64,000 nucleotides of DNA from Antedon mediterranea (lineage: Eukaryota; Echinodermata; Crinoidea; Comatulida; Antedonidae): contig NC_092672.1 of NCBI RefSeq assembly GCF_964355755.1, positions 27,524,501 to 27,588,500 of the forward strand, in the 5' to 3' direction. Position 1 is the stretch's first letter, and the number at the start of each line of letters is the position of its first letter. Under the pieces are notes generated by a model. That model was given only the letters and a program-made list of their open reading frames with translations. It had not been told where the DNA came from and made no database searches. Shown piece after piece: positions 1 to 64,000 of the stretch. Made by a program: the position numbers and the translations under genes.

Positions 1-1158
1 AATATAATATGCATTTAATACATATATTTTTTTGGGATAATTTACTAAGGGTAGAAGAATTTAGTTTATAAATAAATTATTTTAGTTAGTGAATAATTTG
101 TTTAAACTGTGATGATTGTTAAACATAGACATGTATACAAACATAGAATGTAGCAAAGAGTATGAAAAAAAAAAAAAAAAGGTGGTTGTGATATCAGCAT
201 GTGTACAGCAAACTATACTATTCTAGAGTACATGCAGTCATTCTGATTGATACATAACAATTTACAACTTACCCTTTATCCAAAACTGTTGAAAGTCAAA
301 ATATATTTTAAAATCTTATTATTACAAAAAGTCATCATTTACATTTATAACATGTCTAAGTAGATTTTTGTCATTTGATTGGACGATGGGTCACATGATA
401 TAAAAATAGTTGTTCGTATAAAATTGAATACTGAAATTTCATTTTGCGTCTTTGTCCTGTGTGGACGCCAGTTGATATAAACGTAATTACTGATGTATGT
501 GGTTGGTTAATGTTAGTCCTGCCGCTACAATTACAGTTGTGGTACGTGAGTGCTGAGAAGCCGCCTCGTAAAAATATATGTTGTTGGGAATTGCGAGTTT
601 GGTGTAAACCTCAGCAGACCACAGTGACTGTGTGTGTACGCGAATGCCGAGAAGCCGCCTCGCAATAATGTATGTTGGTGGGAATTCGAGTCCGGTGTGG
701 ACCCAGCAGACCACAGTGTGTGTACGTGAATGCCGAGAAGCAGCCGTGACAATATTTGCGCGTTGTGTTGTGGATTTTCATGGCCCGGTAGATTTGCTTG
801 GAATGTACATGTGTGGTGTTTCGTTTACCATTGGTACCAACGCAAAAAACGCAAGCTAGGCCTAGCCAAGGAAGAAAACTGGTGTGGACTGTCCGGTAGT
901 GTCTGTTGTTGTTTTTTTTTGTGTTATTGAAATTTGGGTATTATTATCATTATTGTTTTATTTTGCTATTATTAATGTTATACATTCTGAAGTTTGCAAA
1001 CTTATTAAAGATGAATACAAATGAATAAATTAGTAGAGAACTCGTATTATTATTACGCATTGTGTGCGATAAAACAACTTGGCCACTTTGTGACACCATT
1101 CAAAATGTAATGTTAACATGTTTACTATTAATTATTATAACAAATTGCAGATATTTAC
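1..1158. other. Dynein intron 52 (5' part), tandem repeat and AT-rich sequence
   Basis: This is intron sequence downstream of the AAA4 exon in transcript order. It holds a poly-A run near 164-180 and a short tandem repeat at 543-745. I see no further exon. Open frames across 444-930 are the repeat read in several frames. Confidence 0.6.
543..745 (+). repeat. Two and a quarter copies of an 86-94 bp tandem repeat
   Basis: Units begin at about 543, 637 and 723 (third unit partial). Shared words include GAATGCCGAGAAGCCGCCTC and CAGCAGACCACAGTG. The units have diverged by indels. The GC content is well above the flanks. Confidence 0.8.
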
Positions 1159-4100
1159 CTTGTGAGTGTTATTTGAAAGTTCTTGTATCCAGCAATAAAT
1201 GATGATAATCTAGTTAAACTCTGTTTACCGGATCCACCTACGCCTACAAGCAGAGCATTGCCACGTGGTGTACGAATTATCCGAGATATCTGGTTCAAAA
1301 TCAATAAATTATTCAGAATAATGCATTTGGTTATGTCCATAAAGTACCAGAACCATCATGTATTCTGACAGTAACATGTTACTAAAAAAATTTTGAATCC
1401 TGACATGATATACACAAGCACACAGTGGTGTGGTAGCAGTGGCGTAACTCAGTGGGCAAAAAACCCTGGTTTAGCACTCATAAGGGGCCCTCCAACGGCT
1501 AGAATTTGCATTGGGACTGCTCATTGTCTGGGACCTCTTAGGCTCTGTGCCCCTGAGTTTAGTCAGTGAGCGCTTATAGTTGAGGTGAGATATAGATATA
1601 TTACCAAATATGGACACTCCCCAAAAAGAAAATGGAATAGTTCAGGCACCTTTAGCAGGCTGTATAAACGTCTCTCACGCATATCATCGTCCTCATATTT
1701 AGGAATAATGTCATATGTAGGGTCTATACAGGTAGGAATTTCACGAAATATACTAGTTTTTTATTACTGAGTATGTAGTGAACTTTATTAGGCCTACGTA
1801 TTCCACTTTTGGTACATAACGGTGATGAGTGGACCTTTTGTTTTATGAAGTAATTATATTATTGAAAGCATGTGTGTTCATTTCTAATCACATGACTCAA
1901 TCTTACCTCTCATAACATGCCTTTCATTTATCAAAATAAATAGTAGTGAAAATCTGCACTTACCTTGACAAGATGTGTCATTGCATCTTTAAAGAACACC
2001 AGATCCATGTGACCTCCTCTCACTGTGTCATTATACTGAGCCATAAATAACTGTAGCTTCTCTGAAAGGAAGTCTAAATCTGGAACCTGTAAATAAAGAA
2101 TATATAAAGCAGTTAGCTTGACTTCATATGGGATGGAAAGGGTGTGTTGTGGTATTGTACTTTTCAATACTACAGCGCATCACATCAAAAGAGAGAAGCA
2201 AGAAAAATTTAAAAATGTAAATAGGCAATCAGCCCTGTCATGGACACTGACATCAACATGCATTCACTCATCTCACTTTGTTGGTAGACCCTAAGACCTT
2301 TAAAAGGATCAAGTGGGGGTGACTTACAGATGGTAAGGGCAATTTGATCAAGGACGGAAAATGAACGACAACCAGTCTTAGTTTTCCTAATTGTAACTGC
2401 ATGTCTGTGAGCTGTGACCTGACATTACAACTTAGCAAAGTCTTTGGGATCATAGTAATGAGGCCTGAAATCCAGTGGCGTAACAGGTATAAGCACTCAC
2501 TGGCTAAACCCAGGGGCCCCAAGAGCATGAGTAGCCCCAAAAACTACCCAGTATTGGAGGGTCATGAGGAGTGCTATGCCACTGCTGAAATCAAGCTTAA
2601 ATTAGGAGGTGTGTAGAGCATGAGATACAGTGACATTTACCAGTTCATATATCTTAGGTGCATCAAGATCAGCATCTTCTGGTTCTTCACCAGTAGGTTC
2701 CGGTGCATCTCTAAGGAAGTCTACCAAGTATGGTTCCTCTGACAGCTGACTTGCTACCTCATCACCTAACTGATCCTTTACCACACGTTTAACAGCTGCT
2801 ATGAACCAGTCCTTATCTTCAAAGTTAGTGAATCGATCAGCAATGACTCTTGAGCATTCATGCTGCCACAAGGCTAGCAAGGTCTTGCCATTGGGGCACT
2901 CATCTCCTTCGATGTGAAGCATTCCTTCCCATATACGTGACAAGTCACGCAAGTTGAATATGTAATGGAACTTAGCTGGTGTTGGAAGCATTTTTACCTT
3001 TCAAATATTAAAAGTAATAGTTCTTAATATAACTTAATCTAACTACAGTAGCCCAGTTGGGTGTTTAAATGTTAAATTCTCATTTTGTATTTGTATTTTG
3101 TATTATTATTTGTCCTCAGTGAGGAAATTCGGATTAGGCCCTCCACGGACCCACGGCAGCCAGCAGTGCAGCGCCTACGAGATTAGGCAATGAGAGTAAA
3201 GCATCTTGCCTAAGGATGCAATTAGTATGGTACAGATAACCTCGGTGATCTGACGAGAACCGGTGTTTCAACGCAGTATGGCCGTATTAGTATAACTAAA
3301 AGTTAAAAAATGTTTGACCAAACATACTTTAAGCTTGGTTCCCACTAGAGATGCAATGCAAGGATGTAGCACAAGCAAGTTGACCAATGACAAGCAACAT
3401 TTTGAATAATCCATCGCTTTTGATTACTTACATTATGCTTACATTCTTGTGTTAGTTACAAACTATTTTACCATAGTCATGCTTTAGGTTTAACATTATG
3501 AATAAATTGCTTATTATTTGGCAGATATTATTTTGCAATCGATTTAAGGGCCTTTCGCACCAGCTCCGGTTCCGTCTCTGCAAATAAAATCACATCTTTC
3601 ATTGTCATCAATCACCACGCGGCTCTGGGTAATTGAAGTTGCTATTGCTATACATGCAGAGCCAGAGCCGGACCAGATGATAAAGACCCTTTATGAGGGT
3701 GAGATGTTTGATTTAGAAAAGCTGAACTTGAAAGAAGGTGGCTAGTTCAGAGGTTGTTTTTAATTTGGGATATTGTGCTAAATTATACACTTTATACTTT
3801 AATTAAATACAGTAAAATAAATTATAATAAACTAAAATGATAAATTAATTTTCATTTTTGTATATACAGAAGAGTTTCATTTTAAAATGTTGAATTCAGT
3901 TAATACCTTGGTTGCTTGCCATAGAACTCGTGTAGTTGCAACAAGATCATTGGCCAACGCAACAACTTCATCATTAAAGCGTGATGAACAGAAGTAACCA
4001 CAACCAATGATGCCTGCAAAGAAAAGTTAATACAAATATTTATCTGATGAAAAATTCAACAATATTAAACATTGTTTTGTGGTGGAATGAACATGCCACA

Positions 4101-7100
4101 AGAAGAGAAAAAAACTTTGTGTTTTTAACAATAATTCTCTACTGGACTTTCTTAAAAACTCTCCAAATTTTACTTGCTTTTTTATTTTTACTTTACAGTA
4201 TCTACAAAGAATATTTAAAAAATATCAATGAATGTTTTTAGAATATCTCATTTGGTTGGATAAAGGGTTTAAATTATGCTGGGTAGATTAGATTTGCTTT
4301 CTTTACTTTTTTTCTTCCGTATAAAACTATTACGATAATTGTAAATAATAATGTAGGAAGAAGCTAGGCAAAATAAAATACTTATATATATATCGTGCCC
4401 AGTAGCCAGCCCCTGTTTTTATCTATCAGAGTTACACATAAAAAATACAATAAAATAACAAATAAAACATAATGTAGCACAATTAAAAACTCTGATAGCA
4501 TGCAAGATTAGGCAAAAAACGTTTCAAAGAAACATATTTTCAATGGGATCTTCATGCCTTAAAATTATTATGGGCACAAGAACTTAAGACTGACTGACCC
4601 CAACCAACCAATTTGATGTGTCCATATATGGACACGATGACATCATATTACTACCATATTTGGGCAAATCATATTTATCACAGTTTGATAGTGTAAATAG
4701 AGCTTTACATTTGAATCAGATAAACACAATGTCAATATTGATAGTTGTGTTGCTACTCACCAAATATCTTATCAATGGAAGCATTTGACGGTAGAGTGCA
4801 GTTGAATATGGAAAAGCAACGTTTAAGTCTCTCAGGAATATCATTTCTACCACCACCTGGCTGTATCATAGCTGCAATAAACTGGATATCAGCAATGTGT
4901 GTAAAATCTCCAGGCTTCTCCAGATTATAGAACCCGTCCATCTCCATCATTTGTCTCACAATCTCATTGGTCACTTGGTCTCCCCACTCGTTGATGATGG
5001 GCATGTTGATGTCATCTACAAAGACTGTCATCTTGCGTCCTGCAGGTGGACCATATGTGCTGCCCATTCGTTTGTCAACAAAACTCTCAATTGTTCTCTG
5101 GAATATCAAAATGTTAATTACACAATACTGAAAAAGACAATGACAATTCTACACGGAATATACATTGTCTAGTATGACTTACAACCAAAGTTGGTCATAA
5201 ATGCATTAGGTTTCTATTTTCTTAGTCTTTTAGTCTTTATATTTCATATGGCATTAAACATACCATTTAAGTTTCTCTCCTGTATACAATATTAAATTTA
5301 CAAACGGCAATGAAAGTTCCCTCATGATCTTAAAGGTTGGAAAGCAATGATTTACTATTTATCCAGTATAAATCAAACATGCTTATTTAATTATTATTGT
5401 AATGATATAGAATTATAATTAAAAGAATCAACCTTTGTATCACAATTCAATTGAGTTCACCAATTTGCCCCAGAAACGTCCAGTGAAGAAATTGACCAGA
5501 TGTCTTTCATGACCTGTTAGGCCCAATTAGTTCTCAAAAGAAAACATTTTATCTGACCTTATGAACTTTCCCATTGTAAAACTATTAAGATATTGACAGT
5601 ATTTAAGCACAGATTTGACAGACAATCCATCATTGTAATTTCCCCAGATACTAAAGATCATCCCCTCCAAAAAAGTACCTGCATCAACTTAGGACCAATA
5701 GTTAAGTTCAGAGATGATGTAATGACATATACTAATGAACAGAAGCCGATATACCCTCAAGTTTCAGAAAAGCCCAGACACACCTCAGACACTTCTTTGA
5801 GCACACACCTTACCGAGACTTCCTCAGAAGCACATCTACAGCCACACCTCACTTACAGCATCATTCATCCTTTGTCCCTGAGTTTGTATTATCCTGTATC
5901 ATTTCTGAATTTCTATTGTATTGTGTATTATATCGTATTACTGAATAAACAACTGTGATATTTCAATTAACCAAGCGAGTAGAGTCTTTAATACAGTCAA
6001 ACCCTCACACATTATATTACCATTATTATTTCAATATACCTGAAACATGAGTGGTGTAGTTGCAGAAGAGAAGTTGAAGCTTTTAGCCATGTGTCTATCC
6101 GGATCATACTTGCTCATGTAACCTTTAATCATGACAGTTTTTGCAGTTCCTTGTTCACCAATCAACAAAACAGCCTATTTAAAAATGGATATTATAATTA
6201 GCAAATGCTACATGAAAGGAATCTTAATCAAATAAAGAATGAGAACACTAAAACTTTATTTAATAATCTGTGTTTTAATCTTTGATCCGAAACATGAACA
6301 ATACATAAGCAGAGCAATATAGACATTATAAATGAATGACTCAATTTAGATGTCAACATTTTATTGGACACTACCACTTCCCTGGACACCAGACTGTTTC
6401 ATGAAGGAGACCAAATATAAATCTGTCATTCTTATTATTTATTTTTTATTATCATTTTTTTCTGCTTAAAACTATTATTATTTTGACTCCTAAACAACAT
6501 AAGTTTGTGATGATGCAAGATAATACAATTAACTTTGAAAATAGTTTTCAATTTTAAAACATGGTTTCATATAGATCTTGGTAGCATTTATGAAGAGGAG
6601 ATATCCCAAATTTAAAAGTAAAGTTAATTCTGACTTTCTCAAAAGAAATTCCAGAGGTCCAGCTAAAGATTTTGTAACAAACTGCATTTTTCTTTCAAAC
6701 AGGATCCACAATTGATTTCAATCATTATTAAGTATTTTGATATTAGGAATAAATACAAAAATAATGCAGCTTATAACAACATTTACCTTATCTTGTTTTG
6801 AAATTGTGTCAAGCAAAAAGTTTGAACAGACATTGTCTACATTTGGTACGAGAATTGAACTGTACTCTGGAACTGAATCAGCAGGATAGATGTATTCTTG
6901 AACTCTGTTTGACCAGTGCTCCCAGTTGCCTACAAAAATTTAACAATTCAATCCTTCATAATGTTAAAATAGTAGTACTGTTCTTTGTTTTCCACAGTGC
7001 AAAGTTATAGATTTACCTATGAAAAGTGGGAGGGGGGGCATCCCCTCATCTCAATATAGGGATCCCAGAAACAATTCTGATGATGTGCTAAACATCTAGT

Positions 7101-9722
7101 ATAAGGTTCAGTAAGCTACACTGTAGCTCTGTAAAGCTTGGTTCCCAATTGGATGAAATGTAAGTATGTAAACAAAGTACAGTTAGTTTGTCGTATCCGA
7201 AGTGACCAATCTAAAGTGAAAAATCCTCAACAGTCACTATTGATTGGTAAAATTACTTGTGTTGCATAGTACATTCTTGTGTTACAGGTATGTTCTTTTA
7301 AGCTCTGTCTACACTATCAAACTAGTTTGAAAAAAGTGTGATGTGCACACATATGGTAGTGATATTCCTAAATATGGTAGTGATAATGACATCATCATAT
7401 GGCCACATCCCATTTTGTCGTCGCATAAAATTTGATAGAAGTGTAGACAGAGCTTAAGGGACACAGATTAAGGAGTAGAGAAGCATACCCTAAACACACA
7501 CTTATAATAATGTACTGTAAAACATGTATGTAAAATAAATATCAACAACATAATTTAAGCTTACCGTTGCTGTCCACAACATATTCAAATATGGTGTGTC
7601 CACTTCCTTCAGGTAAATTTGGGTAAGATAGGTGACTTTCGTGTTCAAGCATAAATGTCTGCATCTTGGCTCTGTCATCCAGTTCCAGCAGGGCTCCAAG
7701 GCTCCACATCAATGAGAAGATAAACAGTTTTTCAAGATAGGCTGGAGGAAGTGCAGTGTGATCATGTTCTTCTTTCACAGGTAACAAACCAACTAGCAGA
7801 TCTATAGCCTAGAAATGATACAAACATGACATTTCTAATTATTTTTTTATTTTTATTTTTACAATTACAGGATGGATAAACTATTTAATACTTTTTTTTT
7901 TATTGAAGTTTTATAAAAATATCCTTTAAGTTCAAAATTAATCCGTTAAAATGAGAGGTGTAAAGCTTTCTCAATCACATTGTCATCATAGGAACATCTC
8001 ATTTAAATATTGTAGTGTCCAAGGTAGACACCCAATTTGTTGTGGTTTACAATTTGAATATTGTTTGTGGAAAAGTTTTTGTTGGATTTCAATTATAAAA
8101 ATATAACTAAGAAGAATCAATTTTGAAGTTCAATAAATCCTTATTATTAATTTTTGAAAAGTATCGATTTACCTCAAAATTAATGCTTTTATAAATCTGA
8201 ATATTTCTTTTTGTGAGAGACTATAATATTAATATCGTTATTTTAATGAATAAATTAAAAACAAGAAATCAATGTTATATAAAATCGCTTATTATACTAT
8301 TCTTTTTTTAGAACTCTTTTGATATTTTTATAATACACCAATTTACACTGTCAACATTTTGAAACTGTTAATCTAATTCTCTGTCTAGTGACTATTAAAC
8401 TTTATGTGACAACAAAAGTAGTGATGTGCCCATATGGACATGGGGATGTCATATCACCATATTTAAGCATATCACAACCATATTTGGGCACCACACTCTT
8501 TTTGTCAAACTAGTATAGACAGAGCTTAATATAAAATAGAAAGTTTCTGTACCTGTTTAATATAGTTGCACTGCAAGATGACCATCTTGGGGTGAAGTGA
8601 TAGTGTAACATAGTTGAACAAATCCTCAAAAATCTTATTAAACAGTTCTTGTAACACTGCAGCTTCTGATGGATTCTGCTTCATTAACCAGCTCTTAAGA
8701 CAGGGTACAGAAAGGAATTATTTAGTGCCATTTAAATGATATTATAAATAATTTAATAACAATCAACTGAATTCATTTTGTTTGTTTCCCTAATAATACA
8801 AATTTGTATTTTTTGTTTCTATTAATTTGTATAATTAGGGTTTAGTTTTATTGTTTCTAAAATCATTCATTTTTAGTAAATCACCAGATGGTTTAGTATT
8901 TCTCCTGTGCGCCTGTGAAAGGTTTTGTTTTTGTTCTACAAAAATAAAGATGGTATTACTATAATTATTACGTCCAACACTTTCCTTTGATTGCTTCATG
9001 CAACAAAAAACCTTATTAGGACATAATATAGATCACAATCAGATTTCTATTTCCATTTTAATCATGATTGACAGATAAAGTAGGTCATGGAAGTTTACAT
9101 GATCGCACCTAAAGATATACTTAATATAACAATATTCAATAATTACAAACAAATGACTAAAAATAACTGTACGAAAATAAAAAGTGCAATGAAATTTTAA
9201 ATATAATAATCAAATCCATAAGATATTGCATCCTTAGGCAATGTTTTACTCTCATTGCCTTGTCCTTCGGATGGGATGAAAAGCTGTTGGTCCCGTGTAT
9301 GTATATTGCATTTAAAAAAACTTGGTACACTATTCTAAAAGTAGGGGATAGTCTCCTGGTGTGCTGATCTGGTATGTGCTGCACTGCTGGCTTCCATGGG
9401 TCTGTAGAGGGCCTAAGTTTCCAGTTCAGTTTGAGCTGGAGGATAATATTATATATCTTCATCTTTTAAATAGAACTTACTTGTGATATAGGTCTCCAAT
9501 CCAGTACAGATGAACTCATGTACACCATTCCATTCCTAGACACTGTTGCTGGTGATGCATTATCAATGTTATGAACTTCAAAGACTACCTTACAATTAGG
9601 AGCCATTGGAATACGATCACCATTGGCTAGGGTCAGTGTCCTATTATCATCTAGTACACTGTTAAGATTCTCAATCCAAATAGCATCTACTGGGCCATCT
9701 AAAATTATCCAGATATGATCCG
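1159..9722 (-). CDS. DNAH8: Dynein AAA2 end, AAA3 and start of AAA4: exons 43-52 (residues about 2337-2989)
   Basis: Exon 43 completes AAA2 with [34 protein letters not shown] and [12 protein letters not shown]. Exon 47 has the AAA3 P-loop, GEQGTAKT (about 2599-2606). Exon 48 has [19 protein letters not shown] (Walker B type) and [17 protein letters not shown]. Exon 50 has [20 protein letters not shown]. Exon 51 has [15 protein letters not shown]. Exon 52 has the AAA4 P-loop, GVGGSGKQS (about 2962-2970), then [11 protein letters not shown] and ITLT. It ends in phase 2 at a normal GT donor, so the reading frame continues left of the window (stalk, AAA5, AAA6, C-terminal domain). Confidence 0.93.
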
Positions 9723-12700
9723 CTGTTGAAAGAAAAATAGTTTAAATGATAATGAATATTGTATAGCCTATTATCATCTAATAATACACTGTGAAGATTT
9801 TCAATCCAAATGGCTATATATGAGCCATCTAATTTTATCCAGATATGATCCGCTGTTTAACGAATAGGTTAAAGAAAATAAATAAACAAAAAACTAATGT
9901 TGATTTAGTTTGTATACCATGTTAAAATTTAAAATAAAGAGTTCAAAGAACTACATCAGGAAGTTTTATTCTTAACTTACAGATTGAGGAAACATGTCAT
10001 TCAATTTTCAAAGATTATTAAAAAGAATTGAATAAATTACAAATGGTTTGAGCAATCAGCGACAAAGCATTCTCTAAACTAGGCCTGGTATTATGGAATA
10101 AGAATGTACCTAATTCAACTGTTCCTTGATGTTCCCGGTATAGGCATTTTTTGGTCTAATATTTTTGTATAGTTATTCTTTAGTTATTTTTTTATGTAGT
10201 ACATTTCGATGTGAAGCACTTTGTCATTAAAGTTAAAAGAGCTATATAAATTACTATTACTAGACTAGGTCGTGTCCACAGATGGTTCTCGAATACACAT
10301 TAATTTCAGCGTAAAAAATGTATGTACCACAGGACTATAGTACATTGTCGTTTACAGAAACAAATAAATAGACAAGATGATTTATGTACAATTAGCACCC
10401 TGGGAGTTAGGCCTTGTCTTAAAAATAAGTCAATTTTTTTTATTTGAATTCATTTAAACAAACCCAATTTGTGTTTTGTATATATGCACAAATTTGATAC
10501 TGCAACAAAAAATGTGACATGACAACAAAAAATTGGAATTGTTCGTAATTCAATAAAGTCAATCTTATTTTGAATTTACATATCCCAACAAACATAATAC
10601 AAAACATAAAGATAGTCAAGTATCAACTTCCCGGGAAAATTGAGATCACAAGTTACTATGTTGGATGTATTATGTTCGTAACATGGTGTCATTTAGAAAA
10701 CTGCCTCTCCAAGGTGAGTACTTTTTTTTTCTTTATTTGATATCTGATACTTATACTTAATAGAAAGACAAAAAGACACACAAAAAAATTACATGTATTG
10801 CACACATTTATTATAATCCGTAAATTAGTTGACACCGTTACTCACACCATCCACAGTTCTACAACAATTTGCCTGAAACCCTGACAAAGAACATGAACAA
10901 AGAATGAGATGCCTACTTGCAATTAGCAAGTTCAAACCTCACTTTAAACATACCATATGGTTGTTTGTAAACACAGCATTGTATAATAAACACAAAATTC
11001 AATAGTTGATTATGTTGGTAACAAAGACACCAACAATTTTGACTGTTGATTCACGTCATCGCAGCTTTAAATTTGATATAAAGTTATTTGAAACTAACTT
11101 TTCTGAATTTAATCACAACTATTAATTTCATCAAATTTTTTTAAATTTATTTTTTGGAATTTTAACCGATCGTAACTATTAATCTCACCAAATTGTTTGA
11201 TATTAATTTCATAAAACTATTAAAATCATCAAATTAACTTGGGTACCGTATATTGCTATGTATAAATCGCACCTGTGTATAAGACGCACCCATAATTGTG
11301 AACGAAATATCTTGTACTTTTATGTCACCTGTGTATAAGACGCACATATATATATATCTAGGTCGAAATTTAAAGCATTTAACATGCTAACGATGGGCAG
11401 TGTGATCTCCGATATGTTGAGGTTAATTTGGAGATAACACTGCCCACCGTTAGCATGTTAAATGCTTTAAATTTCGACCTAGATATATGTGCGTCTTATA
11501 CACAGGTGACATCAAATTACAAGATATTTCGTTCACAATTTTGGGTGCGTCTTATACACAGGTGTGACTTATACACAGCAATATACGGTCTTAAAATTTC
11601 ATCAAACTACTGTATTTGAAATTGATTTTCTTGAACAACATTTCAATTTGTTTAAGCTCATCAAGAGAAAACTGGAATTGCTCTCTGGAATTCACCAGCA
11701 CTGGAGCGGATACAGAGCAGATAATGTCCCCTCTTGGTTGGGTTGAATAATCCTCATCTGATGGCCAAGTGTACAAATTATTCCCCTGTTTTTTCATGTA
11801 CTTGACAGTAATGAGACCACTTTCATTTGCGATGTGAACCACCTCTGCCATGTACACAGATGTAGTGTTGTTCTTTTTACCAACCGAATGCAATTGTACA
11901 GCTGCAAAGTTTCCAACTTGAAGATCCCTGCAAAATAATAATTCAAAATCAAGTCAAATATTAAATAAAAGCGTGCAAGAGTGTGTAAAGAGCCATTATC
12001 GCAAAAATTTAACAACGCAAATATTTCCACTTTTACAGTAATAAACAAATTATATGTACAGGTACAGTACATCTTTCATTTATTATCTTGATGATGTAAT
12101 GGCTGGACTGGTAATGGTGGGACATCAGACTCATCATCTAATGTAGTATGGGCAGATTTGCTGAAATAAAAATCAACCAAATAGTATATATGTTGTGTTC
12201 TCAGAGCTGCTCATTTGAATTTTATTAAGTGTTAACACAAAAGTACAATGCTTACATCTTTTCACTATTCATATAAGTTTGTGCGGACTGGTCAGAATCT
12301 GTGGAGATTGGCAAGACTGTAGTCTCATTGATTGACTACTGTGTGGGTTCACTGCTATGCTTATAAAGTGATGTTCTGAAAAATATAACAATTATTGAAT
12401 ATTATATAGTACTACAGTGTTTTTGTTTTCTTCTTAGTTCTCAGAAAATTGTTTCATGAATAAATAAGGGGTCCTTAACAATTATCAAACAGTATGTTTA
12501 GGGAGGGAATAACTTTGTGGATGTTAATTCAAATCATCAATGTACTTTGCAAAAGTTGAAATTAGACATTTTCATGATCAATGAGTATGAACTTCATACT
12601 CATTGATCATGAAAATGTAACCCATGGATAAAACAGACTTTGAATGTATCAAGTCAACAACAAAAAACAATGTTTATAATTGTGAAGGACCACTACTCTT

Positions 12701-15700
12701 TTTATACTACAGTACATACCTTTCAATTTTCCCTCTTTTAAGCGACATCAAAGAGAGTTGACCAGTGAACTTGATGTTTGGACATGGTTGGCTTGATATA
12801 CCTCTACAAGTGTCGCAGAAACAGCTCCTTTCCTTTGTTCCGATAACATGGTTAAATACCACTAAAGCTGTGAGAGCTGCGTGCATTTGGGATAGGACGG
12901 ATATTTGTAGTTCTTTCTCTGTCAGTCAGTTCAGAAACTAAACTGTTTACAGTTTCCACCTTCTCCTTTATAACGACGTGTTTAGCCTGAGTTTGAGTGC
13001 CGTTCTTATTTGTCTTTGTGTAAGCTTCGCTGACCCATACTTTCCACTTTATGGGGTCATCCCCTGAGCTTGCAGAAGAGGCTGTAGGTGCTTTGAAACA
13101 ACATCAACACAACATTTGTCGCATGTGCAGTCTATACACTCCTTTTTGAGGAACATTCCTGGGGCCTCGCATACTGTTATGGATGAGGCTTCGTACTTGT
13201 TTTTCGAAGCAACATGTTTGTTAGCAATGCACTTGGCATATAAGGATTCTACCTTAAATGTTACATTTGTCGAATTCGATTGGGAACTTTTGTTGTCAAG
13301 GTAAAGATTCGTTGAGTACTTTTTGTATTCGAATTGTAAATTTGTGCTCAACAGAAAGTCATTTGAATAGAAAACGTTGACAACGAAAGCTTTTTCATTA
13401 AGAACAATCTCAACGCTCAAAATACTCCGTTAAAGAAGTACTCAACGGAAAAACTACTCAACGGTCCACTCGAATACGACAATTGATACAATACTCACAC
13501 AGGCATTGCAAAAGTCTTTGAAACCGGTTTATAGTTTGCTAGCTTGACTGTGGAGAACTTGGTAAAACTAAGTGAGACAGTTGGATATGCAGCTTTAAAT
13601 TCATTGTAGGCCGTCTTCATTGTGCATTCCATCACCTTGCCTGGTGTCTTGTCTACAGCGGAAGGTGCATCTGGCAATTCTCTTGCAATCCACCCGATCA
13701 TAAAATGACAGAACTTTAGACACTGTGTCCTGGCTCAGAGCATAACTCCTTTGCTTTCTAAACTTTATCGAATGTGAATTGATTGGCTTGATCAAAAAAC
13801 TCCAACTCAGTCCTAGATGCTTTCGGACAAGTGTTTTTCCTATTTTGTTTTTGACACACACGGCCATAAACAGTTGACGCCTGAGTTGAATTTTTTTTTC
13901 AGGGCAGCTCGCGTCCTTGATTTTTCTACCATGCTCGAAAATATTTCTGCAAACTTATTTGGGCTCTTCGGCACCACTCTCCATGATCTTGATAAAGCCT
14001 TCCTTTTAGCTTTATTACTTGGAAAGGGGGTTGATGTTGGTGTCGACGACTATGTACAAGAGCTCTGCTTGTTTAAGGCATATGCCTCCCGTCGCTTCTC
14101 TAATATGCGCCGCTTTTTTTGGCTTGATTGATTTGCCCTCCTGCTACGTTGGTAATCCCTCCACTTCTGTTGTTTCTCACTGGTCTCCTTTCGAGTCTCT
14201 ATTGGAGGTGTTGTATTGATACCAGCATCTTTTTTCCGCTGTCTCATCCTCTGCATCCTGATCTTTGCTTTTGCGTTGTCTCTTATTTCGGTCTCCTTCC
14301 GAGTCTTCATTGGAGGTGTTGTATTGATATCAGCATCTTTTTTCCGCTGTCTCATCCTCTGCATCCTGATCTTTGCTTTTGCATTGTCTCTTACTCTTAC
14401 TTCGGTCTCCTTTCGAGTCTCCATTGGAGGTGTTGTATTGATACCAGCATCTTTTTTCCGCTGTCTCATCCTCTGCATCCTGATCTTTGCTTTTGCGTTG
14501 TCTCTTACTCTTACTTCATCACTTCGCTCTAATCTTCTTATCTTTAAGCGGGAACATTCAAATTTCCGAAATTCTGCATATTTTTGTGGATTTTCTTTTA
14601 AGTTTTTAAGGTGCAACCTCTGTGCTTTAGCATTCTTCGTCTTTTTTGATTCCCAAGGGACATCATCCAGATCAAGTTTATCACCTTTTTCAGTACAGCA
14701 ACGAAGCTTCATTCTGAGTATTAAAAAATAGTAATTCAATAAATATACGGTATGACTATACATTTCCTGACATAAATATATATACATTATCTTTTTAATA
14801 AATAAACTGTGACTGTGAAAGTCTTATAATTGTATTATATGTTGATCAACACACTTTAGGATACGTGTTATTGGCAAAGGACAGCATGTATGAATTTAAT
14901 TTTATGTTCGTAACAGGTGACACCATTGACAGTCAGAACTACGTAATATAATACAACTTCACAGGAAATTATATTTATTTAAAATACAAAATCAACATGA
15001 TGATGTTAAATTAAATTTCTTATTGTTAAAACAACTAAGATGGATGTGTAGAAAGCGATGACCTCGAATTGGACGACCCGGGCGCTTTTTTTTTTCGTAC
15101 ATAAGTTGGGGACCCCTCATGAAACGTCACAAAATAAACATGAATAATTCATCAGTTAAATTTGTTGTTCCGTGTGCACCCAGCGTATAGCAACAAGAAG
15201 TGATTACACAACTGCGGTTCTTTCTACAGTAGGCCTAGGATTGTAGGTCAATTCACGTGACTGCCTTCGCGCACACTTCTTCACACACACGTCCACTATG
15301 CAAAATGTGTCGAGGCTAATCGACAGCTAGGCAAGACATTAAACTAAGTAGTAATTGGACATAGCCCAAAGAAAGTTAAGACCCACAAGAATAAAGAATG
15401 TGTATAATTTGTGTACTGTAATTTTTTAATTCTGCTATTTTATTATCAAACAATATGCATGTACTCAAAGGAACTTTAAAAATGCGCATATTTATGAACA
15501 CATGAGATGGGAAGATTAGACCCACGAGAATAAAAAATGTATTTTTGTGTATATGTTTATTGTTTAATTTTGCTGACTTATTACTCGGACTGTGTCATAC
15601 CTAACACCAAAGAACTTATAACACAAGAATCTCCTGTTCGTCCGAAGCGCGTAACAATTTTGAAAGGCATTGTGGGATAGAATAGAGCTATGGGTGGCGC

Positions 15701-18700
15701 CATTGTGAGCCATGGACTAGGGCGCCCGCATCAAATTAGAAAGTCAAAATCATAGAGGGGATCTGCTAATGCTCTAGGGGGGGTAGAGTAATTGACTGAG
15801 GAGTAGGGCGCCCGCATCAAATTAGAAAGTCAAAATCATAGAGGGGATCTGCTAATACTCTAGGGGGGTAGAGTAATTGACTTCCTAGTTTGGAGGGGGC
15901 GCTGCTCCATGCTGTGAAATGGTGTCGCCCAGTTTGACCTTTTAACACTGTACTTCCGATACTGTTTGAATGCAAATTGAACAGGAGATTCTTGTGTTAT
16001 AAGTTCTTTGCTAACACACAGGTCACACACACCCACACAGCTACTACTAGAATAGACATGGGTTTAGAGACTAATAATTAGGCCTAATAGTATCAATAGA
16101 AACAAACTATAATTTTAACACGTATTTATAGTAATAAATTATATTAAAAACACCATAAACTAAAGGCTGATTATTTCGACAATCCACACAAAACGCCGCT
16201 ATTCTATTATGAAATCGCACGCGGCAACCACAGCGGAGATAGGCCTAGAATCGTACCGCACTTGTGTAATCACTTCTTGTTGCTATACGCTTGGGTGCAC
16301 ATACGAAACAAGAAAATTTAACTGATGAATTATTCATGTTTATTTTGTGACGTTTCATGAGGGGGGTCCCCAACTTATGTATGAAAAAAAAAATCGTGAC
16401 CCGGGCGACCTCGAATTGGACGACCTTGAATTGGACAACCCATAACACGAAACCGACGACGGGTGTCACGAAACCTAAGACCACGAAAGCTCAGACTCCC
16501 TAAGACCACGAAAGCTAAGACCCAACACCTAAGATTACAAATACTAAGATATACTACAGCTTAAAAACAATACTTGTTTATCCATACATAACTTTAAACA
16601 CAGTAGGTTTCATTTATTACCATAACTATAATTTAATACTACCGCAAAACATTATTTTCGCCCGTTGAGTAAATGTATATTTTTTCTTTACAACAAACAA
16701 ACTTGACGGGTTGTTTGTTGGTATATATTTACTCCATTGTGTTGGTTCAGAGGATGTTTTTCTTACGCACCTGCCTTTCTTGTATTTTGACTCCAAATTT
16801 GTTGACTAACTTTATCCTGAACACCACACTTTAAAATTAGGACTTATAAGTACTTTCAGAAGGAGAAACACATAATAACAAATAAATAAATCCTTTAAAT
16901 TGATGATTTTACAGATGTGTTTCTTTGTATACTGTAATGTAACTCCTCGAGCTCCCACCATGCTCAATGTTTTTGTTTCTATGGAGCGCCAAAAGAGCAA
17001 CAATAATAGTACAAGCATAAAAACAGAAAGAAAACGAAACAAAAAAACTTATCATGATTTTTAAATTAAAATTTATTTGCCAGTATTTATTTCTTCGTAC
17101 TTGCATGATTATACTATTATCATTACAATTTTAATTTTACATTGTTCCATCCACACTGTAGATGGACTCCACAGAGTTTTCAGCCCTCTATATAATTTTT
17201 GCTCTTTTGACGTTCCATAGAAACAAAAACATTGAACATGGGGTAGGCCTACTGTAGTACTGTAGGCTAGTCATTTTGTGTGCGAGAAAAACGTCTGTAA
17301 AATCATCAATTTAAAAATGTATTTGTTACTTTTTATGTGATTCTTTTTTATGAAAGTGCCAATTCTAAGGTGTGGTATTCAGAATAAATGTTGGGAGTTA
17401 AAATCATGGAGTAAAGAATACAAGGCAGGTGCGAAAGATAAATATTTGTAATCTTAGGTTAGGTGTTGGGTCTTAGCTTTCGTGATCTTAGGTCTTAGGG
17501 GGTCTTCGCTTTCGTGGTCTTAGGTTTCGTGACACCCAACCGACGACTCCTATAGCCTAGCCTAGGCCTAGCTAGTGTGGTATAACATCCCGAAGGAATG
17601 TTTGTTTACACCCAGCCCAGCCAGGGCAGGGAACTCTAAAAAACCATGGAAAAACACTAGGCCTAGGCCTAAGTAAATTACGATTTTAACATAAACTTCT
17701 ACCATTAAGTAAAAAACCAAAGGTTATTAGTGTTCATAGATACTTATATTACAATAATAATTGAAAACATACCTTGATTATGTTCCAATGTGATAGGATA
17801 TTTGATGATAAAGTATGATGAAATATGATGTGCGTAACACCGCGCAAAAAAAGTTGACACGAAAGGTGTTATCGCCTGTAGCAGTGACATTTGACCTGTA
17901 TCCAGACGTTTTATTGTGTATATTAGTTGTACTGCTGGGACTTCCTTATCAGCGACCAGCGATGACAGACTAGCGCTCTGCACATGTGGTGTGGGCCTGT
18001 CAAATCTTCCAAATGACGTTCGTAACAGACTTGAAACGACACACGTAAACATGTTTTGAATTGTTTTTTTTTACTGATATAAATAGCCATACAAAATTAT
18101 TAAACTTGCCAATGTTTTAGTTAGATAAGATATAAATTACAAATAATTCGTTGATTGAATAAACCTGTGTATTACTCGCAAGCTAGCCCCATATGATGTT
18201 CGTAACATTTCTTGACACGATATTATGTTACGAACGTAAGCCTGTGTTTACCATTCGAATCAAATTACATAATTGCTATTTTTTCACATTCTCTAAAACG
18301 ATCTCATAGAGCAACACGTAATGCATAATGCACACACAAAAAACACATAAATATTATCATTGGTGACCTCTGAAAACATAATTTAGTTTTAGAAGATTTT
18401 TATGTCAAAATGTGGTGTCTATTTTTGGTACATATTAAATTACATTTATTAAGTTCAGAAAAAAATTCCGCTGAGGTTTCATTCGTATAATTACCTATAT
18501 CAACAACTTACATGATCGTAAAATATATGTACATTTAAATACATATAAGACTAATTAGCAACATGTTTTAAAGAAATATATAAACGCCGTGGTTAGGATT
18601 CCGGCACCGGAACTCAACTGCCCAGCGTTAGGGAATCCGACACGCTATTGCGCATGCCCAGAGCGAGGTAATCGGCGACTCTATACCACCTATCAACAAC

Positions 18701-21700
18701 AGCGATGGATCATTTCATAGCTGCGCCACACACGGCAAACTAGTCTAGATGCCTACTAATACGGTATCCACTAATCTAGGCTAGGGTTACCAGTTAGACG
18801 TGACCAGTGGACCTATTTATTTTTTAATTAAATAGTGGTTGCTTCATTCATATATAAACTTCATATCATTATGAATTATATAATTACATGACTAGTTTTA
18901 TGATTTTTCATAACGCATTATACTGTACATAACAACATGCAATCACAAGTTGATTTGTTGACGGCAGCCACCGCGTGGATGTGAAAACTGTTTGGAAAGT
19001 CAGGGTCGCAACGCTAAAAACAGCATTACGATTCTTAGATAGATACTGATACTTATTAATATCATTATAATTATTTTAACGCGTGGCGTAGTCGTATTTT
19101 AATTATTAATTCATGTATGGCATAGGCCAAGTTTCATCCATCGCTCTCTCGCTCGCGCAACGACTATCTAGGCTACAGTAAATCCCTATAACACTCCGAC
19201 TCTCGGTGGTGTGGTGTGTGTGGCACTCTATAAGTGCAAGCTATAATTCACTTCCCAGAGCTATGAGCATGCGCAATAGCGTGTCGGATTCCCTAACGGT
19301 GGGCAGTTGAGTTCCGGTGCCGGAATCCTAACCACGGCGATATATAAACGCCGTGGTTAGGATTCCGGCACTCAACCCCAGCGTCCCGGCCCAGCGTTAG
19401 GGAATCCGACACGCTATTGTGCATGCCCAGAGCGAGGTAATCGGCGACTCTATACTTTATCATCTACAGACTAACACTATCTTTGCTAACAGCGATGGAT
19501 CAATTAATTGCGCCACGGCGAACTAGCCTAACTCATTCATATATAAACTTCATATAATTATGAATTATAATTACATGACTAGTTTTATGATTTTCAAGTA
19601 CAAAATAAAGATTTCATTTAACGCATTATTATACTGTAATAACATGCACTCGTATACAAGTTGATTTGTTGACGGCAGCCGCCGCCCGGATATGATGTGA
19701 AAAAACAGAACTTTTCGGGAAGTCGCGGTCGCAACGCTACGCTATATTCACTTTCGTACATTTCTTGAAATACGCAAGCGTTATGCCACTGGGAGGCCTG
19801 TGTTTTTGTCCCGTTCCGAACTTCATAACTTCCTCTGTCTAATAACATTAGAGCATTACGATTCTTAGATAGATCATAATAATTATTTTAACGTGTGGCG
19901 TAGTCGTATTTTAATTATTTAATTCATGACGTATGGCCTAGGCCAAGTTTCATCCATCGCTCTCTCGCTCGCGCAACGACTAACTAGGCTACTACAGCAA
20001 ATCCCTATAATAACAACGTCCGACTCTTGGGTGGTGTGGTGCGCGGTCTGTGGCACTATAGAGTAGTGCAAGGTACAATTACTTCACTCTGGGCATGCGC
20101 AATAGCGTGTCGGATTCCCTGACGGTGGGCAGTTGAATTCCGGTGCCGGAATCCTAACCACGGCGATATATAAAATCTCTGCAGTATCATATTTGTGCAT
20201 ATAACATTAGAGTTCAGGGATGAAGAAGGGGATGGGAAGAACAATTTTTACATATATTCTCTATCCACTCAGTAACAAAATATTGTTTTAAATGTTTTCT
20301 AGGCCTATCAATAATATACAACTAAACACAGTAAAACATTTAAGATTTATAATACTTTTTTTAAACTGTCCCTGTTATAGTCGATTGAAATAGTAAAGTA
20401 CATGTAACGATACACCACTACGACGTTTATATTTTTTATAATTATTATATATTAATACAAACATTGAGAAGCAACTGTCAGTAATCTACCCAAAGTCACA
20501 GTAATAAATGTTCTTTGTATATTTTGTTTATATATCTAACAGTAACCACATTCACAGAAGACAATTTCGATTCAAATGGCGACCAAAAATGGTTAATACA
20601 TACATTATTTACATTCAATATTGTAAAAGTATTGCAATACTATAATAAGTTTTATTCTCCAAGGGCCCATAAAGTTACCTATTAGTGTTCAACCAAGGGC
20701 TCATAAATTTACCTACTAACTGGGAGTCTGAGAGATTGGAATGTTTCATTCATCACAAATCAATACATTTGTTTAAATGTATATTAAATCTATCAAAATA
20801 GTATTTTTCAAAGAAAATCGGCCTGTCTTCAACATTATGATACTGTACTCGAGCTGTTCAACCGGTTTTCAGCTATTAAAAACAATTGTCGTAGGAGGAG
20901 ATAGGAAAATGAAAAGTATCCTCGTATTATTGTGTGCAGGTATTTTTCATGAGGACATCCATTAGACAGTGTAAACCACGATCAGAAAACACCCCTATTT
21001 GGGGCAAGTCGTTGAACCTAAATTTGTTTTAATTGTCAATAACTAATTATCTAACTAACTTTAATTAGTAAACAGGGTTACATCAGGTGGTTAAAATCAG
21101 TACCGAGATTCTAACCAACTTTATATAACATCGAGTAAACATTCTAGAAATAACGCGCGATTTACCGACTTTTGCCCTTACTTAAATTTATATAGACTAG
21201 ATGGTACGCTCGCGTACCATCTAGGTCGTGCCCACAGATGGTTCTCGAATACATAATAATTTCAGCGTTAAAAAACTGGCGATTTAAAATGTACGTACCG
21301 CAGGACAATAATACATGTCGTTTACAGGAACGAATAAATAGACAATGTGATTTATGTACTCAACTAAAATTAGCACCCTGGGAATTACTTCCGAAAGAGA
21401 AACTTGTCACAAAATGAGACCAATTGTTTAAGTCAAATTTAAACAAACTTAATTTGTGTTTTGTATGTAACATTAGTGTTGAGGGATGGGGAAGAGGATG
21501 GGTGCAAAGAGGAACAATTTTTAAATATATTCTTTATCCATTTAGTAAAGAAATATTCATTGTTTTCATGTTTTACAAATAATATACCACTAAACACGTC
21601 ACTCCCGTATTGTAGAGTAGCAGTACCTCCGACGATCAATCAGTCAATGAATAGAGTTGATGAAGCCACATGGTCAGTGCTACTCTATACTACGCGCCCA

Positions 21701-24700
21701 TTTATTAAGTACAATAAAAACAAAGGCCAGGACTGTATAGTGCCTATGAAAATTATCCCGTTAGGCCTATATTTTATTAAACGTATTACTATTAAAATAT
21801 TAACAATGCTGCAGCATTTCATGACCCCTGTTGTTTTATTTGCTTTTCCGTCAATGATTCTCATAAATAAATCGCGATGACAAAAGAGGTGTTTTGTTTT
21901 TTTCAAATCACTAAATTATAATGTAATGATGATCGAGCCGGACCGCTAATTGTTAAACGATGATTTTAACTGTCAAAAACATGATCGTCAGTCAATGGCT
22001 CGGAGTTTCGATAAATCTCGCGTCGCATGTGTTACGTGGTGGTGGAAAACACTCTCAGTAAGTTTGCTTCATTTATATGCATGAGACTCTGTGACGACCT
22101 GCTTTAACGTGACGTCATTTTACTTTAGGTGCATGCAAAGAAGTAGTCACCGCGATCGACCCGGCGCGCGTGTAAGAAAATAATACCGGCCTAGGCTAGG
22201 ACAAGTTTATGCTTATATAAAAGCTGAAAAACATCGTCGCATTGTAAAAATTTAGATGTAAAGTACAGGCAAGTTGTTAACTTGCTTTGGTACCCTAGGT
22301 AAATATCAGCTGCATGTTCCACATGTCGTAATTTGCGAGCTTTAGACTTTTAGAGTGTTTGGTAAATGACATTATGAGATGTTTGTAAATCGTTTTAAAC
22401 GTAACTTACAATGCGCTAGAACGCCAACATTTTCAGGGGCCGTCGGCCCCTGGACCCCGACCGGGGGCCCTTGGCGGCCCCCTGGCCCCCCTATTTCAAT
22501 ATTCTGGATCCGCCCCTGCGTTCAAACGAATTACAACATATACTTTGAATGCCACTTGTTGTATATGTTGCAATTCGTTTGAACGGATTAATAATTTGTT
22601 TGAACAGATTATTCGTTCATTCAATGTTGCCTTTTTTAGTAAACTTTCAGCGTACAAAGTACCAATAGAATGTTAGGGTATGCCTATGACATGTAGGTTT
22701 AAAAAAGTATGACATTCTTGTACAGTACGAAGTGTGAAATGTATTATGTTACAAGATATGTTATGTTACGTATGTAAATGAAAATTATATCAATAAACAT
22801 AAGAAATAATCCTAAACACTTGCTTTTTTTAGCCTTCAATGTTTTTCTCCACAAGGTAGAAAAGATGCCATCTGTCCAGTCATTTGTGGCTACATCTAGC
22901 CTACCAAACATCTGCGGTGCTGTGATAGCCTTGGGGTTCATACGCATTTCTTTATGTAGAGCTCCACAGTCTCCCATGGCTTTCATAAGGATATTAATAC
23001 AGCAAGTCTTGCCAGCTCCTGATGGGCCTAATGCCATCATACCATGGCGTACTCTTTGAGTTTCAAATAACTACAATTTTAAAGAAAAGCTTTAAAAGTA
23101 AAATATATGTTCACCAACTCTGTGTACATAACATTCTAACATGTATGAAATGCAAAATGTGTCTGATAAAAGAGCTTCTGATTTTTGATGGCCGATGACT
23201 TAACTAGGTCGGGTCAATCAATATGTCATCTGTCGTCGTCAGAACCGTGTTAAGGGTCTTTCACACCTGTTCCGGAATGGTTCCGGTCCGGCGAATCGAA
23301 CATCAATGTTTCGTTTTCACGACGCTCCACGTGGCTATGGGCCAATCGATTTGGCGTTCGATTAGATTATCCGCCGCCGGACCGGAACCGTTTAAGGTGG
23401 AGAGCGAGGAATATACATGAATATTAAAAATAATAATAAAGTATTCATTAAAGGCCCCGTACACCATTAGACCATGCTATACAAAATCAATCTTGAACTT
23501 TCTTATATCAATAAACACACATGTGCTGCTATTATTGTGCTGTCATTGAATTGTATGATCTTTGGTGCAACAGGTAGCAGAGGAAGGCTACGCCAAACAA
23601 CTTTAGGAAAAGATAAGAAAAGATAGGAAAGATAAATTAAGCATAGTGCTACATCTACTTGTCTTGCAACAGCTCCTTGCAGTTCATCATACGTGGCATT
23701 ATCAAGTTGAATGCCATAGGGAAAATCACCATTAAATAAGACTCAGAAATTGGTGGGGAGGGAGAAAAGAATAGGCTGGTGTAGAGTTACTACCTGAACA
23801 ACTTTAAGATTCCAAGCAGGGTGATTAACTAAACCTGCTGCATCTACTTGTCCTGCAACAGCTACTTGCAATTCCTCATACGTGGCATTATCAAGTTGAA
23901 TGCCAGGAAACAAATCACTGATGAGGCTCAAGAATAGAGGTTCATCTTCATCAACCTGAATAAAGCAACATATTAAGGAACTGTTTAGTTTAACTCGGAA
24001 TCTGAAGATGCTAAAGTTACAGTTCAAAATTTTATTGAAGGCATGTCATTTGGGGTTGGCTAAAGTGTATGGTCTCTGATCTAATTCTAAAAAGTAACAT
24101 CAAGCAGAATAATTGAATTTATGGGATGCAAACATAACATTCTAAATAATAAACAAAGATTACATAATTACATAATATTCTGTTCTTCAAACCTTAATAT
24201 TTTACAGAAATAAGTTATATTTGCTGGTGGTACAGTTAAGTAAGTAATCTTCTAAACAGTTATTGGTATTGAGGTATGGAGCAATGGGATCATCTTGATC
24301 AAGCTCCTTCAAAAGGTTCTTGTAACATCGAGAATCCATTATTTTAAATAAATGAACCAGACAAATAGCAAATTTACCAATTTAGAAAGATTCATGTCTC
24401 GCAGCACTCTCATTACAATAGTTGATTCACTCTCCGATGGTCTAGCCCGCTTTTGAGCTCCCAGCGTTCTCAATACGGATAGAATGTTACGTAAACCAAA
24501 ATCATAATGGACCTAGAAGAAAAAATGATTAACAACAAAACATTTCAGTAAGGTAGAATAAAGTAAAAACTTGAAAAACTAGCCATGTGAGTGTGAATTT
24601 CCTCTGGATACTGTAGTGTGAACGCAAACTAGCCATGTGAGTGTGAATTTCCTCTGGATACTGTAGTGTGAACACAAACTAGCCATGTGAGTGTGAATTT

Positions 24701-27700
24701 CCTCTGGATACTGTAGTGTGAACGCAAACTAGCCATGTGAGTGTGAATTTCCTCTGGATACTGTAGTGTGAACACAAACTAGCCATGTGAGTGTGAATTT
24801 CCTCTGGATACTGTAGTGTGAACACAAACTAGCCATGTGAGTGTGAATTTCCTCTGGATACTGTAGTGTGAATGCAAACTAGCCATGTGAGTGTGAATTT
24901 CCTCTGGATACTGTAGTGTGAACACAAACTAGCCATGTGAGTGTGAATTTCCTCTAGATACTGTAGTGTGAACACAAACTAACAGTCATGCAAGTTTTTG
25001 CTTGAAAACATGCTGCTATGTTTCAATGTTGTGGTGCTTGTTGGGTGCTGCAATCATACAGTGTCTGTATGATTGGGACGTCATACGGCTTTACCACGTT
25101 GAAACACCAGTTCTTGTCAGATCACCGAAGTTAAGCGACGTTGGGCCTGGTTAGAGCTTGGATGGGAGACCAATAACGGGTGCTGTATACGGAGCTGGGG
25201 GCCCGTTAGGCATTTGAAATCAGCACTGCTGACTCTTATGGCAGCCCCTGCATCTAGTATCTGCCTCAGACCTGGCTTTGTTTGTAATTATCGCTGTGTT
25301 GGTTTCGATTAAATAAAATTAAAAAAATAATAATAAAAAGTAACATAATTACGCAAGTACATACACGGAAATCGTTGTAGGGTTTATGCTTGGCTCCCAC
25401 TATGACGCAACACAAGGATGTAAGAGCAACACAAGGACGTAATCGCAACACAAGGACGTAAGCGCGTGTTTTGACCAATGACAAGCAATGTATTATTGAA
25501 ATGCTGCTTGTTATTGGTCAACTCGCTTCCGTTTGGTCTACATTCTTGCATTACGTACTAGTAGGAAGAACCAAGTTTTTAAAGAAATATCTATACTACT
25601 TATCTGCTCTATTCAAATGTTGCAAACCTAAAAAACCGTTAGGGACATCTCTATTTAGGGACACTTATCCATGCAAACAAGAAGGGGAAATATATGATTT
25701 AACACTCAGCCAACACATATTCAGGGATAATTGCTTATAAAACAAGGGAACACTTTGTTTGTTCTTGTAAGTGTCCCTTTAATCTAATTCTAATGCACAC
25801 ATGAATAATTTTCTAATACTAATTTCTACCTGTTTGGTTAATTGTTCTTCACAAAGTTTGTATAAAGTAAAAAACTTCTGAGCTAACAGTACATTCTCTT
25901 GGAAACCACAGCTGGCCAACTTGACTCTCATAATAATCTGTCTATCAGGGACCATCATTGCTACAGTACGGAACTGAATCTTTAAGTTCTCTGGTAATTC
26001 TTGTCGACCAGCATATCCAGGGTTCTAAAAGGTAAATACCATACTAAGTATGTTTACAGAATTGTAAAAGGTACACTATTATAACAAAAACAAAATTTAA
26101 AACATTTAAGCATACACAATTAATTAAGTCAAGAATTAAAGTGAACAAAAGTACAAACTAACCAAAAGTATGAAAGTAAGAAAAAGCTATGAAAAAATCT
26201 TCTATCAAAAGATGAAAAAAGTAAAGTATTATTTACAAGAAATAATAAAAATAAGACATATATTCTGTATATATAGAAAAAAAAACCACTATAATAACCT
26301 TTAGAAGGTTATAAAAGAAAAACAAATTTCAGTCTGTTGGTGATTGTTATTATGTTTTATCTTATGCAATATGTTTAAATAGGCTTTTATGTTGGAATAT
26401 AAAAGGCAATACTTTTCATAATTCTGTATTTGTTTCCTTTCCTAGACTATAGGAGCAAATACCAAATGACATAAAAGTTTCACAAACAATTTAAATATTT
26501 AAGGCTGCTCTAACAAAACACTATTTAATGTTATGTATAGTTTATTTGTATTACAATTGTTTACTTGTCTTGTATAATTCTTCTTGTTGAGAGAAGAAAC
26601 AAACGTGTGTTGTCTTTCGGGGAAGGCTTATTAAAATCCGAGCTGTTTAGAGAAATACTTCCCCCTCTTCATAAGCCAGCTCGGTCTCTCCGATTCAACC
26701 GCTTTCTAGAAGTACCTCATTGTAAAACCAGCAGACTTAGGTCGTCTCCAGTTCCCACCATGGTGGATATAATTAATAGGCACCACTAGCTCTTTTTTAG
26801 ATATGTAACAAGTGAATATTTTAAGGTTTTTTATTCATCTATGTTTTTAATTTTATGGTACGATATCTAATTTTAATAAGATGTTTCTATTTTTATAGCA
26901 ATTTTAACAAATTTTTAGTCATTTGTAATACAATTCATTTCAGTCCTTGACTGTCGTTTTGTAATATATTTTTATATACCGAATAAATAAATAAAATAAA
27001 TAAATAATGTTTTATTTTAACTGTTTGGAGTGAGTGCAGATTTTGTTTGGGCTTTAGCCTATTCTCACTCCTGGTTATTTTTCATTGGTGACCAAATAAA
27101 CATATAATATTATTATAATACAAGTAATTCCAGACGCTTTTAAATAATTTTATACGGTAAAGCATAATAATTTTAATAATCATTCATAAACCCTTTACCA
27201 TTGTCAAGAAGATACCAAATTCTGGATTGAGTGAGACATTATCACCATCTGTAAATATGAATTCTGTTTTGCGATCTTTCTTAGCACCAAGCACAATGGC
27301 AATCTGCTGTGCAGCTACAGACAGCACTGGTAATTCAATTCGATTGAATTCATCAAAACAACCCCAACTGCCAGATTGTGCAAGACCTACGGAAAGAAAT
27401 CAACATGATGTTATTTATTCACATAATGAATTTTTATGAGTTGTTGAAACACCAGTTTTCATCAGATCACCAAAGTTAAGCAACATTTGGCCAAGTTTTC
27501 TTCTGGATGGGAGACCATTTGGGAATATCATGTCGGGTGCTGTAAATCCTGGAGAGTTATGTTGTATCGATACTTTCGGAATAGGATGTGATAGGCATGG
27601 GTTCGAGTTTTTCTGTACAATACTAATTGTATCTTTAGGCATTATGCTTAACTATCATTTCCTTGTCCTTTGGATAGGACGTAAAGCTGTTGGTCTCGTG

Positions 27701-30700
27701 TACATAGTGAATGTTATAGAACTTTGTTCGAAGAGAGTGATCGTCTCCCTGTGTGCTAATATGGTAGGCACTGCACTTCTGGCTGCCGTAGGTCTGCAGA
27801 GGACCCATTCCAACTTTCCTCAGTTTCCAGTTAAGCTTGAGGATTAGAATAAATACCTTTACCTTTTATTTTTTCAAATATATTTTCCAATATTTATTAT
27901 TACATTTACCTTTATAAATTCTTCCTAAGCCTCTGTAGTCCATCTGATCCGAACAGTTAAAGACAACAACGTACTTGCCAAGTGCTTTACCCATGTCTTT
28001 AGTAGTCTCAGTCTTGCCTGTACCAGCTGGACCTGCTGGGGCTCCTCCCATACTCATACCAAGAGCCTGGGCTAGCGTGATGTAACATCTAAACAAGGTG
28101 TGATCAACCGTTCAGTAATGTTGTAAATGCACTCAAATCCCACCTTTTTAATTTGCACTTTCAAATTAAATAATTTTGTGCTTTTTACATTTTCTGTTGA
28201 TTTTTCAGTGCTGGGGTGAAAAATAACCTTGCTGTAACAAATTTGGCTATGGGCTTAACTCCAGACACTTTTTTGGAGTTTTGTGGAGAGTGATGGCATT
28301 AAGTTCCAACTGTTTATCAAATTTGTTTGTTTTAACTAAAAAGATCAATGTTACAATTCAGCTACTGTGTATAGCTATCTGTAATGTAAGTAGTGTGATA
28401 ACAAGCATATCAGTAACTTATTTTTATATACAAGGCACTGCCATATGGTATTGACACTGTCTAAGCCTACTGTATTTCATCTCGTCAGTGAAAACATGTT
28501 TGTTGAATGTACCTACTTATCTGTGAGTGGTATAATAACAAGCCTATCGGTACGGTCTACAAACTTATTTTGATATGTACTGCACTGCGGCCATGGTGTC
28601 GAAACTGTATTGTGAACTCTATCTATCTTAATCACCTGGTCTTTTCGGTTTGTTTGTTTAATGTACATACCTATCTGTGAGTGGTGTGATAACCAGCCTA
28701 TCTGTACAGCCTAAGAATTCATTCTGATATATAGTGTCTACATCTGTAATTGATACAATGCATTGGTCTGTGTCTTCTTTAAAGTAGAATCGTGCTTGCT
28801 TCAACCATTCAAAATCCAATGGGTTGCGAATATGCATATTTACCTGAATAAAAAACATTAGCAATTTAATATTCTAGTTTAATGATAAAGTAGTTTTAAT
28901 CATTGTTGTTATAACTGATGTACAACATTAACATCATAATTTATATATAGTGCACATTTCTATAATAGAATTATATAACAGCGATTTACATCAATTAATA
29001 ACGATTGAAATAAAATGTCTTCAACTGTAGTTAATGAAATTTTATATTGTACAGATTTTTTCATATTTTGTCTCTGGCTACAGTATATACGATCAATAAA
29101 CAAAACTAGGTTATATATAAAAATGTATTCTTGATAGACCACAATAACAGAAAATGCATACACTGTACAAAGCCATGTTGTCTTTACTGTTGTGCAATAT
29201 GTTCTATTCCTCTTTAGTGTATTTTAACATATTTTAGATTTTTTTAATTATCATTGTGCTTCTTGTATTTTTATGATCTTTTCTTAACATGTGTATGTTT
29301 GTATACCACAACCAAATGAATTTCCCAGTTTGGGATAATAAAGTTTTATTGAATTGAATTCAATAATTGTAATTTTATCTGTATGGAATTCTTTACGACA
29401 AACCAATAAATAAATACGTATGTGTGTGACAACAATTCGAAACGTTGCACACGTACATATTTAATTCTTATTTATTATTAATTATTGGTTTATTGTAAAG
29501 AATTGCATACAGAAATTTTAATTATCCTTTATCTTACCAGATCATTGAATATATCCCTCTGATGCACATGTATAGTAACCAAGGTCTCAAATTTAATTCT
29601 TTCTACTTTGGTCAGTTCATGAGTGGTTTGCTCAATCAGCTTATTGAGAATTTCAAGAAACTTAACGTTCATAGCTTGCATTATCTTGCGGTCAGATCTA
29701 GCCAATGTTAGCGCCTCTTCTGCATCACGTGTCCATAACATTTGAATACCAAGCAGACCAACCTACAACAATGTAAATCATTAGCAAAGTTTCATTTTCC
29801 ATCGCAGCTGGCAAGTCCAAAAGTCATTCTTTGACTTTTTTGATAAAAATAAAGAATGTTATGGTACATTATTTTTCAGATATTTTTATTATCAATAAAC
29901 ATTACAATTTACTTTTCTTTAACATGTTATCTTTAATCATATTTACTATTCAAATAATATTCTTCATTGTTTTTTTGTTGTTGGTGATTTACAACATTTG
30001 TTTCTGTTTTTATGATTAGGAGAAATGTAGCATGAGAGTTGTACGGCATATATGCTTCAAAACAGAAATGAAAAGTTATTTATTCGCATATTCTTCCTTA
30101 TCCTTAATACTTTTACTAAAATTGTTAGTATCATCCTATTTAGTACGCTAGTTTCACAAGTGGTGGATCCAGGATGTTTGAAAATAAAATAAAAAAGTTT
30201 TCTCACTCAAAACAGGGCTTTTTTTTTATTTAAAAGGTGGTGGATTACTTTTTCTATTAAGCTCTGTCTAAACTAGTTTGTGTGATGTGCTCAAATATGG
30301 TAGTAATATGCCCAAATATAGTAGTGATATGACATTATTATGTCCATATATGGGCACATCACATGACAGAGCTTTAGAGTGGTTAACTTACTTGTGCAAT
30401 GAATTTGTTGAGGAAGTTAAGCAAGTCAAACGAGGCATCATTTACTACCCTATACCCATCTCTTATAATGCCATGCAATGATGACATCTGGTTGTTAAGT
30501 AACTCTCCTAGCCACATCTCTACATTTCCTTTAGCAATAACTGGTTTCTCCAACTGCAATCATAAAAAAGATAAATCAACATATAATATTACTTTTTTAT
30601 TCATTAATTCAAATGTCTTAATATAGCTGTTTTTTTAGTTTAATTATGTTTTATAGTTCTCAGAATTTTATTTAGAAAATCCAAACTAATAATAGGAAGC

Positions 30701-33700
30701 TTTGAATTTGTGAAGACAAACAACGACCAAACTACATCATGTTAATTCATTGTGCGCATGCAGGGATATTGTGACAATGTTTCCTTGCTCCCCACCTCAA
30801 CAGTGTTGATAGTTTCTAGGTTCAATCAATCGATTCACCTGACCTAGTTGGGTCGCCGTATGTCGCAAATCTTTTTGTAGAAAGGTTTTATAGGCCTATA
30901 TAGAGTATAAGAATTAATGCTTCTAAAAGATTTAGGTACACTTACAGGAATGGTTTCTCCTTCTCTTGATATAGCCGATACAATACGATCATAGTCCTTA
31001 GGGTGAAAACCAACTTCAGCCACATTCTCAAAGATGCCCAGTAGATGGGCCTGTAAAATGAATTTTAGTACTGTATTTAGTTGATATTATGAGTTGAATA
31101 AGGAGAATGTTTTCATGATTTTCAGGTATTACGGTATTGAATCCTAGCATGTTGGCATGCATTTCAGTCTGGATTATATAAAGTAGTACTGTACACTTTC
31201 AGAGATACTTTTTATTTAAAGCCACAATACTGTGCACTTACTTGAATTGTGTGAGAATCAGATGCCTGTCCCAAAATCTCTAACAATGCAGGATCAGAAA
31301 TGAAGAAGAATCGAGGGAAAACAAGACGCTTCTTCTCAAGATATCTAATATTAAATATAAATTTATCTTTATAATTGGAGCTAAAAAACTTTTACAAAAA
31401 AATAAAACAATAATATTGTTGTGGAGCTGTAGCTTGCCTTCCAATATCAAGTTCTGGTATTAAATCCTCACATAGTGCCAGGGTTGTAACTCAGATGTTT
31501 CTACTCCACTCTCTAAGCTTCAAGTGACATAAGTTTATTATAAACTTATTTATATATATTTATAAGCATGATATAGTTTATCTGATCTCTATTATAATGG
31601 ACAAGTTAAAAAACAAAAAACAAAACAAAAATTTACCCTGTGAGTGATTTCTGACAAATCTCTAGTTGTTCTAGCAGATGAGGTAGTAGTTGGCCAAGTG
31701 TTTCATCGCCGACACAGCATATTACTACGTTATCATTCTCATGAGCTCGCTGCATTATCTTCACCCATGACTTATCAATGTTTGCAAATCGCTTGGCTTC
31801 CTATAGTTTAGACGAGTGTTTGTCAGTGATTTGTAATAGCCGAAGGCTGGATAGCAACAATCCATAGTGCTATGGCCGTTCAAAAATGGATTCTCCATGG
31901 AGAGGGAACCAACAAGATGGCAGCTGCAATCGACTAATCAGATATGCCCTACGCACTACTACGCCTGTGTTGAGCCTATCTGCGTGAGAACGATACGCAA
32001 CGCAGCGCATTCTATATGATCCTCGTATACTAAAAATGCTAGATTACCAAGAAATTATTCATTCTATTGCGATTAACAATAATTATATTTAATTTTATAA
32101 AAACCAATTTTACTGTTTTTATTTTATATACTGTAGACATTATGTTTTATTTGACTGCATCACCGTTTAAGTGTCGTAAGCTCTGTCTATAATATCAAAC
32201 TTTATGTGAAACAAAAAAGTGTGATGTGCCCAAATATGGTAGTAATATGCCCAAATATGGTAGTGACATCATCATGTCCATATATGGGCACATCACATTT
32301 GTTGTCACATAAATTTTGATAATATACAAAGAGCTTTAAATAAATAAATGTTTTTTTTCTACCTTACCTGAGGCAATTGTTTAGCAATATCTCCACCAAC
32401 AAACACAGCTTCTAGGTACACCCAAAGATTCTGCACAATCAACCAGTTTTCAATGATATCTGATGAGTTAGATAACTTCTGAACCCATGATTGAATGTCC
32501 TTCTTAAATGGAGCATTGTATCTGTTGCTAAGTAACGACCCTAACACCATCAAACTGTCCTCCATGAGTGCCACTATCTCTGAAGTCTCACCACCTTTCA
32601 ACAGTAGCTCACCACGTGTCTTGAATGGTGCAAAGCTCAACGTCTGTGAATTCCATTCTGCTACTACCTGTGATAGCTTCGCTTCAATGTCCTTTTCCTT
32701 TACAGCTGATATGCAAATATCCTTTGAAAAAAATAACAATTTTAAGTAAATAATTGTTAATTGCTAAATATTGTTTGACCATCAAAAAGAAAATCCTGTT
32801 AAAATGCTAATTAGTGTTTGTGGATGATAAACAGTATATACCTGCAGTATAAAACCACATAAATAGTTGAAAGAACTTGGTTTGAGTCATATTCTAGTAA
32901 TTACATGTTGGTCAATCTTCCTACTTCGTATCATTTATTTTACAAATGTACTTGTGAGTGAGAATGTGAGTAAACTAAAATTAAAATATTTTATACAAAG
33001 TAATTTCATATCTTATCCCATTTTCAGACGTACATTGTATTGCAAAATCATGTGTTAATGCTGATTGGCCAAGTTCATTCATATGAATCAATAAAATAAT
33101 TAGTCAACATGGTTTTTCTGGGTTGATTGGGAGTAACTTACTACAAATGAATTACCACCGATTTTTACCATCAATTACATCGCAATATATCGCAATGCAA
33201 TGCACATTTGAATAGGGTATATTAGTAGGTCGACTCAATTTAAAACAATTGGCATTTGTATCATTTCAATCACAAAGTTCGTTTTTAAGTCTGCACTATA
33301 GGAACAAACCTCAATGTCTTCCTTGTTTTCAAGGATCGGTGCCTCCATGATGTTTCGTAGCGAAAATGAATCCAGGTCAATTTCAAAGACGTGTCCTGTA
33401 ACGTTTGTGAGACGTTCCCAATGCCGATTCTTCATTGCCTTGTTGGCCATTAGCTCCAATAGAGGGCAGGATTCACTGAAGTCATCAATCTTCTTCTTGA
33501 GATCTAAGAAAGCCTGCCATTCCTTCAGACCCTTTGGTAGTTTTCGGCATCTAGAGAAATAACAAATACTAGTAGTAAATAACTCTTTCAATCAATCTGT
33601 GGTATTGTTTAAAGTTTTTTTAATGTTTTTAAAATATTTGATATTCATTGTTTTATATTTTTAATCCATTTTGGCAGGTTTTCTGCTGTTGAATGTATAA

Positions 33701-36700
33701 ATAATATGTGTATTTGTACGGTTAACAAAGTTAGTCAAAAGCAGAGCAAAATAGATAAATAAATGACTCAAGTTAAATTTGTAACATTTTTGCACATTAA
33801 AGAATGTTTCTTTAAAGTGATAAAAATCTCTCTTCAATCATCAGGTGTTAGGCTCCAAGTCATTTATTTATTTAAATAAATAAATATAAAATTTATTTCA
33901 TGTTCTTTTAGATTATTTTAATAGTTATTCAACTGTAAAGCTCTGTCTACACTATCAAACTGTATGTGACAAAAAAAAATGTGGTGTGGCCATATGGGCA
34001 TGATGTGGTCATATCATTACCATATTTGGGTATATCACACTTTTTTTGTCAACCTAGTTTGATAGTGTAAACAGAGCTTTTGTAACAAAATCTTCTATAC
34101 ACTATTAAAGTAGTATTTACCTGTTTTGAAAGTCCATAAGTTCACCATTAATCTTCTCAATATCCACTTCACTCCACAAGATATCATAATACCCATTGAT
34201 ACCATCAATAACAGAGTTATACAACCCATATAGCTTGTTCAATAGGTTTAGCTCTTTCTTGGTCTTTGCAAGGAATGGGTAGTCAGTATTTTGCAGTCCA
34301 AATAGTTCTTCGCCGCCAGAATATGTCTGGAACTTCCGCCATAGCTCATCAAAGCGGCTTTGGTAAACATGCAATCTATCGCTGGCTTCTTGAGGAGGAA
34401 TACCGTCTGCCATTGGTCCATTCTTAACAAATAAAATTATTAAAAATTGTGTTTTAATGAGAATATTAATAAAAATGATATGATGATATCAGAAAACCAC
34501 AATACATGAGATTTTGTTTTAATGAATAACAAGAAAATACTTACTATTAAATAATCTCCCTCAAAATTGTCTACACTGTGGACAAACACTTCAACTGACT
34601 CTAAAAGATCTGCTTTAAATGTCGGCTGAATTCTTACAAGTTCTGTCTGAACTTTGACCTATGGAAACAAATGAACATTAATACAGAAGGTAAATACTAA
34701 TACAATATTTATAAAGAAAACTTTCTCTATCATTAATGGTGTCCATTTGTTCAGGTTGACTAAATCCTAGTGTACACGCCAACAAACTCCCTTTCTACAT
34801 TTGTGAAACATAACTAATCACACACCAAGATTTTTGGGAAAAACAATAGTAAAACAGTAGTACATCTATATTTTTAACATTCTTATATAATATATTAAGC
34901 TCTGTCTACACTATCAAACTTTGTGTGACAAAAACATATGATGTGCCCATATACAGTATGGACATGATGACATCATATCACTACCATATTTGGGCACCTC
35001 ACATTTTTTTTGTCCAACTAGTTTGATACATGATAGTATGGAAAGAGCTTTATTTTTGTGTTGTTCAAATTAGTGCTTTTGAGCTTTTTTTGAGATTTGT
35101 AAAAATGAATAAATTGAGCTTACAGCTTGTCGGCTTAGTTTCTGGAATGAGTATCGTAGTGAATCAACTCGTTCAATCTCTTCTCTTGGTACTGTCACTT
35201 GGAACTTCTGTAGTAAGCTGTATGCTTCCTGTATAATTTAAATTCAAATACCATATTTTTATAATATTATATATATGTTATAGAGATTCAAAAATCCAAA
35301 CAGTCAAGAGCCATCTGTGTTCCTAATAAGTTTCTTGGAATAAAGTTATTTTAAATGAAATTCTTTTAAAACAATTAATGTTAGTTTTAAAAGGGCAGTC
35401 AATTTGATTTTGTGATTTGGGAATGTTTCCACAAAGGGATTCTATGTAATTTTGAGTTGTGAGATTCCCAAAACAAATTATCATCAAATCTGCCTACCTA
35501 ATAATATGACCATGCATGCACAGTATGGTGGTTCTTACGGTTCTTATAGTAAAGATCTTTTTAATAAAAAAAAAAACGCAGAACGCCCTTTTAGTAAAAA
35601 ACGAACCTCAATTGGACTAAGTGTCATGTCAATTCTTATCTCATTCATTCTGATATCACGAAGTGCTGCCATAGCATCTCTGACATCATCAAGATCATTG
35701 ATTTGTCTTCCTAGTCTTTTAGAATAATCCATTACAAAGTTGGCAATGTCATCCATCTTGGCTAAGAACTCATGGTTCAAGCTCTTTCCAAACATGGTCT
35801 TCCATGCTTTTGCCTCTATCATCAATGCCATCTTGATGGGCTCTAGAAATTATTACAATCAATTTGGTTTATTTTTTAAAGCAAGTCTCATACAAGGGTT
35901 ACAGTAAGAGGCACTGACAAGAATTTAAACCACATACCTTGGGATTGGTAATCTAAAATGTTAACCAACTGTTGAGGTGAATATTAAATGTTGTTATTTT
36001 ATATAAAAACCTATCTCTTACCAGTAGTGAGTTCAATACAACCGACTCTAACTTTAGGATCCAGTTCATCAATGCAGTACTCTAAATCTTGGTAATGAAG
36101 AATCTCTGCTTTCCATTCTGACAGAATTGGCTCAGTTTTCAGAAAACTCTATAATAAAGCACCCGACTGTATTGCATTATGACATAAAATGACACTAGTC
36201 TGTACAATTTGGGCTCCTCAACCTTTCTATAAAGTCTTAAATGTCCCATTTCTTTTCTATTAGTAATCTTTTGATTTTGCTTTTTAGGCACCTACGATCT
36301 AAAAATATTGAACCATTGGTTGTTGTCTGAACCTAGAATCCACAAAACTGTGTCAAGGAATTAAGTTAAGAAGCCCATACGTATGCCCTCACATGCGCAC
36401 AATGAATTAACACAACATAACTATATGTTGTACATCGAAAGCTCCTTATTTCAATACCCACAACATCTTTTGAGAAACTCTGTACACAACCTAGGCATCC
36501 AGGCTTTGATTGTATGTGTTCTTTAAACAAATAAATGTACTATTAACCATTAATAAAACAATTACAGAAACTCTGGTATTGTTACCACAATGAAAAGAAT
36601 AAAATAAAATCATACATCAACTGATTCTTTCCTGTCTTGTTCCCAAAGAAATTGGTAATTGGTGAAGATCTCAATAGAATCCTGTACAATAGGTCTTGTT

Positions 36701-39700
36701 TGAGTGATAGCATTACTTAGCATCATTATCAACTTCAAGATATCTTTATGCTCTGTAATGCTCTTGTAATAATTCCTCAGAGTGTTGGCTGCGATAAGTG
36801 TTGGTTTTGAATCTACAAGTACAACGTAACAATACATTTATTTATGTTACTGTATTATATACAGTAGGCCTACCTGTTAATACGGCTTTACCGTATCGGT
36901 TCTCATCAGATCACCAAAGGTAAGCAACATTGGGCCTGGTTAGAGCTTGGATAGGAGACCATCTGGGAATATTGGTGCTGTATATGGAGCTTCGGGTCCC
37001 ATTAAGCATTTGAAATAAGCACTGCTGACTCTTTTCTTATGGCAGCCCCTGCATCTAGAGTCTGCCTCACAACATATTAGCCCATATCTTTCCTCTGGTC
37101 AAGGTAGGCACTGGACGAGAGAAGCCCCTGATAAATGATAGGACTAATCAAGGTGCTTTAAATCGTCCTGGCTTAGTTTCATTCATCATTTAGATGAATG
37201 TAAAACTAATTGATATTGTTGCTTGTGACAGACGTCAGCAATATTTAACCTAAAAGACCTACAGTACCTGTACCCACAGGATTCAATTAAAAGGCTTAAT
37301 ATGACAGACCCGCAGAGATTGGGTGAATTATAGTAAGTAGATCAAATAACTGTGATACATTACAGACAAAGTCGAACAAATTTGAAAATTTAAATCATGT
37401 ATATAATACAGTAACATAAATAAATGCAAAAAACCAAAAACTAATTTTACATTTTATTCTGTTTTAAAAATTGACAAATATTTAGGATTTCATGATATAA
37501 ACAGTGCATATTAAGTAGGAAACAAGTTTAAAGATGTTTTGCTTACTGTGAGCATGATTAACCCCTCCAGATCTTCGATGTTGTTTATCAGTAGCCTTCT
37601 CTTTTGTAGCAGACGCCGTTTTGAATCTTTTCTGACCCCACTGAGCAATATTTCGACTGACATCAAGTACAAAGTTTGTGACTTTATGCACTGAATGTTG
37701 AATATCATCTAAACTCGGCTGCATCACCTGTAACCAAACAGTTTCTGAGTTAATTAAGCATGTGGTTAATATGATTGCCTTCCAATCCCGAGGTTCAGGG
37801 TTTAATCCTAACCTAGTGCAATGGTTGTCACTCACTCTTTCAACTGCACTCTCTAAAGGCCAATTTACACAGACGAGTAATAGCGGTTACGGTAACCTGC
37901 TCAAGACTTAGTTTATAAGCACGATAAATATAACACAGTAGTTGGATGAGTATAAAAATAATTGTATTGTTTGTTTATATTGTACATTAGTACAGTAGTA
38001 ATTTGTTTCATTTTAAAATGTCCCTTGTGTGTTTCAAATGGGCCAGTGTAATTAACAATAATATAATAAACAAAAATAAAAACATCAACTTACCACATTG
38101 GGTATCTCAAGAGCCACTTGACCAAGGAAGAAAGGGTTATTTTGCTTGCGTGTTGTTCTGCCGGAGCCATACAATCTTGAACCACCACTAATGGATCTAA
38201 AAAGAAGTCAGAAAAATAATTATATTATTGATAACATGAATGAATATAAAACACAGAACTTTCTGGTGTTAGTCTTTATATAATCTTGTTTTTTTTTTGG
38301 TTGATTGAATTAAATTGAAGTATATTGATTGATTGAATAAAGTAGATTGGTTGATTGAAGTAGTTTGATTAAATGAAGCAGATTTGTTGATTGAAGTAGT
38401 TTGATTGAATGAAGCAGATTTGTTGATTGAAGTAGTTTGATTAAATGAAGCAGATTTGTTGATTAAATTAATTTGATTGAATAAAGTAGATTGAATTAAG
38501 TAGATTGGTTAAAGTAGATTGAATGAAGTTGATTGATTGGTTGAAGTAGATTGGTTGATTGAAGTATATTTGTTGAATGAAGTAGATTAGTTGCTTCAAG
38601 TAGATTGGTTGATTGAAGTAGATTGATCGATTGATTAGTTGAAAGGTTGATTAGTAGATTGATTGAATGAAGTAGATTAGTTGATTAAAGTAGATTGGTT
38701 GATTGAAGTAGATTGCAGGCCCGTAGCCAGGGGGGGTTTTTATGGTTCGGGCGAACCCCCCCCCCTTTATAGCGAACCCCCCTTAACCAACTGCGAACCC
38801 CCATCCCCGACATGCCCAATACCTCACCCTCATCTCCAAAAATCCTCCAAATACGTGCCCCACAGTACAAACAGTTGTTTGTAAATTGAAAAATTTGTAA
38901 ACTTGTTCGTGAACCTTCTTCTCTGTATGAGCGTCAACTAGTGATACGTGTCTGTAAATTTCTAAAAGCTGCAAATGAATTGCCGATTTTAACCTGAAAA
39001 ATAAATGTTTGGTCCCTGCATGTAACATGATATTGACGCGTCTCATAGCGAGCTGGCGCACGAACGATTCGTACAAAGGACACCGCCAGACAACTGCGTA
39101 CCTATAATTGTTTAGATCACTGGCAGTCAGGCAGCATGCATAAAGTATATAGCCTTCCGACGTACATCAGTATTTATGTGTGACTATGAAGTAGGATATT
39201 TTACACTATAATATCTATGGTGTAGTTCACATTATGGCATCCGATTATTTTTTTCTAGACCACGCCGATACGTACTAAAATGTATCAATATCACCTATTT
39301 ACATATTTATATTCATCAATAAATTGCTGTAAATAAATATTATAGATAGAGCTAGCAAATAGCATTTGCCTTCACCCAGTGTGCTTTTTTCGGGGCTGCT
39401 CCTAGATATACGTTCGCATTGAACTTGAACGCAAAACAAAATATGAAGTAATGATCAAACAATCGGCGGTTCCGCACAGAGCACGCGCATCTGACATACG
39501 GCAACAAAATAGTTATCGTCATTTAAATTATCGACGTGTTTGAGGAGGAAAAAAGTACGATCTTTTTGCTCATTGGTTATATAGCATGCTGCACGAGAGT
39601 GTCTTTTCCGGCCATCTAGGGGTGTCATTTAACAAAATTCGCTTCGCATCAGGCTGGGGGAGGGGGGGTTGACCCAAATATTTAGTGTCCGAACCCCCCC

Positions 39701-42700
39701 TTGACAGATCCTGGCTACGGCCCTGGATTGGTTGATTGAAGTAGATTGATCGATTGATTGGTTGAATGGTTGATTGAGGTAGATTGATTTAATGAGGTAA
39801 ACAGGTTGATTGGTAATAAAAGTTACTTACGGTGAAAAGAAAACTCTCCTCTTGATTGCATCTAGTGAAAGCCTTGTGGCTTTTAGTATGGCTTCTAGAT
39901 TACGTTGATTAAAGTGTAGAGTTAGTTCTTTACAGTCTTCTTGCAGCTGGTGTTCTTCTTCGATATTCTCTGCTATGATGGAGTTAGAATCTGAATCTGA
40001 TCCAGAGGCTCCTTCATGTGCAGCAGCAATATATAACATAATGAAATATCAAATACTGTAGTTGATGTTTTTATATTGAATTAAAAATTATGTTTTAATA
40101 GCAGCATGGGTGGAGAGGATATGTTCCTATTACAATCATTACAATATGTTTAGTTCTATTAAATCTTATTTTTAACTTAGTAGGCCTATTTTTAGAAACT
40201 TCACAGATGCCATGTGTCTTCCTTTCTCCTCAAATAATAATAATTGCCTTGCAAAATTTATATTTACAAAATATGTACTACTGTAGGCCTTCACTATATA
40301 TTTGTCTAACCTTCTTCATCAACTGGCTCTTCAACTTGATCTGGTGTTGACCGATTGTAACATTCCCCAAATCCTGCCTTGTGAGCTTTGTCTATAAAGA
40401 CATTGATCAGCTCTGTAACAGAGTCTTCAATTCTCATACTCATCTTGTACAGCTCAGCAGCTGAGCTTTCACACAGTTTCTAAAACCAAACAAAAATAGT
40501 TTAATGACAAAAAGAAAGATCAATGTTTTGGAACCATCTTGGAATGATTTCTAACATCAAATATCATATTAATTTGAATAAACATCCCAGGTGGTTGATC
40601 CGAGGGAGGCGTTCAATTTAAGGGTGTAATATGGTAACATGTATAATCAAATACATTCTCCCAAAATATATGAAAAAAAAACATAAAATGTTTGGTCAAT
40701 TGTAGATTATGAAGTCAACAAATTCTACTAAAAATAGAAATGTGTTATAATACAATATTGAGTGTATAATATAATATAATGAGGGCGTGTGGCGCAGTGT
40801 GTTGGACGTTGGACTACCGATCGTCAGACCTAGGTTCGAATCCAACTCTCGCCGCATTGCTTGTATCCGTAGGCAATATACTTTACTTAAGTTTGCCTCT
40901 CTCCACCCAGGTGTATAAATGGGTACCCAGTTAGATCTAGACACAACTTTGCACTGGTTACCGGCTGCATTATGGGAGTATGTTTCCATACGTGTTTGAT
41001 CCCAAAAAATACTGGGGTAATAATGCTTGTAAAGCGCCTTTGAGCATGATTACTCATGAAAAGGGCGCTATATAAATGTGGTATTATTATTATAATGCAT
41101 GTGGAGGGGAGTTTATTTGAGGAAAAAATTAAGATCCTGGGGTTTTTATTCAAAGGAAGTGGGGCGTTTATTCAAACAAATTTGTTTAAAAAAATATATA
41201 TTTGTATCATACTGTAGTACAATAAGTTACAGGAAATGTAGCTAATGAAGGTTAATTAAATAATTAGCACATATTCTTTAAATACACATTTTTTTTGTAT
41301 AGAATCGAATTGTTTATTGAGTGTATATGGCCACCTACACTCAATATTAATTGCCAATAGGCAAATTTACATTATTTCTCAATGACGCAATACATATCTC
41401 ACTTTGGCATTGTGGAGAAGTATTCAAATTCCAGAATAAGCCTAGATTTTATCTTGGATTAGTCTTTCACTTAAAATTATATAAATGAATAATTAATATA
41501 TTAGAAGAACAAAAAAAATTGAATATGATGTTAGCATGTATTTGAATTGATTCTATAAATAAAACCCTATTGGATGCTACTGTGCGTCAATTAGAATGAC
41601 CATAAAGATTACCTGATTTCTTGAGCAAAATTCTTCTACAGTCCATGGCTTATCAGATGGAAGATCACAAAGGATCATTGAGCCCATTTCATCAAGTAGA
41701 GAATCAATACGGGCTTCACGAATGTCATTTACCTGTAAAAGAACATGATTTAGTGACAATTTAAGATTATATTACATTGATATACACCAGATTTTCTGGA
41801 AAACCAGACATATGCCAACTCAGGGGTATCTGAGTTTGTCAATGTGCACCACTGAATAATGTATCTTCAGTGGTCGAGTGCCACCAAATAAATTATTATT
41901 ATGTAAGCATGCTTCAATAGGAATTGTTTATCTATTTATCAGTAGGAGGGGCAATGCCCTACTGCTTGGCTTTGTTATTGGTGCTTACTTTCTGTGATGC
42001 TAATTGTTATTCATCTTGGTTCAATTATGCATTGTTTAGCTTTGTGTTTTGTTGTTGATAGTATGTTTCTTATTTCACAAAATGTCAAGCACTGCCTACT
42101 TCATGATTACTTGCATTAATATATGTTTGTTTTCTGACAGACCATGCCTATTGCTTTTCATGACAATCGACGTCACAAAAGCTTATTAAACTTTTATCTG
42201 CATCTTGAACAGGCCGGAATATTACATACATATATAAATAAATATTCCCTTTCAGTTGAGTGCTGAATTTTTAAATTATAATGCTTAAGCCTTAAGTTCT
42301 GTCTTACTTTACTATCAAACTTTATGTGACAAAAAAATGTGATGTGTCCATGCATGGACTACCATATTTGGGCATATCACTACCATATATGGGCACAACT
42401 TTTTTCATAAAACTAGTTTGATACTGTAGACTGAGCTTTACACTAAATTATTATTGCAATGTATGTGGGTGCCCTTTTTTTTAATTCTGGGAAAAAAAAT
42501 GTTTCTAAAAAGAATTTAAACATTTTAAAGAATTTGTCTTTGATTTTATCTTTGACCTACCAGTTCAATTGAAATACCAAATCATTCAGACTATCATTAT
42601 AAACACAGTATTTAGAAATGTTAAGGGTTAAAATACATAATAGTAATAGAAGTACAGTACCTCTTTTACCAACAATGCTAAGTCTTTCAGAGCCTTCCTG

Positions 42701-45700
42701 ATGCTGTGAAAATAGGTTTCAATGTTAAGAGATGTCCAAGTAAGAACGGCAAGGCCTGGTTGCATGATCAAGTCTACTTTCTTTAAATGTGGGGCCATGA
42801 CGGCTTGAAATATGGTTGGAATTTTAGCACGTAAAGAGTCATTCTCTTCCTTGAGCGTCTACAAGTAAAATATAATTTTTTTTATTAAAATATTGTACCA
42901 TCAATAATTATTAATCTATATATAAATTTACGTAAGGGCAAAATTCGGTAAATCTCGGTTTATTTCTAGAATTTTTACTCGATGGTATATAAAGTTGGTT
43001 CATACTTTCGGTACTGATTTTAACCATCTGATGTAACCCTGTTTACTAATTAAATTGAGTTAGGTAATTAGTTATTAACGATTAAAACGAATTTAGGTTC
43101 AACGATTTGCCCCAAATAGGGGTGTTTTCCGATCGTGGTATACACTGTCTAATGGATGTCCATCTTGAAAAATACCCGCCACAAAAATACGAGGAGGCTT
43201 CGCATTTTCCTATCTCCTCCTACGATGATTGTTTTTAATAGCTGAAAACTGGTTGAACAGCTAGAGTACAGCATCATAATGTTGAAGACAGGCCGATTTT
43301 CTTAAAAAAATACTATTTTGATAGATTTAATATACGATTATACAAATGTATTGATTTGCGATGAATGGAACATTCCAATCTCTGTTTCACAAGTGTCTAT
43401 TCCCTCAGGCGTCGTAAAGGCAAGTACAGTACTGTATACTCGAAATTCGATCCATTTTTGTTTTCAATCTGTGCTGCAGAGGTTGGATATAATTTTTTTT
43501 AAACGGATAATGAGCTAGCGTTTTCACTCGCCGTATATTATGTACAAATCTTTATTATTGCATTTAAACCACCCACATCATCACCTTTCCCTCACTGGCA
43601 TGAGTAGCGTTGTAAAACCAGTAGAGAATAGGCCTACGGTACATCACATGCCCTAAACGCAGAACAACTTTGGTGGGTAGGGTAGGAACCAACTTAAGTA
43701 TGAATTGGCTCTAAGAAACAATTGAAAACCATTAGGCCTACTAATTAAGTTGAGTTAATAGATAATTTAATATTTATTGACGATTAAATCGAATTTATGA
43801 TTTTCCCCGAATAGAGGTGGTTTTCACAAATTGTTTTACATTATATTATAAACATATAGGCCTACACGTAGTAGTGATGTATCGTTACATGTGCTGTACT
43901 ATTTCAATCGACTAGGACGGTGATAGTTTCAACAAAGTATTACATCGCAATGTTTTACTGTGTTTAGTGGTATATTATTTGTAAAACATGAAAGCAATTA
44001 ATATTTCGTTACTAAATGGATAAAGAATATATTTTAACATTGTTCCTCTTTGCACCCATCCTCTTCCCCATTCCTCAACCCTAATGTTACATACAAAACA
44101 CAAATTAAGTTTGTTTAAATTTGACTTAAACAATTGGTCTTATTTTGTGACAAGTTTCTCTTTCGGAAGTAATAGGGTGCTAATTTTAGTTGAGTACATA
44201 AATCACAGTGTCTATTTATTCGTTCCTTTAAACGACATGTATTATTGTCCTGCGGTACGTACATTTGAAATCGCCAGTTTTTTAACGCTGAAATTATTAT
44301 GTATTCGAGAACCATCTGTGGGCACGACCTAGATGGTACGCGAGCGAAGCGAGCGTACCATCTAGTAAACAACAATTCATATTAATAGGGAAAACTAGAT
44401 TTGTTTCCAGCGCACTACTGTACATAATCAAAAACATTGTCATTTTAACATGATTTAAACCCTAATCTGGAATTTGTTTATGAAACTTCTTCTGTAATTG
44501 CTCTATATACCTCCAAATAATTATTATATTACATTTACACATCTGTTACGGAACAAGACAAGGAGGCCCAGAAAATCGGGAAGACCATCTATCACCATAT
44601 TTACTGTGCAGAATCTAATGCATGTTGCACCATGATTTCCTCCATGGTCGCACATACTACAGTAAGTATTTAAGTAAGTAGTAGTTATGCCCCATTCAAA
44701 TACCCTAGGCTGGGCCTAAACCAAACAAAATAGGCAAAACCTCTTCATCCCTGCCTTTGACAAAACCTGTCTGGTGTAGGCCTACAGCAGCAACATGCTT
44801 GTTTGGAATATTTCTATACCTTTAATGTCTCACAGTTCTTTCTGAGTTTTTCTTGCGACAGACAGAGTACATTAGCGGCAGTTGGCACTTCTAAATCAAG
44901 CTTTCGCATGCATTCTGCTTCTCTGATCACTTGCAGAAGCATCGGATCAAAGTTCACAAGAAGTACGTTCGTTTCTGGATGTCTTACTAACAGAGATGCC
45001 TGTAACCCTAAGAAATTAAATATATATTTCACTATACTGATGTTGAGTAGGAAATAAAGGTCATTGATCGTTGATTGACAATTCAATTCTCATGCTCACT
45101 ATTTGTTTTAACATACCTAATAGAGTAATGTTTTATATAATAGGGAGTTTTCGCAACCTTACGAATACGATAACGAAAACGGATACGTCACACATTTGTG
45201 ACACTTTTGAGCTGATCCCCATTTCATATTCGTAAGGCGTATTCGTGTTGACGAATATCACCAGTCATATTCGTAACTACAAAACGAGTATAGTTTTTGA
45301 TCTATTTTGCAAATTTTGCATTTGAATCAGGAATGATTCATGATTATAATATAATTATACTTTTAGTGAAAGTAATTTACTAAAAGTAATTTACTAAAAT
45401 GCCAGGTCAATTTTGATAAATAGCAGTTTTTAAAGTCCTTACTCGCTTTGGTGTTACCATGGAGGTATACCTCCATGGTGTTACGCTAGGCCTAGGCAGC
45501 CAAGCACCAAAGCAACACGTACCTGCGCTTCGCTCAAATTTACCGCAGTCATATTTTGGACGGCGCCCTCAATATTTCGTTGCCATGCAAAACAAATTTT
45601 TACTGGCTTACGAAAAACGAATACGTGTGCGTATCCGTTTTCGTATTCGTAAGATTGCGAAAACCTAATTAAGCAGTTTCTATCTTGAATTCTAAAAAAC

Positions 45701-48700
45701 CTATGCCCTGTAAAAGTTTGAAAGTCAGATATTGGCCGTGCAAACAGATCAATAATAATAAATGGCGCACTCTACAAGTGATTTTTTCGGTCGATTGTCA
45801 ATCTTAGAAGAAAATAATACATGACACAATGATAGAAAATCTATCAAATGGCAAGGATATTAAATGTGTTATAAAGTGTAATAATGCTACATAAGTCTGA
45901 TACCTATCTTGACGACATCAACTTGTTTCACCCATGCTCTATGATACAGTAACTCAAACTCCATCAGAACAGATGCCATTCTATTGTAGTTGCGAATAAT
46001 GCGTTTAGCCTCAGGAGTCTTCATAACATTTGCTTCAGTCTATAACAAAATAATGTTTACTAATGCTATTCTACAACAAGAAATACATTTCTTTACAAAG
46101 CTAACTATTTATGATATAAAGAGCAGGATCATGATGATTGACAGTAATAATAATAATAATAATAATAATAATGTTGTCTAGGGTAACTTTTGTATAGATA
46201 TTTTGTACTTTTTAATCTTCACGTTGTTTTTAATGTTGTAATTTTGTATTTTATTGTTGGATGATTATATTTTGCTTTGGAGACCCACTTGATAGTTTGA
46301 TTTAGTTCGCTTTTGGGAATCCTGTCTCTCTCTATTGTTTGTTATTTTTTGTTATAATTATGTGAGACAAAATAAATGAAATGAAATCATAATTTCATTT
46401 TCATCATAGATCTTTTCAACAAGAAATCTGCATGATAAAAGATTCTTTTTGTTTGATCATAAAAGCATTTTAATCTATCAAAATGGTAGACCTCTACAAA
46501 AACCTTGTTAAGTTATCATATTCTTAAATGATTTAAATATAGAATAAATAAAATAAAACCACAATTCTTGATATGCTTTCTCCAGTATGTAACAAAACAC
46601 ACCTTCTTTCATTCCCTGATATGGAGCATGAATCTAGCTTTAACATTGTAATTCTTACTTTGATAACATCCATTGGTTGCTGTATTCTTCTGAAGAGTTG
46701 TCTAGCCCATGAGATCTTGCCTGAAACAGGTGGCATATCTCTTGGCACAAGAGGATCTTCTTTGTTCTTTTGATACAGCTAACATAAAAGAATGTAATAT
46801 AAAGTAAATAAGTTTAGATAATTCTAAAGTGTCCTGTATTCATTCAAAACATAGGGGAATTAGCTGTTGGAGGTAGGTCTCTTGAATTTGAATTGGTTGT
46901 TGTTTTTTTGGCAGTTGGTGAGGATTGATCTGATTGGTTGAGCATTCAATTATTTCCCTGTTTACCATTCAAAATCTCTTCCTGAATGCTACCAATGATC
47001 TTAGCATTCACACTACCATTCAACATATCTCCCTGAATGCTACCAATGTTCTTAGCATTCACACTACCATTCAAAATATCTCCCTGAATGCTACCAATTT
47101 TCTTAGCATTCACAATACCATTCAGAATATCTCCCTGAATGCTCAGTACCAATGATCTTGGCATTCACACTATCATTCAAAATCTCTTCCTGAATGCTAC
47201 CAATGATCTTAGCATTCACACTACCGTTCAAAATATCTCCCTCAATGCTACCAATGAACTTAGCATTCACACTACCATTCAGAATATCTCCCTGAATGCT
47301 ACCAATGATCTTGGCATTCACACTACCATTCAAAATCTCTTCCTGAATGCTACCAATGATCTTAGCATTCACACTACCATTCAAAATATCTCCCTGAATG
47401 CTACCAATGAACTTAGCATTCACACTACCATTCGGGATAGCTTCTGAATGCTTATTGACTCTTGTAAAATTTTCTTAGCATTCCGATTAAGTGGTTTTAA
47501 CCATGAATGCCTAAATTCTAAAAATTACCTGTAAATTAGCATTTGAATGCCTAGTGAATGGTTAGCGAAGGCTATTTAAGCATTCTCCTTTGGTAAGGGA
47601 ACTATACCTAGCCTCAGCATTATGTGGTGTGACCGGTTTCTTTCCACCACATTATTCTTATAGGCAATTGAACCCCAATCTTTCTACACCCAGCTACCAC
47701 CACAATTAAGCTACTACCTATTTTGCATTATGTATATATGCAAACCTACAGAGGATGATTAGGGAGCTTCTGATTTGAGACGAACGATGACTGACGACCA
47801 AACCATGCATATTATTTCATTATGTGCATCCAGTGTTTCCTTATTTCCTACACCCTGAAACCTACTATACCTTGCGTATTGTCTCAAGTTCAGTTCCAAA
47901 ATGATGCAGAATCACTGCATACTTTGCCTCAATGTTAAGATGTGGAATATTCAGTCTCTCAAATCTGGAATAAAACCCCAACAAAAATTGTATTGTAACG
48001 GTTTGTCCATAGGATAGACACAACACTAAAAACTGCATGATTCAATGATGTTTAAATGCTCCTTGCAATGTCCAATAAGAGTACACAATAAATAATGATT
48101 TATTGCCTACCTAAGGAGGAGATATTTCAACATTTTAGGTAATTCAGTCAAGTAATACTAATCTAGATCTGTTATTATGGAGGTTGAATTGCTGGACTGC
48201 TTCCCATGTGGGTTTCTTCCTTCTTATGTTACCCATAACCCACCAATCATGCAGTAGCCTCCTAAGAGGACTGTTCCATAAATAAGGAAAGGGGTGTCAA
48301 AGTCTTACTTAGGGGTATCAAATTTTACTACAGTATAGTAATCAATATTTAGTATTTTCAATTCAAGACACATATTTAGGGAGAGAATTAATGACTTAAA
48401 ATGTATTCCATGCTGTCTAAAATTTATTGAGAGAATTTTAGGTTTCATAATCATCCCACACCTTCACAGTTTGGAAGGCAGGGAGGACAAGAACCCCTAC
48501 AATTAGTTAACTAAGAATTGAGCAGTTGCTGGTTTAGAAGGTCGGCTACTAATCCCAGAGTCCTGAGTTCAAATCCTGTCAGTGTTTTTTCTCATAAAAG
48601 AACAAACTACAAGAAAGGTAATAAGACTTTGTGTAGAGCATATATTGTATATTTGTCCTTGTGATAATTTAAGGGGGAGGCCGCTAAATTATCCACTAGC

Positions 48701-51700
48701 CTTAACTAGCCCTATGTACCTATTTGGCAGAAAACCTTTCTCCAAATTGTCATTAAAAAAAAGTATATGAAAATAGATGGAACAACAGCAGTTAAACATT
48801 GAACAATTTTTCACTTACCGTCTGAGTAGTACAAGAGCCTGCACAGATGAGGTTATTTTGCTGAAACAACTGTCCAAGAAGCCTTGAAGCATGTACTGTG
48901 GTAAAAAAGATATTTATTGTATTATTAACTGTCCTCAGTTTAATTGGATGAGACCATGGTTAAAAATCCAATGAATATGTACGGACATCATTGTACACAG
49001 TTAAACACTGTATCTTAATGCACTGTTAACTATTCTTTAAAACCAAAAGGTTGCATTGTATGAATTGTGAAACAAGAGATTTCGTCATTTTTCCCAATAA
49101 TTTCATTCAAGTTCATGAATAAAACGCTACTAACCTCTAGATCATAAATAGACTTCTTGAACTCATCATAATCCACGTCAAAGTCAATTTTTCGATGGTC
49201 CAATATTTCATAAGGCTTCTTCTTAATGTTGGAGTAAATGACTTGGAACTTGTTTGCAATTGGATCAATGCCTTCAATACTTGTTGTGGCCAATACAGAG
49301 AACACTTCAATTGTATTGACTACGTCTATAATCTAGAATTAAAGTATACTTTTATAATATGTAAATCAACTATCCTTTCTGATAAAATTCTATAGTTCCT
49401 ATAGTTTGTGCTTATTAAACAATACTTTTTCTCGCCCTAGCAAAATGGAATATGAAAGTAAGATTTATAGAAAACCACTTATGTATTAAAAATATGTAAA
49501 AATATTCAATCCTTCCCATCATAATCTTTGACTAATTTTCAATAGAAAGTGTTTTACTGCAAAAAAGAACTTAGATTAAAAAAGAAAATTAGAATTGAAA
49601 ATCAATAAATCATTCTATCAATCAATCAATAAATCATTCTATCAATCAATCCTGTAACAGTGTAAATCATTCAATAAATAATTCTATCAATCAATCCCTA
49701 TAAATCAATATATAAATCAATCTATCAATCAATCCCTATAAATCAATCAATGCATCATTCCATCAATTAATCCCTGTGAATCATTCAATAAATCTTTCTA
49801 TCAATCAATCTTGTAAAAGTGCAAATCAATCAATAAATTATTCTATTAATCAATCCCTATAAATCAATCAATAAATCATTCTATCAATCCAATCCCTGTA
49901 AATCAATCAATAAATCATTCAATCAATAAATGAATTTATCTAATGTAATAATATGAAAATGATATACCTTCTCGCATCTCTTGCAGAATGCTTCAAATTT
50001 ACCAAATATGTACATTTCGGAGAACTCAAATGGACGTTCCCCTGGAATTTCATCAATCCTTTTCTTGGTTCTATGAAAGCTTTTCTGATACTCTTTGTAC
50101 AGCTGTATGGAAGCCTCAAGCTTGGCAATAAGTGGACCACAGCTTTGATCCCAAATACGGTCCATTCCATTATTTGTAATGAAATTCTTACAGGCTGTTA
50201 CCATTTGGTTGGTGACCTATAGGTAGTAAATAAGTAATAAAGAATGTTTGGTACAAAAAATATAATATTGTGACCTTAAGAGTGATTAAATCAACCATTT
50301 AGTACACTCAAATGTATTACTGGGTTCAAATAACTGTCTCACAGAGACATCTGGTAGCTAAGCCATTGACTTAATTCATGTTAAGAGGTGTCCCCTGATC
50401 TTAAAACATATATTGCCCCTCTTTCTTTTCACAGAAAAGTTTCTCCTTAACAGGTCCCCTGAATAATAGGTTTCCTCTCGAAGGAGGGGTTCCACTGTAC
50501 TTCAAAAAACAAATATATCCAAGATTGGAAGTTTATCACAGTGTATAATTCATATACATTTTTATTATATTGTAAAATTGTATTGTACAATAATTGTAAA
50601 AAACAGAGAAGGCAAAAGAGAAATGTAATTGAGTACACGATAAATAAATGAACTTAAATTTTACCTTAATGAATAAGGATGTCATTCTCTCTGATGTATT
50701 GTAATACTGTGAAATACTGTGTATCATTCGTATAGCATTGATGAGGCTGGGAATACATTCAACCATGCCAATCTGAAAATAGTTAGTCAGCTCTGTCTAC
50801 ACTATCAAACTTTGTGTGACAAAAAAATGTGATGTGCCCATATATGGACATGATGATGTCATATCACTACCATATTTGGTCACATCACACTTTTTTTGTC
50901 AAACTAATTTGATAGTGTAGACATAGCTTTACGTTTAGTATGTAGAACTGAATTGAATTGACATCACTGAGGCTTGGATGAGTACCACAAGTTACATTAC
51001 ATACAGTATGTTTATGAGGTGACTGAGGTGCAGACCTGTAGCAAATATCATATAATATTAATACAAGACATGTGAATTTGAATTGACATCTTAGATATGA
51101 GACAATGGAAGCAAAGATTGCATAGCTTTTCTATACAGACCTTTGAAGGCAGGGTGTTAGCAGTTGAAGAAACACACTATATGAGTGAGTGGCCGAGCGG
51201 TTAAGACAGTGAAACCGTAATTACCTAGCCATAACAACGGCAGGGGTTCGAGGCTCACTCACTCCATGGTTCTGGTGGTAGAACGATTCTTCTTGGATAA
51301 GGACTATAAACCGTAGGTCCAGTGTACACATCTGGCTCGTGTGCACTTTAAAGAACCTAGTACATCTTTCGAGACGAGTAGGGGGTTACCCCGGTATATT
51401 AGTACATCACAGCCACTGATCACCAACTGGGCCCTCTGGGAGACCAGTCATTGACTGAAGAGGTTACCCAGTATAAATATATATTTCAATCAATACAGAG
51501 TAATACAAAAAAGTTACACAATAAAAGGTGGCCTACATACTGGATTTGCATGATAAAGTGGCTCACAGAACTTCTCCAATGTATATAGAAACTTCACATT
51601 GTCTTTGGCTTCATTGGCGGAATCTGTAACACGACAGTCAAGTTCCTTCCATATCTATAAATAGAATTTAAAGTAATTGACAAAAATGTTACTACTGTAC

Positions 51701-54700
51701 CTGCTCAATAAGTGCAAATTAAGGTTGGTAGTTCACACTGCTGAATGTGAACAGACAAACTCTGAAACAAACTACAACTGTAAAAAGTTCAACAGTGATT
51801 TTTGCAATCAATCATAGCAAATATGTCAGAATGAACATCCCCTCTCAATAAAAAAAATGAAACAGCTCAGACAAAAATTGTGATTCTCACAAAATAGACT
51901 TTACTCAATGCTGCTGTGCCTTATACTATAGTCAAGACCAGACATAATGGTGGTACAGGTTTAAGATTCCGTCAACCATAGTTCTAGTGGCAAAACAAGT
52001 CTGGTTTATATGCATTTAAAGAAACAAGTACATCTTTCGCTGTAGGATTAGGATTACCTGTGCTTTTGTTCACTTTAAGACACTAAAATCTCTGTGTTGG
52101 GCTAAAAACCCAACCATGTTGGATCACAAGAGTGGCCCCATGTGTCCCAATTGCAGGAAAAGGATCGGAACATAACTGTACCTTAAGGACCTTGCTCTTA
52201 GCAGCATTCAAAGTACTGATGACCATCTTGCAGTGTTTACTCTTGATCTGGTCCATGATGGAATTGAAACGTGCCATCAACAAGCGCCAATGCTCTAGTT
52301 CAGCTAAAGGACCAGTATCATCAGCTTCTTTTCTCATCTGTTCACTTTCAGTTAAAACCTAAATTATAAAATTTAAGCTTTGTCTACACTATCAAACTTT
52401 ATGTGACAAAAAATGTGATGTGCCCATAAGGACAAGATGCATGATGCCATCACTACCATATTTAAGCATATCACTATAATAGATTGGATGAAATTGATCA
52501 TATTTCACAGAAAGGTAAGAGAGTAAGAGAATGTTGATATAAAGTTTGCGGTACACCACGTATATTAGTTCTGAAAAAAACTATCAATCAATATCGTCCT
52601 CAGGCTCAGGAGTAAGAGAAAATATATGTATACAGTTCTACTATGTGTACATACTACTGTGTAAATAGCAAAACTTTATATATAAACAAAAATAAAAACA
52701 CACCTAAGCTTTGGGGAAATGTGGAAAATTATGACACCAGTTTGGCTGCCATTGGATCCAAGATGGCAGATCATTTTCAATTCTATTTTAAAATCATTTT
52801 GATACTAGCATGGATGTGTTCAAGTAACAAACAAACAATAATCAAACAAACTCTTTTAATATCTTTTTGCTGGAAAGAATTTTGTTTATTTAATTTATAA
52901 GTAAAACAAAAATAATGACCTGTTCAATCTCTTTACACCAATGGTGTACAAGGTCTTCTAAGATTGCCACAGAATCAGGATTGGCAGCAGCTGATAAGCA
53001 ATCTCCAGGTGTAGCAAGACTAGTGACATCAAACCCATCACAACCATGCAGCTTCACTGCACCAGAAATGCTGGTTTTGGCTCCTGGAATAAAATAGGTA
53101 CTGTGTAAAAAGGCACACTTATTAAATGGATAATTGATTAGGTTTATCTTATAACAAATGATGTTATATCCATGTTACAATTATCATAATAATTCCCATA
53201 TTGTGAAACAAAAAAAATGTTACATACTTGAGAACTTTATTGAATCAATCAATTAACATATAACAATAGTAATAATATAGTACAATGATGACTTTCGTAA
53301 AAAACATAATAATGAAAATACTATATATAATATTATATGTCCAATATTGGCTACATTAATTATTAATAATGATTAATATTTCTGTTAGTGTTAGTTTCTA
53401 TAAGTTACTTACTTCTACTAATTTACAAAAAATTGTTAATAAATGATGTCTCGTTGAAAGAGCAATGACACAGGTTGGTTGTTTAGTTAAAAAAGAGAAT
53501 TCAACAAATTTGTAATCATATCACTCACCATTAATAAAGTCAATAAATGTATCAAAAGAATCAAGAAAATTCTGTCTTGTCTTTTTGCCAATAGGTGTTT
53601 CTGAAAGAGCTCCCCAATCATCAAGAGCATGTGCTGCCGGGTTATGCACTTTCATGAGTAGTTGCTGGATAGCAGGAAGAACAGTCAGAGTACCTGCATT
53701 GGCACAGCTGAAGTTGCCAAAGTTTACCATCTATTAGAATAATAAACAAGAAAAGAAGTTTAACAATGAGGTTCTTAGAATTGGAAATGTTGACTGATTT
53801 AATAACACTTTCTTGTCTTTTTGTAAGCCTGTTGTATTATCAGTTTAAAAAACATTTAAAGACATGTTATTTTTACCAATGTTATGAGAATATGTGAAGC
53901 GCCACTGATTATGAGCTTTACATAGATATGGCTGCTATCTAAATGTTAATGTTTTAGTTTTATTCATTCCCTGAATGTATATTTATTTAAGAGGTTCCTT
54001 GAATATCAACTGGCATTTTTATTTTGAAATTCAAAAAGAAAAAAATTAATAAATGAAAACAAACTGAACAATCATTGAATAAAATAAATGGATGTGCAAT
54101 GTACCTGCATGAAGACATTGTACATTATGTGTTAAGATCTGGTGTAGTAGGATTTTCATTACAGTAACAACAACAAACATTAAAAAAAAATAATTTAAAG
54201 AAAATTGTCCCAACCTCATGAACATTTCTAGGATTAATGGCACTGGCCACATCAGACTTGATAAAGTATAGACATCTGCCTGTAAGAGCTTCACAGGTGC
54301 CATCAGTCACGATAATACCTTGCATCTTGGTTCCTTTAGGAAGACCAAGGCTTCTCCCAGAGTCTAAACAAAATATAGTTAATCATCATTTAACTAATTC
54401 TGCACAACCCGTCTGACTTTCCCACTAACTACAATCGTCAAACAGTTTGCACCAAAGTTTACAAAAATAACTGTATAAAGTATAATTGGCAATGGAATAG
54501 AATTCATGAGTTGGTTTCATTCAAATATGTTCAGCAAGAAAATCACTTTTTTCTAGGTGGTCAGTATTTGGGAGATTCCACTGTAGATTATTATTTCATT
54601 TCCATGGTTTTATTCTAGCATAGGAATAAGAGTCAATTGAGGTCTGTCTCTGTCTCTTTCTATTCATCACTTTAAAAATCTTCCACATTATGTCAAACAA

Positions 54701-55740
54701 ACCCTTTATGTACAAAATTGATTATATACAAATACTCACCAAAGCCAGGGGGTTCTATTTCTTGGACAAAAAACATCAATACCCTTAAATTATTTTTGTC
54801 CAAGAATCTTGAAAACAATTCCATGTGCTATAAATAGATTTATTAAAAAGAGAAATAAAAAAAGTAATGCAGTTAACATAAAAACACAAAATACATTATA
54901 AAATTATTTAATCTGTGTAGGCTTTTTTTTCTTACTAGTGGATGTAAAAAGTTCTAAATAAGTGGTTGGAAAAAAAATAATTATTGTTGAAGCAGTGGAA
55001 AGCAATATATTCTAGGCAGAGGTTGGGATGGCTCACATCACTTGCCAATTACAAAGAGATCCTGGAAGGCCTAGATAGAATATAAGGAAATGGTGTGATG
55101 ACTTTAAGAGATGCACTAAACCTTCCCTTTAAGCTTTATACAAGACTGAGAGTAAAATGGTAAGAAAAGCACTTGCAAAGGCCTACCTTGGCTGAATCCA
55201 GGACAAATTCCTCTACAGCCTGAGCATCAAAATCTGTGTTTTGGGCCAATATTTCTATAATGTATTTGTGGGCAGGTGTTAACCCCATTCTTCTTATGTC
55301 ACGAGCCTCTTTTCCCCTAGCCTACAATACAGATTAATACAGTAAACAAATAAACATTGTAAAGTGAAATTTGATTTTGATTTTATTAAAAATAGATTCC
55401 AATACATAAATACTGTACAATAGTAGGCCTAGGCCTCAGTTATGTATGTTTGGAAATTATAAGAAAATAAACATAAGGCCTAGGAATATCATCAGATAAT
55501 TTATTAATACGGTAAATTAGGCCTATACATTTCTCAGCAGCCACGACAATGATTCTGATATGATTATTTAAATTATTTAGGGCCTAGGCTAGTTACCTGT
55601 CTTTCCCGTATTGTTTCAGCTTGGAATGCTATCATTGCAATACTCTTTCTCTGAGTGCGAAGACGTGCAGGCAAATTTTGTTTTTTTCCATCGCTATCAA
55701 CAAAGGATGTTTGGCGGGACTGCATGTTGTCTTTAGACAT
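1159..55740 (-). CDS. DNAH8: Axonemal dynein heavy chain, outer-arm gamma type (DNAH8-like), 52 exons, 3' part outside window
   Basis: Motor subunit of the ciliary/flagellar outer dynein arm; the AAA+ ring hydrolyses ATP to slide doublet microtubules. Exons in transcript order (window coordinates, all minus): 55597-55740, 55187-55321, 54740-54827, 54215-54363, 53529-53730, 52920-53083, 52182-52358, 51541-51654, 50665-50772, 49968-50216, 49135-49332, 48819-48895, 47871-47964, 46659-46778, 45904-46039, 44820-45007, 42661-42858, 41613-41732, 40311-40479, 39831-40011, 38094-38196, 37547-37727, 36616-36812, 36022-36148, 35607-35842, 35124-35228, 34545-34658, 34121-34422, 33310-33550, 32368-32721, 31637-31800, 31242-31344, 30946-31050, 30392-30553, 29538-29762, 28671-28843, 27910-28088, 27199-27386, 25830-26024, 24378-24512, 23794-23955, 22824-23070, 9481-9722, 8553-8693, 7565-7808, 6787-6929, 6040-6174, 4761-5097, 3907-4013, 2641-2997, 1964-2086, 1159-1289. 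All junctions are GT-AG except the GC donor after 22824, and the phases sum without a frameshift. About 2,989 of about 4,600 residues are present. DNAH8 is preferred over DNAH5 from remembered similarity (for example QRAHEN, ISREGE, IIGCGYF); an alignment is needed to decide. Confidence 0.93.
1436..1580. mobile_element. hAT-like MITE fragment (CAGTGGCGTAAC end)
   Basis: It starts with the same CAGTGGCGTAAC end as the element at 2473-2584 and contains a related GGGGCCC core, but a matching right end is not clear. Probably a truncated relative. Confidence 0.5.
2473..2584. mobile_element. hAT-type MITE, 112 bp, with perfect 8-bp target duplication
   Basis: The ends are CAGTGGCGTAAC and GCTATGCCACTG (imperfect inverted repeats). 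The flanks CTGAAATC at 2465-2472 and at 2585-2592 are identical, an 8-bp duplication as expected for hAT elements. It lies in intron 50, 56 bp downstream of exon 50's donor edge. Confidence 0.85.
3118..3285 (-). mobile_element. 5S rRNA-derived SINE (SINE3 type), minus strand, internally deleted
   Basis: Read on the minus strand it opens ACGGCCATACTGCGTTGAAA, then CCGGTTCTCGTCAGATCACC, the 5' half of 5S rRNA. It then jumps to a body shared with the copies at 27433 and 9222 (a CATCCTTAGGCA word, then GGGCCTAATCC). The 3' half of the 5S head, including part of the internal promoter, is missing. Confidence 0.8.
3331..3490. mobile_element. MITE relative with AAGCTTGGTTCCCACTA end
   Basis: Shares the AAGCTTGGTTCCCA end, the GACCAATGACAAGCAA core and the ACATTCTTGTGTTA tail with sequences at 7133-7290 and 25386-25577. 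The low similarity between copies suggests an old family. Confidence 0.55.
3546..3700. mobile_element. Small palindromic element, TTAAGGGCCTTTCGCACC end
   Basis: The left end TTAAGGGCCTTTCGCACC and a right end near AAAGACCCTTTA are loosely inverted. A diverged relative is at 23253-23400. Likely a TTAA-flanked MITE. Confidence 0.45.
4612..4703. mobile_element. Exon-proximal TTAA MITE, copy 1 (5' truncated)
   Basis: Keeps the internal CCATATATGGACA...CATATTTGGGCA module and the right end GTTTGATAGTGTAAATAGAGC. It ends 57 bp from exon 48 of the dynein gene. Confidence 0.75.
5593..5990 (+). other. Open frame of 121 codons, possible retroelement 3' fragment
   Basis: The frame at 5593-5958 is uninterrupted, with a hydrophilic first two thirds ([20 protein letters not shown] region) and a hydrophobic end, antisense in dynein intron 47. 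It resembles the tail of a retrotransposon polyprotein followed by an AATAAA-bearing end near 5942, but I recognise no catalytic motif. Confidence 0.25.
7133..7290. mobile_element. MITE relative of 3331-3490
   Basis: Starts AAGCTTGGTTCCCA and ends near ACATTCTTGTGTTAC, the same arrangement as at 3331-3490. It lies next to the TTAA MITE at 7302. Confidence 0.5.
7302..7453. mobile_element. TTAA MITE copy 2, complete, with TTAA on both sides
   Basis: The best-delimited copy: TTAA at 7298-7301 and again at 7454-7457. The ends are GCTCTGTCTACACTATCAAA and the inverse (TTTGATAGAAGTGTAGACAGAGC). TTAA duplication with short inverted repeats points to a piggyBac-type non-autonomous element. Confidence 0.85.
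8390..8525. mobile_element. TTAA MITE copy 3
   Basis: The left end is degenerate. The right end TAGTATAGACAGAGC is followed by TTAA. It stops 27 bp from exon 44. Confidence 0.75.
9222..9452 (+). mobile_element. 5S-derived SINE body without 5S head
   Basis: Matches the body of the copy at 27433 (CCTTGTCCTTCGGATGGGAT, TGCTGCACTGCTGGCTTCC, then a GAGCTGGAGGATAAT end). The 5S-like head is absent, consistent with 5' truncation. Confidence 0.65.
9768..9858 (-). pseudogene. Duplicated fragment of dynein exon 43 with its splice acceptor
   Basis: Read on the minus strand it begins with an acceptor-like AACAG, then CGGATCATATCTGGAT, as in real exon 43 (9481-9722). It encodes DHIWIKLDG, then [17 protein letters not shown], against DHIWIILDG and [16 protein letters not shown] in the true exon. 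It lies only 46 bp upstream of the real exon and stops after DDNR. The frame is open but has an extra Leu codon and lacks the rest of AAA2, so inclusion would damage the motor. Confidence 0.85.
10262..10430 (+). mobile_element. Hairpin-family repeat, head fragment
   Basis: Contains CTAGGTCGTGTCCACAGATG, GGTTCTCGAATACACATTAA and AGCACCCTGGGA, matching 21216-21390 and, inverted, 44160-44330. The terminal hairpin is reduced to ACTAGACTAGG. Confidence 0.75.
11245..11589. mobile_element. Fold-back element with arms of about 160 bp
   Basis: Left arm 11245-11410 and right arm 11431-11589 are near-perfect inverse copies, with a loop of about 20 bases near GATATGTTGAGGTTAATTT. The outer ends read ACCGTATATTGCTATGTATA and, inverted, CAATATACGGT. 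GTGTATAAGACGCACC occurs twice per arm. It directly abuts the last exon of the transposon gene at 11591. Confidence 0.9.
11591..14712 (-). pseudogene. Decayed spliced transposon gene with basic tandem-repeat N-terminus
   Basis: The first block, 14053-14712, encodes [20 protein letters not shown], then three tandem repeats of about 37 residues with core [20 protein letters not shown], basic and helical. A TAG follows QSSCT, yet the same frame continues with [20 protein letters not shown] before a shift at an A-run. Later pieces in other frames are [34 protein letters not shown] plus [19 protein letters not shown], and a Cys cluster [10 protein letters not shown] (13049-13420). Spliced-looking exons follow: a block ending at donor 12720 ([17 protein letters not shown]), 12256-12375 (contains a stop), about 12071-12160 and 11591-11927 ([20 protein letters not shown]). 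The layout resembles an uncharacterised protein family repeated in invertebrate genomes. I cannot name a transposase superfamily. Confidence 0.6.
12566..12618. repeat. Perfect 53-base hairpin (26-bp arms, 1-base centre)
   Basis: The arm ACATTTTCATGATCAATGAG continues TATGAA, then a single C and the exact inverse. It lies between exons of the transposon pseudogene. Confidence 0.9.
15060..16440. mobile_element. Inverted-repeat element with 180-bp arms and nested inverted and tandem repeats
   Basis: Left arm 15060-15240 (GACCTCGAATTGGACGACCC, poly-T, then GGGGACCCCTCATGAAACGT) is the inverse of 16245-16440. Inside, 15601-15645 and 15966-16013 are inverse copies (AGAACTTATAACACAAGAAT). An approximately 87-bp unit starting AGGGCGCCCGCATCAAATTA is duplicated in tandem (about 15718 and 15806). 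I see no coding frame. The outer ends are not sharply defined. Confidence 0.8.
16461..17537. mobile_element. Mutator-like non-autonomous element copy 1, 1,077 bp, 10-bp target duplication
   Basis: The ends are GGGTGTCACGAAA and TTTCGTGACACCC; inverted repeats extend inward with CACGAAAGCTAAGACC words. AACCGACGAC occurs immediately on both sides (16451-16460 and 17538-17547). The centre is also palindromic (about 16960-17000 against 17210-17250). Long inverted ends plus a 10-bp duplication fit Mutator-like elements. No transposase frame is present; the 60-76 codon hydrophobic frames inside are not convincing genes. Confidence 0.88.
17744..18245 (-). other. Open frame of 102 codons and TGTTCGTAAC motif cluster, unassigned
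   Basis: The minus-strand frame from 18052 ([20 protein letters not shown]...) reaches a good donor, CAAG|GTATGT, near 17772. TGTTCGTAACA-like motifs occur near 18017, 18195 and, inverted, 18228; also near 14904 and 10673. Possibly an upstream exon or the end of the decayed transposon at 11591-14712, but the splice phase I tried does not fit. Confidence 0.25.
18585..19339. mobile_element. TIR element copy 1 (755 bp), 9-bp direct repeats
   Basis: The inverted ends begin CGCCGTGGTTAGGATTCCGG and run about 75 bp, including GGGAATCCGACACGCTATTG and GCGCATGC. It is flanked by ATATATAAA at 18576-18584 and 19340-19348. No open frame of note. Confidence 0.88.
19349..20165. mobile_element. TIR element copy 2 (817 bp), adjacent to copy 1
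   Basis: The same ends and interior words as copy 1 (CATCGCTCTCTCGCTCGCGC occurs in both), in the same orientation. ATATATAAA at 19340-19348 is shared with copy 1 and repeats at 20166-20174. Confidence 0.88.
20180..21190 (+). mobile_element. Hairpin-family repeat, copy A1 (head truncated)
   Basis: Collinear with the inverse of 42915-44085: ATAACATTAGAGTTCAGGGA, AACATTATGATACTGTACTC, CACCCCTATTTGGGGCAAGT and the tail GCCCTTACTTAAATTTATAT. Frames inside do not match any family I know. Confidence 0.8.
21197..21600 (+). mobile_element. Hairpin-family repeat, copy A2 (head only)
   Basis: Starts with the palindrome CTAGATGGTACG...CGTACCATCTAG (21197-21224), then GGTCGTGCCCACAGATGG. Matches the inverse of 43970-44365. 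It sits head to tail behind A1 and is truncated near 21600. Confidence 0.8.
22395..22620. repeat. GC-rich palindromic patch plus inverted repeat
   Basis: 22435-22495 is very GC-rich, with GGGGCCGTCGGCCCC and GACCGGGGGCCC palindromes, in AT-rich surroundings. 22522-22545 and 22560-22584 (GTTCAAACGAATTACAACAT and its inverse) form a second hairpin. Probably decayed transposon ends. Confidence 0.6.
22822..22823 (-). promoter_or_regulatory. DNAH8: GC-type 5' splice site of dynein intron 42
   Basis: On the minus strand the exon end reads AAGGCTAAAAAAA|GCAAGTG. Only the GC donor gives the phase (1) required to join exon 43 and keep LKAKK followed by DHIWIILDG. The nearest GT, five bases further along the transcript, gives the wrong frame. 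The AAGT after GC fits the GC-AG donor consensus. Confidence 0.8.
22824..29762 (-). CDS. DNAH8: Dynein AAA1 and start of AAA2: exons 35-42 (residues about 1836-2336)
   Basis: AAA1 is the main ATPase site. Exon 35 carries [18 protein letters not shown]. Exon 36 carries [20 protein letters not shown]. Exon 37 holds the AAA1 Walker A, GPAGTGKT (about residues 1987-1994), followed by [18 protein letters not shown]. Exon 38 has the Walker B, CFDEFNR, and the sensor-I region ending [19 protein letters not shown]. Exon 42 has the AAA2 P-loop, GPSGAGKT (about 2269-2276), then [16 protein letters not shown] and [18 protein letters not shown]. Exon 42 ends at a GC rather than GT donor and precedes the 13.1 kb intron. 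Confidence 0.94.
23253..23400. mobile_element. Short palindromic element, relative of 3546-3700
   Basis: TTAAGGGTCTTTCACACC at the left and GGACCGGAACCGTTTAAGG at the right, with an inverse GTTCCGGTCCGGCGA inside. Likely a MITE. Confidence 0.5.
23651..23745 (-). pseudogene. Degenerate duplicate of dynein exon 41
   Basis: On the minus strand it reads FLSLI, then a stop-containing 6-base disruption, then [22 protein letters not shown]. True exon 41 (23794-23955) reads [31 protein letters not shown]. The copy lies downstream of the true exon in transcript order, 48 bp away, and is broken by an in-frame TAA and TGA. Confidence 0.88.
24576..24980 (+). repeat. 50-bp minisatellite, 8 near-identical copies
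   Basis: Units start at 24576, 24626, 24676, 24726, 24776, 24826, 24876 and 24926, each AAACTAGCCATGTGAGTGTG followed by AATTTCCTCTGGATACTGTA and GTGTGAAYRC. Differences are almost confined to the last bases. It lies in dynein intron 39, 64 bp from exon 40's acceptor edge. Confidence 0.95.
25084..25313 (+). mobile_element. 5S rRNA-derived SINE, sub-type 1
   Basis: The head is 5S-like: GATCACCGAAGTTAAGCGAC, GTTGGGCCTGGTTAGAGCTT, GGATGGGAGACC and GGGTGCTGTA, keeping the internal promoter. The body follows with CAGCACTGCTGACTC and CAGCCCCTGCATCTAG. The A-rich tail is near 25310-25340. It is not a 5S gene: the 3' end does not pair back with the start. Confidence 0.88.
25386..25577. mobile_element. 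MITE related to 3331-3490, with inner triplication
   Basis: The left part holds three copies of AACACAAGGAYGTAA. The inverse CCAATGACAAGCA and TGCTTGTTATTGG lie at the centre. The ends TTGGCTCCCACTA and TAGTAGGAAGAACCAAG are inverted. Confidence 0.65.
26560..27009 (+). mobile_element. LINE 3' fragment (end of reverse-transcriptase ORF and tail)
   Basis: The plus-strand frame ends [20 protein letters not shown], then [20 protein letters not shown] and a stop near 26787. This resembles the C-terminal end of LINE ORF2 proteins. An AT-rich 3' UTR and an AATAAATAAATAAAATAAAT tail follow. 5' truncated and antisense to the dynein gene. Confidence 0.65.
27433..27846 (+). mobile_element. 5S rRNA-derived SINE, sub-type 2
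   Basis: The 5S-like head (GATCACCAAAGTTAAGCAAC, CTGGATGGGAGACC, GGGTGCTGTAAATCC) is followed by a different body from sub-type 1. That body is CTTAACTATCATTTCCTTGT, AGGACGTAAAGCTGTTGG, GCACTTCTGGCTGCCGTAGG and AGTTAAGCTTGAGGATTAG. Confidence 0.85.
29180..29365 (+). mobile_element. LINE-like 3' UTR relic
   Basis: Ends with TTTCCCAGTTTGGGATAATA, then AAGTTTTATTGAATTGAATT, a LINE-type 3' terminal repeat. No coding part remains. Confidence 0.45.
30261..30373. mobile_element. TTAA MITE copy 4
   Basis: TTAA at 30257-30260, then GCTCTGTCTAAACTAGTTTG, with the internal CCCAAATATAGTAGTGATAT module. The right end ACAGAGC stops 18 bp from exon 34. Confidence 0.8.
30392..36812 (-). CDS. DNAH8: Dynein linker region: exons 23-34 (residues about 1099-1835)
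   Basis: The linker (DHC_N2) is the mechanical element that swings across the AAA ring. Visible hallmarks are [20 protein letters not shown] (exon 25), [20 protein letters not shown] and [15 protein letters not shown] (exon 28), [20 protein letters not shown] and [12 protein letters not shown] (exon 29), and [10 protein letters not shown] followed by [13 protein letters not shown] (exons 29-30). Exon 30 continues with [20 protein letters not shown] and [20 protein letters not shown], exon 31 has [20 protein letters not shown], and exon 32 has [20 protein letters not shown]. This is the most conserved block in the window and is unbroken. Confidence 0.93.
32180..32334. mobile_element. TTAA MITE copy 5
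   Basis: GCTCTGTCTATAATATCAAA at the left, a degenerate AAAGAGC at the right, and two CCCAAATATGGTAGT modules inside. It stops 33 bp from exon 30. Confidence 0.8.
33940..34077. mobile_element. TTAA MITE copy 6
   Basis: The ends GCTCTGTCTACACTATCAAA and GTTTGATAGTGTAAACAGAGC are nearly perfect inverse copies. It stops 43 bp from exon 28. Confidence 0.85.
34899..35048. mobile_element. TTAA MITE copy 7
   Basis: TTAA at 34895-34898, the left end complete, and the right end partly duplicated (GATACATGATAGTATGGAAAGAGC). It stops 75 bp from exon 26. Confidence 0.82.
36886..37200 (+). mobile_element. 5S rRNA-derived SINE, sub-type 1, older copy
   Basis: The head has GATCACCAAAGGTAAGCAAC and TGGATAGGAGACCATCTGGG. 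The body matches 25084-25270 through GCAGCCCCTGCATCTAGAG and extends into AGGTAGGCACTGGACGAG, not seen in the other copy. Confidence 0.82.
37547..55740 (-). CDS. DNAH8: Dynein stem: exons 1-22 (residues about 1-1098)
   Basis: N-terminal tail that dimerises the heavy chain and binds intermediate chains (DHC_N1 region). The start is the ATG at 55740 (protein begins [10 protein letters not shown]). An in-frame upstream ATG exists, but a CACAG just before the leader suggests an acceptor and a non-coding first exon. Exon 2 carries [16 protein letters not shown]. Exons 3-4 read [20 protein letters not shown], then [15 protein letters not shown]. Exons 9-11 carry [31 protein letters not shown] and the [14 protein letters not shown] block. 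Exon 14 carries [15 protein letters not shown]. Exon 20 (39831-40011) has two possible acceptors three bases apart; its high end could be 40011 or 40008. Exons 20-22 encode a charged, Ser-rich, poorly conserved stretch, typical of this part of the family. Confidence 0.88.
38310..39800 (+). repeat. GATTGATTGAAGTA-type degenerate minisatellite split by a transposon
   Basis: Irregular repeats of GATTGGTTGATTGAAGTAGATT run from about 38310 to 38715 and resume at 39726-39800 after the inserted element. Unit length varies (about 12-24 bp). Confidence 0.85.
38716..39725. mobile_element. hAT-like TIR element, about 1,010 bp, inserted in a minisatellite
   Basis: The ends are CAGGCCCGTAGCCAGGGGGG and, inverted, CCTGGCTACGGCCCTG. 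C- and G-runs flank the interior on each side (CGAACCCCCC and GAACCCCCCC). No transposase frame. The target duplication cannot be read because both flanks are GATTG repeats. Confidence 0.75.
40782..41093 (+). mobile_element. tRNA-derived SINE with GCGCTATATAAATG tail
   Basis: The head has an A box (GTGGCGCAGTGTG) and a B box (GGTTCGAATCC) with tRNA spacing. The body has CACCCAGGTGTATAAATGGG and TACCCAGTTAGATC. The 3' end AAAGGGCGCTATATAAATGT followed by (ATT)n is shared by many invertebrate SINEs. No CCA end or paired acceptor stem, so not a working tRNA. Confidence 0.88.
42297..42436. mobile_element. TTAA MITE copy 8
   Basis: Left GTTCTGTCTTACTTTACTAT, right TTTGATACTGTAGACTGAGC; shortened centre. 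224 bp from exon 17, one of the two intronic copies not near an exon. Confidence 0.75.
42895..44365 (-). mobile_element. Hairpin-family repeat, most complete copy (B), about 1.45 kb
   Basis: On the minus strand it starts with a 37-base hairpin (44329-44365; CTAGATGGTACGCTCGC and its inverse around TTCG). The A2-like head, the A1-like middle and the tail GCCCTTACGTAAATTTATAT follow, then GATGGTAC near 42896. This word also occurs in the hairpin arm. No transposase or Rep/helicase frame seen. It fills most of dynein intron 16. Confidence 0.82.
45148..45668. mobile_element. TIR element, about 520 bp
   Basis: Left GTTTTCGCAACCTTACGAAT, then ACGATAACGAAAACGGATAC. Right end is its inverse: CGTATCCGTTTTCGTATTCG, TAAGATTGCGAAAAC. 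A second inner hairpin (ACCATGGAGGTATACCTCCA) lies near 45460. No coding frame. Confidence 0.82.
46145..46390 (+). mobile_element. (AAT)n microsatellite and LINE-like 3' end
   Basis: AAT repeats at 46146-46171 are followed by AT-rich sequence ending GTGAGACAAAATAAATGAAA, typical of LINE 3' ends. No reverse transcriptase sequence remains. Confidence 0.5.
46965..47450. repeat. 51-bp minisatellite, about 9 copies, open in both strands
   Basis: The unit contains GAATGCTACCAATGATCTTA, then GCATTCACACTACCATTC. GAATGCTA and TAGCATTC form an 8-bp hairpin in each unit. As 51 is a multiple of 3, plus-strand ([17 protein letters not shown]) and minus-strand ([17 protein letters not shown]) 17-residue repeats both stay open for over 70 codons. 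It lies inside dynein intron 13. Degenerate units continue to about 47580. Confidence 0.9.
49600..49935 (+). repeat. AATCAATCAATAAATCATTC degenerate tandem repeat
   Basis: Words ATCAATCAATAAATCATTCT and ATCAATCCCTATAAATCAAT alternate irregularly. Ends just downstream of exon 10's donor (49967). Confidence 0.85.
50790..50937. mobile_element. TTAA MITE copy 9, abutting a splice acceptor
   Basis: Complete ends (GCTCTGTCTACACTATCAAA and TTTGATAGTGTAGACATAGC). Its edge is 17 bp from exon 9 (50772). Confidence 0.88.
51183..51494 (+). mobile_element. tRNA-Leu/Ser-derived SINE, copy 1
   Basis: A box GAGTGGCCGAGCGGTTAA and B box GGGTTCGAGGCTC. Body words are CCATGGTTCTGGTGGTAGAA, GGACTATAAACCGTAGGTCC and CTGGGCCCTCTGGGAGACCA. 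The head lacks a complete tRNA fold. Close to the copy in the SLC6 gene (60837). Confidence 0.9.
51975..52060 (+). mobile_element. Fragment of the tRNA-Leu/Ser SINE body
   Basis: TTCTAGTGGCAAAACAAGTC and AAGAAACAAGTACATCTTTC match the body of 51183-51494 with many changes. Confidence 0.45.
52377..52480. mobile_element. TTAA MITE copy 10, truncated, abutting a splice acceptor
   Basis: TTAA at 52373-52376, left end GCTTTGTCTACACTATCAAA, right half missing. Its edge is 18 bp from exon 7 (52358). Confidence 0.78.
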
Positions 55741-56167
55741 TTTAAAAGTTTTCTGCTGTGGGTAAAATAATATCATTTTTCTTAAAACCCTGGGCTAGCC
55801 TAGGCTAGCTAGGCCTGCTTATTATTAATTAGGGGCAATAGGCTGGAAAAAAACTAAATACGCCCACAGGCCCCAATTGTCATTGTTGACTTGTTGAATG
55901 TTGGTGCATTACTAGGCTAGCCTAGCATAGGCCTACCTAGGCTAATTATTAATATTATTTATTTATTGCCATCATCATCAAGTTGACGGGTTGATTAAAT
56001 ACATACAGTGACCCTAACGTGTATTTATTCCTTTCTAGGCCTAACCTAGGCCTAACTAAGGCTTATTTAGCCTAGACCTCTAGGTACTAAAATAAATGTT
56101 CTATATTTTAGGCCTAGCCTAGTACTGGGCTGATGGTGGGCAAAGAGAGGGCCGGAGGCTAGACAGG

Positions 56168-56264
56168 ATGGCTAGCTCTCTCGACCCGCTCCTCGACGAC
56201 CAAAAAATTCGTCACACCAGGCATGCTTCAAATCATCCCGCAGCATCGGCGGACGCTGTTAATA
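56168..56264 (+). CDS. Putative first coding exon, 32 codons, unassigned
   Basis: An ATG at 56168 opens a frame (MASSLDPLLDDQKIRHTRHA...) that ends at a strong donor, A|GTAAGT, after 56264 in phase 1. It is more GC-rich than its surroundings, lies about 430 bp upstream of the dynein start and runs divergent to it. The phase does not fit the first base of SLC6 exon 2 at 59685, so it is not simply an alternative SLC6 start. It could belong to a bidirectional-promoter transcript or be chance. Confidence 0.3.
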
Positions 56265-56846
56265 GTAAGTCAATAAATAAAAATGAAATTTACTATTATT
56301 ATTATTTACTATTAATTCAAATAATATTTGTACATACCTAGATAATATAGTGAGCTTTAATTAAGATAAAAAAGCATGTTTTTCCAACATTAAAATAAGG
56401 GCTGTGCTAGCCTAGATCAAGCAGCGCGCAGACGACTGCAAAATCAAATTCATTTTTTGCCCCTTAATCTCTCTACATGATACGCGCACAACAACCAACC
56501 AGACACGTCTATAAAAAACTTCTAACCAATCAACAACCGGTTACAATTAATGCGCCCTCTATGTTGAGTAAAATCAAAGATGGTAAAATTACGCACCATT
56601 TGTTAAAAAACCTCCTTGCGTGAAATCCTTCCGATCTAAAAAAACATAGTCCTATAGACATAAAATAAATCGGAACATAATGTCAATGTTACATTTCTTT
56701 ATTATGTAAAATGTTAAATAAATAAATGTCTAAAACACATACCGGCTTTTAAAAGATAATTTGATATATGAAATTTTGAATTTAGCACTGAAACAATGCA
56801 TACTGTAATTATGAACTCGAAATAAAGTCAACTCAATAAACTATGT

Positions 56847-56992
56847 CTACACTATCAAACTAGTTTGACAAAAAAGTGCGATGTGGCCTAATTATTATGG
56901 TAAAGATATGCCCAAATATGGTGTAGTGATGACATCATTATGTCCATATACAATGTTGTCACATAAAGTTTGATAAGTGTAGACACAGAGCT
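56847..56992. mobile_element. TTAA MITE copy 11, intergenic
   Basis: CTATGTCTACACTATCAAAC at the left; right end TTTGATAAGTGTAGACACAGAGC. The only copy outside an intron. Confidence 0.8.
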
Positions 56993-57771
56993 TGAGACCA
57001 TTCAGCTTTTTATATGCCACTATTTATTTTGGTAACGCATTTTCGCCCTGTTTGTTTGTTTTTATTTCTTGCTCATATAGAAATACAATTATACAAAAAT
57101 GAACATCAAAAGTCGCAGACATAAATACAACAAATTCGGAACAAAGAAAAGGAAAGAGCAAAGAAAGTCCAAAGACGACAAAAAAAAAACGAGTAGGAGC
57201 AAAGGATAACCCTCTACACCCGGAGGTTTGTATCCTGAGGGGTCCCGAAACATCCGTTTATTCGTTTTTCATAATTGTTTGAAATGGAGAGGATAGACCA
57301 TTGTAGTAAATACTATACTGAAAATGAATATTAGACAAGTTTATTACAAACTGAACTTCTTTGAAAAATTGTTCTGCATTTTATTCGTCACCATTATTTG
57401 GGATCACTTTACGAAGATTTTAAAATGATTGTTTTTATTGTTTTCTCAAGTCAAGACTACTAAAGACTTTATTGCTAATTTATTTACACTTTTAAATAAT
57501 TGAGATATTTTTTAGAAGCAATATTAGCCTTTGTGTTTTTTTGTTTGAAAACAAATGAATTTGAAAAAAATAATGATGTGAATATAATAATCTGAATCAG
57601 AACAAAAAAATTACAATCTGCGCATATCTTACGCAACTTTCTATGTACGATGGCAAACATCGCTTGTTTCGATGACGACAGCAAAAACGTAACAATTGAC
57701 CTGCGAGTTAGTTTGCACGTAGTAGTAGAGCATACTGTGGTTATTTATCGTTTACAATTTTGCTAATTAAA

Positions 57772-60700
57772 ATGTCGACATTAAAGACCCGTTTTATTCA
57801 AGTAACACCAGTAAGTTATTCTTGAATATCATTTCCTACAAACTGTATAGTTTGGTTTTATTTTATTTAAGATTTAGGCGAAAATACATTGATTTTAAAA
57901 ATTATATTTGGCGCTCATCGGGGACGGGATAGAAAAAATAAGGTCCGCACACAATGTGTGATTTGGGTTGGGTATCACGTACATCTGTCAACAACTCGGA
58001 GAGAAATATTTAAAAGTTTATCACATACTATTTAGTATAGGCTTGAGCTATAATTTTTTAGTAATTTTGCATTATCTCTCTATTGCTATAATTATTATTT
58101 GTAAAACAAAAAAAAGAAAAAAAATATATTGTAAGACCATAATAACGCAAAAATGTTATCTGCACATAACAACAGCGCAGGTTCTGTCTTGACAACAGTT
58201 ACGCCCCACTGTTTTACGTCACACGTACGAACGGCGGATCCGTGTGGTTCATCGTCATGATGATGTACGTACATTCTCAGCACACACATACGTCATAGAC
58301 ACACTGCGGTGATGATGTGATTATTGGCGGTTGGTTGTGTGTGACGGGTGTCACGAAAGCTCAGACCACGAAAGCTCAGACCCCCTAAGACCTAAGATCA
58401 CGAAAGCTAAGACCCAACACCTAAGATTACAAATACTAAGATATACTACAGCTTAAAAACAATACTTGTTTATCCATACATAATTTTAAACACAGTAGGT
58501 TTCATTTATTACCATAAATATAATTTAATACTACCGCAAAACATAGATAAACTCACATTATTTTCGCCCGTTGAGTAAATGTATATTTTTTCTTTACAAC
58601 AAACAAACTTGACGGGTTGTTTGTTGGTATATATTTACTCCATTGTGTTGCTTCAGAGGATGTTTTTCTTACGCACCTGCCTTTCTTGTATTTTGACTCC
58701 AAATTTGTTGACTAACTTTATCCTGAACACCACACTTTAAAATTAGGACTTATAAGTACTTTCAGAAGGAGAAACACATAATAACAAATAAATAAATCCT
58801 TTAAATTGATGATTTTACAGATGTGTTTCTTTGTATACTGTAATGACAATGTAACTCCTCGAGCTCGGCCCCCCATGCTCAATGTTTTTGTTTCTATGGA
58901 GCGCCAAAAGAGCAACAATAATAGTACAAGTATAAAAACAGAAAGAAAACGAAACAAAAAAACTTATCATGATTTTTAAATTAAAATTTATTTGCCAGTA
59001 TTTATTTCTTCGTACTTGCATGATTATACTATTATCATTACAATTTTAATTTTACATTGTTCCATCCACACTGTAGATGGACTCCACAGAGTTTTCAGCC
59101 CTCTATATAATTTTTGCTCTTTTGACGTTCCATAGAAACAAAAACATTGAACATGGCCCATGGGGTAGGCCTACTGTCCTGTAGGCTAGTCATTTTGTGT
59201 GCGAGAAAAACGTCTGTAAAATCTTCAATTTAAAAATGTATTTGTTACTTTTTATGTGATTCTTTTTCATGAAAGTGCCAATTCTAAGGTGTGGTATTCA
59301 GAATAATTGTTGGGAGTTAAAATACAAGGCAGGTGCGAAAGATAAATATTTGTAATCTTAGGTGTTGGGTCTTAGCTTTCGTGATCTTAGGTCTTAGGGG
59401 GTCTGAGCTTTCGTGGTCTGAGCTTTCGTGACACCCTGTGTGTGACGTTTTAGGCTACTTTTAACCAATAAGCAGCTTTTGTCCGATATCTGTAATTTAC
59501 ATATTATCGATCAAATAGTAAAAGGAGTTCTTTTGACTGAACCCGTCTCCCCCCCCCCCCCCCGCTGATGAGACACGCGGTAGCCTAGCCTAGGCCAAGG
59601 CTATAATTAATAATAAGCCTAGGCCTAGTAATGGTTTAGGCTAGGCCTAATTTATGTATTTTAAACAATCTATTTGTTGTGCAGATTCATGGTAACATTA
59701 AAGATATCGAATCCCAGTTACCAGAGGGTGATGTAGCTGGCCTATCTCAAGAAAGCACAACATCTGTGCGAGATACCCTCAAAATTGAGAAAGAGACCGA
59801 TTCCTCCATCATCAATGATAAGCAGGTCATCAGCAGAGAGGATCAGATGGCTTCTGAGACATCTTCCCAGCAGCAGGACCCAAAAGACAAGAGTCTTTCT
59901 GAAGAAGAAGAAAACAGCACCTCTTCTACTAGTCGTGGAACCTGGGACACGAAAGGGGATTTTCTGTTGTCTTGTCTGGGGTATGCTGTTGGGTTAGGAA
60001 ATATATGGAGATTTCCTTACCTGTGTTATGAAAATGGTGGCGGTAAGCATCTTTTTTGTTTGTTTATTATTAAAAAACATTAGGCTAAACCTCTAGGCCC
60101 TATAGGCCCTAAGTCTAGTATTAAATAGGCCTAGGGCCTAGTGATAGATTAGAGATAAAATAAAAGTGCATGATTAATAAAATCAGACTTTAAATAGGAA
60201 ATTTTGCAGTTTTTTTAATAAAGTTATTCACTGTAAAAAAAATCAACACAAAAATTATTATTTCACAAGACAAAAGGAAAGGTTTCAGTTTGGAAATTAG
60301 TCATTTTGAATGGTTTAAGACAAATTATTCATATCAAGACAAGTATCTGATATTGTTTTGATCTAGGCCTATATATTGCTCTGGTTTGATTATTATTATT
60401 TTATTATAATTCATAATCACATTATCATATAAAATGAATAAATCATAAATGATTAAAGTAAAATGTTCAGCTTATTATTGCACACTAAACAGACTGTATA
60501 TGAGAATATGTATATAAAATCATGTATCATTTTAGGTGCATTCCTTATACCTTTTGCAACCATGCTGTTGTTAGCTGGACTTCCCATGTTCTTCATGGAG
60601 CTTTGCCTTGGACAGTACTCCAGCAGTGGACCAGCAACTGTCTGGAGGATTTCACCAATGTTTAGAGGTAAATTCAGTTTTGAATAAACTCTGAACCTTT

Positions 60701-63700
60701 TGCAATTTTGGAGAAAGTCCAGTTCGGTCTTCTTATGTCTTTTTCCTATTTTTTTTCTACTCCTGTAGGTCTTTTTTTTGTAGATTAAAGGAAATGATGA
60801 TTTGAAATCCAAAACTCTAAATAATAAATAAAAACAGAGTGACTGGCCGAGCGGTTAAGACAGTGGAACCGTAATTACGTAGCCATAACATCGGCAGGGG
60901 TTTGAGTCTCACTCACTCCATGGTTCTGGTGGTAGAACGAGTCTTCTCGGATAAGGACTATAAACCGTAGGTCCAGTGTACACATCTAGCTCGTGTGCAC
61001 TTTAAAGAACCTAGTACATCTTTCGAGACGAGTAGGGGGTTACCCCGGTGTATTAGTACATCACAGCCACTGATCACCAACTGGGCCCTCTGGGAGACCA
61101 GTCTTTGACTGAAGAGGCTACCCAGTATAAATATAAATTTCAACAACACTACATTTTAATTTAACAGACACATTTAGGTTAAGCTACAGCAACAAAATTA
61201 ACAAACATAAAACTGGTTTCAATTTGTTTTCAATAACTGACCACAAAATTATACTACAGTATATTATTAATGAATTTTGGAGTTTAAACTTAGATAATAA
61301 ATATTATTATAATAGTAAAATAGAACCCCTATTAAGGGGACACCTTTGGGACTAAAAAGCGTCCCCTTAATAGTAGTGTATTTTGAATAGGAGTTGGTTA
61401 AAGTGGTAAAACACAATATATTTCCCTTGTTCATGTCATGGGAAAGTGTCTTAATAGAAATTTCACATGTTAGTTTAAATATCATTGAAACTCATTTAAA
61501 ATCTCTTTATAAATTTTACCAGTTTTGTATCAAATATTTTGGTCCTTTTTTTTCTATGTAAATGTTATTTTGTTGTAAATGAGCTTCAGTTAATACTCTT
61601 CCTGCGAGCTATCATATGGAAGCTTCAAAGTGCTGGAGAACAGAGCGGTGTAAATGGTTCCTTGGCTTTTCTTCTTTTTTTTGGAGGGAGGGGGGGGGGT
61701 TATTTTTATGGATCATATTGTGTGTAAAGTGCTTAGAAACATTGTATTAGGTGTTAAGACTAACATTATTATTAATATTATTATTCACTTGGAATTTGTA
61801 AGTCAACTCCAGAAACCATTTTAAAACTTTTTTTTTGTCATGTATAGGAATGGGTTACGGAATGGTGCTGATTTCAACTTTTATCGCCCTTTACTACAAT
61901 GTTATCATAACATACATATTGTATTACATGTTTGCTTCATTCACTAACAAACTGCCCTGGATCGGATGTAACAACCCTTGGAACACGGACATGTGTAACG
62001 GCATCTACGACGAGTGTCTGAGCACTGGTAACAAGATCATGACGGTGAACAACACATGCGTTGGTGTCGACTCCCTTTCAGAAGAACAACTTGACTTTTA
62101 CAATATTGGACTCAACACACTAGGAGAAATAGATCTAAGTAACTACATCGATCCATTGAAGTCAAAACGGAAACTTCCCAGCGAAGAGTATTTCAAGTAA
62201 TATAGTTCATATTTTATAAAGAGTTGAAAATTGATGTTGCCTGATTAGATTACTGTTTCTTCAGTGATACCACAGAGTAACTCTAACCATGTACTTTTAC
62301 TTGAGAAAAAATAGAAATTAAAAATATTGAATATGCTTTCTAAAATATGATGGCTAGGTAATATCAAGTACTATGTTCATATTGTACTTAATACGAGCAT
62401 TAGCCATTGACATTCATGAAATCAACTTCGATGAATTGAAACAGTGATCAACTCAGAAGTTTTGTAATATCAAAAGATTGCAAAAACTCACTATTTTTAT
62501 TTTAGGAATGCTGTACTGCATGAGGCCTCTGGGATTGGTGATTTGAGCACTGTTGTTTGGCCATTACTAAGCTGTCTTGTCTTTGCTTGGATCATCATCT
62601 ATTTCTGTCTTCAGAAAGGCATTAAATCTTCAGGAAAAGTAAGCAATGCAATATATTATAAATAAATCAAAGATCTTTACATTTAATGGGAGAAAACATC
62701 TCTCAATGTCTATAGGTTTAATCTCATATAAATAGATGTTCAGTTTATTCACTGATGGTGGTCAGATACTAGAGAATTGCATGTAAGGTTTTTTAATTAT
62801 AGTTATCAATAAATGTATGGTTAGCGTTAGAATGACATTATGTTTAAATGTCTTGTTTTATATAGGTGGTATACTTCACAGCAACATTCCCATACATTGT
62901 ATTGGTACTTTTCTTGATACTTGGACTGACATTGGAAGGTAGTTACAACGGCATTAAGTTCTTCCTAACCCCACGCTGGGAAATCCTCTATGAACCAAAA
63001 GTAAGTTTGTTAAATCAGGGAGGTATACCTCCCTGGTTAAACCTCTTTATTATTGTGGGTGTGGACATTGTTATTCATCTAGGTACTATAAAGTTTAGAA
63101 GGATACATCTATTCAACTGGACTTACTTGTTAACATAACAGCAACGTTTCACAACCTATCTATATTAATATGTGTTACATTGGGTAATGTTATCTGATTA
63201 TAACTAAATCTGCTCTCAACGTTTATGGTTGTAAATATTCATTTTGTAGTACTAGTAGTACTAAGTACTGAATTTAGAAATTACCTTATAACAAACAAAC
63301 TATTTAGTGTTAGTGACACTACTAATGCATGTTTCATGCTTTTATAATGGTGCTATTTTATTACAGTATTGTTTTGATGTGGTTTATAAACAACTAGATA
63401 AGGCACTCAAAGAGCGCAAACCTCCGTCTAGGCATATAATTAAATCATGTATTCCCATACAGCTATGAAACCATCCTTTAAAATCGAACAAAAACTTTTT
63501 GAGTAATCCTGTAACAAATATAGAAAGAAACAAACATCGATTGACCTCATAACCTCTAAGGTACTACTAAGGTAATGACGAGATGATTAATGTAGGCCCA
63601 GTTTGGAGCTCATACATAGACTAGTTCTGGTGGTGGAACAACTCTTTCTAATAATGACTTAAAAATGGAGGTACACACAGGAGGTACACACAGCTTGTGT

Positions 63701-64000
63701 GCTCATTAGAGAGAACCCAGTTCGTCCTTCCTCATAAATAAGGGGTTAAAATAATGGTGTTCTGTTCTTTGTCAGCATGAAGCCATAGTGCCGCCTGACC
63801 TTTCAATTTCAAATAAACATTTAATTTTCTTACTTGAACATCAATATTTAAAATAAGAGGAAGATGGCACTTGACAACACACACAAATACAAATAATCAC
63901 CATTTCATTATTTTTTAGGTATGGCTGGACGCAGCAATTCAGATTTTCTTCTCCCTTAGTACATCATTTGGGGGATTACTGACATTGTCCTCGTACAACA
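57772..64000 (+). CDS. SLC6 family Na+/Cl- dependent transporter (glycine/proline-transporter-like), 3' part cut by window end
   Basis: A plasma-membrane symporter of the neurotransmitter:sodium symporter family. Exons: 57772-57810 (ATG, 13 codons, donor CCA|GTAAGT), 59685-60042, 60536-60667, 61848-62196, 62506-62638, 62866-63000, 63919-64000 (cut). All joins are GT-AG and in phase, giving 409 codons. A hydrophilic acidic/Ser-rich N-tail of about 100 residues precedes TM1, with the family signature [22 protein letters not shown]2 has [22 protein letters not shown]3 has [10 protein letters not shown] with the conserved Tyr. The long second extracellular loop has a Cys pair ([12 protein letters not shown]) and an N-glycosylation site (NNT). 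TM4, TM5 and TM6 ([20 protein letters not shown], then LSSYN) follow. The TM6 [10 protein letters not shown] segment resembles glycine/proline transporters, but the substrate is not determined. The first exon is the least certain; the others are firm. Confidence 0.9.
58347..59436. mobile_element. Mutator-like non-autonomous element copy 2, 1,090 bp, 10-bp target duplication
   Basis: Near-identical to 16461-17537 along its whole length; differs by small indels. TGTGTGTGAC is present at 58337-58346 and 59437-59446. It occupies more than half of SLC6 intron 1. Confidence 0.88.
59549..59563 (+). repeat. Poly-C run of about 15
   Basis: A pure C run in SLC6 intron 1, about 120 bp before exon 2. 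Length may be an assembly estimate. Confidence 0.8.
60837..61145 (+). mobile_element. tRNA-Leu/Ser-derived SINE, copy 2
   Basis: A box GACTGGCCGAGCGGTTAAG, B box GGGTTTGAGTCTC, and the body collinear with 51183-51494. In SLC6 intron 3. Confidence 0.9.
63605..63760 (+). mobile_element. Diverged tRNA-Leu/Ser SINE body
   Basis: TAGTTCTGGTGGTGGAACAA, then CTTGTGTGCTCATTAGAGAG and AAGGGGTTAAA, following the body order of the other copies. Includes a small GGAGGTACACACA duplication. Head lost. Confidence 0.55.

Follow-up and report, generated by a model that had tools for sequence, protein, structure and literature searches.

A foldback MITE family found in excess just downstream of exons in the dynein heavy chain genes of Antedon mediterranea

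On the current view, introners originate from MITE-like elements that prefer linker DNA and chance to be spliceable. Whether a MITE that gathers beside exons is making introns, is directed to the edges of existing ones, or is close to exons by chance is a question posed here by a 64,000-nucleotide stretch (the window; C3:27524501-27588500), for which a preliminary description had listed ten copies of a TTAA MITE in dynein introns, most of them on the donor side and closer to an exon than random placement would suggest.

Ten MITE copies in the introns of one dynein gene

MITE copies were located by nhmmer profile search and exons were placed by phmmer and Pfam searches against dynein structures, with exon ends refined to GT/AG with compatible homology. 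Eleven copies were found in the window, ten of them in the introns of an axonemal dynein heavy chain gene on the minus strand (Table 1). This gene carries the Pfam domains DHC_N1, DHC_N2, AAA_6 and AAA_7, and its exons also match solved dyneins one by one. The ten intronic copies were recovered as first described, with every gap to the nearest exon within 5 bp of the earlier figure, and 8 of the 10 lie no further than 75 bp from an exon, the nearest exon edge being a donor for eight copies and an acceptor for two. The donor bias is seen in internal introns from one end of the gene to the other, and the MITE makes up a minor part of most host introns. A branch-point-like GACTAAC stretch lies between copy 9 and the AG.

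Table 1. The host gene and the eleven MITE copies of the window, with gaps to the nearest exon from this analysis and from the preliminary description
Feature	Position	Strand	Nearest exon edge	Gap (bp)	Earlier gap (bp)	Remark
Axonemal dynein heavy chain gene, DNAH5/DNAH8 type	1000..55800	-				N-terminus to ~AAA4; at least 44 exons placed
MITE copy 1	4603..4706	+	donor at 4761	52	57	5'-truncated
MITE copy 2	7299..7456	-	donor at 7565	108	111	
MITE copy 3	8377..8528	+	donor at 8553	23	27	
MITE copy 4	30258..30371	-	donor at 30392	20	18	partial
MITE copy 5	32177..32336	-	donor at 32368	30	33	
MITE copy 6	33938..34079	+	donor at 34121	39	43	
MITE copy 7 (w7)	34897..35050	+	donor at 35124	71	75	intron of the C7 paralog has its own MITE
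MITE copy 8	42296..42439	+	donor at 42661	220	224	
MITE copy 9	50788..50930	+	acceptor at 50772	14	17	
MITE copy 10	52375..52475	+	acceptor at 52358	15	18	partial
MITE copy 11	56838..56990	-				outside the placed dynein exons, between the dynein gene and an SLC6-type gene

Several other features were observed in the window. Partial copies of the neighbouring dynein exons e35, e34 and e30 (9767-9856, 23647-23724 and 28516-28575; 70-81% protein identity) are possibly exon duplications or mutually exclusive exons. About 14 kb inside the gene (9742-23781) holds no placed dynein exons and contains long ORFs without a Pfam match (for example 14053-14823 and 13052-13429 on the minus strand), and this stretch is perhaps a nested gene, a set of undetected exons or a source of unknown repeat proteins. 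Two diverged 5S rRNA-like stretches (25081-25191 and 36878-36986, with 55.6 and 43 bits, above the Rfam gathering threshold) and a weaker one near 27455 are probably copies of a 5S-derived SINE. Two near-identical repeats of ~1 kb (16499-17537 and 58391-59436), with inverted ends of CCTAAGACCACGAAAGCT motifs, are a mobile element separate from the MITE.

The MITE itself is a non-autonomous foldback element with a consensus of ~144 bp, a near-complete imperfect palindrome with the TIRs AGCTCTGTCTACACTATCAAACT, AAGCTCTGTCTACACTATCAAACT / AGTTTGATAGTGTAGACAGAGCTT and AGCTCTGTCTACACTATC, which matches its own reverse strand at up to 85% and folds as RNA at -75 kcal/mol (z -13.8); the top genomic copies align on either strand over their full length. 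It is short, has TIRs and a high copy number and lacks coding capacity, as MITEs generally do. Its 26-base end has 2847 exact matches across the 354-Mb assembly (18 contigs, ~11 of them large), some of them in satellite arrays. Two arrays derived from the MITE end were observed, one at C1:410700-412600 (a 42-bp unit repeated 38.8 times, 98% uniform) and one at C1:1406400-1408000 (a 92-bp unit with at least 17 repeats, 98% uniform). The dynein loci hold 43 copies in 244 kb, or one per 5.7 kb, from which a total of tens of thousands of copies can be extrapolated; with 11 copies in 64 kb the window matches this background and shows no concentration of the family in this particular gene.

The ends of the MITE read TWAAGCTC and GAGCTTWA and its flank is TWA. 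The description of a strict TTAA element could not be upheld: TTAA stands at about half of the ends, ends in TAAAGC and TTAAGC are about equally common, and TTAA is found on both sides in 5 of 52 copies. A 3-bp TSD is not proven by these end statistics, since of 23 informative copies just 13 have the same W in TWA at both ends and 10 do not. The flanks prefer T/C + TWA and the outer context of the insertions leans to the palindrome TC-TWA-GA, a target which we take to resemble that of Tourist (PIF/Harbinger) elements. A candidate autonomous element at C1:16622200-16627850 was rejected, as its 5.4-kb TIR pair proved to be three separate MITEs without a transposase-sized ORF.

Distribution of the copies around 5' splice sites

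Two null models were applied to the dynein introns. The first took each element out of its intron and re-placed it at that intron's TWA sites: 3.5 of the 10 window copies were expected within 75 bp of an exon where 8 were observed (p=0.004), in agreement with the earlier impression of non-random placement. The same null applied to the paralogs (n=16 copies with both flanks known) gave no general edge excess, with 13 copies no further than 75 bp from an exon where 12.7 were expected, but a donor-ward shift (p=0.05) and 2 copies within 45 bp of an acceptor against 5.7 expected; its power is low because it conditions on the host introns, many of them short. For the second null, all introns lying between neighbouring detected exons were pooled (135 dynein introns with 21 insertions, a small sample from one gene family). 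Here the MITE sits far above expectation in the first ~100 bp after an exon, directly past the 5' splice site, with 15.8 insertions per 1000 TWA sites at 0-50 bp from the donor, 8.9 at 50-100 bp, 2.6 at 100-200 bp, 1.7 at 200-400 bp and 1.3 beyond 400 bp, a drop of about tenfold from the first 50 bp to distances above 200 bp. Within 0-50 bp of donors, 4 of 10 insertions were found in the window gene against 0.65 expected (p=0.003) and 5 of 11 in the independent paralogs against 1.3 expected (p=0.006), giving 9 against 2.0 for both together (p=6e-5). Restricting the pool to introns of up to 1 kb left a weaker excess that still stands (all copies p=0.01, paralogs p=0.04).

The excess was one-sided. 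Within 50 bp of acceptors in the pooled introns there was no peak (2 insertions against 1.9 expected), and within 100 bp a weak one (6 against 3.65, p=0.24). The concentration at exon edges proposed in the preliminary description, together with its suggested insertion preference near splice sites, is supported for donors and not for acceptors or for exon edges in general. Selection on intron structure, which it had also raised, is plausible as a second factor, because acceptor-proximal copies (to 45-50 bp from the acceptor) are at or below expectation. Coverage by other repeats, pooled, lacked the donor gradient, being flat within 400 bp of donors (0.13, 0.11, 0.10 and 0.10) and reaching 0.37 deep in long introns, the opposite of the MITE.

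Genome-wide, a strong donor motif (AGGTRAGT) followed by an inward-facing MITE end at a set distance was counted in equal 31-bp bins without annotation. The counts rest on a single donor motif, MITE word and control word. By gap from exon to element there were 65 at 16-46 bp, 47 at 47-77 bp, 38 at 94-124 bp, 22 at 174-204 bp and 25 at 414-444 bp, and the donor motif in the wrong orientation, which estimates chance, gave 13 in the 16-46 bp bin. Near and far counts over equal total bin width were 112 and 47 (p=3e-7). The fine histogram showed a broad plateau from 16 to ~70-75 bp and not one fixed distance, and among the spacers of the nearest bin that were printed in full all sequences are distinct apart from one identical pair, which makes them separate insertion events. 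An AT-rich, TTAA-containing control word, TTAATTAG, gave 17 near and 34 far, or 16 and 21 once tandem and repeat copies had been collapsed by eye, without a near excess; the MITE, at 64:22 near to far, differed from it (Fisher p=0.002). Intron length cannot explain the near excess genome-wide, as 77% of dynein introns are longer than 190 bp; a uniform model expects ~53 at 174-204 bp, where 22 were observed. As far as these donor-motif counts reach, being a partial test made without annotation, the distances are not those of random TTAA sites.

Host introns, donor insertions and possible causes of the bias

The distribution suggests that a DNA transposon can land preferentially at exon-intron boundaries while creating no introns itself. 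As an explanation of the whole we prefer, at a probability of roughly 0.5, an insertion preference for the chromatin just 3' of exons combined with purging at acceptors. The transposition machinery would prefer accessible DNA, such as the linker on the 3' side of nucleosomes positioned over exons. The corresponding sites upstream of exons would be hit too, and selection on the branch point and polypyrimidine tract would remove part of these insertions, leaving the one-sided pattern. A pure linker bias should give an acceptor peak at ~50-100 bp, where just the weak one described above was seen.

Transcription-linked targeting, in which single-stranded or R-loop DNA, or factors just downstream of 5' splice sites, attract the transposase, is the main live rival, and we consider it unlikely. 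It would fit a bias that is one-sided, tied to the orientation of the donor (65 against 13) and present in internal introns throughout the gene; against it, R-loops are not known to be confined to the 100 bp after each exon. Random insertion followed by deletion of deep-intron copies, with donor-adjacent copies kept since deletions there would reach the exon, accords with the sparseness of the MITE deep in long introns (1.3 per 1000 TWA sites), yet copies on the acceptor side should be protected equally and form no peak, and how far a copy has diverged is unrelated to how far it lies from the exon (Spearman -0.01, n=26), so that we think such a bias of survival quite improbable. Poorer odds attach to chance combined with short introns, whereby any 144-bp insert in an intron of a few hundred bases falls near an exon and one lucky gene was noticed: the paralog copies re-placed in their own introns behave in this way (13 against 12.7 within 75 bp), but the roughly tenfold rate per TWA site close to donors, in window and paralogs alike, and the genome-wide near excess that the control word lacks have already largely refuted it. 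We give less credence again to the idea that TC-TWA-GA palindromes are simply commoner after donors, as GTAAGT contains TAA; the flank preference for T/C + TWA and two copies inside a donor speak for it, while TWA density was controlled in both dynein nulls, the distances spread broadly from 16 to ~75 bp and the TTAA-containing control word shows no excess.

These two insertions into the donor itself were found in dynein paralogs, one at a site common to the duplicates C1a and C1b and one in C10. At the C1a/C1b site, the clearest of the target sites, the exon ends ...ATAAG and is followed by GTAAAG(TIR)...GAGCTTAAGTGATAA, which reads as an insertion into a donor AAG, then GTAAGTGATAA, with TAA duplicated; the left TAA and the first bases of the MITE read as a new putative GTAAAG donor. 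While this site reads as a TAA duplication, the W agreement across the family is 13:10. The C10 site reads GATAAG, then GTAAAGCTCTGTC. Insertions of this kind may be tolerated because the flanking TAA and the first MITE bases would rebuild a donor (G-TAA-AGCT), and they show how a donor can be overwritten and still, perhaps, remain in use. The AGGTAAAGCTCTGTC... sites number 27, a count from which no excess of direct donor hits is claimed. C1a and C1b are two dynein heavy chain genes at C1 2.60 Mb and 2.21 Mb, 95-98% identical including their introns; they are a recent duplication, with several MITE insertions in common.

A link to intron gain had been put forward for the window copies. Intron positions were compared for nine of the ten window host introns, all except that of copy 10 (w10). 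For eight of the ten, the C8 paralog has a MITE-free intron at nearly the same residue (a few amino acids off, and up to 10 at one site); the w7 intron is shared with C7, whose intron carries its own MITE copy. The C1a/C1b intron with the donor insertion likewise has a MITE-free counterpart in C10, with the donor AAG, then GTAAAC. As the tested host introns predate the MITE, it is not an introner, and the proposal that it created its host introns and carries or recruits their splice sites, to which two copies supplying part of a donor lend some colour, is very nearly dismissed by these MITE-free or shared introns and by the internal position of the MITE as a minor part of most window host introns.

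Comparison with known systems

No MITE with such a donor bias was found in the open-licence literature. Tourist-like MITEs (PIF/Harbinger) resemble this one in being short and foldback, with TIRs, TWA at both ends and a palindromic target preference; they differ in that the W agrees in 13 of 23 informative copies here and no transposase partner, which for an autonomous PIF/Harbinger element would be of the DDE_Tnp_4 type, was found at the one TIR pair examined. MITEs of the piggyBac type share the TTAA that stands at about half of the ends, and with TTAA on both sides in 5 of 52 copies the family falls outside that class.

The DNA transposons mPing, P element and Hermes have a 5'-gene or open-chromatin bias. 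Like them, this MITE inserts non-randomly in a manner tied to gene architecture; unlike them, its bias falls on internal 5' splice sites throughout the gene body and not on promoters. Somewhat tentatively, an animal DNA transposon family may sense exon-intron architecture, favouring the first ~100 bp of introns along whole gene bodies and sometimes rebuilding the donor it hits, in which case its tens of thousands of copies would chart germline chromatin at 5' splice sites by where they inserted. Thousands of copies provide a natural dataset for whether exon-positioned nucleosomes steer transposition.

Introner insertions are reported to tend toward nucleosome linkers, in 104 of the 132 genomes where prediction was possible (PMC9860276). 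The introners of Micromonas, Aureococcus and dinoflagellates (PMC9860276) are likewise MITE-like DNA elements with a bias relative to exon-intron architecture, and in both a donor is now and then recruited by way of the flank. They differ in that this MITE inserts into existing introns, the tested ones being older than the element, and does not span an intron from GT to AG. An insertion bias within pre-existing introns, free of introner behaviour, separates targeting from splicing.
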